A DNA stretch of 64,000 bases from Arenicola marina (taxonomy: Eukaryota; Annelida; Polychaeta; Arenicolidae), in NCBI GenBank assembly GCA_964019135.1, contig OZ025256.1, positions 15,631,911-15,695,910 on the forward strand, given 5' to 3'. Position numbers and translations under genes: made by a program. A model generated the notes under the pieces. It saw only the letters and a list, made by a program, of their open reading frames with translations, was not told the origin of the DNA and made no database searches. Numbering within the stretch: the first letter of the stretch is position 1; the number at the start of each line of letters is the position of its first letter. This document shows positions 1-64,000 of the stretch, piece by piece.

Positions 1-3000
1 GTTTCACATCCTCCCATATGGAGTAAAACATAAATTTAATCCGTTTCAGTAAGCGGTCAGCCATAATAAAAATAGTCTTTAATGAAGCAGTAGCCCCCGT
101 CATCCGGGTTGCCATGGGGATATCGGTAATGGACTCATCGTGCTTGGGGACGAGTGGCACGTGCATGAGCAGTGTTGCCATGGTAACAATGAGTTACTAG
201 CTGACTCACCGTGCGTAGTGACGAGTAGCGACTCTTGCGTCAGCAATCGGCGGTTATAGCGGTTCAGAGAACTGCTCCAGCCCGTGTTGAGATAAAGCTG
301 TCTCTGATTCTTGTAATAGGCTAGAACAGTGGGAGGGGGAAAGCAACACCATTAAACCCCCAAACCCAACTCTCCTGGCGTTCAACTAAGACAATTACAT
401 ATAACAATTAAACGGTCACACAACAGTTCATTTAATTAGTAGGCATAGTTTACACATGCGACATATACGTATGACATGAAAGCGCCTACTTCTGTTTAAG
501 TTTTCCTCAGCGCTTCGGAAGCTACTGTTTATAAATTACCATTAACATTACACAATCAAGCGATCCTTTACTGTACATCTTTCTGGTTAAGGCAACCACT
601 CTTGAACTAAGTCGACCATGTTTCAACATCTAAAGGTATGTTTTGAGGGTGCATAATATACGATATACATTCATTTTTTGCCAGTACTTAAATATATAGG
701 TAAGCAATGAGGAGTAGCAGAGAAGGTAATGGGGTTAATATGTTACTAACGGGGAAAGGGGTGCTTGCCTATCAAAATAGAAGATGTTCCAAAATGCCAT
801 GTGTAAAGGAAAACTTAGTATAGAATATTGCAATATCTGTCTTATTGTGTACAGATACGTGAAGACATACCGTTAGGTATGGTATATATCCATAAATATA
901 TAACAGTGGCATAAAAATAGATGATAAATGAACTATCCTAGCCACCCTCGAAGCATTATAAAAGAAATGAATCACTTAATTACCCAACAAATCTCCTAAT
1001 AAATGCATTTAATGCCAGGAAGTTATAAAATAACTTTCTAGGGGAAATGTATTTACGTATTTACTACCACTATTATTTACCAGATACCGGGTTATCCTTA
1101 AACATACAACTAAGACATAAAATAAGACAATCTTTTAGCTTTTGATAATAAGGTAACAGTTGCGTATGAACATTACAATGAACTAACATCAGGTTTCTGA
1201 CTAAATACGTGCTAAGGTATATGTTGTAATGACATTCGCTGCACATAATTCTGAGAATGCTACTGCATAATTTAATAAGGAAGTTTTCATAATACAATAG
1301 GTTATCGACAAGACAAGGTCCGTGATTGACAAAACGATATAATAATATATTATATAAAAGCTCATGCCACTTAATTGATATCCTAATTACCATCAATATA
1401 TAAAAGACCAAAGTCTGTCCTTAAGTATATAGCAAGCCTTACACCAATGATACACTGTCACAAGAAAAGATTGTAATGTAAAACGGCCTTGTAATATTAG
1501 ACACAACCTAACACACAGTCTGCAATACAAACCATAATCATTATCCCAATAGCTAGCTTTAAAACAGAGAAACAGACACGGGCGCCCAGGTTACTATGGC
1601 AATCTGTTCTTCCCAGAAGGCAATGGAGCACAATATTAAGCAAATGTAGCTGTCGATATTCATGCATCAACCATCGCACTATGCCGACTCCCATCAGGAC
1701 ATTGGATATGAATGGCAAGCACTTATATCTGACGCCATTCCACGTTAGTCTAGCATCTCAGGGTTAATCGGCCTGCGTGAGCACACAAGTAAACAAGTCT
1801 TCATAAACATGCGGGGAAACTTTAACCTTTGTAAGATATCTACTTTGATTCACTGTTACATACATTCACCGTATGAAAAGAATAAAACTGGAGAAAATTT
1901 GCTTATTCACGAATCCATTGTACAGGATTTAGATTCATTGCTTTAACATTTGTCCATTGATTTCTAGGGGTCTAGAATCTGTGACCCCTATTTCTCCAGA
2001 TGTCAAATGATGAAAATGTCCTCAGCCACTGTGATTTATTTTCTTGCTACGTACTAATACGGAAACTAATTCGACTGGAATAAGTTGGAGCCCCCCCCCC
2101 CCCCTACCCGCCCTCTCTTCTCTTAACCTAGCTAATGAAGCAGTTATTGATAGGGAAGTGCGTTACCTCAGGATAAGCTCCAACCTTGGTTAAAAAGAGG
2201 CAACGCAAAAATTTTCTAATCAGCAAGTTTAAACTATTTGTGGAAAATAATGAGCAGTATACAAGGAAAGAAAGGGTTAGATACAGTGTGACATCGTTAC
2301 ACTATCACATTTGTGGACAGGACAGTTAGTTAGTTAAAGGGAGCAGCCAGCATGGCCTCCTTCGCTGTTATACCGATTTATGTAATACCCAAGTGGCTAT
2401 TATCGAAATTTTGCGTCCTGTCTGTAGCTCACAATAATATTTAGAAGTGACCGCCAGCCCCGATTTCGCCGCTTAACCAGGCGGCAGCCGTTTTTGGAGG
2501 TGTGTCCGCGATTGACTAATCGTGAGGCGATACTCAACTGAATATATTCAACCCGGGACGGTTGTTACGCCTATAGTAATAGCAAAACAAAAGCGCGTGA
2601 TCATCGCAAACATAAATAGCTGCGATTCTATCAATCATGGTTTCAATTTGTTTGGATGCTATTTGACCATGCAACACTAAAATCATGGTCTATTGCGCGG
2701 CTTAGAACTGCCGCAGATTCATCCGCAAATTGCGGCCCTCTCGTTATACGCGTTTCCCCTGAAGCCCAGCTTAACTGTGAAGAGTTCCTTCCGCCAGATA
2801 ACTTCCATGTGGCGGCGCAACCGAATGATCACAATATACGTCACATCCTCCCGCAAAATGGCGGGCTGCTTGACATTGATGGTTTTAACGTAACTGTTTT
2901 CTCCTACCAGTCGGCCGAAAGGAAGCTTTAACACTTAATTTAATTAATTTTAATTAATTTTAATTTAATTTTAAGATGTAAACTTTCGGTGCAGTTCGCG

Positions 3001-3745
3001 ATTAGAGTAGGTTTTACACCCGCTTTAAGACGCTTGAAAAGTAAATCCAAGCCCAATCTAAAAAATTTAACTAAATGTCGTCCATTTAGTACTCGTCATT
3101 GTCAGGTAAATAGAACAGAACCCATGACAATTGATGCAATCCTCCGCAGAAGATGAAGAAATTAATGGAGCCATTAGTTGTCGATTCCACTAGTAGAGTT
3201 ATGTCAAAGTGAACCGGTAAGGTATCATAGATTCATATATCTGAAATCAGAGGCAAGGAAAGTTCTGTATTCGAGGTCTTCGAATCAGTTATATCGAGAT
3301 CCTTCCCAGACAGAAGTAGCTATACTCTCTGAATCTTTACCGACATTTCTGTTGATACTTTTTCTTATAATGCACTGTTAGTGATTAGGAATGCGAGAAT
3401 AGGAACGCTAAACGTGTAACAGGCGAGGAAACAATCGACATGCTGTTATTACCCAGAGCCAACTACGTCGTCTGAAGAAAGAAGCGGTTGGTTAACATGC
3501 CTGATAAAACCTAGCATGGGCAGCATAGTAGATAATGTATCTGCAGCTTGAGTGGTTCCTTGCCTACTCTTACATGATGCAATTAACCATTTAAATTGAT
3601 ATAAACGTGTACTTTCGATGAATGTACGACAATGTAAATTGACCAATTATAAAGAAAATACATCATTATGGATTGACATAGCTAACCCTTCGCTGGCAGA
3701 TATAAACTAGTTATGCTCTAAATATTGCGCTTTTAAAACAATCAC
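1..3745. other. Left flank: no recognised exon
   Basis: The ADAM17-like gene must continue below 3746, but no zinc-binding exon (HExxHxxGxxH) is visible here, so this is probably intron. It contains a C run at 2092-2104, an AT-rich TTAATT tract at about 2934-2975, and a perfect palindromic RFX-type site at 174-187. Short ORFs at 2656-2934 are open on both strands and match nothing I know. Confidence 0.5.
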
Positions 3746-3887
3746 CTTGGTTAGAACAGATGCCCCCTGGGTCGCCATAGAAACGGGACGCGACATATGA
3801 GAGGCCAAGGGTGCCGCCTTCGAACGGGACGGCCGTGAACAGGTGGCTGAGACAGAACTGGGAGTTTTGTCCATCCTCGCTAAACAC
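3746..3887 (-). CDS. ADAM17: ADAM17-like exon 10b, second of two alternative exons
   Basis: 142 nt, same phases as 10a (0 in, 1 out), acceptor gacacag and donor gtgattg. It encodes [17 protein letters not shown], then [14 protein letters not shown] and PGGICSNQ. The conserved Cys, His-Leu-Phe and Gly-x-Leu-Gly-Leu positions are kept, while surface and edge-strand neighbours differ from 10a. Intact frame and intact splice sites argue against a decayed copy. Confidence 0.82.
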
Positions 3888-6800
3888 CTGTGTCAAAATT
3901 AGCAGAAAAAATTGGTGCTGTATCTGTGGTAAACACAGATCTCGCGTTATCGTCCGAGATCACGATCTCTGAGGAGGACGGGTGTGAGATGAGAGTAACA
4001 AGGGTAAAGTTCAGGCAGTCTGACCTTGGCGCAGTGTGATTTGACCTTCATATGGCGCCACTGCGAAGTGGCTCAAGTCGGGAGTTTCGTCAAAAAAAGG
4101 GATAACAAAAATGTTAAAATAAAAGTAATTTGTAAGAACAAAAATATAGTATAAAAAAAAGGAAAGGAAAGAAAAATTAATGAAATGTAGAACACACAGT
4201 CTATATTGCAAAGGGCAGAATTCACCAAAGCAATCTTCTTTCTACAATTTTCTATAACACCGACACCCTCTAGAGTAATATGTGGACCTTAAGTAACGAC
4301 TAATGCCGGCGTGGAGAAGCAACATGTGAGGGATGAGTTCAGGTGGAGGGGGAGGGTCACAAAAGTTGTTTCATTTTTCCATAAGGAGCTGATACATATG
4401 TCTGTTTATGATGTCAAGATTCTCATATAGTAATAAACAATAGCAGACATGCCACATGAGCTACACGGTTAAAGACATTAAGGGAAAACGATAACATTTT
4501 TATAGTCGAAAAATCAGAAAACACTATGTAGTAAAGAAGTATTGTATAGACACATTGCGAAGAACAAGTCTGTAAGTCCAGTGGCCAGTGCACCTCAACA
4601 GAGGTCCTTCAAGCTCAATGCTCAAGGTCACAAAATTATAAACACTGGTACCAATTGCCAGGTTTTAAAAAGACCCCCCGGCGGGGAGAGAGTGGGGGGG
4701 GGGGAGGGGAGGTATAACAGGTGCGAAGCCACAACACAACCGACAAACCAAGCAGATAATAATTAGTCATGATTGGCGACGGTAAAAAAATAACGAACGC
4801 TAGGTCGTTAGGAAAACCCTCATCACCTGGGGAGCAAATTCCTCCAACAGAATACGTTCTGGGGGAGCCGATGTAGGCCAAGCCAAGGACTCCGCCACTA
4901 AAGGCTGTGTGTGTGAACAGGTGAGCCAGGCAATAGGATCTGTACTTAGCATAGCGGCTGAAGACCTGTTGACAGGGGACGGCAAGCAATGGAAAATACG
5001 GCCAGACGATCGATGACCAAACAGATTAGGACACATAATTATTACCGTATTTCTCGGTGTATAAGTCGTTTTTTTTTCCACCAGCACGATTCATGCTCAT
5101 ATTTTCGCAGTGCGACTTATATGCCAGAAATTACGGTACACGATTACTGTTATTGTTATTCTCAGCATGGTCAATAGTAAACAGTAGATGAAACCACGAG
5201 GCGCACATCGACTGAAAGCGATCAGAATACATGAAAATATTCACGAAGAAATGTTGAAGATATCCATTTGCATGACGATAATGTTGGTTTTCACCTGCCA
5301 AGTGACGTTCAATTCATAATATATGACATATCGTTTTAACATGCGATGCTGAGTTACGGCGTTTAACAAAAGAAATAGCATGACTGCCCGTCTCATGCGT
5401 ACAGCCCACCAGCTCTTCAAATGGGAACCTACATTTACGTCACGAAACGTCGAATGACCGCCTCTATTCCTTGATGTTTGAATGCCTCATATGGGATAAC
5501 GGCCAATATTTCTAATAATGACCCCGAATAAAATTAAGGAGTATTTAATTTTGATGGCGTAATAAATTGGAATCAATATCTTGAAAGTCTGGACATAACA
5601 GTTGGACTTTAAAGTGTGCAGCAAAGCGTCCAGACGTTCTCACAGACCATAGTGTCTGGCGTACATTTCTGGGCGCATAAACCAAATACATGTGGGAAAC
5701 TTTAACAGCTATACGCATAATATATATAAATATATTTATCTCTTCCAATCTTCTGAATATTTAGTCATTTACGAGACTGAAATGGCGCACACTTACGTGG
5801 GTCTCAAAGGCGTCACATATGATTGACTGAGAATCACACGTAACGCATTATTAACTTGATAACATGACAATACATTGGATTTAACCTACGCTATGGAGTG
5901 ATACAAGCATTGACCGGAAGGCAACATCACTTGGGGTATATAGATATAAGATGGGCACCATTCCCTATAACTACGATTTCACTGGAATTGTCACCTTTAC
6001 GAAATTATACTTCAAAATCGCTTGTGGCTACAGATGTAACATTGAAAAGGAACATAATATTTTAGGAATAACGTATAACTTTGCGAATGTAGCCAAAGAA
6101 TTACATTAGTCAATATAAGAACAATATAATTAGACTATACGGTCAGAACAATTGCGAAAAGTATAAGAAACACTAATAAAAATACTGTAAACAAGTCCAA
6201 TTTAATATATTGATCCTGTTGCAGGACTAATCTCACCTGCTTGTCTCATAACCAAAGCTAAGAAAACAGCAAAATACATCAATATGTAAAATATTTCTTA
6301 CTTCTATGGACCGGTATGCTGACAAACACGAAAGGTCATAGTTTGGAAGATTCTTTTTCAGTTTTTACCAACAAAAGTATTTCGACAAAAGAATTAAACT
6401 GGCCTTACTGAGTGCAACAGGGACCGCAAATATGGGTGTCATTTTCGAATAACTCAAACCCTGGGAATGCGAACCGCTATACAGCTCACACAGTGTAAGC
6501 TTAGTACAAGCGAGCTCTAGGAGTCGCGATCTTTGTTTATTTCCTTACTATATTTCAGAATAAAAACGCATGGTGTGCGAAACATCAGTAATTTACAGAA
6601 GGTTTCGGGTGTGTCTCTCACATAGCCACGAGTTGCCGTTCAATTGGCAAACAAAAACATTCGGTTGGCGAGATCTACCTCAAAATACCCGATATTAAGA
6701 GAACCTAAACCCAATTTCAAGTAATACTTTAAAGGCGAGTCACCCGAATCACAAGTCTTGACAGCGTGGGACTAAAATTTACGGGAAGGAGTTGCACAGT

Positions 6801-9800
6801 ACCTCCAGCAGGGCCTTGGTGTCCCACGAGGTTCTGTTCATATTGTAGTGCAGATCTAGGCCCTGTACTTTGGTCGGAAACTCATGGATTTTCACCTGAC
6901 AGAAACAGAACAAAAACTGCATGCATAAGAAGCTATTCGCAGAGAGAGATACATATAGAGAGATATACGACTACATACAAATGAATTCTAGCGACTACTT
7001 GCGTTGACCATAATCTCGTTGCGGAAGTTCTGGTGCGCCCGTCTGCCCGATCGCTTGCTCTGGTCGGACCATGGTAACGGACACGCGTCACTATGGTAGC
7101 ACTGGAGTAACTTTTAGCGTATTGTAGTCAGGCTATAGTCACTATAGTCAACGCGCTTTTCATTTATTATTTAAGCACCACAATCCGAAGCGACCCTTGA
7201 CCGAGTCAATATAAAAGGTGAGGTCGCTTTTATATTGAGGTAACATTATCCTAAAATATAATATTCAGGTAGCCATCTGAGTGACAACCATATAGAGCTG
7301 GTTTCATAATGATTTCGACTCGGGAGGTCCAATGTTTTCTTTCGCCCACCTCTTTGACCTCAAAACCCATGTTGGTGAACCCGCCGAAGTCAGTTTGCCG
7401 GTAAATGGAGTCCACCTGGTCGATCAGGCCCAGCTGAGGAGAGAAAAGGTGAAGATAACCATAGGCATACGTTCGGTCCATCAGTCCCAGCTGAAGCGAA
7501 AGAGAGTAAAGATGATCATTGGCATTCCAAGCTGCGACCCCATGACCCGTGGGTCTGCAGTTCAACAGGTCTACCAGCTAAGCCAGGTATATAATATTGA
7601 TGTCTTCAGTCTTAAACCGATGTACACTAGCTGAGACTTGGTGGTTTTAAAGGACGCATCTAACTAATATGATAATAAATCCCCTGAATGAAATATATTA
7701 AGGAAAGTGTACACCTGGGGCTCGAACCTACTCGCTGGTCGCTGGACGGACAGCAGAACACAATCGATAAAATCCGAACGGTTTACCTAATAGCCGACCG
7801 ATAAGTGTTAACTCTCACGGTTGGTTGGTTGTATATTCAAGACGCATCTAACTAATATGATAATAAATCCCCTGAATGAAATATATTAAGGAAAGTGTAC
7901 ACCTGGGGCTCGAACCTACTCGCTGGTCGCTGGACGGACAGCAGAACACAATCGATAAAATCCGAACGGTTTACCTAATAGCCGACCGATAAGTGTTAAC
8001 TCTCACGGTTGGTTGGTTGTATATTCAGGACGCTTTAACCACTTCTGGTCATATGGCGTCAATGGGAGAACGAAAGGGAATGTGAAGCCATGTCCCCGGG
8101 GTAACCCCCTACTCTTTGCGAAGAAGGACATGGGATCTGTATCCTGCCACCACACAGACATAGCCACAGCGGGGCTCGAACCACCGATCCACGTAGCGTT
8201 AGGCTCTCAGGGGGCCAGAGTTATATAGGTCACTTAGCTATCGAGGCGGCCCTTAACACTTATAGTGAAGGGCCTAATAGCCCATGGGCAACCAATTAAT
8301 ATGGCGAGGGGCTTACCAGATAGCTGGTGGTTCGGTAGAGGTTGCGCTGTCCCATACTCTCGTAGAAGCGATAATCTGCCACCAGATAAAGCGGGCAGGA
8401 GTTCTGAGCCGGAGTGAATGAGAAGGCACTCCCTGATTGGCGCTTCACTCGGCTCGCTGACTCCATCTCTGACAGAAATAAACAAAGGACAACCTTGGAA
8501 ACACCACCCTCTTTGGAGTTTGCTTGTCGTGTACTGCAGTACGCTAAACTTCAACACAAAAACAAATGCTAAGACTGATATTTCTTATGGATAATAAATC
8601 ATCCCTTTCTAGAACTAAATTTTCATTATTTATTAAATGCAATGTTTATCCTGTATACGATATTAATACTGTTTTGTGACATTATTGTAAGGGACAGTTG
8701 AATTGGAGACACATGTGTTGTTTGTTGTTCTTAGCATCACGTGACCTCCGTTACGGCAGACAATTACTGGTATACGTTGGTTATGTCTCATATTGTTAAA
8801 TTCTCACCTTCATCATGCTCTTCGAAATTTTGGTTGCGCTTGTATTCTTCTGACACCTGCTCCTTTACATATCCACAGAAGTTTTTTCTAATAAAAAGTA
8901 TCAAAAGTAGTTTGTGAACCTGGAAAACGCCAATATGATGCATAGTAAAACACTATAGAAAACAACCTAACGAGGCGTAGCGCATATGTGAATAACCCGT
9001 TTACTTCAGACCAATGTTTCACCAGCAACTCATACAACTCATTATTAATAAAATCTCGATCAGATGTATCCTAGAATAAGGTTAACTGTCACAGTAATCT
9101 AGTCTTCATTACGTTTTATATGACTATGGTTAATTCATAATGTAACAAGAGGTGTGTTTTTAAAATAACACGCTTAAAATACATCCTATGTGTAACAGAA
9201 GACCACAGGCAAAGTAGAAAATTAGCCTGCTACATACCCGAGATCATCCTCAAAGTGCAGATCAGACTTCTTGTAGGCAATCATTGTGACATTGTCACTC
9301 TCTGGCAGGTGACGCCACGACGGCTGCAGATAAACGAATAATTAATCGAACATGAATTGATATTTTGGACATTTATGCCAGGTTTGTGGATAATTCGGGC
9401 CACGACACCGTAATGTAATGACAATGTAACGGGCTTGAAGGAAACAAGCCACAGGTACAAATACAGGAGCTGTTGAAGTGCAGCTTATCCTGCTTACCAA
9501 ATGAGATGAGGTTTCCTTCCGGTTTCCTAGCGCAGGTTAAACAGCATAGCCAGGGAAACTGGCTTCAGTCCATTTGATCTTCACGATTAACGCTTCCCAC
9601 ACAGACCCACCTCGATAAGATATGTTTCATTGGTAGTCCTAATGCTGGCTGTCATCGTGTCGTCATCTTCCCAGTAGGCGCTAACGTGAGAGGAACGCGG
9701 CTCTTCTGCAAATCAACGGGGAAACTCTAACAATATACTTAACATTAAATTAACAATATACTTAATGGAATAACATCATCGCCGTGACATCATTTTTAAC

Positions 9801-12800
9801 ACGTAAAAACGTTTTTTTGTACTAACTTTATTTATTAAAAAAAAAAGTTTTTTTTAGATGTTGACCTTGCCAGAATACAGTTTTCAACTATTAAGATTAA
9901 TATGTTCCTCGCGCTCTCTCATTTATATGAAGTAGTTATACAGAAACCTTCAAAAAATACAGCTATTTCCAAACCAATACTTCTCGAACAAACAACCAAG
10001 TTATGAAAATGCCAATACAAGATGAAAACTTTACACACAAAACCCACGAGACATACAAGGCAGCTTTGCTTTATGTTATGTCCATACAAATAATTTGCAT
10101 ATTTGGTTAGAGAAATGTATATATTGCTCCAGTACCCAGTGCCATGCCTGCAGCAGTTCAAACTGACAGTGCTTACCTAAATCATAGCCTTGATAGAAGT
10201 TTTTCATATCCAGGTTGACTTCACGCTCATTGTCGTCTGAGTCAACTGCCACAACACGGAAATTTGGGGCCAATACTTTCGTCTTTTGCCGCAGGAAGAG
10301 GTGAAAATGCCTGGAAAACAAAATTGTACAAACTATTTAAATATTACACAATAAACGAATGTATTCATTAACCGTCAAATGGCCAAACAAATTTAAACAA
10401 TTACTGATATTAGGTACATATATACAAAGGGCTGCAAAAAGTATTGAAATAATTAAATTTCATAACCCGTACATGTCAATTCAATAAATAACAAAATCAT
10501 AGTTTACCTTCCAAGGGAGTCAAACTCAACCTGCCGCACCCGAGTATCGCCAGTACTTCGTTTAACAACATGATGCTTTAGGTGATTGTGATGTAAAGTT
10601 TCATAGTGATGTAGAACACTGTTGAGGTTGGCTGAAAGTTAAATTGACAGAAATGAATCGAAAGGGGAAAAAGGCAAATTCTTACTACTGGTATATCGAA
10701 AGACTTTCACTCGGTTTGGCCTACTATAGTTGTTCATTCCTGGGGCCGGACAAACAGATTTGAACAAGATCCTGGGTGTTGAACAAGTTTATCCGAGTAC
10801 AGTTCAGGCCTTAACAATTGATGTTACATTTCCAGGAATATATACCAAGTACACGGGGTGGCAGATTTATGAAAGTGTAGTTTGTGACATAAAAGGGGGC
10901 ATTATGATTTAGTGCTCCACTGGGGGGGTCAGGTCATTCCTGGGGTCTTGAGATATTGCACAAGTATGCCAAATATCTAGCCTACATCACTCTGATTATT
11001 GGTTCATGTAGGACGTAATTGAACACCTGATGAGACTATGGCAGATGAGCCATTTGTATTTGTAGGGAGAGAGTGGGAGTAAAGTGTCCATCCTCATCTT
11101 TGGCAGGGTGCCCAATTTTTACTGGATCGACTTGTAGAATGGTGGGACATCGTTCAGGAAGTGGCAGTTGATTGTGTAACTTGATACAGCTGTTTTCTTA
11201 GACTGTGACCCATAAAGAAAGTTGGTACCGGGTCGGTGTGATGTGGCTGGGGGAAGTGTCTCGAGAGAAAAGCTTAGACTTTGTTCATATATAAGTGGCA
11301 CCCCTCAGATGTGGCGAAAAACTTATACACCAGAAATTACAACACTTGTCCGACAGGACAGTCTTCCATACTTTTGTAACTGGAGTTCTGTTTGTCAGCT
11401 TTAGCTGGCTCATTATCAACTAACACTGAGTCTCATTTATTCACCCTGCCAATGATGATGATGGACCCCTCACCCCACTCCCTCCCTAGCAATGATGGAC
11501 CCCTCACCCCACTCCCTCCCTAGCAATGCAACACAGTTCAACTGAGCATGCGATGGTGGGCATATGTCTGAGCATCAAGTTCAGCTTTCACAAGGCAGAA
11601 CTGGAAAAGTAGCCTACATATATATTGATGCCTGCCGCAACAAACTTTGAAGGGTTAAGACTTGGAAACTGAGCGAGAAGGGCAGAAACTTTATATGTTT
11701 GTAAGATGTATAAATATAATATAATTAATCGCAATTAATAAATGCGAATTGCAGAGCCTCATATATTGTGTGCATTTATTAATCAATCTTTTTGGTAACA
11801 ATCACACTGAAGGTGCTACTTATATACCAGTGCGACTTATATGTGGCTAAAGTCGAAATAATTCTTCAAAATCGGCTGATGTGACTTATACACCAGTACA
11901 ACTTATACCCCAGAAATTATAGTAGGGAAAAAGTTTAGACAAAATAAGAAAGTTGTAAAGAAATGTAAAAAAGTAAGGAGAACCTAAATAAAAATGTAGT
12001 GAAAGAGTAGGAAAGTAAGGATTAATCACAAGCCTGGAATGGATACTGATCCCATTTGTATTATCCATTTGCTTAGAGCAACAACATATCTGGGAAGCCA
12101 ATAAACTGATGAATTTAACATTGTTATTGTTAACGATTATATTTTTTCAACACTTGTCAAATTTGTTTTGCAAATAATATAATAATCACTTTCATCACTG
12201 TCACCTCTCCCTTTTTTTTCAATACTCTGCCATTTGCCATAACATATTCACTAGGCCTAGCTGTCAGGCAATATTTATTAACTTCCTGGGAATGGCTGAT
12301 CATTGACAAAAATTGCCTGGATTACGAGAAAATACATTACTGACCAAAGACTGTCTGATGAAAGTCATAAAAGCTTCAGGAACCTATAGTCCCAACGGAA
12401 ACTCTCCGGACAATGAAATTTCCTGTTTACAAGAAAATATTTACTGCTTTAAAGAAAAAAATACTTTGTACATAAACTTCAAATCAGGGCCTAATAAGTG
12501 TATATCAACTCACATTTCCTGAGACACTTGCAAATAAACTATAAGCAAATGTTGCTTTGCTGCACTTTGAAGCAGCCGATCAGCTTGATGGCGCCATTTA
12601 CTGTTTACTGTGACGTCTCTGGGCGATACCATTTATATCTTGGTAAGGGGTCATAGGTTTGAATTCCTCTGTTTTATCATTAACTATGTTTTAAAGCATT
12701 GCTGCATACCTAAAGTGACCCAGAGGGAAATCGAAATCAGTTTAGTATCAATTAGGGCTAAACTTGGATTTATTGCTCGAAAGCAAAGTGGGTATAGTAG

Positions 12801-14015
12801 ATCGACCACTACCCCCTGACCATTACATTCAACCTTGGTACCTTCATCAAATGATGCCATAGACTTTGCCAACCTGACCTAGATTTTGAACCAATCAGTG
12901 AGCAGTTGGATGACCTTTACATTTGCGCTACTGACAAGAGAACGATAAAAACAACATCATCTGCTCTATTAAATAACATGGCAGGTAATGTATTGTGAGG
13001 ATAGGAATCAAACTGCAGATCTGATAAACGATTTTGCAGACAGGCCCCAGTTCATAGGTAAAGAATATGCATAGATTTTTTTCGTCCTCAACTTTTAGAG
13101 TAAACAAATAATTCCCAAAGTTGGATATCCAGAGAGTTTCCGTTTTGACTATAGTGCCAGTAGTGGAGTACATTGATGGGTAGACGCTGCATATTTATTC
13201 TGTTTTTATGACCTGTAACTTGAGCCGGAGGCACTAGTCCATGATTTCTAATTTTAGGTCTGGTGAATGGCATGGCTCTCTCCCTTGCTCTGTTTACGGG
13301 CGTGGTCAGAGAGTTCCGGTCAGAGAGGCATGTAACTTGTAAGCTTACCAGGGTAAGCTGTTCAAAATTTTGACTTTTTATTAAAGTCAGTCATAAATGC
13401 TGTAGACTTATATTTCGGCCTATATTTTCCGCGAATTTGCCGCGATCGCTCTAAAAATCACTGATGGGACAAAGCAACCGTGTGCAATTTTAATGATACC
13501 AAACTTACGTGTGTACTGCTAGGTTATCTTTTTTTAAGACACAAACAATATTTCTCCAAGCTGACACTCAATTGGCAGCAGACACTTTGTCGCAAATAGA
13601 CTAAATCACAGACAATGAAATGCTCTATAGTTGCCATGGCACGCATGGCTGGTGCAAATATAGCTCAGAGCACGTTCGGCGCTAGCCCTGGCAACTACGT
13701 CATTTTATGACGTGTGCTTTAGTATGTTTACGAAACTGCGTTTCGTGCCAATAGAGTGTCAGCACGGAAAAATATTGTTTGTGTCTTAAAAAAGGATAAC
13801 CTTGCAGTACGCACGTAAGTTTGGTATCATTAAAATTGCACAGGGTTGCTTTGTCAGGTCAGTGTTTTTTAGAGCGATCGCGCCAAATTCGCGGAAAATA
13901 TGGGCCGAAAGGTGAGTCTACGGCATTTATGACTGACTTTAGACCCTCCAAGTCCAAGCTTACCTGTCACAATGTAAAAGTGCCACCAGAGAGCTATTAA
14001 TTTGAGAACGTCCAT
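3746..14015 (-). CDS. ADAM17: ADAM17-like (TACE family) metalloprotease, 5' part of gene
   Basis: Membrane-anchored sheddase that releases ectodomains of cell-surface proteins. Exons in transcript order, high to low coordinate: 13964-14015, 10508-10631, 10177-10310, 9611-9705, 9238-9323, 8808-8887, 8317-8468, 7350-7433, 6803-6895, then either 4827-4965 or 3746-3887. All junctions are GT-AG and the phases join without a break for about 346 codons. In order I see a signal peptide, a prodomain ([23 protein letters not shown]), a cysteine-switch motif NFCGYVKE near residue 168, a furin site RVKR near 197-200, and the start of the catalytic domain ([37 protein letters not shown]). Prodomain and CGY motif fit ADAM17 better than ADAM10, although [10 protein letters not shown] also recalls ADAM10. 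The HExxHxxGxxH zinc site, disintegrin region, transmembrane segment and tail are not in the window. It is head-to-head with SPAG1. Confidence 0.88.
4827..4965 (-). CDS. ADAM17: ADAM17-like exon 10a, first of two alternative exons
   Basis: 139 nt, phase 0 at the start and phase 1 at the end, flanked by a caacag acceptor and a gtgatg donor. It encodes [17 protein letters not shown], then [14 protein letters not shown] and VGGICSP. The family equivalent is the CLAHLFT...GTLGLAYVGSPR segment just before the zinc-binding helix; in TACE structures the GTLGL strand is the edge strand that pairs with bound substrate or inhibitor. The exon is homologous to 3746-3887 and cannot be joined to it without a frameshift. 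Confidence 0.85.
5043..5138. mobile_element. Small inverted-repeat element (MITE-like)
   Basis: Starts TACCGTATTTCTCGGTGTAT and ends with the near reverse complement (GCGACTTATATGCCAGAAAT then TACGGTA), giving inverted ends of about 28 bp around a short T-rich core. Related fragments with CTTATAC-CCAGAAATTA lie at about 11310-11340 and 11811-11925. Confidence 0.65.
7421..7530 (-). repeat. Two-copy repeat spanning the acceptor of ADAM17-like exon 8
   Basis: Period 57 nt. On the minus strand both copies carry a pyrimidine tract, an ag acceptor and the exon start CTGGGNCTGATNGACC. Exon 8 can begin at 7433 (family-like [11 protein letters not shown]) or at 7490. The upstream choice adds 19 residues in frame with no stop ([19 protein letters not shown]). 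Confidence 0.75.
7653..8028. repeat. Exact tandem duplication, 188 bp x 2
   Basis: Copies 7653-7840 and 7841-8028 are identical apart from the last base. Each contains a B-box-like GGGGCTCGAACC and ends at the tail side of the SINE at 8029, so this is probably a SINE-derived segment duplicated very recently. It lies in the intron between ADAM17-like exons 7 and 8. Confidence 0.85.
8029..8253 (-). mobile_element. tRNA-derived SINE (family A), copy 1
   Basis: On the minus strand: a degenerate A box (ATAGCTAAGTGA), then a B box GGTTCGAGCCCCG, then a body including CAAAGAGTAGGGGGTTACCC. The same body and head recur at 25944, 39432, 43165, 47590 and 51525. Confidence 0.75.
8317..8468 (-). CDS. 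ADAM17: ADAM17-like exon 7: furin site and start of catalytic domain
   Basis: This exon joins the phase-1 end of the 8808-8887 exon and ends in phase 0. It encodes [14 protein letters not shown], an R-x-K-R proprotein convertase site at the pro/catalytic boundary, followed by [18 protein letters not shown], which matches the first strand and helix of the ADAM17 catalytic domain. The protein would therefore be activated in the secretory pathway in the usual way. Confidence 0.87.
10632..13963. other. ADAM17-like intron 1
   Basis: 3.3 kb without recognised coding sequence. It holds a two-copy 34-nt repeat at about 11455-11525, fragments related to the small inverted-repeat element (about 11310-11340 and 11811-11925), and the long palindrome 13382-13942 directly beside exon 1. 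Confidence 0.6.
13382..13942. repeat. Long palindrome / foldback element
   Basis: Left arm about 13382-13578 and right arm about 13745-13942 are reverse complements over roughly 200 nt with scattered differences; shared blocks include TTTTAATGATACCAAACTTA and AGAGCGATCG. The central 165 nt is also partly self-complementary (TAGTTGCCA on both sides), so almost 560 bp could form one hairpin. It lies in ADAM17-like intron 1, 21 bp from the exon 1 donor. Confidence 0.85.
13964..14015 (-). CDS. ADAM17: ADAM17-like exon 1: start codon and signal peptide
   Basis: ATG at 14015-14013 begins [18 protein letters not shown], a short basic or polar start followed by a hydrophobic stretch, as expected of a cleaved signal peptide. 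The donor (cag|gtaagc) at 13963 leaves phase 1, which the acceptor of the 10631 exon completes to Ala. The reading then continues [13 protein letters not shown], typical of the ADAM10/17 mature N-terminus of the prodomain. The 5' UTR and promoter must lie just above 14015. Confidence 0.82.
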
Positions 14016-14260
14016 GATCTACTTGTTCAGCAGTGGATAATGATGATCTCATTCATCAACGAAATCCTGTTTCCTTGTCTCACCACCTAAGTTTCCGACT
14101 GTTTCCTGTTTATAAGTTTTCCGCAAAAAAGTTTATAACCACCGGTCAAACCGGAAGTTTTCAACATGACGTAATGCTGCGGGCTTAAAATAATAAAAAA
14201 TATCTCGGACTCTTTACAAATTAAAATTACGATCAAACTGTCAAGTAAAAAATTCAGTAT
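14016..14260. promoter_or_regulatory. Candidate promoter region upstream of the ADAM17-like start
   Basis: Directly upstream of the ADAM17-like ATG. It contains an ETS-like ACCGGAAGTT around 14150 and a CRE-like TGACGTAA near 14167. SPAG1 lies divergently, so this could serve both genes. No TATA box placement is convincing. Confidence 0.25.
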
Positions 14261-14871
14261 GGATGTTAATTTAATTCTTTACATACATAACTTTGTTACT
14301 AAACAATGAAATTGACCTCGTTTTAAGTTGACAAACTGAGCAGTATTTACTGCGGATGGTAGGGAAATGAACTCTTTGACATAACCTGACCCTGTTTCCG
14401 ACTGCATGCTGTTCGGTTGTGTTCAGCATCGTAACCTGGACTTCACGAACAGTCAAAAACAATCATAAAACTACTCGTATCAGTGCGTTTGTGATTGGAC
14501 GTTTCACATTTGTGCATGTGTAAGGACGTAGGATAGATTAATAAGTTGTTGTTGGTCACTATCGCAGGTAAATGGCTGTTTCATTTTAAAGTTCCGTAGG
14601 CAAACTGTGCCCCAGCGATGTAAAATCGAAACTGTCATTGTGTCAAATCAGAAATCAGAGCACAACTTTACAACTGACACAAGGCCACACGGGCAGGCTA
14701 AGTTGTGACTTGTCGATACTAGATTACCTTGCGATTCACTGTCTTGGTGTCGATAACTAACGTTTATAGCTTTCACATCAAAACCGACACCGGTACTTCA
14801 TGTACTTAGGCCAGTTTGGGTGAGTGTGTTGATTAGGGAAGTTGATAGAAGGAAAATATTTGTCCCTGGCA

Positions 14872-15985
14872 GCCGTTACGATAAGGGGCTAAGTTCTTAC
14901 CCGTCTGGCCGTGCAACTGCACCGCCAGATGCCTGCACTGCCAGACGGATGTGTGTGCATGGACTGGGTGATGGCCCAATAACAAATGGCTGCTTCCCCA
15001 CCCACCACCCACCGACGCCTGCATGGCCAGACGGGTGTGTGGGACCAGGCGATGCGTCTAGACGGCACCGGCCCAATAACAAATAATAACAAATGGCTGC
15101 TCCACTCATCGACGCCTGCACGGTCAGTATGGCTGTTGATGTGGTTTTGGCATTAGATGCATGTATGACTGCATGTGTATTGCTGCCAGCCGGAAGAAAT
15201 AATACATGTAAAATAGTTTTCACTTCTTTTTTTATTTACACACATTTATATACATTGGTATCAACTATTAGTGGCTGCAGCATAAGCCAAACCACATCTT
15301 CTTCCTCGGGACCAACGTTAACCCGGCACACTTCAAATGATACCATTCCAGGCACCGGTCACAGGCGACACTGGTTTGCCCGTTCTGTATAGGCAGATGG
15401 CAGCCCTTGCACATCCATGTCGCGACCTGCTTCTTTACCTGCAACAGTTCTCCCACACACTTCCACCCATCCCTGGTGAAGTGTTCCCGGACCTCTGCGA
15501 CGTATACTGTCTCACCCAACAGCTGGTTAGGTAGAGCTGCTGGCACCATATCTACATCCTCTTCGCCTAAGATGATGCCGTCCATGGCCGCCAATGCGCT
15601 GGTCTGGCCCACTAGCCATGGCAGAATGTGAAAGCCAGGATGCCTGCTGCGTACCTCAGTCTCAGCAACGTCCAAACAATCATTGTCTTCGCATTGTCAT
15701 TCAGTAGAGCTCATGCCAAAGATCACTTCCCCCAATGCCAAATACTCTTCATTCAGTTTCGTACTGACTAGACTATAAGCAGTTTTGTACCTCCCCTCCC
15801 CACTGCCTCTCTCTGATCCAGCAAACTTTTCCCTTCTCCATCCCCACCCCACCCTCCTTCAGCCAGTGGTTCAATAAAAACCACAAGCATTCTCATTGGC
15901 CTAGAGCGCTCCACCCCCCCACCCCCTCCCCACCCGTCTGGCTGTGCAGGTAAGATTTTAGCCCCTGTTGGCCGTTACTGTAATA
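14872..15985. mobile_element. Possible DNA transposon relic with PHD ORF
   Basis: Near the left end is ..AGGGGCTAAGTTCTTACC.. and near the right end the reverse complement of ..AGGGGCTAAAATCTTACC... Copies of CCGTCTGG/CCAGACGG occur at both ends and inside. Between them lies the minus-strand PHD-like ORF. Inverted ends and cargo suggest a non-autonomous element; no transposase was seen. Confidence 0.35.
15268..15696 (-). CDS. PHD-finger-like ORF, partial or TE-associated
   Basis: Open on the minus strand from a stop at 15697-15699 to a TAA at 15268-15270, about 142 codons, with no ATG near its start, so it is either a downstream exon or a relic. The C-terminal part reads CKGCHLPIQNG, CDRCLEWYHLKC, then KKMWFGLCCSH. 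C-x2-C, C-x2-C and WYHxxC are the core of a PHD zinc finger. The last cysteine pair (CC) is not spaced canonically, so metal binding is uncertain. It lies between the divergent ADAM17-like and SPAG1 genes and between partly inverted sequences near 14872 and 15980, so it may belong to a DNA transposon rather than a host gene. Confidence 0.45.
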   Translation of the reverse strand, partial: QCEDNDCLDVAETEVRSRHPGFHILPWLVGQTSALAAMDGIILGEEDVDMVPAALPNQLLGETVYVAEVREHFTRDGWKCVGELLQVKKQVATWMCKGCHLPIQNGQTSVACDRCLEWYHLKCAGLTLVPRKKMWFGLCCSH

Positions 15986-15999
15986 CTGTAACATAACAT

Positions 16000-17990
16000 G
16001 TTGTTCCCAACAGTCCTATAGTCGGCACGGAAGCTATTTGCTGCCTCGTTTTCTAATTTGACATGATATGTTTCATTGACAAGCCTAAAATCGGTTTATA
16101 TTTGTCAACTTGAACCAAAGACCCAATAGAATTTGGCGTACTCACAGTCCTGTTGTCAAAAGCATAATTCACATTATGCCAACATTATAAGTTTCATGCA
16201 AACGAAGCAGACAAGTTTCGCTATGGCCGTCGCTCTGTTTACCTTATCATCTGTCATGTCTGTGGGCGATAGTATTGCTGGTATTTTGGGCAGGGGGGTT
16301 AGCTTGTGTCAATGTCAAGCCATAACTTGAATCAAGCTTACATGCATTTATAGGTCCTCTCATATGTATGTACATTGAAGCTACAAACTCCACTTCCTTT
16401 TGCATTGCTTTTGCTTTGAGACGCTAAAATTAATTAGTATAGAAACTTTGCATGGGCACATAATGCTCTCTCCCCTTTTCTAGTGCCTGATATTAGACTT
16501 CCGTAGGCTTACTTCTTTTAACCAATGAAAACGCAGTAACATGACCTTCACCTTATGACATCATAAAAAGGTGGCTGTCAACACACTTTTGTCTGCTATA
16601 CTTTATGCTGGATACTATCGTATTGTGCTGTTATTAAACAAGATACACTTTGAAGTAAGTTAAAATCACAAGGGTCTCGTGTTATGGAGCAAATAAATAT
16701 ATAAATTGTGGCTGCAAATGGTGCTCACGGACAAAAATATTAAGAAAGCGCGGCGGCAAATATTAAATGCGCCGACTATAGTACAGTAACATATTTTTTT
16801 CTGGCTTTTACTGAGTCAGTTAGCATTTCTGTATTTGTATTATATTTTTATATTATTGTATTAAGCTAATGATCAGGATATGGTCAGATTTATTTACAGG
16901 TATAGTAAGTTGAAAAGTACAGAAGGGAGGGTGGCAACTGCAGATACAATGTATTGTATATTGGTAGTTGCAGTTCCCCCCTTCCTCGTTGATCCGGCCT
17001 TCCCTCTACTAATACAGATTTATTATACCTGCAGATATATTTAACTTATAAAAGAATGAGCTTATTATATAGAAAACAGTTCTTAAATGAGTCAGTCAAT
17101 AGTTGTACGTAACCAATTCATCAACATCTACTCAGACAAAGATTAAGATTTTTACATGTCCCCTCTGAAACTTATAATTACTGTAAATTGCCTATTTGAA
17201 GCTGCATACATATTGGAAGCAGTACCCCAACTTTGGCCTCAAAACGGGGTTGGTCTTATCAGGTGTCACACCAGTGGCTGGATCTCCTGGCCCCTACCAA
17301 GCCGATTATTTATACAAGCAGTCGCGACTACTAGTCACATTCACCTCTCCCTCTCCGATCGCTGTTCTTACCAAGTGTCACACCAGTGGCTGGCTATCCT
17401 GGCTTTTACTGCATGTTTATGAATCGCTGTCGTACCTACCCGGTATCAAGTTTCCGTCCAGTACAATTAACTTATTGCCTTTGGTGTGAGGCCAGATGCA
17501 GCCATATCAATTTACACCACCTGAAACCTGGCCTCTGATCATTGGTCTACAATAGGTGTTGGCAGAGTCGCGTGGCAGTAGTAATAAATAACACAACCAT
17601 AAGTAGCTCATTGTCAGTCTTGATTGCACAGTTACACAATGCCTGGGAAAAGAGCATTTTATGACGCAGCTTATAAGTCTCCCGATTTGTTGACTTGTAT
17701 GACATTATGATGCAATACATTATTTTGGCAACACCAGTAATTTTCATTTTACCCCCCCCCCCCAATTGTCTCATCACACTCACTTGAAATCAGCAAAAGG
17801 CCCTATTTAAACTTGCGACTCAAACCCAGAAAGTGGAACCTTAAACTTCCTAATATTAGTCCATCTGGGACTTTAATGATCTATATGTGTTCATTGCATG
17901 GAGAGGGACCTGGGTAATAAGACATATCTTATGCGTTAGCTACTTTCGTCCACATAAACTTATTATTTAACAATATTGTTTTATTTTTAT
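16000..17990. other. Spacer upstream of SPAG1
   Basis: About 2 kb with no convincing exon. Short ORFs (16133-16330, 17156-17489) match nothing. A near-inverted pair around 16900-17010 (gggagggtggcaactgcag against gttgcagttcccccc) could form a short hairpin. The non-coding first exon of SPAG1 may be hidden here. Confidence 0.4.
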
Positions 17991-17992
17991 AT

Positions 17993-18016
17993 AGGAGGGA
18001 CCACCCTATTTCTACC
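17993..18016 (+). promoter_or_regulatory. SPAG1: SPAG1 5' UTR splice acceptor and start context
   Basis: A pyrimidine/T-rich tract ends in tatag at 17990-17994, giving an acceptor 22 nt before the ATG at 18017. The start context is ctaccATGg. The first exon is therefore probably non-coding and lies upstream, between the ADAM17-like start (14015) and here. I could not place it. Confidence 0.55.
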
Positions 18017-21000
18017 ATGGATATTTTCAAGCATGAACGCACAAAGTATGATGTTCCATTAGATCACTTAGACTATGGATACATTGAAAAGTGTGAAGAC
18101 GCATCTGAATTAGAGAAAATAGTTAAAATCTTAAGGTAAGAGAGAAGTGTCTGCTGCATTGATATGTCTTTGATATTGACATATTTTCAACACATTTTCT
18201 TTAATAATTAAAGAGTGCTCCTCTCAAACCACTTATCTAAGACCTGATATAAGCTGCATTATCTAATGGAATATGTCATTCTGTTATTTATAGTTTTAGG
18301 GTTAATGTGTAAGAAGATCTCTCAATGCTACAACCCTCTTGTGGGACAGACTGTTGAGGTTATTTAATTCAGGTGTTTTTATGTGTAATTGTTGCATTCC
18401 ATCTCTGAAAAAAAGAATGGTTTCAACGAGGAGTAATTGCACAGGGATGTGGTATCTGGTGTTTACTTAGTTATTGGTACTTAGATTTGCAACGATTGAA
18501 TTGTCTAAATGGTTTGAGTTTGAAGAAGCCAATAAGATTGTTATCTGGATTGATAACTGGGTCAAATGGATATCTGTGATGCTGAATTTTTGTCTAATAT
18601 AGGATAGCCAACTATAAGGTCTCACTGATAACAATCTGATCTGAGGCCTTTGCCTACAAGTTATACGCTGGAGTGCTTTTCACCATTTCTGTGTTTCATG
18701 GTGGCCTAATTGTCCAGCTTGTTTTCTTTCTGCACGCAGAAGTGGTCGTGAGGGACGTTTTCCAGATTTGGAAGATGCTGCTGAAAGGAAATTGGAGCAA
18801 GTCAATCCTAATAGGTTTGTAAGCAGTCAAGTTATGATAGAAAATGTCGAAACCTCATGCTCACTGCAGTTAAGGTCAATGATGACGGGAGGGGGATGAC
18901 TGGTAAAGAGGCAAATACCCACTAATATAAGACAAACTACTGGACTGTGGATTGGAGATGGATTGGTTCTTGTATCGTACCACATCTACTGGTGGGAAAT
19001 ATAGGGAAGTCTTTTAGATACAAAGGCCGAAAGCACACTCACACAGTACCTTTCGTGTTATAATCCTTCTGAAATGTACATCTATACTAATTACTTGTGC
19101 ATGTATCACCAGTCACCACTACCAATCACATATCATTGTCCGGAGAGGCCTCGTGGCTCAGTTTGGCATTTATGTGCTCACAGTGCGGTGTTGTATCCAG
19201 GGCGCGGGATTGCGGGAATCCCGCGTCCTAGAAGGCTGTGGCGCAAACTTAGGAGTCGAACGCGACAGCATTCCCGCAAGTTTGCATTGTACTGGCTCAC
19301 ATCTGAGCGCAGGCCGCGGGCCTGGACTTTTCTATCAGAAGCAACTTACCGGTAGTGGTATCAGAGATTAGACCTATGTAAGGTAGAGATAGCCAACTCT
19401 GCCGTATTTGGCTGTGCACATCCACCCGTGAAACAACTGTGGAAAAAGTGTAGTAGAAGATACTAACAATAATGGTACGTTATATTTGATAAGGGTAGTA
19501 AAGTCATTTGGCGTAGTTTAATGGCGAGGGTAAAAACTACTTGGACTCGAGTAGCCCGCACAATTTTCCGACCTGGCGCGCGTTCGATGTCTGTGTGCTT
19601 TGAAATATTTCTAAGTACAACACTGCAGTGCCCTGAAACATCGACATTGCATTGCCAATGCCTTCATGTTTACAGAAGTAACATCCATCCTACAACTAGC
19701 CTGGTGCATAGTTGTGACAAAAGAGCCGCAGTTTTGATAACCATGATGGCTATGAATCTGCTCGTGGTATGTTGCAATTACAATACAATGACTTGTTACA
19801 ATTCAACTTGACTCTTTTTTTTCTTGGCAACAGTAAAGCACTCCACAAAGATACTCCTGTGAAGTCCTCGAAAGATTTAGGACCAGTTGAATGGAAGGAG
19901 CTGTCAGAAGATTTGAAGGTAAGATCATGTCTAAAATTACTTGTTAAAGCCTCAGTTTCATTCGCTGGACAGATCTTTCCTAAAGCGACTTCATGTATTT
20001 AAATTAGTGTCAGTGTGTTGTTACCTAGGAACAAACGGGAAAATTGCGAGAGACTTCTCTTCTTCTTACATATATCAAGAACAGAAGTGACTTATTTAAT
20101 AAAGCCAAACAAGGATTGGTGGACGCTGGTAAGGTACCCTACCACACATGATCTAAGTTCCTCAAATCAATGGACCTCTTGACCCAGCGTAAGGCATGTA
20201 TTCACAAAGCTGGACCGAACATTAAATGTAGCCTTTTTCCCAGAGGTTTCTATGGTGGTTCTATACAGTTGTATGCTCCCAAACTGGGGCGGGGTGCTTC
20301 GTAAGCTCAGTTGGTAAGCAGACTAAGGAGCCGCCCGACGCCTGTTTCATACATTCCATTTCATTATCTCTGCAGTTTGATGGACTCGATGGAAGTACGA
20401 CATCGTTTCATTTCAGAACTGGAGCTCGGAGATCCAGGACATTGAGAAGAAGTTGTCCCTTGCGGAGAATGGGCACATCCCGAAGGATGTGACCGGCCAG
20501 GACGGAGATTTGCCCCCCGTACGGGGTGGGGATGCTCGTATATCCACCACAATGGTAGGCACCCACACCCCCTCCCCATGGACAGACACTTACCGTATAG
20601 TGAATACTTGTACATGGTGACGCGGCAACGTTTAGTACATGATAAGAAAGGGAGGTGACCAACCTCACCATAACATTCAATATCATTTATTTGAGCAACA
20701 AGAACCAAGACAAACATTAAAGGCGAAACATGGCAACGTAGACAATTCTCGCTCTGGAGACTCACATTAAGACCACAAAGGCCCCTAGCAGAGAAGCCAA
20801 CAAAAGGAAAAAAGGGGTGAAACCAAAATCATTGCGTCATCACAAAGATACAAAGGGACAAGTTAGGGAACAACTTAAATGTATGTCAATGCGAGAGTTA
20901 GAATTAGATGACAGATCTAGCTCTTACCGAGGAATAAACAAAGGAGGAGGACCTCTAATATTCTAATTAATTTATCATCTTAAAGTATCACATAACTATT

Positions 21001-21932
21001 TCTATAGTTGTCTAACGTTAAACCTGTTGCGTCTGACACTGATTGTCTACACCTAATCTCATCTCATTGTGCCAGCATTGTTCTTGGCCCAGGTTGGCAT
21101 AAATCCAAACAAATTTGCCCTTTAGACTTTCATCCTTCCTTGTTATAGGGACCATCAGCAGAAAGATTTTTTTTTTCAGAAATCTCCAGGGACTGATCCA
21201 GTTAAGGCAAAGAAAACCGGCGGAAAAAAGTCCGGCAAGCGAGTGAAGCCTCGAGATTACAAAGAGTGGGACAAGTATGTTTGTTACTTACATGTTTACA
21301 AATGCATTGGTTTCCAGGAGTTACTGCCAATTCAATGCTTACGTTAAGATGTACACATCCACTGATGTCAGAAAATGTAATGACGCGGACCATGTATGCC
21401 CAGTAACCTCGCCATCTAGCTCTTGGGCGTTGTTTCACACGTCGTTCATCTCTTCTCAGATGCAGGGGGGGGGGGGATACCCCTCTGAATCGCGAATCCC
21501 CAAGAATTAGGGAGAATACTATCGAATCTCCAAGATGAGGACTGTTCAAGACTGGGCGCGAAAAAAACCCACCTTAAATGTAATATCGCGAATATCGAGG
21601 AATTCGCAGACTGCTATAAGGGATCGGGGTAAATATGGAAAGGGTCTTCACGTTGAACCAGGAATTGTGCGCATAACCATGGAAAGGGTCTTCACGTTGA
21701 ACCAGGAATTGTGCGGATAACCATCCCCCAAAAATGCGAACAGCTCATCTCAAATTCCTCACACGAACTCAGTCATATGTATTGCAATGCTAAGATTTAT
21801 GTTGCAGAGTGGATATCGAAGCAGAGTTACAGAAACTTGACGGAGAGACTGAGGGGAAGAATGTGTCTGCACCAAGGAATGTCCTCAGGAAACCCGTCCA
21901 ACCCGAGATCTCCCGTGTCGTCGACGCCAGCG
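18017..21932 (+). CDS. SPAG1: SPAG1 exons 1-6: N-terminal region
   Basis: Residues 1 to about 213. Recognisable blocks are YIEKCEDASELEKIVKILRS, SGREGRFPDLEDAAERKL, KALHKDTP, VEWKELSEDLK, NWSSEIQDIEKK, LPPVRG, and the basic segment KPRDYKEWDK. Each aligns to the human protein in order. The Lys-rich stretch in exon 5 (KAKKTGGKKSGKR) corresponds to the basic run before the RDYAEWDKFDVEKE motif. Introns in this part (18136-18739, 18815-19833, 19919-20416, 20555-21179, 21275-21807) show no other gene that I recognise. Confidence 0.93.
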
Positions 21933-24900
21933 GTACGACAGTCACACCTTCACGGTCAAACAATACAGTGACACAGTCACGGTCAAATAATACAGTGACA
22001 CAGTCACGGTCAAATAATACAATGACGCAGTCACGGTCAAATAATACAATGACGCAGTCACGGTCAAATAATACAATGACGCAGTCACGGTCAAATAATA
22101 CAATGACGCAGTCACGGTCAAATAATACAATGACGCAGTCACGGTCAAATAATACAATGACGCAGTCACGGTCAAATAATACAGTGACACAGTCACGGTC
22201 AAATAATACAATGACGCAGTCACGGTCAAATAATACAATGACGCAGTCACGGTCAAATAATACAATGACGCAGTCACGGTCAAATAATACAATGACGCAG
22301 TCACGGTCAAATAATACAGTGACACAGTCTCGGTCAAATAATACAATGACGCAGTCACGGTCAAATAATACAATGACGCAGTCACGGTCAAATACTATAG
22401 GAACACTTTCAGGCTCAAGATAGATAGATAGATAGATAGCTTCAAATAGTCAAACAATAGCAGTAACACAGTCACGGCAAAATAATACAGTAACTGTTAC
22501 CGCCATACATCGCGATGTAAATGACAGTAAAACATCCTGATTGTGAGTAAAACGTGAGCTATTATGGTACGTGATTATTGGCCACGATGACCTGACACTG
22601 CATTCGTGACATTCTCACAGGGCCCCTGACTGGTATTAATATTGAATATCTCCTACGTTTGTTACAGGTTTGACCGAGGCAGAGAAGTATCTGAAAGCGG
22701 ACAGAGAAAAGGACAAAGGGAACGAGGTGCGTATATGAAACAACAACCCTTTATTTTCTGTGAATATTTATGCACTACTAGACCACGTATCCAGTTAATG
22801 TCCTGAATACCTATTTCACTAAGGTATTATTGGTTTTGCGTGTGTTAAAACCCCAAGTACAGCTATTTTAAAATGATGCTGCCTGGTCCCTGGCCAAACT
22901 GCACATAGCTTGGGCTGGTTCTGGCGAACGTGAACGGCTGTGGCATCAGCCACTGGGCGATAAATCAAGGTTGTCCGGGCCCAGCCCCAAGCGTGCGATT
23001 CAACTGTGTGGACTAATGTTTCAGCATAAATCAAATATAGCTCAAGTATGACTCACGACTCCCCAATTCATAAGCCGCGCGTAGCTTACTCTCGAAAGGT
23101 GCACTTTCGACGTAGCATCATCGGCTCGTTATTGGTAAAGCAATGATATGCGACGTAATGTTAGCACTTCCTAATTAGCAAAATCAACCTTTTGTAGACA
23201 TGTATTTGGACCCGATAATCGCTCGACAAATGTTCCAGTTAGCGCTAAGTCTATTGGCGTAGCCTAAGTGACGATTATGAACACGGCCCCTGGAACATGG
23301 ACTACGGACCCCAAATATGCGGGCTAAGCCATATTGGTGACGTCACGACAACAGTGGTCGACCCTAGGTTTATTTGTGTGTATTTACAGACTTGGTGTAA
23401 CAGTCGCTTTTAAAGTGTTGTGACAATGAACTTTAATAGACCTATCTAGGCTGTCAATCATTCAGTTGATGTCACTGTTGCTTTTTATCCAATCTTGTGG
23501 TGAGAAAAGCTCTTCCACGTGCGTTATGTTGGACAAACGAGTCGGACAAACTGAGCAGCATGTCATTTTGTTGTCAGTTTCAGAGTACAAAAAAGTACTC
23601 AAGCGTGGGCAGGGCGTGGGCGGGGCTTAGTGTCGAGTATGGCTCGATCTATTGTATCCCGTTGTCTGGATTACTCCCCCGGTGCAGGCGTTCCGGGCTG
23701 GCGACTATGACGAGGCTCTGCTCTACTACTGCCGCAGTCTCTCCATCATCAGCACGGTGGCCGCTCACAACAACAGGGCGCAGGCATGTAAGTCACCAGT
23801 CAGACAGGGTGGCCGCTCACAACAACAGGGCGCAGACATGTAAGTCATCGTTCAGACAGGGTGGCCGCTCGCAACAACAGGGCGCAGACATGTAAGTCAT
23901 CGTTCAGACAGGGTGGCCGCTTACAACAACAGGGCGCAGACATGTAAGTCATCAGTCAGACAGGGTGGCCACTTACAACAACAGGGCGGAGACATGTAAG
24001 TCATTAGTCAGACAGGGTACCCGATCACAACAACGGGGCGCAGACATGTAAGTCATCAGTCAGACAGGGTGGCCACTTACAGCAACAGGGCGGAGACATG
24101 TAAGTCATTAGTCAGACAGGGTGCCCGCTCACAACAACAGGGCGCAGACATGTAAGTCATCAGTCAGACAGGGTGGCCACTTACAACAACAGGACGCAGA
24201 CAGGTCAGTCATCAGTCAGACAGGGTGGCCACTTACAACAACAGGGCGCAGACATGTAAGTCATCAGTCAGACAGGGTGGCCACTTACAACAACAGGGCG
24301 GAGACATGTAAGTCATTAGTCAAACAGGGTGGCCGTTTACAACAACAGGGCGCAGACATGTAAGTCATCAGTCAGACAGGGTGGCCACTTACAACAACAG
24401 GGCGCAGACAGGTCAGTCATCAGTCAGACAGGGTGGCCACTTACAACAACAGGGCGCAGACATGTAAGTCATCAGTCAGACAGGGTGGCCACTTACAACA
24501 ACAGGGCGGAGACATGTAAGTCATTAGTCAGACAGGGTGGCCGCTCACCACAACAGGGCGCAGACATGTAAGTCATCGTTCAGACAGGGTGGCCGCTTAC
24601 AACAACAGGGCGCAGACATGTAATTCATCAGTCAGACAGGGTGGCCATTCACAACAACAGGGCGCAGGCATGTAAGTCACCAGTCAGACAGGGTGGCCGC
24701 TCACAACAACAGGGCGGAGACATTTAAGTCATCAGTTAGACAGGGTGGCCGCTTACAACAACAGGGCGCAGACATGTAAGTCATCAGTCAGACAGGGTGC
24801 CGCTTACAACAACAGGGCGCAGGCATATAAGTCACCAGTCAGACAGGGTGGCCGCTCACAACAACAGGACGCAGATATGTTAGTCATCATTGTCATATTA

Positions 24901-27900
24901 ATAGTTTGCAATTGTTTTATCTTCAATATCACATGTATTCATATTCAGGGTTTTAGTATTGACTCTTTGAGTTATTTAGAATGAACTAAACCAATATGGC
25001 ACGATATAGCCTTGCAGGCTGAAAGTGCCGTTAAGCGATAATCAAATCAAATCATATTAATAGTTACACGAGTTAGGGTCACATTCTAAAGGTCACATGT
25101 TACATGTTAAATGTCACGTGTTAAACGTCACATGTTAAATGTCTTATGTTAAATGTCTTATGTTAAACATCACATGTTAAATGTAACACGTTAAATGTCA
25201 CATGTTAAGGGGCACATGTTAATGGTCACGTCTTAAGTGTCAAATGTTAAGGGTCAATCCATTGATCGCGTTGTCTGTAGTATATGTAGGAAAGCGCTCT
25301 ATCTGTTCGCCTGACCTGGTTACTCTGTCTGTCCCAGATCTAAAGCTGAAGAAGTGGAAGGAGGCGCTAGCGGACTGCAATGCCGTCCTACGGATGGATT
25401 CACTCAACTTGAAAGGTCAGTATTAAGTATAAAATCATTCGTTAGTCGATATCGATTTTATTTGTGTGAAAGGTTTTAACCTAATTGGTAATTCTGCAGT
25501 ATCGTTTAATACAAATTTTTTCATAATTAATTTGACTAGGAAACAGACCGCGATCATCTATATAAGTACTCGTTTCTCATGTACCTATTCCGTTGAGTTT
25601 TCCAACATCAGCCTTATCTAACGTCTGGTCGCGTGATTTTTCGAGTTGGTTTCTAGTGTTGCCTTTATTTATGGTTAATATTAATGATCAATTGAAAACC
25701 TGCACCAGCACGTAAAGTGGGACAGCGCAGTATGTGTGTTTGAGTCTCAGCCTACCTTGAATGCCATCCTTCCACTGTGCCCAGGTTACCTGCGCCGAGC
25801 TGTAGCGTACCAGGGACAGCGAGAGTTTGTCCTCGCCCAGACCGACCTTGAAGTTGTCCTGGAGAGGGAGCCACAGAACAAACAGGCCAAGGTCAGCCTA
25901 CTGTGTGACCCCAGAGTAAAATGGATGCTCACCAATCCTGGTCTAATGGCTGGGGTTTGCTGGTTCGCGCCCCGCTGTGGCCATGTCGGTGTGGTCGCAT
26001 GATAAAGATGCCACGTCTTTATTCGCAAAGAATAGGGGGGTTACCCCCAGGGACATGGCTCCGCTCTTCCCTTCCTTCTTCCATTGACGCGATATGACCA
26101 AAAGTGGTTGAAGCGTCCTGAATATACAACCAATCACCAATCCTGAACGTAAACATGTTTGAGGTGCCGATAACGCGCTCTGCGCTGGCTATATGTAGCC
26201 TCTTGGGGTGACAATAATTAAGGTTCTGGCAAAGAAATGGATATGGCATTGCTTCTCATACGAAATTTTAGAGAGTTATTTCGGCTCTGCTTGAATAATG
26301 CAGATTGTGCTGAGATAACCCCATCTCGCACTTGATTCAGTGTCATATGCATATCTTGTTTTATTTGTTATTGTAGTAATCAGAATGTGTATTATATGAA
26401 CGTAGTTCGTATATATTGTCATGTTTTGGGTATGGCTTAACCATTGTGCTTGGAATAGAACTGATGGCAGATAGCTGAGGTGCGCAACACATAATACGCA
26501 TGTAGCTGTTCGTCCACGATCCTCCAATAACCCGTACCCCACCCACCCCCCTCCTCCTAGGCTGTGCTACAGGAGGTGGAGAAGGGATTGGCACAACAAA
26601 AGGTCAAAGGTCGCCGAATAATGATTGAAGAGGTCAGCGGGTCATCTAGCGAAGACGAGGCGGACACGACGGGGGAGGAAGGTGATCAGACTCAACAGCC
26701 GAAGATGGCCAATGGGGAGCCGGCGTCGTGTACCGCCGACCCGGTTGCGGCTGCCGCCACTCGGGTAGAGATTGAAACTAACCAAACTGACGGAAGCGGA
26801 AGTAAGACTGATACCGGAAGTATGGAGGTCCCGCCTGACGTCAAAGAGCAAAGCGGAAGTGACGTAATGTCGGACCCGGCGCGAGATGCTGTGCCTGACG
26901 TTTGCGGCCCACCAAGAGGCGGTGTGAATGGGACCGGCGCAGGAACCGCCGGGGAAAATGACGTCATACCGGAAGTGACCTCTGATGGAGGTCATAAGCA
27001 AGATGCGTCCGAGGCCTCAAACGCCTCGATAAAAGGCGACGAAAGTGTCTCAGACATGGGTGAACCTCAGACTGGTACCAGTCAGCATTCCACTCCAGTC
27101 ACGGAACCAGCCACTCCCGCAGACACCGTACCTCCAGGGGACGCCACCACTGGCGCGGCGTCTCCGGCAATCTCCACCGTCCAGCCGCAGGTAGACCTGC
27201 CGCCAGAGGTCGCTACGCTGAAGGACCAGGGCAATGAATTGTTTCGTTCCGGACGTTACGCGGAGGCTATCAGCGTGTATGACAGCACGCTCAGCAAACT
27301 GGGGGAAGGTCAGTCAGCCCATCAAACTCTTTTCCTTACTGTGTCTTACTCAACATTCTCAGTCCATATAATAACACGCGCTCTTTTTTACTAAAGTGTT
27401 CGTTGTATGATGATATGCGTGAACGTAAAGAACTGCTATTATACGTTCTCAACAATGGATACATTTGTAGAGCTGATGTCCACAGTCAACGAGCAAGTTA
27501 TGTTTAATTTATGTAAATTTGTAAGCTGGGCACTCCAAAGGAAATACCAGAGTGGTTATTGAAATTTCCAAAATTCACTTTTCATATCGTTTGTATGTAC
27601 TGTCATGACTGTGGTTTTGTGCTTTGTGTACGAATTTACTATATATATCTGTACAAAATTTACTGCTGAAATTATGGTAATTTTTGTAGAGCTTGGGTAT
27701 TGATTGAGTGTGTTTGTCGCGTGCAGACGCTGGCCACGCCGCGTCTCGCGCCGTGCTGTACAGTAACCGCGCCGCGTGCCGCAGTAAGATCGGGGATTGC
27801 GTGGGGTGTGTGCGGGACTGCGACATGGCGCTGCTGCTCGACCCCCGGGCCATGAAGGCTCTCCTCAGGCGGGCCATGGCCCAGGAACAACTGGAGAAGT

Positions 27901-30900
27901 AAGTAAGCCCGTCAGCTGCCTTGCTCGCCTGATGGACTCTTATTTGCTTGTTTATGTTATAAGTCTATGCCGAAATCTTATCCATTTGAAATGTGGGCCA
28001 AAAAAGGCGGTTTCGTTAGAAATTTAATGCCGGGGAACATCCGAAAGCAAACTAACCACAATGCTCGGGGTTGTAATTTGGATTTGATTGTGGTTTCGTG
28101 AGAGTTAGGCATGTAAATATAAAGCCACACATATAAACACAAAAGTATCTCCGTTATTTTGAGTGATATCGTTAAGCAAATGAGATGTTTAGTTAATGTG
28201 TATGTTTATGTTTATCGTTCATATGCTATGTTGTATGTTCCAGGTACACCCAAGCCTACATAGACTTCCGACGTGTCCTGTTACTGGACCACAGCGTCGA
28301 CATCGCCAACGCCGGCTCCACCAGGTGAGACCCCCCCCCCCGCCCCCCGGCTCCGTCAGGTGAGACCCCCCCCCCTCCCCGGTTCTACCAGGTGAGACTC
28401 ACGCCCCCCGCCCCCCCCGGCTCCACCAGGTGAGACGCCCCCCCCCGCTTCGGAGGCCCCTCCCTCCCTCTCGGCTCTGCCAGGTGAGACTAACGCCCCG
28501 CCCCCCGGCTCCACCAGGTGAGACCCCCCCCCCCCGGCTCCACCAGGTGAGGCTTGGCTTCACTAGATGACGATCCAAGGGTTGTAACGCTTAATAGGAC
28601 ATATGATACTTTCTATTTAGTATGAAATGCGGTTTCCAGGCTCAGGGACGAGTTATCTCCCTCTACACGTCCACTTTGACATGTAAATTTTGAAATGGCT
28701 TTACCCGCCGTCCCTGTCGCAACAGTTGTTAAATGTTTGAAAGTAAAAGAAGTGAAACGATATTTTAAGGCCTCAGGCCCAGAGATCTCCGTGTGCAACA
28801 CATCATGAGTACAGGGTGTCTATCAATGTCTCTGTGTACAACACATAATGAGTACAGGGTGTCTATCAAAGTCTCTGTGTACAACACATAAAAGAGTACA
28901 GGGTGTCTATCAATGTCTCCGTGTACAACACATAAATGAGTACAGGGTGTCTATCAAGGTCTCCGTGTACAACACATAAATGAGTACAGGGTGTCTATCA
29001 ATGTCTCCGCGTACAACACATAAATGAGTACAGGGTGTCTATCAATGTCTCCGTGTACAACACATAAATGAGTAAAGGGTGTCTATCAATGTCTCCGTGT
29101 ACAACACATAAATGAGTACAGGGTGTCTATCAATGTCTCCGCGTACAACACATAAATGAGTACAGGGTGTCTATCAATGTCTCCGTGTACAACACATAAA
29201 TGAGTACAGGGTGTCTATCAATGTCTCCGTGTACAACACATAAATGAGTACAGGGTGTCTATCAATGTCTCCGTGTACAACACATAAATGAGTACAGGGT
29301 GTCTATCAAGGTCTCCGTGTACAACACATAAATGAGTACAGGGTGTCTATCAATGTCTCCGCGTACAACACATAAATGAGTACAGGGTGTCTATCAATGT
29401 CTCCGTGTACAACACATAAATGAGTAAAGGGTGTCTATCAATGTCTCCGTGTACAACACATAAATGAGTACAGGGTGTCTATCAATGTCTCCGCGTACAA
29501 CACATAAATGAGTACAGGGTGTCTATCAATGTCTCCGTGTACAACACATAAATGAGTACAGGGTGTCTATCAATGTCTCCGTGTACAACACATAAATGAG
29601 TACAGGGTGTCTATCAATGTCTCCGTGTACAACACATAAATGAGTACAGGGTGTCTATCAATATCTCCGTGTACAACACATAATGAGTACAGGGTGTCTA
29701 TCAATGTCTCCGTGTACAACGCAAATGAGTACAGGGTGTCTATCAATGTCTCCGCGTACAACACATAAATGAGTACAGGGTGTCTATCAATGTCTCCGTG
29801 TACAACACATAAATGAGTACAGGGTGTCTATCAACGTCTCCATGTACGACACATAAATGAGTACTATACGATATAACTTAAGAGCGAGCGCCTGTTGCTT
29901 CCAGATGTAGCCAGGTTTTGATGAGGCGGGACGGCCCGGAGTGGAGGAAGAGACTGCCCCCCATAACACTGCCGTCACTGGGCATGCACCAACCACAAGG
30001 TAGGTCTAGACTGCCCCCATAACACTGCCATCACTGGGCATGCACCAACCACAAGGTAGGTCTAGACTGCCCCCCATAACACTGCCATCACTGGGCATGC
30101 ACCAACCACAAGGTAGGTCTAGACTGCCCCCCATAACACTGCCGTCACTGGGCATGCACCAACCACAAGGTAGGTCTAGACTGCCCCCCATAACACTGCC
30201 ATCACTGGGCATGCACCAACCACAAGGTATGTCTAGACTGCCCCCCATAACACTGCCGTCACTGGGCATGCACCAACCACAATATAGGTCTAGACTGCCC
30301 CCCATAACACTGCCGTCACTGGGCATGCACCAACCACAAGGTAGGTCTAGACTGCCCCCCATAACACTGCCATCACTGGGCATGCACCAACCACAAGGTA
30401 GGTCTAGACTGTCCCCCCATAACACTGCCGTCACTGGGCATGCACCAACCACAAGGTAGGTCTAGACTGCCCCCCATAACACTGCCATCACTGGGCATGC
30501 ACCAACCACAAGGTAGGTCTAGACTGCCCCCCATAACACTGCCATCACTGGGCATGCACCAACCACAAGGTAGGTCTAGACTGCCCCCCATAACACTGCC
30601 GTCACTGGGCATGCACCAACCACAAGGTAGGTCTAGACTGCCCCCCATAACACTGCCGTCACTGGGCATGCACCAACCACAAGGTAGGTCTAGACTGCCC
30701 CCCATAACACTGCCATCACTGGGCATGCACCAGCCACAAGGTAGGTCTAGACTGTCCCCCCATAACACTGCCATCACTGGGCATGCACCAACCACAAGGT
30801 AGGTCTAGACTGCCCCCCATAACACTGCCGTCACTGGGCATGCACCAACCACAAGGTAGGTCTAGACTGCCCCCCATAACACTGCCGTCACTGGGCATGC

Positions 30901-33900
30901 ACCAACCACAAGGTAGGTCTAGACTGCCCCCCATAACACTGCCATCACTGGGCATGCACCAGCCACAAGGTAGGTCTAGACTGTCCCCCATAACACTGCC
31001 ATCACTGGGCATGCACCAACCACAAGGTAGGTCTAGACTGCCCCCCATAACACTGCCATCACTGGGCATGCACCAGCCACAAGGTAGGTCTAGACTGTCC
31101 CCCATAACACTGCCGTCACTGGGCATGCACCAGCCACAAGGTAGGTCTAGACTGTCCCCCATAACACTGCCATCACTGGGCATGCACCAGCCACAAGGTA
31201 GGTCTAGACTGTCCCCCATAACACTGCCATCACTGGGCATGCACCAACCACAAGGTAGGTCTAGACTGCCCCCCATAACACTGCCATCACTGGGCATGCA
31301 CCAGCCACAAGGTAGGTCTAGACTGTCCCCCCATAACACTGCTGTCACTGGGCATGCACCAGCCACAAGGTAGGTCTAGACTGTCCCCCATAACACTGCC
31401 ATCACTGGGCATGCACCAGCCACAAGGTAGGTCTAGACTGTCCCCCATAACACTGCCGTCACTGGGCATGCACCAACCACAAGGTAGGTCTAGACTGCCC
31501 CCCATAACACTGCCGTCACTGGGCATGCACCAGCCACAAGGTATGTCTAGACCGCCCCCCATAACACTTCCGTCGCTGGGCATGCACCAGCCACAAGGTA
31601 GGTCTAGACTGTCCCCCATAACACTGCCGTCACTGGGCATGCACCAGCCACAAGGAAGGTCTAGACTGCCCCCCCATAACACTGCCGTCACTGGGCATGC
31701 ACCAGCCACAAGGAAGGTCTAGACTGTCCCCCATAACACTGCCGTCACTGGGCATGCACCAACCACAAGGTAGGTCTAGACTGCCCCCCATAACACTGCC
31801 ATCACTGGGCATGCACCAACCACAAGGTAGGTCTAGACTGCCCCCCATAACACTGCCATCACTGGGCATGCACCAGCCACAAGGTAGGTCTAGACTGCCC
31901 CCCATAACACTGCCGTCACTGGGCATGCACCAGCCACAAGGTAGGTCTAGACTGTCCCCCATAACACTGCCGTCACTGGGCATGCACCAACCACAAGGTA
32001 GGTCTAGACTGCCCCCCATAACACTGCCATCACTGGGCATGCACCAACCACAAGGTAGGTCTAGACTGCCCCCCATAACACTGCCGTCACTGGGCAAGCA
32101 CCAACCACAATGTAGGTCTAGACTGCCCCCCATAACACTGCCGTCACTGGGCATGCACCAGCCACAAGGTAGGTCTAGACTGCCCCCCATAACACTGCCA
32201 TCACTGGGCATGCACCAACCACAAGGTAGGTCTAGACTGCCCCCCATAACACTGCCGTCACTGGGCAAGCACCAACCACAATGTAGGTCTAGACTGCCCC
32301 CCATAACACTGCCGTCACTGGGCATGCACCAACCACAAGGTAGGTCTAGACTGTCCCCCATAACACTGCCGTCACTGGGCATGCACCAGCCACAAGGTAG
32401 GTCTAGACTGCCCCCCATAACACTGCCGTCACTGGGCATGCACCAACCACAAGGTAGGTCTAGACTGCCCCCCATAACACTGCCGTCACTGGGCAAGCAC
32501 CAACCACAATGTAGGTCTAGACTGCCCCCCATAACACTGCCGTCACTGGGCATGCACCAACCACAAGGTAGGTCTAGACTGTCCCCCATAACACTGCCGT
32601 CACTGGGCATGCACCAGCCACAAGGTAGGTCTAGACTGCCCCCCATAACACTGCCGTCACTGGGCATGCACCAACCACAAGGTAGGTCTAGACTGCCCCC
32701 CATAACACTGCCGTCACTGGGCATGCACCAACCACAAGGTAGGTCTAGACTGCCCCCCATAACACTGCCATCACTGGGCATGCACCAACCACAAGGTAGG
32801 TCTAGACTGCCCCCCATAACACTGCCATCACTGGGCATGCACCAACCACAAGGTAGGACTAGACTGCCCCCCATAACACTGCCGTCACTGGGCAAGCACC
32901 AACCACAATGTAGGTCTAGACTGCCCCCCATAACACTGCCGTCACTGGGCATGCACCAGCCACAAGGTAGGTCTAGACTGCCCCCCATAACACTGCCGTC
33001 ACTGGGCAAGCACCAACCACAATGTAGGTCTAGACTGCCCCCCATAACACTGCCGTCACTGGGCATGCACCAACCACAAGGTAGGTCTAGACTGTCCCCC
33101 ATAACACTGCCGTCACTGGGCATGCACCAGCCACAAGGTAGGTCTAGACTGCCCCCCATAACACTGCCGTCACTGGGCATGCACCAACCACAAGGTAGGT
33201 CTAGACTGCCCCCCATAACACTGCCGTCACTGGGCATGCACCAACCACAAGGTAGGTCTAGACTGCCCCCCATAACACTGCCATCACTGGGCATGCACCA
33301 ACCACAAGGTAGGTCTAGACTGCCCCCCATAACACTGCCATCACTGGGCATGCACCAACCACAAGGTAGGTCTAGACTGCCCCTCATAACACTGCCGTCA
33401 CTGGGCATGCACCAACCACAAGGTAGGTCTAGACTGCCCCCCATAACACTGCCATCACTGGGCATGCACCAACCACAAGGTATGTCTAGACTGCCCCCCA
33501 TAACACTGCCGTCACTGGGCATGCACCAACCACAAGGTAGGTCTAGACTGCCCCCCATAACACTGCCGTCACTGGGCATGCACCAACCACAAGGTAGGTC
33601 TAGACTGCCCCCCATAACACTGCCATCACTGGGCATGCACCAACCACAAGGTAGGTCTAGACTGTCCCCCCATAACACTGCCGTCACTGGGCATGCACCA
33701 ACCACAAGGTAGGTCTAGACTGCCCCCCATAACACTGCCATCACTGGGCATGCACCAGCCACAAGGTAGGTCTAGACTGTCCCCCCATAACACTGCTGTC
33801 ACTGGGCATGCACCAGCCACAAGGTAGGTCTAGACTGTCCCCCATAACACTGCCATCACTGGGCATGCACCAGCCACAAGGTAGGTCTAGACTGTCCCCC

Positions 33901-36900
33901 ATAACACTGCCGTCACTGGGCATGCACCAACCACAAGGTAGGTCTAGACTGTCTCCCCATAACACTGCCATCACTGGGCATGCACCAACCACAAGGTAGG
34001 TCTAGACTGCCCCCCATAACACTGCCGTCACTGGGCATGCACCAACCACAAGGTAGGTCTAGACTGCCCCCCATAACACTGCCGTCACTGGGCATGCACC
34101 AGCCACAAGGTATGTCTAGACCGCTCCCCATAACACTGCCGTCACTGGGCATGCACCAGCCACAAGGTATGTCTAGACCGCCCCCCATAACATTGCCGTC
34201 GCTGGGCATGCACCAGCCACAAGGTAGGTCTAGACTGTCCCCCATAACACTGCCGTCACTGGGCATGCACCAGCCACAAGGAAGGTCTAGACTGTCCCCC
34301 ATAACACTGCCGTCACTGGGCATGCACCAACCACAAGGTAGGTCTAGACTGCCCCCCCCATAACACTGCCGTCACTGGGCATGCACCAGCCACAAGGAAG
34401 GTCTAGACTGTCCCCCATAACACTGCCGTCACTGGGCATGCACCAACCACAAGGTAGGTCTAGACTGCCCCCCATAACACTGCCATCACTGGGCATGCAC
34501 CAACCACAAGGTAGGTCTAGACTGCCCCCCATAACACTGCCATCACTGGGCATGCACCAGCCACAAGGTAGGTCTAGACTGCCCCCCATAACACTGCCGT
34601 CACTGGGCATGCACCAGCCACAAGGTAGGTCTAGACTGTCCCCCATAACACTGCCGTCATTGGGCATGCACCAACCACAACGTAGGTCTAGACTGCCCCC
34701 CATAACACTGCCATCACTGGGCATGCACCAACCACAAGGTAGGTCTAGACTGCCCCCCATAACACTGCCGTCACTGGGCAAGCACCAACCACAATGTAGG
34801 TCTAGACTGCCCCCCATAACACTGCCGTCACTGGGCATGCACCAGCCACAAGGTAGGTCTAGACTGCCCCCCATAACACTGCCATCACTGGGTATGCACC
34901 AACCACAAGGTAGGTCTAGACTGCCCCCCATAACACTGCCGTCACTGGGCAAGCACCAACCACAATGTAGGTCTAGACTGCCCCCCATAACACTGCCGTC
35001 ACTGGGCATGCACCAACCACAAGGTAGGTCTGGACTGTCCCCCATAACACTGCCGTCACTGGGCATGCACCAGCCACAAGGTAGGTCTAGACTGCCCCCC
35101 ATAACACTGCCGTCACTGGGCATGCACCAACCACAAGGTAGGTCTAGACTGCCCCCCATAACACTGCCGTCACTGGGCATGCACCAGCCACAAGGTAGGT
35201 CTAGACTGTCCCCCATAACACTGCCGTCACTGGGCATGCACCAGCCACAAGGTAGGTCTAGACTGCCCCCCATAACACTGCCGTCACTGGGCATGCACCA
35301 ACCACAAGGTAGGTCTAGACTGCCCCCCATAACGCTGCCGTCACTGGGCATGCACCAGCCACAAGGTAGGTCTAGACTGCCCCCCATAACACTGCCGTCA
35401 CTGGGCATGCACCAACCACAAGGTAGGTCTAGACTGCCCCCCATAACACTGCCATCACTGGGCATGCACCAACCACAAGGTAGGTCTAGACTGCCCCCCA
35501 TAACACTGCCGTCACTGGGCATGCACCAACCACAAGGTAGGTCTAGACTGCCCCCCATAACACTGCCGTCACTGGGCATGCACCAGCCACAAGGAAGGTC
35601 TAGACTGCCCCCCATAACCCTGCCGTCACTGGGCATGCACCAACCACAAGGTAGGTCTAGACTGCCCCCCATAACACTGCCGTCACTGGGCATGCACCAA
35701 CCACAAGGTAGGTCTAGACTGCCCCCCATAACACTGCCGTCACTGGGCATGCACCAACCACAAGGTAGGTCTAGACTGCCCCCCATAACACTGCCGTCAC
35801 TGGGCATGCACCAGCCACAAGGTAGGTCTAGACTGTCCCCCATAACACTGCCGTCACTGGGCATGCACCAGCCACAAGGTAGGTCTAGACTGTCCCCCAT
35901 AACACTGCCGTCACTGGGCATGCACCAACCACAAGGTAGGTCTAGACTGTCCCCCATAACACTGCCATCACTGGGCATGCACCAGCCACAAGGTAGGTCT
36001 AGACTGCCCCCCATAACACTGCCATCACTGGGCATGCACCAACCACAAGGTAGGTCTAGACTGCCCCCCATAACACTGCCGTCACTGGGCATGCACCAGC
36101 CACAAGGTAGGTCTAGACTGTCCCCCATAACACTGCCATCACTGGGCATGCACCAACCACAAGGTAGGTCTAGTCTGCCCCCCATAACACTGCCACCACT
36201 GGGCATGCACCAGCCACAAGGTAGGTCTAGACTGTCCCCCATAACACTGCCGTCACTGGGCATGCACCAACCACAAGGTAGGTCTAGACTGCCCCCCATA
36301 ACACTGCCGTCACTGGGCATGCACCAGCCACAAGGTAGGTCTAGACTGCCCCCCATAACACTGCCGTCACTGGGCATGCACCAACCACAAGGTAGGTCTA
36401 GACTGCCCCCCATAACACTGCCGTCACTGGGCATGCACCAGCCACAAGGTAGGTCTAGACTGTCCCCCATAACACTGCCGTCACTGGGCATGCACCAACC
36501 ACAAGGTAGGTCTAGACTGCCCCCCATAACACTGCCATCACTGGGCATGCACCAACCACAAGGTAGGTCTAGACTGCCCCCCCATAACACTGCCGTCACT
36601 GGGCATGCACCAGCCACAAGGTAGGTCTAGACTGTCCCCCATAACACTGCCGTCACTGGGCATGCACCAGCCACAAGGTAGGTCTAGACTGTCCCCCATA
36701 ACACTGCCGTCACTGGGCATGCACCAGCCACAAGGTAGGTCTAGACTGCCCCCCATAACACTGCCGTCACTGGGCATGCACCAACCACAAGGTAGGTCTA
36801 GACTGTCCCCCATAACACTGCCATCACTGGGCATGCACCAACCACAAGGTAGGTCTAGACTGTCCCCCATAACACTGCCGTCACTGGGCATGCACCAACC

Positions 36901-39900
36901 ACAAGGTAGGTCTAGACTGTCCCCCATAACACTGCCATCACTGGGCATGCACCAACCACAAGGTAGGTCTAGACTGTCCCCCATAACACTGCCGTCACTG
37001 GGCATGCACCAGCCACAAGGTAGGTCTAGACTGTCCCCCATAACACTGCCATCACTGGGCATGCACCAACCACAAGGTAGGTCTAGACTGTCCCCCATAA
37101 CACTGCCGTCACTGGGCATGCACCAACCACAAGGTAGGTCTAGACTGCCCCCCATAACACTGCCGTCACTGGGCATGCACCAGCCACAAGGTAGGTCTAG
37201 ACTGTCCCCCATAACACTGCCGTCACTGGGCATGCACCAACCACAAGGTAGGTCTAGACTGCCCCCCATAACACTGCCGTCACTGGGCATGCACCAGCCA
37301 CAAGGTAGGTCTAGACTGCCCCCCCATAACACTGCCGTCACTGGGCATGCACCAACCACAAGGTAGGTCTAGACTGTCCCCCATAACACTGCCGTCACTG
37401 GGCATGCACCAACCACAAGGTAGGTCTAGGCCGGCAACACACACACACACACACACACACTTGCGTCCCAGCTTGATCAGCGGTCCACTGATTTTAATAG
37501 TCACTCCTGTCGAGCTACCTCTCGCCAAGAGTCACTCCGGGCACCCATTGTGACGCATTAGCGCTACGACAGTCTGAGCGGAGCGCGTGCTCGCGTTGCC
37601 ATGGTGTGTGGGACGGATGGGCGCCATTTTGGTGTAAGTGAAGGCCGTTGTGGTGTCGACCTGACCAGGCATGCGCACTAGAACTTCCGGAGTATAGTCA
37701 GCGGCTGTTGTTTAAGGCCAGTCGACTTACGTTGTTGGTTGTCATGTTCCGTGATACCTTATGTGGGAGCCATATTAGGCAGTGCATTTCACACATGGAC
37801 GAATGTAATTGACTGAAATAGTGTAACTTTGATATTATACTAAAAAAAAATTTGGGTTCTTTCTCCATCGCTCACATATAACTCACGCTTAAAGTTTTGC
37901 GCAATAATCGGTTTCGTGACGTATTAACATGTAAAATAAATTTTTGCGCAATAATCGGTTTCGTGACGTATTAACATGTAAAATAAAGTTTTGCACAATA
38001 ATCGGTTTCGTGCATCTACATGGAAAAACGCATCCTTGAATTGCTGTTGAATCTGCTGACCCTGGTCTGAAACTGGTTACCCCCCTCCTCCACAGAGGCC
38101 GCTAGAGTTCACAAAGCACCGACTGAGAGAAGCAGTTCTCCCAAGAAGCCGGCTGCCACCCAGAGCGGGGCGTCCAAAATATCCAAGGAACAACTCTTCG
38201 AGCAACACAAAGCGGAAGGCAACGCGCTGGTTCAAAAGGTGAGTTGTCAACAAAACGAGTCTGGAGTCAATGTGAATCCAATAATCATCGATATACAACT
38301 TTCACCACTGACACTTCATTATGTGTTTTCAACGGATTTTAATCAGAGACTAAAAACATATTTTTAACGTTTCTTCTTGTTAATTAATATTAGATTATAT
38401 ACGTGTCTAGGCTTGATATTGTTAGTATAACCTGTCAAAGTCTAAAGTACTTGTGTCAGACCAATTCGATTCGATTTCGATTGATCAAATTTCAATTAAT
38501 GGATAGCCACAATACAGACTGACTTCTGACTGCCTCGTTTACAATAACGACTGTGACTTCTGACAAGTTATATTTGTCACATATTACTTGTCTTGAGAAG
38601 GGATCCTAGATGGCGCTGCTGTACGTTGTCTTACAGGGTCGATACAAGGAGGCCATCGCCTGCTACGACAAGTGTGTCGAGAGTTGTCCCGGCAAAGCTG
38701 TTGCCTATAGCAACCGAGCGTTATGCTACCTCAAGTTGTCTCAGGTCGGTGTGTTGCCATGGAGACTAGGCAAAAGGGGCAACATGTCGACATTAAAGTC
38801 ATATTTTGGCCCCATGGATATACATTCAAGTATCATAAAAACACGAACATCGCTGCCTGTTTTGTACCTATTATTAGTTAATTTTATGGATTACGTATCA
38901 TTAATATTAATCTTATTAATTATTATTATTAATTCATTTTATTAATTATTACTATTATATTAATCTGCCCCCCAATTGATTCAGCAGACTTACTTACATA
39001 TATAACACTATCAGGGCATTTGCATCCACTAAATTTCAAAACAAACCGGTCTGAAGGCGCCTAATTGTTGAATGGACGGTTTTAATTCTCTGCCTTACAG
39101 CCGGCCAATGTGCTGGATGACTGCAACATGGCGCTCATACTGGAACCCACCAATGTCAAGGCCATCTTCCGACGGGCTCAGGCTTACAAGGTAACACACT
39201 ATATCTGATCTTTTGATTAACTGAACCGTTATGGCACGATATAGCCTTACAGGCTGAAAGTGTCTTAAGCCCTAATCGAATCAAAATAAAAAATTATCCG
39301 TTGATTAAATGTATGCATATTTTTTTATCGGTTAAGAATCTGTGCAGCTCCGAGTTGGTTTCATGGAAGTTTAAGAGCATTTTAACCCTGTGAGCTAAAT
39401 GAGCAGAAGGCTTGTATCGAAGATTTCGGTTTGGTTTGGTTGGATATTCAAGGCGCTTTAACCAATTCTGGTCATATCGTGTCAATGGGAGAAGGAAGGG
39501 AAGAGTGGAGCCATGTCCCCGGAGTAACCCCCTACTTTTTGCGAAGAAGGACATGGGATCTTTATCTTGCGACCTCACAGACATGGCCACAGCGGGGCTT
39601 GAACCACCGACCCACGTGCCGTAAGGCTCTCAGGTGGCCAGAGCGCTCAATACGAGCGCTCTAACCCACTGAGCTATCGGACATCTCGGAGCTCGGCACA
39701 TGTGAATCTTAAAGATTCTTCCGAATACCTTGCATATCATCTTGACGTTTTGCCATGTTTCCGCATTTTTGGTTTGGGCATTAATATAGTATTTTGTACT
39801 GTATGCCAATGGGGAATACATTTTGTTTACACACAAAAACAAAAGTTGTATATTACCTGGATGTTGTGGCCATGCTTCTGCAGCACTTGGAGCAGTACAA

Positions 39901-42900
39901 GGAGAGTGTGGCTGACGTGAAGACCTTGCTGAGACTGGACCCCACCAACGCCGCGGCGCTCAAGGAACTTCCGGTCGTCACAGGCCTCCACGAGCAGGTA
40001 AGGCGCGGTCACGTGCTCAGCTGGTCACGTAGTCAGGTGGTCGGGACGCGCGTGGAGGGCATCACGGATTTAAAAGTCATTTGGACTTTTTTTTTGCAAC
40101 ACGGTACATTAATTATAAATTATTGCGATGAAGATGGAATATATAATATTGAAAAAGATGAAGTTGTTTTAGTTTTTTTTTTTTCGGCGAAGCGGTCTTT
40201 TAGTGTAGCTCACTTAGTACTCACGTTTACATTTTGTCACATATAATAATCGTTCATTTCATGGGGCGATCATGGATCGGAAAACAACATTTCAATATGG
40301 AGGGCGGCCTGTTCAACAATACGTTATCTGACGTGGTTGGGTGTTTACTCTTTTTATTCGCAGTATACGAAGCAGCGCGCCGCAGCCGAGAAGGCGCGAC
40401 ACAGGATCCGTATAGAGGAAGTGAACTCTTCACAAGTGGAGGAGCGAAACACCCCGAGTGATTCAGCGGTAGAGGAAGGAAGTCCCGTGTCGTCGAAAGG
40501 TTCGCGTCACGATCGTTGTCATGGCGACTACTTTACTGCAACTATTGTTGCCAGTACATGTGCTTCATGGTTTTCACAAACAGGATGACAAGTATTGTGC
40601 ATGATGATGTATAAAGTTGTCGGACAACACGAGGCGGAAAACAGGCACCGATATTTGTACAGATAAACTTAGTCAATGGTCTTGATAACGGGACAATAAT
40701 GAAGATAGCCGCACAATAATGGAGATAATTGGGCAAGCATGGGGATAACAGGACAGTCATGGAGATAATAGGGCAAGCATGGGGATAACAGGACAGTCAT
40801 GGAGATAATAGGGCAAGCATGGGGATAACAGGACAGTCATGGAGATAATAGGTCAAGCATGGGGATAACAGGACAGTCATGGAGATAATAGGTCAAGCAT
40901 GGGGATAACAGGACAGTCATGGAGATAATAGGGCAAGCATGGGGATAACAGGACAGTCATGGAGATAATAGGGCAAGCATGGGGATAACAGGACAGTCAT
41001 GGAGATAATAGGGCAAGCATGGGGATAACAGGACAGTCATGGAGATAATAGGTCAAGCATGGGGATAACAGGACAGTCATGGAGATAATAGGTCAAGCAT
41101 GGGAATAACAGGACAGTCATGGAGATAATAGGGCAAGCATGGGGATAACAGGACAGTCATGGAGATAATAGGGCAAGCATGGGGATAACAGGACAGTCAT
41201 GGAGATAATAGGGCAAGCATGGGGATAACAGGACAGTCATGAAGATAATAGGGCAAGCATGGGGATAACAGGACAGCCATGGAGATAATAGGGCAAGCAT
41301 GGGGATAACAGGACAGTCATGGAGATAATAGGGCAAGCATGGGGATAACAGGACAGTCATGGAGATAATAGGGCAAGCATGGGGATAACAGGACAGCCAT
41401 GGAGATAATAGGGCAAGCATGGGGATAACAGGACAGTCATGGAGATAATAGGGGAAGCATGGGGATAACAGGACAGTCATGGAGATAATAGGGCAAGCAT
41501 GGGGATAACAGGACAGTCATGGAGATAATAGGGCAAGCATGGGGATAACAGGACAGTCATGGAGATAATAGGGCAAGCATGGGGATAACAGGACAGTCAT
41601 GGAGATAATAGGGCAAGCATGGGGATAACAGGACAGTCATGGAGATAATAGGGCAAGCATGGGGATAACAGGACAGTCATGGAGATAATAGGGCAAGCAT
41701 GGGGATAACAGGACAGTCATGGAGATAATAGGGCAAGCATGGGGATAACAGGACAGTCATGGAGATAATAGGGCAAGCATGGGGATAACAGGACAGCCAT
41801 GGAGATAATAGGGCAAGCATGGGGATAACAGGACAGTCATGGAGATAATAGGGCAAGCATGGGGATAACAGGACAGTCATGGAGATAATAGGGCAAGCAT
41901 GGGGATAACAGGACAGTCATGGAGATAATAGGGCAAGCATGGGGATAACAGGACAGTCATGGAGATAATAGGGCAAGCATGGGGATAACAGGACAGTCAT
42001 GGAGATAATAAGGCAAGCATGGGGATAACAGGACAGTCATGGAGATAACTAGACAATAATGGAGATAACAGGACAGTAATGGAGATAGCGAGACAATAAT
42101 ACAGGGCCTGGTTTACCACTTCTGTTCTTCAGTCATTCATTCGTAGGCCTTGCCACCAATGTAGCCTCCCTGTATACAACAATGGCCTACAATATCACCC
42201 TGTGTCTCTCTGCCCACCAGGCCCCTGCAAGACCCCCAAGCAGCAGTCTACCGGGCAGTCCTACAGCGGCGGGGTCAAGTGTGAAAACGCCACCAGACAC
42301 AGCGCCAAGATCGTCACCACGGCCGGGGTAGGAGGCGGCGGAGGAGGTGCAGGAGGGACACGCTTGTCTCCTGGCCGCCACCCGCCGGCTCGACCCACCG
42401 TCTCCACCCCCGTGCTTTCCAAGGCGACGCCCTATGAGTTCCTGCAGGCCTGGGCGGCGCTGAAGGGGTCCGACCTGCAGCAATACGCCTCGCTACTGGA
42501 CCAGGTCAAGGCGGGGGAGCTGGCCAAAGGTAGGTCGGGGGGGGGGGGGGGGGGGAGTGCGGGGCTGGCTAAAGGTAGGCCAGATTGTGCTTTCACTAAG
42601 ATCTCATAACTTTGCTTCGTGAAGGCTTATATTGCCCGAAGGGAAAATGTTGAATTTATCATTAATATATTACAATCATTAGTTTCAATGATATTGGCTG
42701 TTGTCTCTCGCTATCTCTGCAGAAGTCATTCAATTATCATGTAACAGGTAGGGTTACGAACTCGTAACTCGTAGGACCGTAGAACCGCCAGTGCGCTATC
42801 AAATGGTTCTACAATTAGTCAAACTAGCTACGGCCCCAATGTCATAGTGCGAGAACAACAATACTACATCATGTACACCTGACTATAGAAATGTTCTATG

Positions 42901-45234
42901 TCCTTTGAGTTTGATTCACACACTCTTCATTAGGCGAAAAGTAGGTTTCCAATTATGGAGTGTTATGTTCAGTGGTATTTTTTGTCTACAGTGATCACCA
43001 ACAAGTTGGACGGTTCCATGTTGGTCACGATGACAAAGTGCATGAGGCTGAAGATACAAAACGGTAAGTGCACCTGCTCTGCCCTTTACTCCCGATGAGG
43101 GGATTAAGATTTGCAGAAGTAGCCTGCACCGTTCTACCAATACGGTTCTTCAACAGCAATAATTGGTGAAAAAATACCTGGCCGGTGCGTGGTTCGACTC
43201 CCCCCCCCCCCCTCCACTGACTGCAAATGTCTATGTATGTGCAGAGAGTAGGGGGTTACTCAGTCCCGGAGACATAGTCCCTCTCTACCCTCACCCTTCC
43301 CATGATCGCATATGATCTACATAAGTTAGAGCGCCGTGCGTAGACCCATCACCCTGGTTGTTACCGTACCACTGTGTTATTTTTCCTCAGGTGAAGCGAC
43401 CGAGGCGCTGCAATACCTCCAGGCCCATCACCCTGGTTGTTACCGTACCACTGTGTTATTTGTCCTCAGGTGAAGCGACCGAGGCTCTGCAATACCTCCA
43501 GCCCATCACCCTGGTTGTTACCGTACCACTGTGTTATTTTACCTCAGGTGAAGCGACCGAGGCTCTGCAATACCTCCAGACCCATCACCCTGGTTGTTAC
43601 CGTACCACTGTGTTATTTGTCCTCAGGTGAAGCGACCGAGGCTCTGCAATACCTCCAGACCCACCACCCTGGTTGTTACCGTACCACTGTGTTATTTTAC
43701 CTCAGGTGAAGCGACCGAGGCTCTGCAATACCTCCAGACCCATCACCCTGGTTGTTACCGTACCACTGTGTTATTTTTCCTCAGGTGAAACGACCGAGGC
43801 GCTGCAATACCTCCAGACCCATCACCCTGGTTGTTACCGTACCACTGTGTTATTTGTCCTCAGGTGAAGCGACCGAGGCTCTGCAATACCTCCAGACCCA
43901 TCACCCTGGTTGTTACCGTACCTCTGTTATTTGTCCTCAGGTGAAGCGACCGAGGCGCTGCAATACCTCCAGACCCATCACCCTGGTTGTTACCGTACCT
44001 CTGTTATTTGTCCTCAGGTGAAGCGACCGAGGCGCTGCAATACCTCCAGACCAATCACCCTGGTTGTTACCGTACCTCTGTTATTTGTCCTCAGGTGAAG
44101 CGACCGAGGCGCTGCAATACCTCCAGACCCATCACCCTGGTTGTTACCGTACCTCTGTTATTTGTCCTCAGGTGAAGCGACCGAGGCGCTGCAATACCTC
44201 CAGACCCATCACCCTGGTTGTTACCGTACCTCTGTTATTTGTCCTCAGGTGAAGCGACCGAGGCGCTGCAATATCTCCAGAGTCTGACCACCGTGCCCAG
44301 GTTCCAAATGGTCTCCATGTTCATGTCTGATGACGAAAAATCTGGTAAGAGTTCATCGTACTATTGTATGGTGATATTTCCGATGACGAGAAGTCTGGTA
44401 AGTGTTTATTGTGTGGAGATATCTCTGGTAACGAGAAGTCTGGTAAGAGTTCATCGTAGTATTGTGTGGTGATATCTCTGATGACGAGAAGTCTGGTAAG
44501 AGTTTATTGTGTGGAGATATCTCTGGTAACGAGAAGTCTGGTAAGAGTTCATCGTAGTATTGTATGGTGATATCTCTGTTGACGAGAAGTCTGGTAAGAG
44601 TTCATCGTAGTATTGTGTGGTGATATCTCTGATGACGAGAAGTCGGGTAAGAATTTATTGTGTGGTGATATCTCTGATGAAGATATATTAAACTAAAAGC
44701 TGCGGAGTCGGTTTACCTATGCTTGCACAAAGGTGGCTTAGACACCAACCAACCCATCCCCTCGCGCCCATTTGTCGATCTTTAACGGCATCCGTTTTAG
44801 TTCTGGCAGCGTATCGTGGTTTAATTCTGCTTTGACGCCATCGGTAGGACGCTTGCGCTTAAATGATTGTATTCAAATACTTTCAATGTAGTATACCGCG
44901 GCATTTTATTTATAATAAGTGACTATCGTGGTGTTATTTTAGTTATAATAATAATATTAACTGATTTTACAACCCAATATATTAATACTTGATACTATGA
45001 TAAATGGAGCGTTAATTCACAGACACGATATATAAATGACAAAAGTACCTAATTGTAAACCTCCATTGATACAGACTGACACGATCGACCAGCTTGATGT
45101 AGTAACCATGGTTATTGACCTGTCCTCGTTGTCTTCCAGACGTGGCAGCAGTCTTTAACGACCTTAACGACAAACTGACAGACGATGCCCTGAAGCAACA
45201 GGCCGGCCTGGTCAGCAACAAGTTCGGCTTTTAG
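18017..45234 (+). CDS. SPAG1: SPAG1, dynein axonemal assembly factor (complete gene)
   Basis: Cytoplasmic TPR co-chaperone needed to preassemble outer and inner dynein arms of cilia with HSP70/HSP90 and R2TP-type partners; human loss causes primary ciliary dyskinesia. Coding exons: 18017-18135, 18740-18814, 19834-19918, 20417-20554, 21180-21274, 21808-21932, 22668-22726, 23688-23787, 25338-25415, 25785-25891, 26561-27308, 27727-27898, 28244-28324, 29905-29999, 38096-38238, 38637-38744, 39101-39190, 39884-39997, 40364-40499, 42221-42529, 42992-43063, 44249-44344, 45140-45234. They sum to 3240 nt, 1079 codons plus TAG, with every phase matching. Human SPAG1 is 926 residues; the extra length is mainly in the linker of exon 11 and before the C-terminal domain. 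The start has good context (accATGg) and MDIFKHERTKYDVPLDHLDY aligns to the family N-terminus. An acceptor at 17993-17994 implies an upstream non-coding exon. Six introns begin or end in tandem arrays that copy the splice site. Confidence 0.96.
21941..22397. repeat. 27-nt minisatellite, about 17 copies, beginning at SPAG1 exon 6 donor
   Basis: Unit AATACAATGACGCAGTCACG plus GTCAAAT. A degenerate first copy begins within about 10 nt of the exon 6 donor (21933). Because 27 is a multiple of 3 the exon frame stays open through the whole array (repeat NNTMTQSRS) to a stop at about 22421. A (GATA)n run follows at 22416-22440. Confidence 0.9.
22668..25891 (+). CDS. SPAG1: SPAG1 exons 7-10: TPR block 1
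   Basis: Residues about 213-327: GLTEAEKYLKADREKDKGNE, AFRAGDYDEALLYYCRSL, VAAHNNRAQAYLKLKKWKEA, LADCNAVLRMDSLNLKGYLR, and the helix ending in REPQNKQAK. The N-N-R-A-Q and K-W-K-E-A positions are the carboxylate-clamp style TPR residues that bind EEVD tails in this family. Exon 8 (23688-23787) ends GCGCAGGCAT|gtaagt. That end is copied about 22 times in the following array, and only the first copy keeps the frame into exon 9. Confidence 0.95.
23440..23657. mobile_element. Dispersed repeat D, copy 1
   Basis: Contains CTGTCAATCATTCAGTTGAT, TCTTCCACGTGCGTTAT, GGACAAACGAGTCGGACAAA and GGCGGGGCTTAG. An inverted copy with the same order lies at 61632-61920. This copy ends about 30 bp before SPAG1 exon 8. 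Confidence 0.65.
23757..24888 (+). repeat. 52-nt array copying the donor of SPAG1 exon 8, about 22 copies
   Basis: Each unit contains the last 31 nt of exon 8 (GTGGCCGCTCACAACAACAG...), the donor CAT|gtaagt and about 15 nt of intron. The first copy is the real exon end (23787). Most later copies keep gtaagt; a few vary (caggtcagt near 24210 and 24410) or are broken (catttaag near 24722). The unit is not a multiple of 3, and reading past the first donor meets TAA in the next unit. Confidence 0.93.
24966..25052 (+). mobile_element. Retroposon family B tail, copy 1
   Basis: Contains GATATAGCCTTGCAGGCTGA then AAGTGCCGTTAAGC and ends in AATCAAATCAAATCA. The same 3' end occurs at 39215-39290 and 51920-52011. 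The repeated AATCAA tail is typical of a non-LTR retroposon end. Confidence 0.65.
25084..25255. repeat. 14-nt array, about 12 copies
   Basis: Degenerate units of GTCACATGTTAAAT in the intron between SPAG1 exons 8 and 9. No splice site is included. Confidence 0.8.
25944..26143 (+). mobile_element. tRNA-derived SINE (family A), copy 2, 5' truncated
   Basis: Begins near the B box (GGTTCGCGCCCCGC) and continues through the shared body to the TATACAACC end, in the intron between SPAG1 exons 10 and 11. Confidence 0.7.
26561..27308 (+). CDS. SPAG1: SPAG1 exon 11: acidic linker and start of TPR block 2
   Basis: A 748-nt exon, the longest in the gene. It starts AVLQEVEKGLAQQKVKGRRI, matching the end of TPR block 1 in human SPAG1, then IMIEEVSGSSSEDEADTTGE, the conserved acidic motif. 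About 190 residues of low-complexity Pro/Thr/Gly/Asp linker follow, and then VATLKDQGNELFRSGRYAEA, the first helix pair of TPR block 2. The linker codons are GC-rich and the second half of the exon is the least conserved part of the protein. Confidence 0.94.
27727..29999 (+). CDS. SPAG1: SPAG1 exons 12-14: TPR block 2
   Basis: Exon 12 (27727-27898) encodes VLYSNRAACRSKIGDCVGCV, DCDMALLLDPRAMKALLRRA and AQEQLEK; exon 13 (28244-28324) YTQAYIDFRRVLLLDHSVDI; exon 14 (29905-29999) DGPEWRKRLPPITLPSL. All three align to human SPAG1 in order. Exon 14 ends CAACCACAAG|gtaggt, the seed of the 57-nt giant array. Exon 13 ends CCACCAG|gtgaga, the seed of a GC-rich donor array. Confidence 0.95.
28311..28556 (+). 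repeat. GC-rich array copying the donor of SPAG1 exon 13, 7 donors
   Basis: GGCTCCACCAG|gtgaga and close variants recur with donor GT at 28325 (real), 28360, 28392, 28430, 28484, 28518 and 28547, separated by C-rich spacers of variable length. Each copy carries the last 10-11 nt of exon 13. Confidence 0.9.
28795..29870. repeat. 44-nt minisatellite, about 24 copies, with 352-bp higher-order period
   Basis: Unit ATGAGTACAGGGTGTCTATC plus AATGTCTCCGTGTACAACACATAA, wholly intronic between SPAG1 exons 13 and 14. Variants (AAGGTCTCC, CCGCGTAC, GAGTAAAGG) recur exactly 352 bp apart (28951/29303 and 29071/29423), i.e. 8 units were copied as a block. Confidence 0.92.
29950..37427 (+). repeat. 57-nt giant array copying the donor of SPAG1 exon 14, about 131 copies
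   Basis: 7.5 kb. Unit: gtaggtctaga, then CTGCCCCCCATAACACTGCC, then GTCACTGGGCATGCACCAAC, then CACAAG. Each unit holds the last ~47 nt of exon 14 and the donor AAG|gtaggt. Variants include gtatgt, gaaggt (broken), aatgtaggt and C-run length 5-8. The first intronic unit has one C fewer (56 nt), so reading on from exon 14 meets TAA at 30020-30022. After that most units are 57 nt and open on both strands. Confidence 0.97.
37438..37462. repeat. (CA)n microsatellite
   Basis: Dinucleotide run immediately at the right end of the 57-nt array, about 11-12 repeats. Confidence 0.9.
37898..38012. repeat. 47-nt repeat, about 2.5 copies
   Basis: Unit TTTTGCGCAATAATCGGTTT plus CGTGACGTATTAACATGTAAAATAAA, intronic, ending about 85 bp before SPAG1 exon 15. 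Confidence 0.85.
38096..39997 (+). CDS. SPAG1: SPAG1 exons 15-18: TPR block 3
   Basis: Exon 15 gives a Lys/Ser/Pro-rich spacer and then LFEQHKAEGNALVQK; exon 16 GRYKEAIACYDKCVESCPGK and AYSNRALCYLKLSQ; exon 17 DDCNMALILEPTNVKAIFRR; exon 18 LEQYKESVADVKTLLRLDPT. This is the third TPR trio, the one closest to RPAP3 and HOP TPR domains. Exons 16-18 all begin and end in phase 0, so each could be skipped without a frameshift. A SINE lies in the intron between exons 17 and 18. Confidence 0.95.
39215..39290 (+). mobile_element. Retroposon family B tail, copy 2
   Basis: Same GATATAGCCTTACAGGCTGA end and AATCGAATCAAAA tail as at 24966 and 51920, just after SPAG1 exon 17. Confidence 0.6.
39432..39690 (-). 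mobile_element. tRNA-derived SINE (family A), copy 3, most complete head
   Basis: Read on the minus strand from 39690: CCGATAGCTCAGTGGGTTAG (A box), GAGCGCTC, then GGTGGTTCAAGCCCCG (B box), then the shared body. These spacings fit a tRNA-like RNA polymerase III promoter. It lies in the intron between SPAG1 exons 17 and 18. Confidence 0.8.
40364..45234 (+). CDS. SPAG1: SPAG1 exons 19-23: linker and C-terminal RPAP3_C-type domain
   Basis: Exon 19 ends TPR block 3 with a charged helix and RIRIEEVNSS, matching the conserved IEIQEVNE. Exon 20 (42221-42529) holds a Gly-rich stretch (GGGGGGAGG), then YEFLQAWAALKGSDLQQYAS, the start of the helical domain shared with RPAP3. Exon 21 encodes NKLDGSMLVTMTKCMRLKI, exon 22 EATEALQYLQSLTTVPRFQM, and exon 23 VFNDLNDKLTDDALKQQAGL with the stop TAG at 45232-45234. 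This domain binds R2TP (RUVBL/PIH) components in the family. Confidence 0.94.
40680..42060. repeat. 40-nt minisatellite, about 33 copies
   Basis: Unit GGGGATAACAGGACAGTCAT plus GGAGATAATAGGGCAAGCAT, itself two related 20-nt halves. Degenerate copies flank both ends. Wholly intronic between SPAG1 exons 19 and 20; no splice site inside. Confidence 0.95.
42513..42585 (+). repeat. Two-copy repeat of the SPAG1 exon 20 donor
   Basis: GAGCTGGCCAAAG|gtaggt at 42529 (real) and GGGCTGGCTAAAG|gtaggc about 47 nt later, separated by a G run. It looks like the smallest stage of the donor arrays seen elsewhere in the gene. Confidence 0.75.
43165..43320 (+). mobile_element. tRNA-derived SINE (family A), copy 4, diverged
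   Basis: B-box-like GTGGTTCGACTCCCC at about 43184, then AGTAGGGGGTTACTC and GGAGACATAG as in the body of the other copies. In the intron before SPAG1 exon 22. Confidence 0.55.
43340..44280 (+). repeat. 77/79-nt array copying the acceptor of SPAG1 exon 22, 12 copies
   Basis: Each unit holds pyrimidine-rich intron, cctcag, and the first 31 nt of exon 22 (GTGAAGCGACCGAGGCNCTG...CTCCAG). Acceptor AG ends at 43390, 43469, 43547, 43626, 43705, 43784, 43863, 43940, 44017, 44094, 44171 and 44248. Only the last leads into the rest of the exon. The first seven units are 78-79 nt and the later ones 77 nt (cctctg in place of ccactgtg). Starting at an earlier acceptor runs into TGA at the next acceptor. 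Confidence 0.95.
44329..44690 (+). repeat. Array copying the donor of SPAG1 exon 22, 7 donors
   Basis: GATGACGANAANTCTG|gtaaga recurs with GT at 44345 (real), 44398, 44443, 44496, 44541, 44594 and 44647; spacings alternate between about 53 and 45 nt. Each copy includes the last ~15 nt of exon 22. Confidence 0.92.
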
Positions 45235-46647
45235 CCCTTACCGTTCACTCCAAAGACTCCCCCCCCCCCCCCCCACTGCTCTGTCACCTTATTTGCGAAG
45301 ATACTCACCCCGCAGGGAGCACCAAAAGGTATAAAAAACCCGATATATCAACCACTTCAGCATTATGGCATGTTTTTGAGTCCTACCCTGAGGCGCGGTG
45401 GTGCCCTCTGGTGTTAGGTACGCGCGATGTCACCTCGTTTTAGTGGTTTGACCACAATTGTGAAATCGCGTGCGCATTATTTTGAAAAATCCAGTAAAGC
45501 TGCTGAAAGTGACCGTGTTTTATCCCTGGTTAATTAGTTAATTCATGCTTCAGAGCTATTCAGCCTCCATTCCTCCACAATGTTCCTCGGTCCATGGTTA
45601 GTTCTATGCGTGCACGAAATTGGCCCAAGACGCCTATGTAGCCATTCATTTGGAAAGTCATTGAAAAATGCGTTTAGCGCAGTTGTTCTTTTGGAGAGAT
45701 CTGTATACTGTGATTGCGGCTGGTCTGCCACCCCCAACACAAGCCTCACACGTGTGGATCGATCTCAGAGTGAAGAGTGTAAAGACTTTCCAAAAAGGTC
45801 TGGGCTCGTATTGTTATTATTAAAACATACGAAGCACTACGCCAATCTACTTAGCGTTAAAAGTGGATAATTTGTCGAGCTTTGAAAAGATCCAAAATAC
45901 TAAAATTCACCCAGGAGGTGAATTTTCGGAATTGAGAAGGTGCCATCATTATATGAAATATTGGATATGAATATGTATGCTGAAGATGAAAATCTATTAT
46001 AGAAGGGCCTCGCAGGTTTTCTGATGTTCCATAGGAGTCAGTCGGGAGTTACTGACGCCCGGCCAATGCTGCCAGGACCCTAGGCGAATGCGGGATGATC
46101 AGTTAAATTTCGGTGTCTAATGTCGTAGAAACCATGGCCACTGAAGGGCAGCATTGTACTCTACGGAATTCGGCAATGAAATGCAAAGAAATGATAATCC
46201 CCCATTAAAGCTGTTATACGTGTTGTTCAAGCCAAATGTCATCTACTTGCATGTAATTGTTCAAGCCAGGTCATATCTACCTGGGACCAGCCTAGATCTG
46301 TGATAAGACCTTCATCAGAGGACTCAACCCATCTGCCATGAAATGGATTATTGTACTAACTGGTAGGCGTGAGGCCTACGTGAGCTATGCTGAAACGATG
46401 GTTCCGATTTACAAAAGACGGACGCCGCAGCCAAGCGCCCCCCCCCCCCCAACCAAGTACTTCAACATCTAAATCCGTGTGGTCCCACGATACTGTGTTC
46501 GGTCCCAGTTTGCTTTGCCGACCCTGCTCTTTGTTGGCTCGTTTGTTGTATGTTTTTGTAGCCTCGTATTGGCTTCCGTCCCTTTGAATGTCGACGTATT
46601 TCAAAATGTCTGATGAAGAACGTTCGCCTTTCTTTTGAGAAATGACA

Positions 46648-46653
46648 AATAAA
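46648..46653 (+). terminator. SPAG1: Candidate SPAG1 poly(A) signal
   Basis: AATAAA on the plus strand, about 1.4 kb after the SPAG1 stop. An AATAAA on the minus strand lies only about 140 bp further (46791-46796). This pairing would fit two tail-to-tail genes sharing a termination zone. ATTAAA variants occur nearer the stop (about 45819 and 46204), so the actual cleavage site is open. Confidence 0.3.
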
Positions 46654-46790
46654 AGTCAGTTAGTTTGACTTCCGTGCAAAACGAATGTTAGAATTGACCT
46701 GTTTGTGTTCATGAAAGTTCGGCGCGATTGCACACAGATATGTAATCCAAAACAAGAGAAACCAAACATCCGCGTGAGGTTTACAGCTTT

Positions 46791-46796
46791 TTTATT
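46791..46796 (-). terminator. Candidate poly(A) signal of the OXR1-like gene
   Basis: TTTATT on the plus strand, that is AATAAA on the minus strand, 4.3 kb downstream of the OXR1-like stop at 51085. It would imply a long 3' UTR. The call rests only on the motif and its closeness to the opposite-strand signal at 46648. Confidence 0.22.
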
Positions 46797-47589
46797 ATTT
46801 CTTTAGTAGTTAGTATCTGACCATACTGTACTGTACACGCTTTCTTTCTGAACAACTTGAACACAGTCACATTTGGGCAAAGCCTTAAGTAGTGTTTACT
46901 TAATGCACAACGAACATCGGTGACCTGCTAAACAAATGTACCTTAATGTACTTTTAAAGTGCTATCAGATACAAACGCCAAAGACTAACCGAGCTACAGC
47001 TCTGCCCCTTGCCTAACAAGACCCCTGCACCACCAACGGCCGGGCGCCAATAGGTATTGTTGCCATGGGCAACCAAAAACTATCGATTCGACCAATCACA
47101 AGATCCAAGCATGCAAGTTGGATCAAAACATCCAATTCTTCTGAGATAGATAGATCTTCATTATTATTATTATTATTATACAAATCTCCCGGCATAATAA
47201 CCATGAAAACAAACATAATCGTGGATAGTTTAATCTCCCCACAAGCCGCGCCCTTTACTATATAGCTCCCTTACTACTCAGCTGTTCAAGCACTACATCA
47301 GCCACAGTAGTCACCACTGATATGGAAGATACATTGTACACGACTTGCACACAATCGCGCCGTATAGCATCTAGGTGTAAGTTAACATGTTTCGAGAAGA
47401 TACGCCGAATGCATTCTCTCGCACGCATGAGTTTGTAGACTGGCTGCAGCCGCCACTGGGTAAAAACGCAGTCTTGATAACAGCCGAACCCGAGTAAGCT
47501 AATGCTGTGGGTAGAGACGGCGTACCGCCGGCCGGTGTCCCGGGGAGCTCTGGGCAGTCGTCCCCGATACAATCCTTGGTGTCCGGGTC

Positions 47590-47697
47590 TTAAATGGACG
47601 CTTTTAACCACTTTTGGTCCTATCGCTTTAATGGGAGACGGAAGAGAGAGTGGCCGAGCCATGTCCCCGGTGGTAACCCCCTACTCTTTGCGAAGAC
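47590..47697 (-). mobile_element. SINE family A fragment
   Basis: Body only (GGACGCTTTTAACCACTTTT ... CCCCTACTCTTTGCGAAG on the plus strand), no tRNA head; lies in the tail-to-tail interval. Confidence 0.6.
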
Positions 47698-50600
47698 CAG
47701 CTAGGTGACCGATACAGTTTGTCAAGTTATAACTAATAACATACCGTTCTTACCGTATCTCTGTACACAGCAATGCTTGACGTGACTTTCAACAACTTTT
47801 TAACATTAAGTCTTTAGACTACGAGGGAAGTATGGTAGGGGTAAATAGTTTCGTTACAGGAGCGGGTGTGTGAGTGGGGGGGGGGGCTAGCTGCATTGCC
47901 TCAGGGTGCTGACGATGTCATCAACTGACTAATATAGGTCGACATAATGTCTCTTCCCGTTTGGCATCAGGGTTCATGCACATGTTGCTACTCAGCCACA
48001 AAGATTTCATACACGGACATACATTAAACAACTTATGAGATACCGTGTACAGCCTTACGTACGCTCTCATCAAGTAATTACATGGTAATCAAATATCGTA
48101 TATATCTATATTTATATACACACACACAAGATGGTTGGTTTTGTTTTCGCACAATTCGCGGAAAACGAACCCCATACGGTGACGTCAATTTTACTTTTGA
48201 TATATTTAAACTGCACATAACTTTACTTTGGTTAGTGTCTATTATAACGAACTTCACTTCGTACTTCTAGTCACAAATATACTGGGTCGTCACAGATCTG
48301 TACAGCATTTATGTGCAAGCGGCGAGGTTTACAAGAAACGCTGCCGAAGTGGCAACATACAGAAGTTACGGGTATCATTTGTAGGACCCCAAATATAAAT
48401 GACCGGAGTTTGTTTATATCATCAATAAAAACGGATGTTCCCAAATCAATGATTTCGAGGTTAAATTCGCGATAGAGTCGAAAATTAAACAGATGTTTGT
48501 TCTGGTTATAATCGCTACATGTATAACGACTCGTGCTCAATCTGAACATCACGACAATCTAAGATCTACGACAACAACCGTGTCTGGGTTCCTGCATCGT
48601 GTAAAAATGTGATATGTTAAATAAATCTGAGGTGATGAGAGTGCAGGTATGTATATCCACAATCGTCGCTATGACAACCACGCTAACACTTAAGTAACCT
48701 AATTAACATATCTACCTCGATTGGATGTTTCAAAGCGCGCCCGATGCTCAAAGAACGACCACAAACCATGACGTCACAGTGAAAGTCGTAACCAGAGTTA
48801 ACCAGAGGCGCCATCTAGCGGCTATAGACGGCAACCATTACGCTCTCCGCCATAGTTCACTACGAGCGAAATTTGTACAGAAGAAAACTATTGTCGTTAC
48901 GGGTGAGCGTTTGTATCAACTTAACCAGAAACAAGCAGTGGGACGCTCTGTGGAGGTTGCGCAGATAGACACTATTCGTGCGTATATAGATCTAATTAAT
49001 TTTTTAATTGTCGAAAAAACTAAGGGTAGACATGAATTTGACAAATATCCTTCATATTTATGTTATCGGAGATCATAACATACCTTTTTGAGTCCATACC
49101 TTTACCATTTATAGGACGTCAAAATGAGAATCTGCAAATAATGCCTCAAGGCGCGAGAGGGACGTACGTCACAGCCGTACCCAAGATGCCATTGCCTAGA
49201 GGTAAATGCGCGCTCCTAGTACGTCAACGTACATACCTGTTCGATGTTCACACCCAGACATCACCTAGTGGGTGTACACCAACAAGTGCTTCGCCACACG
49301 ACTAATGATCACTGTACGCAGGGCTAGCGGTGGCCAGCCGCACACCATCTGTTTGGCCTCCGACATCACAACTCTCACACCGCCATCCTCATTCGAGTTT
49401 TCACAACAATGCCGACTCTGGACACAGCGATCATCTGTCGGAATGGTGTATAGGACTTTAAACATCGTAAACGCCTTTATAATTTGCGCAAGTTACCTTC
49501 GCGTGGGTAGATTCAGCGTCTAAAATTATCAACAACATCTTCTTTGGGTCCTTAAGAAGACGACCAAAGACAGGATTTTAAGCTCTTTGTGCTTGTATAC
49601 CGATTACTACAACCTCTTCTTCAGATCCTTATATGAAGACGACAGACAGGATTTTAGCTCTCTGTGCTTGTATATTGACCACTCAGCAGAAGTAAGTAAC
49701 ATGACCACATCGCCGCAAAGCTCACGTTGTCAGGGTCTATAATCTACACAGAGCACGATACGCAAGGAGCCTGGCTTACCGCTCAGCCAGAACCAGGGGG
49801 CGGCGGCACAACAGAACCAGCCAAAGGGATAACGCAATATTCCTTCCAGTTTGTTGCCATGGTTTCCTGCCACCACGTGGTTTCCGCTTTCCCTTTTGAT
49901 TACGAGGCGTTTAGCAAAGCGTGACGTCACCGCTAGCCAAGGCGTTGTGTCCTTCCACGCTTGTAATAACCACGTGACGCCAAATACTTCCAACACCACT
50001 AAATATGAACACGGAGCCCGTAACATGTGTCGCCATGGGCAACACGTTTCAACGCAATAATTACAAGGACCGCAGTTAATTTCTTGTCACCCTGCAACAA
50101 TCCACACCACAGGCCAACGCCAGTCCCTTCCATCACAAAAGAGTGCCGTGCATTAAAACTGTCACAGTTCAAGTCACGCATTACGCGTGACAATGACGTC
50201 ATCGCATGTGACATGATCCTGACGTCACACGTTTTGTCCTTGAGTACAACCTTATATACCAGGAATGTCTTGTCATCAACAAATATAACTATATGCATAT
50301 ATATATATATCTCTACAACTAAATATTTATATATAACGCGCATTCAGTTCAGTTCGCAATTGGCGGACGTAACTGCGACTTGGCGACCACAGTTAATGAA
50401 CACCCCTCCTGGCGAGTGCTCTCACCAGCCTGACGAGATCGGCAGCGCGATTTCCTCTACCGTATACCTCTATATAACGCCTGGTACTGGCTTGAGATAC
50501 ACATTTATACGGATATATCAATGTTATATGTGTGTATAATGAGCATCGATGAGAAACAAGCAGGGATCATCTTCCATTACAAGAGTGAAATTGTCGTGCC

Positions 50601-50794
50601 ACGTGTCCCTTCACATCCGGTGGTGACGTCACATCCGGTGGTGACGTCACGTCCGGTGGAGTGCACGCCACGCAGAAGGCAGACCGCCAATATGATCACA
50701 GCTACTGGGTTTAAAACATCGAACAACTGAAAGAAAAAATGAACAGTGTATTATACAAACAGGGCACAGATAGATCAATAAACGTCACTATGGT

Positions 50795-51062
50795 CAATTC
50801 ACTACACACGGCTTATGTCGTCACTACACACGGCTAATGTCGTCACTGCACACGGCTAATGTCGTCACTGCACACGGCTAATGTCGTCACTACACACGGC
50901 TAATGTCGTCACTACACACGGTTAATGACGTCACTGCACACGGCTAATGACGTTTCTACACATGGCTAATGCCTTCACCACACAGCAAATTACGTCACTA
51001 CACACGGTTAATGACGTCACTACACACCGGTAATGACGTCACGACACACGGATTATGACGTC
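50795..51062. repeat. 22-nt repeat, about 12 copies, rich in TGACGTCA-like sites
   Basis: Units like TCACTACACACGGCTAATGT, with later copies giving TGACGTCACT. It ends about 25 bp before the OXR1-like stop codon side, i.e. in its 3' UTR. Confidence 0.8.
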
Positions 51063-51084
51063 ACTCACCTGACATCGATCCGGT

Positions 51085-53662
51085 TCACAAGAAGCCCCAA
51101 ACTTCCACGTGCTTGATGACGAAGTCCTCGGCCTCCGTAAGTATCTCGTTGGCGTAAGTCTCGCAGGACTGAGTTCTGCCGTGGTACAGGTCACCGTCCA
51201 GCCAAATGCCGAACGAACCCCTGAGGACAACACATTCAATATATACTTAAATATTTATAGATTTGTTTGCTTTATTTGAACACAATTTCCGCGAGGATGT
51301 AACCCTGAAGGGGATACCAATGATATGCACGATGTCTGCTCATCCAATGGCTGCTCAATACGTTAGGAATCAGACTCGACTGGTGTTTGATCCATTGACT
51401 TAAATAGGAGGATTTAAACGCTAAAGAAAGACCTGCAACCCGATACGCATTACAGCGTAACAGCGGTTTAAAAGATATGAACTAACGCCCAGCTGGAGCT
51501 TCTGAACTGGAGACTCTGAACAGGACCGAGTATCGCGTCAATGGTGGAGAGAGAAGGGTAGAGCCGAGCCATGTCCCCGGGGTAACACCCTACTCTTTGC
51601 AATGATAGGGATGAATATTACCAAACAACTGAGTTAAGGTACCTATTTAATACTATACCTCATCAGAAGATTTTAGACTACTCATCTGCAATAAATCTAG
51701 TCAAATATATGTAAAATCTAGTCAACGTATACTATCAAACAGTGCATTTTGCTGTAGTTATTAATCTCGAAAGTTTGGTTTTAAATACCAACATCAACAT
51801 TCATGATTTTATATTCTAACATCTTATTGACTTTATCGTTTCACCATTCTTCACATTCACGTGACCCTTTATAATTTTTGCAATATTTTTATGTATTGAT
51901 ACTTTTAGGGTTTTAGTATTGATTGATTAATTATTTAAATTGAACTGAACCAGTATGGCATGATATAGCCTTACAGGCTGAAAGTGCCGTTAAGCCCCAA
52001 TCAAATCAAACCTACTCTTTGCACAGTAGACCATGGGATCTTTATACAGAGCGCTCAATGCGAGCGCTCTAACCCACTGAGCTATTGGGGCGTCCCTCTG
52101 AGGTACGGAGTCTCATAAGGAAACACGAGGCGTAGCGGGCGGGGATGACACTTACTTCCCAGCACCAATAGCGAGGCTCTCTGCGTTGCCTTTGATAATG
52201 AAGTTGTTGGATCCCGTCCAGATGTATTTCTGAAGATACCATGGCGGACACGATAAGTAAGAGGGTTTGAGCCGATGATATTCGAGTTTCACTTGTAATA
52301 TAACATCGATTGAGCAGAACGCGAGAACTATTATTCGAGCAAGAAAAGTGAGTCCTCAAAATTACAAGATATATATGCTGCACTGCGAGCCAAATAATTT
52401 ACAACGATTAACATTAGCTTTCTTAAAGCATCTCAAATGTGTGCTTTCAGAAGCGAAACGCTTGCGTGACACTCCCGAAAAAATTGGTTCGTTTCTATCT
52501 CATTTTACCCACCCCAATCTTTTACGTCTAAATTGGCCTTAAATTGGTCGTATTTCAAAGGATGTATCGGGGAAAGGGGGGGCCTTCGCATGAACGCCAC
52601 CACCCAACGACCTTGTGGCCTATTTCGCCAACATAGTTTAACCGGCTAAAGGCCTTAGTCTCTTATAATCGCCCATCATTCACATGCTAACTTTAGCCGA
52701 CTAAGCCCCGTAGTCGCTAAACAGCGTTCGTGGAATCCGCCACACGAAAGAGCAAATACGACTGGACGGCGTTCGCGTCTGACCTTGAAGTCTGGGTAGA
52801 AGGTGAAGAGGAAGGACTCCCCAGAGCCGTAGAAGTGGTCGCTCATCTTTATGGCACAGGGCAGCATGGCGCCGAACACCTGCAAGAGACGTACGCAGGA
52901 ATACAGAAAATTGACATGAATCGGTTCTCCCAGACTTCAATACTTCAAGTCACAAATTCACTCACTCACAAAAGCATATTCGTTTCTATAATGTAAGTAT
53001 GGACTAATTGTCAGTCCCTTAGGCAGGCACCCGTCAAATGAACACCCTGTGAAATTTACATGCTACACACTGGATCCGGCTGTTTTCATGTATAGATAGA
53101 TACACAAAGCAGGCAAACAGATATCAGTTTGCAAGTTCCCGTCATAGCTTGGAACGACGTCTATCAGATGCAAGCTGCAGATTAATTTGCTCACATCACG
53201 ATGTCAGCAGTGGAATAGAACATCTCTCAACCGGCTTACGCTGTCTGTATTCAATGCAGCAAAACAAAAGTCTTTGATTGCTGTTCTGCTACTCTTTGAG
53301 CAGAAGCTTCGACGCCAAGAAATGAATATGCGCGAGATCTATGGCATTCAAAGCATTGCAAATAGATCTTCTATCCAGACAGACGATTGTCATTAAAATA
53401 TACATACCTCAATTACGACGAAATAAGACGTCGTAATAGATAGGATTCTCAGAAAACTGAAATGAATACAATCGGGAATATACGTCATGCCAAAGGGTAT
53501 ACAACTTACATCGTCATAGGTATCCTTGATGATGAGCAGCACAGGGCTGTCGATATGCCACATGGTCCGGTAGAGGGTCTTCAAGCTGAAGCCGTGCTTC
53601 TCAGAGCTGTAGACCAACGCCCAGGGGTAGCCCTCTGCGCGCGCCGGTAGGTGGAAACTCAT
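51085..53662 (-). CDS. OXR1/NCOA7: TLD domain exons of the OXR1-like gene
   Basis: 53510-53662: LPARAEGYPWALVYSSEKHG, FSLKTLYRTM, SPVLLIIKDTYDD. 52784-52879: VFGAMLPCAIKMSDHFYGSG, ESFLFTFYPDFK. 52156-52229: KYIWTGSNNFIIKGNAESLA. 51085-51220: FGIWLDGDLYHGRTQSCETY, EDFVIKHVEVWGFL, stop. This is a full-length TLD domain with the family hallmarks GYPW, SLKTLYR, FYGSGESFLF and LWLDGDLYHG (here IWLDGDLYHG) and the terminal WGF. The glycine-rich loop of vertebrate members (GGGGG) is reduced to GAGKGS. Confidence 0.94.
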
Positions 53663-56600
53663 CTAGAATTGCAGCAATGTATCAATACAGTAACCCCAGA
53701 TCAAAGCCATTACATTCCTTAACCCTGGCTAATAGAACTGCCTCATTTTACCCCCGATTGACAAAACCACTATATTCCTTAACCCTGGCTAAAAAAAAAC
53801 GCCATATTGTTACCCCCCGACTGACTAAACCACCATATGCCTTAACCCTGGCTGACAAAACCGCCACATTTGTATAATGTACCCGTCATGTCCTCAGACA
53901 CACAGCGCCACTACCCGCCATGACCTCAGACACACAGCGCCACCTACCCGCCATGACATCAGACACATAGCGCCACCTACCGACCATGACCTCAGATACA
54001 CAGCGCCACCTACCCGTCATGACCTCAAACACACAGCGCCACCTACCCGCCATGACCTCAGATACACAGCGCCACCTACCCGCCATGACATCAGACACAC
54101 AGCGCCACTTACCCGCCATGACCTCAGACACACAGCGCCACCTGCCGACCATGACCTCAGATACACAACGCCATCTACCGACCATGACCTCAGATACACA
54201 GCGCCACCTACCCGCCATGACCTCAGACACACAGCGCCACCTACCCGCCATGATCTCAAATACACAGCACCACCTACCCACCATGACCTCAGACACACAG
54301 CGCCACCTACCCGCTATGACCTCAGATACACAGCGCCACCTACCGACCATGACCTCAGACACACAGCGCCACCTACCCGCCGGATGTGGGTGTCGTCCAT
54401 GACGACGCTTGGCTCGCATAGTTCCGGAAGTGGTAGATTCTCAATCTCGGCGGCCGAGATACGCCTTCGGGCCTCCTCCAGGGTAACGATCTGATATAAA
54501 AGTAACAAACTTTCACTTTCCCTTTCCCAATACAATCCATTCCTTGGGCATATCAACGGTGTTTCCCCATTGTCATTACTAGCAAAGACAGTCACAGAGA
54601 AGGATCGTTAAATCAATCAAAAGGTGTCGCCCTGCACAAAAGGGAGACGCGTGCAGTGAAGAGGCCATCAAGTGATCAACTTCTAGAATAAATATCAGAT
54701 TAGTAAGTTAAATCCATATAATATACAGCCCACTCGCCCAGCTTAATCCCAAAGCATGTGGAAATGAAGAAAGTCGGAATTTACTCGATACCTTAAGGAT
54801 AACATAAGACTCTTGGGCTCTTACTCGCCTTGGCAGAATCTTAACTCATTACTCGTCGATATAGCAGCAGTTTTAAAGCAAAGTCATGACAAAGAAACGG
54901 TTGAAGATCAGAAGATCATGCTCCAGCGGTCGTGCATAAGACACACGGGTGGCATACACTGCATGTTAATCACATCAAAACGCAGAGAAACCGTCAGTTT
55001 GGCCAACAGATGGCGACACCAAAGTTGCAGAGGTTGCACTCCATGCAAAAGATCAAGAGGCACAGCGACATTGGATCACGTGACCAGAGCTCAGTGCGCG
55101 ACTTCCCTCGTATTATAATAAGTAAGAAACGTGTCAAACCACTGTGCGTTCCATACAAGCCTTTTCAATAAAAGCAAATTAACTGCACACTCTTAAGCAA
55201 TACTTCATGAAACAGAAATTTATCGCAGGACAATATGTTTCATTCTAAGTCTCGGTCAATATCACATGTGTTTTTATGGGTTTTTTTACTTTTATATACT
55301 GACGGTAAATAACACTGTATCTAACCTTATCTTAATAAATAATAGTGATATAAGAAAGTTATGTTGACGACTGTTTTTACAATCCGAATGAACAATCTGC
55401 CAGGAGTACCATGCTCCCGACTAAACAACCCATTCCTAAGCACAGATCGTCGAATAGCTTCCACCAGAACATATTTCAGTGTTTAGTGTACTTCAATAAT
55501 AGTGACACGTCAGACGTAACTTAACAGTGTGTTAGGGTTATTATCGTACTTAATTTGCAAAGGTGTTTAACTATGTACAGGTGCTGGCAATATTAAGCCA
55601 GGAAAGCCGACTATACCAATTACACTATCACAGGTAAGCCACATGCGTAGTGGTATCAGTATCAGGCCATGAAAGATCGCATTTTTTTAAATACTGATGA
55701 GAACCCTACAATTTTGCATCTAGTATTTCTATTCTATCCGCTTTCTATGAACTACCAGTGTCGTTTTTTCACACAATTATGACTTTAGGTAACTGAACCA
55801 TCACCAGTTACGAAAAGGTCAGATATAAAGATGTGTAGAAAGGCCAAACACAAAGAAATCACCGTCAAACAGGAAAGGCGATAGGACATGCCAAGCTATA
55901 GATAAAGAAGTTACAATGCAGCAAAATCAGGATGGGCTATAGAGGACCGATCCAAACCAGAACATAACACCGCATGACAAAAGAGGAGGTGGTGGTGGGG
56001 AAGGGTTATGGAGGGGAGGGGGTGGCATTATATGTCATGGAAATGGACACATGGGAAGTAGGAGGGCACAAGAGGGGCAGGTAAGGCGTTATGGAGCGCC
56101 GATTAGAGAAGATCATGAAACAATTACAGGCCATGAACAGCAATTTGCTTAAATAGTTTTCCCCAAAACACATTGACGCATTATGCAGTTGGTGGTGCCA
56201 CCTATAATTTGACAACCAAACTAACCTCAATGTCAGAAGGACTTGGATCTGCCGCGCTTTGCTTCAACTTTGACGGGGCAAAGGGGGTGTGTAAATCGGG
56301 TCGTAAATACATTGTGCCTCCAACATTTTGATACGTGCAGAAAATGCATTAAAAGGCTACAAAAGATAATACTCGTAATTGATTAAGTACTAAACAACCG
56401 AACTGACTATACATACGGAAGGGAACAAAAATCACGGGAGTTCACACGAGTTTGTTTGTCTTACGATAACATACTGCGATATAACGGCATAAATTCACGT
56501 TGGGGTGCAAACACGGGACCAGTGCTGTGTAGCGTATTATCAGGTAGCGGCACTTCCCAAAGGGTATTTGTCCAGTTTTAGACACACAGTACAATACCGA

Positions 56601-58425
56601 GTAAATACGGACATACAGTTTATGACATGAGCGTGACTCACGCTAAACTACATGGAAATGCCGACGTGAAACAGTACTGCAGTGATAGAACTAAATCACT
56701 TCACAGATGGAAGTGTGACGCTACAACTGAAAAGAGAATGCACTTCAAATGATATGGTGCTCACCAGGGCGTCCTCACATTAGCCTATCTAAGCGATCCC
56801 CGCGGTGTGATCCATGCAGAGGCAGGCCTCTTCCCACAATCATTTACCTTGCACTGCACGTTTAATTCCATTTAGTAAACTTCAAAATGTAACGCTACAT
56901 TTACAAAATATATATATATTTTACAAGAAAGTATAAAAAAAAAATTTTTTGCGATCACCGGAAATGATTTCGTAAAACGCGTTTGGACGTAATCGATATT
57001 CACTCCAACGTGAAAACAAACTTAAGTAAGATAATCAATAGGATTTGTTTACAGGCCATTAACTACCGTCACAAAGTAACCAGACACGTACCACCCAATG
57101 TAGCAACAGGGATATTATATGATTAAATAATCTATAACCAGCTTAATAGCTCATGCTGACGGGTAACCGTTGTGGTCAGACGCGGTAGTAACGCTAAAAA
57201 CCGGTGGCAAGATCTAGGTGAATATCCATGGGCATTGGTCCGCAACAGAAACGTTCATTTCGTTCTCGTTTGTTCTTGTTCGTGGGGTGGGAGGGTGTCG
57301 CACAAGAAATGCATCTGGTCGCCAATAACGGTCTTAATCTGCTTCCTCGCGTACACACGATAATTATACGAATAGTGTCGAGTTGTATTGGGCAGGTCTC
57401 TCAGGAACCCTTACAACCACGCATCAGTCAACAAGTACTTCACAATCAAATTCACAATCGTAATACGTCTTCCGTTTTGACCAGCAGTCACTCACAACAA
57501 GTGACCAGCATACACTCATGACACCATTCATTTGACAAGCAGCAAATCATGAGACTGATCAGGATTGAAAACAATCTGAGACTGATCATGATTGAAGTAT
57601 TTTTCTGGACCACCAGCCAATGATAAGGCTTCTTTCTGTCGATTCTTAGCCAATCATAAGACGTCTTGCTTTTGACCACCAGTCAATGATAGGATATCTT
57701 TCATTTGACCACCCACCAATCAAACGATGTCATTCCTTTGACCAGCAACCAATCACAAAATTGTTCTTTTAATCAGCAACCAATCAAAAGAAGTCTTTCA
57801 TTTGACCACCAGGAAATCCAAAGACATCTTTCCGTTGAGCAGAAGTCAATCACAAGAACACGTTCTATTTATCAGCAAAAAAAAAAAAAAAACGTCTTTC
57901 TTTTTACCACCAGCCAATCACAAGACACCTTTCATTTGACCAGAAACCAATCACAAGCCACATATCTTTTGACCTCTGGCCAATTAAAAGACGTCTTTCT
58001 TTTGGCAATCAACCAATAAACAAAGCGTCTTTCTTTTTCTTTTGACCAAGCAACCAATCAAAAGACATCTTTCATTTGACCAGAAACTAATCACAAGACA
58101 CCTTTCTTTTGACCATTGGCCAATTAAAAGACGTCTTTCTTTCTCTCTTGACTAGCAACCAATCAAAAGACGTCCTTCTTTCGACTACCAGCCAATGACA
58201 AGCCGGTCACTGAGCAGACCCGCGCTTACCTCCCAGTCTTTGGTCATGGACTTCATGAGGCGCGGGAAGGACGCTTTGCCCTCGAAGTGGTCCTCCACCA
58301 CGTCAAAGGGGTTCTCGTCGTCGCTGTCGATGACGACGAAGCCGCGTTCCTTGGGGTCGATGTCCTCCTCCGTCCCATAGATGTTGGGCGACCACTGCAC
58401 GAAGAACGCGTAGAGCTGGTCCACC
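51085..58425 (-). CDS. OXR1/NCOA7: OXR1/NCOA7-family TLD-domain protein, 3' part of gene
   Basis: TLD proteins protect against oxidative damage and bind and regulate V-ATPase. Exons high to low: 58230-58425, 54377-54490, 53510-53662, 52784-52879, 52156-52229, 51085-51220, ending in TGA at 51087-51085. All phases agree. The first exon gives VDQLYAFFVQWSPNIYG, GFVVIDSDDENPFD and a final KDWE; the second VTLEEARRRIS and LCEPSVVMDDTHIRR; the rest form the TLD domain. The pre-TLD VDxLYxFFVQWSP and WE-x-TxEEAxRR motifs are those of NCOA7 and OXR1 rather than TLDC2 or TBC1D24. Upstream exons (LysM/GRAM part) were not found and probably lie beyond 64000 or in unrecognised sequence above 58425. It is tail-to-tail with SPAG1. 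Confidence 0.92.
51525..52095 (-). mobile_element. SINE A split by a family B retroposon
   Basis: The SINE body runs to CCTACTCTTTGCA at about 51590-51602, is interrupted by about 400 bp ending in the family B tail (about 51920-52011), and resumes with CCTACTCTTTGCA at 52011-52024 and the tRNA head (CACTGAGCTATTGG) near 52085. The repeated 13 nt is a target-site duplication. It lies in the intron before the last OXR1-like exon. Confidence 0.75.
52616..52742. mobile_element. Dispersed repeat C, copy 1
   Basis: TGGCCTATTTCGCC ... CGACTAAGCCCCGTAGTC ... GGAATCCGCCA. The reverse-complement copy is at 58468-58600. Both are in introns of the OXR1-like gene. Internal partial self-complementarity (tttagc..gctaaa) suggests a MITE. 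Confidence 0.6.
53695..53872. repeat. About 63-nt degenerate repeat, 3 copies
   Basis: Each copy has TTCCTTAACCCTGGCTAA-like sequence, then AAACCRCCATAT and a C run; in the intron upstream of the 33-nt array. Confidence 0.6.
53890..54376 (-). repeat. 33-nt array copying the donor of an OXR1-like exon, about 15 copies
   Basis: On the minus strand the exon 54377-54490 ends CATCCGGCGG|gtaggtggcgctg, and the intron continues as units of gtaggtggcgctgtgtgtct plus gaggtcatggcgg. Each unit renews GG|gtaggt. The unit is 11 codons, so the next donor (exon end 54344) would add 11 residues in frame; the one after includes a TAG at 54316-54314. Confidence 0.88.
57480..58205. repeat. Degenerate ~39-nt array rich in CCAAT, about 18-20 copies
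   Basis: Units resemble CATTTGACCACCAGCCAATC plus ACAAGACGTCTTTCTTT. CCAAT is present in most units. The array ends about 25 bp before the intron donor at 58229 of the OXR1-like gene. Confidence 0.75.
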
Positions 58426-58467
58426 CTGGAGCACACACCAACGACAGGACATGACATGAAATGTTTC

Positions 58468-58600
58468 ATTGGCGGATTTCACGAACGCAGTTTAGCTGAC
58501 TACGGGGCTTAAACGACTAAAGTTACCATGTGAACCCTGGGCGATGTTAGCTGACCAAGCCCCGTAGCCGTCTAAACTATGTAGTACGTGAAATAGGCCA
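58468..58600. mobile_element. Dispersed repeat C, copy 2 (inverted)
   Basis: TTGGCGGATTTCACGAACGC ... GACTACGGGGCTTAAACG ... GTGAAATAGGCCAA, the reverse complement of 52616-52742 with differences. Confidence 0.6.
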
Positions 58601-58724
58601 ATGTATTTCAGGCCGCTTTTGCGCACAAGAAGGCAAAATGGGGTCAAGAAACGTCCCAATGGGACACTGGCATGGGGTTGATGTATGACTGATATTATAG
58701 CACGCTTTAATCCGTGTAGGTCTG

Positions 58725-58870
58725 TGGACGGATATGGATGGATCGAGGGGTGAATGGATGGATCAAGAGATGGATTGATGGATGGATGAGTCTACGAAGA
58801 GTCCAATTGATAATGTTACGGGTGAATTGTTAGGTGGATGGAGAGATGCATGGGATGGGTGGATGATTAC
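58725..58870. repeat. TGGA-rich degenerate microsatellite
   Basis: Repeated GGATGGATG/GATGGATCA blocks, followed at 58880-58898 by a C run. Confidence 0.7.
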
Positions 58871-61631
58871 ATTGATCCCCCTCCCCCCCCCCCCCCCCAT
58901 CCCATCCCAATTCAATAACACGTGTCACATTGCTCTTATACACCACACTTAACTTGTGGCCGCACGTAGTCCCCCAACGTGTTACTATGACAAGCCATCG
59001 CAGCCCGTGAAACTATTAGCTCCCGGAACTGCGCAACACAGACCGCGAGAATGTGTGGCCCCAGTCACATTAAAGCCATGACCCCTGCCCCCCCCCTCCC
59101 CCCTCCAAGCGTACAGCGTACACACCACGGCATCCCGCCGCGAGATACTCCAGCCACGTGGTCTAAACACGCATCGGCCTGGTGGTTACCGGGATGTGTG
59201 GGACGCATACATAAAGGTTAGCGAATGGGCGCGGCGGGAGGGGGGGGGGGGGTTGATGGGCTTCCGGTCTTCCGAGACCCAGGGTGCTGCCTAGGTTAAC
59301 CAACCGAGTAAACAACAGGAACGCACTTGTGTCGGCATAAAGACTAACTTTGTTCAATAACCTGCCGAGGTAATGCTGCATTGAGGGGGGGGGGGCGAAA
59401 GATGCCCCAGATGCAGGTACCAACCAGGACGCGAACCCACGAACTGCAGATCCGGAGTTCGGTCTGCTTGCCAACATGCTTTAGCGCGGAACCCCCCTAA
59501 ACTCGTGGCATTTTGTTGACGAAATCGACCGATGTTGTTCGGGCTGAGTTTTCTGGCTGCAAAATGGGTTTCCTACCTTCTCTTTATATCACATATGTGT
59601 GAAGCCCCCCCCCCCCCCCCACCCACGATTGAGGCACCTGCGGTAGCAGTAATATTCTGAGTGAAGTGAAGTGAATTTTATAGCTTCCTAAGTGAATATT
59701 AAGAGGGGGGATATGACGTAATAGGATAGAAAACACAAATCGACGTTCCATCAACCTGAGATTCTGATGTGTCCCTTGCCATTGGCTTGAACTCAACGAA
59801 AAGCACTCAACCATGAATACAAGTATACCCCTCGACAACAGATGTACCGCGTTAAAGCCCATCTGTCACTCTTGTGACATCATAGAGCAATTTCCAAATA
59901 GCGTCCAGGGGCAATGTTCCTATAGAGCTAACAGGCCAGTCATCAGTTCTGCGGCTTTGATGGGTGCGTTTTTTTGTAATTTTATAGAGTAAAGACTGCA
60001 ACCTGTAACACTGTCAGTAAACTCTTCTTCGTGAGTAGTATTTAAAGCTACATGTGTGTTTTATCCACTGGGCCTGGGCCGAGATACTACAGAGCTGACC
60101 GTTGCAACGGCTGTACCAAAATAAACATAAACAGGAATGTTACCTTTGACCACAAGCAGTGTCAACGGCCACCGCCAAAGAAAAAGTGGCGCTCCGGATG
60201 CTTCTATTGTCTCATATAATTTAGCGCTTGGGCCCCCTGTCGGTGGCACCGGTAAACGACTTGTGTACACACGTTTATGACGTTTCAAATCAGCACAAGT
60301 TTTCATTTTTGTGGCGGACAATTCATGAATTTGAAATGTTTTGCTCATTGGCAGATAATTGGTGAGCGATATGGTAGGTGTTTATTGTCTGTTATGAACC
60401 GTAAGGCCTTAGGTTTGTGTTCTTATACGCAAATTTGGCATTCAAAAACAGCGAAACAACTCCACATGCAACTTTAATTGGTGTTTTATACCGCTTTTGG
60501 GCACACAAAAGGGATAACATGTGCCAATAAACCTCCCAGTGGCGATGAAGGTAAGGATGAATGGGTGAAAAACGACATTGATTTGCGACTGACCGCTACA
60601 CCATGGAACCACCCCCCCACCCCACCCGCCCCGCCCCTTCCCATCCCTCTTGAGCGGAACCGAGGCCGTCACTGACCAGCTGACACACTGGAGAGGTTTA
60701 TCCATAAAGCTGTCAAACCACAGCCCTCTCTGACAGACAACGGTTAAATGAAACTTCTGCCCATTACATGCCAATGTGTTCTTTTGCAGCAAAATGACTC
60801 ACCATGATATCAATTTAACAAAAACATGGACCATCTGCAAAATACTGCATGAATGGTCTAAACCAAGGTTGAAAGACGCGCATAGTGCGACCAGAAAAAA
60901 ATACGGATACGTGTACAACGAAAGTAGCCCCCCCCCCCCCCCCACCCCCCCTCTTCACCCATCCCAGTGTGTGTGGGGGGTGTGGGTGGAGGTCCAAGGG
61001 TGGGAGTTACAGAACACTTTCCACGTCAACGTCATCTGGACCTCAGCCTCGGACACGCCGTGTAACCAGAGCCCCATGTAGTACATTATTGTCCCCCACC
61101 CAACGTCACGTATACATACACAATGGATAAACGCCTGTCAGAAATATACTCCACGTCAAAACTCGTGTCCTCCGGTGGTCGCACTCTCAGAGACTACTGC
61201 AGGAGTCCGTGTACAATCCTGGTCTATTCCTGGTCTGCTCCAGTCTCAGAAATATCTGTAGGATCTACCAGACACGTGTCTATAACAGCGGCACACGGAG
61301 AGAACTAAACGCTAAGGGGGCCAGCCAGCCAGTCCCGTGCACGCCAGACCACACATACCGCACGCACCACAACAGGCCAGCTGGTGCGCGACCTCAGTGC
61401 GCTGAGCAGACGACAGTCGATTCGCGCGCTTTGTTTGCAGAGACACAACATCACGGGAACCATTGTATCTCCTCGTCGTGGATATCTCTCGGAAGATATT
61501 TCATTGAATAGGAGGGACAGTAAGATCGCGTCAGTCCAATCTTTTCAATAGTTTAAGAAGGACCTACTGTAGTGTATAATGTCGGTGAAAAAAAGTCGCA
61601 TTTTCTTTTCTATAGGTTCACGTGGGTAGTG

Positions 61632-61920
61632 TAGAAGAGGCTGATCAATAGACCGATCCAGGCTCCGAGCTAAGCCCCGCCTAAGCTTGAGTCCCATTTG
61701 CCTTACTCGTGAGTATGAACTTGACAATCATAGCTGATGGTAGGCACAAGTGAGAAGTACTCATCTCTGAAACGGACAAGAAAGTAGCACGCTGCTTTTT
61801 TTGTCCGACTTGTTTGTCCGACTTGTTTGTCCGAAATAACGCACGTGGAAGACCTTTTTTCACTACATGGTTGGATAAAAGCAACAGTGACGTCAATGAA
61901 TGATTGACATCCTGGATCCG
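61632..61920. mobile_element. Dispersed repeat D, copy 2 (inverted)
   Basis: Reverse complement of the 23440 copy; includes three TTTGTCCGACTTG-type units and AACGCACGTGGAAGA. Confidence 0.65.
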
Positions 61921-62224
61921 TCTATTGTATCGTCACTCTTACAACAAAGACAAAGAAACCATTTAGCAACAAGACTTTCCATAAGCTATTGACATCAATT
62001 AGGTGTCCGAAATGAGCGCTTTGCCGTTTTGCGGGGAAAGGAATGAATCGGAGGCCACGTATGTGCGCACCCGGGACATTGCAAGGAAAATTCGTTCTCG
62101 CAGTCACTTGGCTGCGGCCCATTGTGAGACCAGGTCTAGGGCCCCAGAGGGGCTTTTTCGACACGGCGACACGGCGATTTTTAAAATCGACAACGCGACA
62201 TTGGGGTTGTTATAGAATCGACAT

Positions 62225-62345
62225 GCGACATAAGACTTAGCGACACGGCGACATGGAACTTTTCTTAAAATCGACACGCGACATGGACCTTTTCTTAAAA
62301 TCGACACGCGACATGGACCTTTTCTTAAAATCGACACGCGACATG
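62225..62345. repeat. 30-nt repeat, about 4 copies
   Basis: Units CGACACGCGACATGGACCTT plus TTCTTAAAAT, with a more degenerate cgacacggcgac run just upstream from 62158. Confidence 0.8.
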
Positions 62346-62924
62346 GCTACCCCCCCTCAGGGACCCTAGGTCTGGGATAAACCCATCTCGCACTCACCAG
62401 CTCATTGTGGTGGTGCCCGTGATCAAGGAATCACACTGAATACAATTTTAGCACTTTCCTCATTCAGAAAATCCATCTCTTTGGTGAATATTTTTTTCTA
62501 TTTTGAACCCGATAATTGCTTAACAAATGTTGCGCTTACCGCCAAGTAAATCGGCGGAACCTAAGGGTATGTTAATAATACGGTAACCCACAATCTTTTG
62601 ACCTGTAGCTCTTTTTATCAACTGAGCTAGACAGCCACCCACCCCGACCCCCTTACCCCCGAAACTCCTTATCCTACCCACCCGTGCAGTCACTTCTCAC
62701 TAAATGCGCAGCGGACTGGTATATCGGTCAGTTCACCATAACAATGAGGTCCGATCGATAATACAGATCGCTGAAATATGTCAATATCATCGATTTATTT
62801 CATGCGCTAATAAATATATACAAGTGTACATCTTGTGCACACAGACACGGACAACATGTGTGTGTGGGATGTCTTCGCGGTTTCCCGGCCCTTCATTAAT
62901 CAATAACATACAATTGTGCGTCCC

Positions 62925-63875
62925 CAGAAACAGGCGCAGTCCAGGTGTTTATTCGTCACCAGAAACAGGCAATACGCAGTCCAGGTGTTTATTCGTCACC
63001 AGAAACAGGCAATACGCAGTCCAGGTGTTTATTCGTCACCAGAAACAGGCAATACGCAGTCCAGGTGTTTATTCGTCACCAGAAACAGGCAATACGCAGT
63101 CCAGGTGTTTATTCGTCACCAGAAACAGGCAATACGCAGTCCAGGTGTTTATTCGTCACCAGAAACAGGCAATACGCAGTCCAGGTGTTTATTCGTCACC
63201 AGAAACAGGCAATACGCAGTCCAGGTGTTTATTCGTCACCAGAAACAGGCAATACGCAGTCCAGGTGTTTATTCGTCACCAGAAACAGGCAATACGCAGT
63301 CTAGGTGTTTATTCGTCACCAGAAACAGGCAATACGCAGTCCAGGTGTTTATTCGTCACCAGAAACAGGCAATACGCAGTCCAGGTGTTTATTCGTCACC
63401 AGAAACAGGCAATACGCAGTCCAGGTGTTTATTCGTCACCAGAAACAGGCAATACGCAGTCCAGGTGTTTATTCGTCACCAGAAACAGGCAATACGCAGT
63501 CCAGGTGTTTATTCGTCACCAGAAACAGGCAATACGCAGTCCAGGTGTTTATTCGTCACCAGAAACAGGCAATACGCAGTCCAGGTGTTTATTCGTCACC
63601 AGAAACAGGCAATACGCAGTCCAGGTGTTTATTCGTCACCAGAAACAGGCAATACGCAGTCCAGGTGTTTATTCGTCACCAGAAACAGGCAATACGCAGT
63701 CCAGGTGTTTATTCGTCACCAGAAACAGGCAATACGCAGTCCAGGTGTTTATTCGTCACCAGAAACAGGCAATACGCAGTCCAGGTGTTTATTCGTCACC
63801 AGAAACAGGCAATACGCAGTCCAGGTGTTTATTCGTCACCAGAAACAGGCAATACGCAGTCCAGGTGTTTATTCG
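62925..63875. repeat. 40-nt near-identical array, about 24 copies
   Basis: Unit CCAGGTGTTTATTCGTCACC plus AGAAACAGGCAATACGCAGT. The units are identical except one C to T at 63302 and the edge copies. All three plus frames are open because 40 nt is not a multiple of 3 and no stop occurs in any phase. Each unit contains CAG|gtgttt, but no exon was recognised next to it. Confidence 0.95.
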
Positions 63876-64000
63876 CTTGCTACATCAGTGGTCTGATAAC
63901 ATGACAAACGGTCAGCACACTCAGACACAGCTGCTTCACAGGCGATGTGCCTTAACGACATCACAGGATGTTACAGAGAATATCATGTTCCAGACAAGGT

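Follow-up and report, generated by a model that had tools for sequence, protein, structure and literature searches.

Genes and arrays at the locus

The stretch of Arenicola marina DNA analysed here, 64,000 nucleotides in length and hereafter called the window, contains a SPAG1-like gene, named from its homologues, together with an ADAM17-like gene and a TLDc-domain gene of the OXR1/NCOA7 type (Table 1). SPAG1 exons are labelled E1–E24, each one number higher than in an earlier note on this DNA (E21 is its exon 20). Tandem arrays were called with TRF (score 50), merged, and then compared with the gene models. Their units are arranged head to tail, are mostly about 10–100 bp long and occur as variant copies, which fits classical minisatellites, although some units at the sampled loci described below exceed 100 bp; on inspection, both multiples and non-multiples of three occur among the unit lengths.

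A splice site lies inside 7 of the 29 merged arrays of the window (of 24 if only the gene region is taken), and 7 of 77 borders are inside arrays. The earlier note had reported donor arrays after five SPAG1 exons and one OXR1-like exon, and acceptor arrays before SPAG1 E23 and an ADAM17-like exon. TRF and the gene models confirm both acceptor cases and the donor arrays of E9, E14, E15, E23 and the OXR1-like exon; at E21 a duplication can be seen by eye, but it comprises two imperfect copies that TRF does not report. The proportion of arrays spanning a border, put there at about half, is about a quarter. E23 carries arrays at both its acceptor and its donor, and the final copy of the acceptor array is the acceptor of the gene model. 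The E14 array has seven copies by eye and five according to TRF. Two-base microhomologies were noticed by eye at the ends of two arrays, which does not exceed what chance alone could produce.

Table 1. Gene models and border-spanning arrays in the window (positions are those of the window) and at sampled loci
Feature	Position	Strand	Unit and copies	Border and remarks
ADAM17-like gene	3746..10631	-		ten exons read, including two alternatives
ADAM17-like exon 7433-7350, acceptor duplication	7418..7525	-	57 bp x 1.9	TRF and gene model
SPAG1-like gene	18017..45234	+		24 coding exons; single open frame using exon-side splice sites
SPAG1 E9 donor array	23744..24889	+	52 bp x 22	23787/23788; 44 exonic bp inside
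SPAG1 E14 donor array	28312..28551	+	copy spacing 29-54 bp	28324/28325; 13 exonic bp inside; C-rich
SPAG1 E15 donor array	29951..37429	+	57 bp x 131	29999/30000; 49 exonic bp inside; 7.5 kb
SPAG1 E21 donor duplication	42516..42583	+	two imperfect copies	42529/42530; by eye; uncounted
SPAG1 E23 acceptor array	43342..44281	+	77-79 bp x 12	44248/44249; 33 exonic bp inside
SPAG1 E23 donor array	44326..44680	+	45/53 bp alternating, 7 copies	44344/44345
TLDc-domain gene	51069..58429	-		six exons read
TLDc exon 54490-54377, donor array	53880..54381	-	33 bp x 15	exonic part limited to 5 bp
L042 border array			32 bp x 12	copies listed
L043 border array			62 bp x 8	copies near identical
L053 border array			about 100 bp x 5	copies near identical
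L060 border array			82-84 bp x 5	copies near identical
L069 border array			54-60 bp x 9	copies listed
L074 (chaperonin)				two acceptor arrays
L078 border array			42 bp x 8	TRF and flanks
L083 border array			121 bp x 3	TRF and flanks

Decoy splice sites and the reading frame

Most copies in the SPAG1 donor arrays are decoys with an intact GT, which is retained in 155 of 163 decoys over the four arrays (E9, E14, E15 and E23) and in 124 of 130 in the E15 array, the remaining copies having lost it. In a frame check of these four arrays, none of the 155 intact decoy donors gave an in-frame exon free of stops, and all 124 at E15 would introduce a stop. This suggests that full-length SPAG1 protein could be obtained only via the exon-side donor, the use of which is thus supported indirectly by the frame. 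The same results make it scarcely credible that the arrays encode repeated protein sequence (VNTRs) instead of being decoys within introns: units of 57, 33 and 81 bp are indeed divisible by three, but the first copy spacing in the 57-bp E15 array is 56 bp, and no intact decoy examined leaves an in-frame exon free of stops.

Border arrays in other genes

Outside the window, exons of two gene families were chosen regardless of arrays, 40 of 77 myosin matches and 30 of 49 chaperonin matches, picked roughly by score and mutual proximity; myosin matches with internal stops were mostly avoided, and two apparently intronless chaperonin places were excluded. Left out of the border counts are the two-copy E21 duplication, both ends of SPAG1 (its 5' end being unread), the donor of the terminal exon L081, and that of the last TLDc exon, a doubtful site located beyond the stop codon. 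In this sample 13 of 139 borders lie inside arrays, so that with the window the figure is 20 of 216 splice sites (~9%, about one in eleven), divided between 15 of 107 donors and 5 of 109 acceptors. Eleven of the 13 sample hits were listed copy by copy, and L078 and L083 were checked as TRF output with flanks; inspection by eye shifted three of the borders without altering the number of hits. The exact acceptor of L056 is uncertain, both candidates falling within the array, and some hits include few exonic bases, about 5 at the TLDc exon and L059 and, by TRF, about 3 at L046. At L074 the array units join a piece of exon from ~40–50 bp further inside to the acceptor, as would be expected from a longer founding duplication with a later internal deletion in the decoys. 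A search for exons in random 10-kb pieces (coding score and Pfam) yielded few, and none entered the counts; at one of them, L022, an array starts ~10 bp past the donor and its units resemble the exon end.

Of 209 array units, 201 lack a match at any other locus compared, so the arrays appear to have been born separately. Delivery of repeat units to splice sites by a mobile element family is accordingly very improbable, having nothing to recommend it except the number of arrays, and none of the eight units that do match another compared locus belongs to a border array. It is also improbable, if slightly less so, that the arrays were created or inflated during assembly: long arrays are difficult to assemble, but many border arrays are shorter than 1 kb and copies comprise many distinct variants (32 distinct units among 125 in the E15 array).

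Array density and the choice of null

In 190 kb of random DNA from the same genome, tandem arrays found by TRF cover 31% of the sequence; reckoned on the 130 kb outside arrays, the 89 arrays found amount to 0.68 per kb. Rotating the splice sites of the window against its arrays gives no excess, 7.1 overlaps being expected and 7 seen, because the arrays are long and occupy 29% of the gene region. Whole-array rotation and random-drop nulls, whose result is retained here, are nevertheless unsuitable, since exons cannot be swallowed by a grown array. When instead a single founding unit is placed per array, 1.4–1.9 overlaps are expected in the window against the 7 observed (P 0.0002 and 0.0015), and over three sets the expectations are 1.9, 3.4 and 1.9 against 7, 6 and 5; the first myosin set alone does not reject this null (6 versus 3.4 expected, P 0.10). 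The excess in the window thus appears solely under the founding-unit null, the one suited to growing arrays.

Before the last seven of the 70 exons joined the sample, as also for the founding-unit nulls, 24-mer words with a nearby copy were found at 13 of 203 borders, in 4 of 833 exon-interior words and in 842 of 3111 intron words; over the same 203 borders this stricter test scores 13 where TRF places 18 in arrays. GC content was considered as a cause and rejected, the units of intron-only arrays (0.438) showing no preference for GC-rich DNA over introns as such (0.423).

Where arrays start

Array starts were counted in a near bin from -60 to +40 bp around the border and a far bin 80–480 bp into the intron, giving 34 starts in 19.9 kb and 34 in 50.7 kb, respectively. 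The near/far ratio of start rates is 2.56 (bootstrap by locus 1.79–4.54, P about 1e-4), for bins picked post hoc, after viewing the data, and 3.17 when the window is left out; with alternative bins of -100..0 versus 0..400 it is 1.08 and the bias is absent. The window alone gives 1.76 (P 0.12), and acceptors alone a non-significant 1.61 (P 0.13). Far introns, with 0.67 starts per kb, are level with random DNA, and the excess disappears by about 160 bp. Divided by side, the ratio is 2.84 in the first 0–60 intron bp and 2.17 on the exon side. Nucleation specific to the splice signal, as in one of the options raised in the earlier note, is not borne out, starts being raised at least as much within the intron; as the first 60 intron bases are also raised, the hotspot is the exon end rather than the splice signal alone. 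For the wider process envisaged there, the hits at 13 of 139 borders beyond the window and the enrichment of starts are favourable.

Origin and persistence of the arrays

We consider that these are probably exon-border minisatellites of the kind termed ‘mirages’ in amphioxus, frequently born in an array-rich annelid genome and tolerated, with a modest local bias. A short segment lying across the end of an exon would duplicate in tandem and then expand into the intron; because the copy touching the exon would keep the coding sequence and a working splice site, the other copies would fall within the intron, be removed by splicing and be free to evolve, presumably neutrally. Donor arrays may be better tolerated than acceptor arrays, as exon definition plausibly lets the exon-side donor win, while acceptor decoys sit upstream, where an AG-scanning spliceosome would meet them first. 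In addition to tolerance, a modest local bias may operate, starts being 2–3 times more frequent where an exon end is no more than about 60 bp away than in deeper intron sequence or random DNA.

Density and tolerance might suffice, if arrays arise at a uniform rate without exon-end bias, those in exons are purged and those straddling borders survive. The high cover of random DNA, the rotation test, the near absence of copies from exon interiors and the bin choice without bias all agree with this, but starts are denser near borders, the more so without the window, while far introns match random DNA, and the founding-unit expectations fall short of the observed overlaps in the three sets, so that we regard it as unlikely. 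Tolerance accounts for the survival of border arrays, not for starts above the intron background. Somewhat less unlikely, though still doubtful, is that DNA adjoining exons is older, being less replaced by indels, and has had longer to collect arrays without any nucleation. The extension of the excess over the first 60 intron bases and its disappearance further in are in keeping with such a residence-time bias; several border arrays, however, look young by their near-identical copies (96% matches between copies at E15; also L043, L053 and L060), and age should matter little for these. The interpretation offered in the earlier note is partly supported, nucleation and tolerance being only partly separable.

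A stronger form of the mirage interpretation, which we consider rather less likely than not, is that exon ends, above all donors, are true birth hotspots of minisatellites, with trains of largely intact decoys at roughly one in ten splice sites. If so, possible drivers include DNA breaks tied to transcription, or slippage at the exon–intron step, the decoys would be a standing source from which new introns and exons could arise, and the spliceosome would have to find the true site by position, not sequence. As each decoy closely resembles the true site (124 of the intact SPAG1 decoys being in one intron), these genes are suited as natural experiments on positional splice-site choice, and also serve to ask whether tandem duplication feeds intron gain. 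Caution in annotation is advisable too, as gene models of array-rich invertebrate genomes may set exon ends on decoys.

Comparison with known systems

Among annelids, the available text on earthworms describes large arrays of minisatellites in intron 1 of metallothionein genes and, within that text, no spanning of splice sites (PMC12783039), while minisatellites and satellites are given as 6.1% of the Amynthas aspergillum genome, under other TRF settings (PMC12130307), against 31% in our random sample. In human segmental duplications, internal tandem repeats alter exon–intron borders, and minisatellites lie at such borders there as here; that work concerns a limited set of recently duplicated genes, some with changed transcripts (PMC2812944), whereas the sampled genes here lie in a high background. 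In the Rogers model, as outlined in PMC4974935, introns are gained when exon segments containing AGGT are duplicated in tandem. Sequence holding splice signals is likewise copied in tandem here, but existing introns grow, the arrays lying within introns of the gene models, and outward copying of exon interiors is almost absent (4/833 words).

The closest likeness is to amphioxus, and the precedent at Adh mentioned in the earlier note is real. PMC3087553 and PMC3902484 describe mirages as exon–intron border minisatellites in Adh3, the globins BflGb6 and BflGb9, PGBD5 and troponin C, with a unit, from ten bp to more than a hundred in length, that spans the exon end and a donor or acceptor site; somatic length instability of Adh3 is cited, and mirages are proposed as a path to new introns, in PMC3087553. 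Undisturbed splicing and length instability between haplotypes also belong to the amphioxus-type picture. The arrays described here are the same minisatellite-like tandem duplications over an exon–intron border, at either end. Mitochondrial ND1 of the present animal shares 80% identity with that of the lugworm Abarenicola, against 65–66% for the next best match, which places it among arenicolid annelids; mitochondrial gene order reads as annelid, SPAG1 homology agrees, and an amphioxus origin was rejected. The host differs, a cephalochordate in all earlier cases considered and an annelid here, which is a difference of taxon, not of structure, and here the rate (~9% of sampled borders), donor bias and position profile are measured and arrays reach 131 copies. 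A curiosity of few amphioxus genes is thereby extended to a second, distant phylum, with a figure of 20/216 splice sites.

Border arrays in the window

The SPAG1-like gene was rebuilt as 24 coding exons, and its translation is free of stops as long as splicing takes the copy next to the exon in every array; Capitella supplies its best protein match among the best 120 of 175, a set in which some matches are nameless and Branchiostoma is not named. The TLDc gene was read over six exons. The ADAM17-like gene was read over ten, and its PDB matches are led by ADAM17 at 7.7e-51, with the top ADAM10 match at 1.9e-15. A splice site lies inside 7 of the 29 merged arrays: SPAG1 holds five, and the other two sit at a TLDc donor and an ADAM17-like acceptor. 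SPAG1 exon E21 provides an eighth case, a two-copy duplication seen by eye only. Exon E23 has arrays on both of its ends, and the array of exon E15 runs to 131 units over 7.5 kb.

Coordinates of further features (window positions unless another genome locus is named)
Feature	Position	Strand	Description
Neighbouring ADAM17-like exons	3746-3887; 4827-4965	minus	Alternative versions of one stretch (VFSEDGQ... / VFSRYAK...), as in mutually exclusive exons
Direct duplication, 188 bp	7653-8033		Between ADAM17-like exons; two copies, 99% matches
Array, 40 bp x 23.5	62935-63875		99% matches; CAGGTGTTT in every unit
Dispersed repeat	about 8050-8240; 39480-39690; 47600-47690; 51540-51600; 52000-52090		Stretch like ATGTCCCCGGGGTAACCCCCTACTCTTTGC; tRNA-like stretch in some copies (reverse: TAGCTCAGTGGGTTAGAGCGCTC); by eye looks like a tRNA-derived SINE
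Myosin border array	L083, 431-811		Copies part of the P-loop coding stretch into the intron, about three times
Myosin I tail exon with array	L022, 8248-8790	minus	Array begins about 10 bp past the donor, with units similar to the end of the exon; may be a border array that has decayed

Chance expectation and array-blind samples

The contig that carries the window is 43 Mb long and the genome 867 Mb. In 19 random 10-kb pieces of that genome, arrays cover 59,818 of 190,000 bases (31%; 89 arrays). Two of these pieces, L013 and L015, are satellite throughout their 10 kb and two more, L023 and L024, over their first 5 kb, with units of 68, 31, 45 and 67 bp. Array units are locus-specific, as 201 of 209 have no match at any other locus compared, in a tally that counts overlapping TRF rows from the random pieces apart. 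The mitochondrial contig (C762, 15,942 bp), read with the invertebrate mitochondrial code, has frames resembling nad4L, nad4, nad1 and nad3 on one strand of its first 6 kb, all but nad1 named by eye, in what we take to be the annelid arrangement; among the best 120 of 7977 matches its ND1 is 80% identical to that of Abarenicola claparedi oceanica, with annelids next at 65-66%. Taken with the SPAG1 matches, this puts the genome in or close to the lugworm family Arenicolidae of the annelids, and not in amphioxus.

Because arrays cover so much DNA, rotating them across the window places 7.1 on borders against the 7 observed, and by this test alone nothing is left to explain. The rotation null is unsuited, however, since arrays in it may swallow whole exons. 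With each array shrunk to a single founding unit, 1.4 to 1.9 are expected against 7 observed (P 0.0002 and 0.0015). A search of the genome with two Pfam models gave 77 matches for the myosin head and 49 for TCP-1 chaperonin, and 40 myosin and 30 chaperonin exons were taken from these lists regardless of arrays, their borders being set by GT/AG and frame (three mended by eye). For the first sets of these exons the founding-unit null gives 3.4 expected versus 6 observed for myosin (P 0.10) and 1.9 versus 5 for chaperonin (P 0.008). Borders lie inside arrays in 6/70 and 5/56 cases in the first myosin and chaperonin sets and in 2/13 for the last seven exons, making 13/139 versus 7/77 in the window and 20/216 together; the border hit at locus L046 rests on a weak TRF array, with a second border copy 58 bp further on. 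Donors are affected more than acceptors, at 15/107 versus 5/109 in all samples (Fisher P 0.019) and 10/69 versus 3/70 without the window (P 0.045).

Where arrays start

Counted outward from every border, 34 arrays start per 19.9 kb at -60 to +40 bp versus 34 per 50.7 kb at 80-480 bp, a ratio of 2.56 (binomial P 1.1e-4; bootstrap by locus 1.79-4.54) in bins that were picked after the data had been seen. The ratio is 3.17 without the window (P 1.6e-4) and 1.76 in the window alone (P 0.12), and 3.97 for donors and 1.61 for acceptors (P 0.13). Far-intron starts, at 0.67 per kb, are as frequent as in random DNA (0.68 per kb), so the border is raised rather than the intron low. Four of five other bin choices gave ratios of 2.2 to 2.8, while -100 to 0 versus 0 to 400 gave 1.08, because the excess spans both sides of the border and few arrays start deeper in the exon. 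The hotspot is thus the exon end rather than the splice signal itself. GC content was considered as a cause and does not account for the excess.

Fate of the copies

A close copy within 400 bp exists for 13 of 203 border 24-mers, 4 of 833 exon-interior ones and 842 of 3111 in introns; exons are protected, introns array-filled and borders intermediate. In SPAG1's four donor arrays GT is kept in 155 of 163 decoys, the intronic copies of the splice site, with donor scores close to that of the true site, and in this examination of donors no decoy gave an in-frame, stop-free exon. Six of the 130 E15 decoys have lost their GT, roughly matching the general divergence of units (neighbouring E15 units differ at about 1.9 positions), so that, judged from sequence, decoys look neutral. 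The acceptor units of locus L074 hold an exon piece from about 40-50 bp deeper in the exon, which suggests that the founding duplication was longer and that the decoys later lost an internal part of it.

Proposed mechanism

Minisatellite births would be frequent in the lugworm genome, and an array straddling an exon end could grow only into the intron. The exon-touching copy would have to stay intact while the others are spliced out, and border arrays would for that reason survive, keep to introns and decay freely. Exon definition would pick the exon-side donor, whereas decoy acceptors, lying upstream, would be encountered first; the donor surplus fits this asymmetry.

A further cause is needed for the two- to threefold rise in array starts close to exon ends, and either of two may apply: a local birth bias could raise the number of starts there, or near-exon DNA could reside longer and so collect more arrays. 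Several border arrays look young, which is mild evidence against residence time.

Comparison with other annelids and amphioxus

In the Amynthas aspergillum genome, minisatellites and satellites are given as 2.65% and 3.44% (PMC12130307, in the part consulted), far under the 31% sampled in the lugworm. A 2026 earthworm paper places minisatellites within introns (PMC12783039), none being described across a splice site in the sections available. The open-access literature searched, mostly by listings, yielded no report of splice-site-spanning arrays in annelids or of a genome-wide count; as far as it shows, border arrays are now in a new phylum, their kind being already known from amphioxus.

Ebner et al. 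(2010; PMC3087553) reported the same exon-border structures in amphioxus globins under the name "mirages", with seemingly normal splicing, and proposed that introns may arise from them. Their paper also cites Adh3 and two other loci, which bears out the amphioxus Adh precedent named in the earlier note, and a 2013 paper that cites troponin C added PGBD5 (PMC3902484). As far as the consulted text of PMC3087553 describes them, the globin mirages are structurally the same as the lugworm border arrays, for which the rate, donor bias and position profile are now newly measured.
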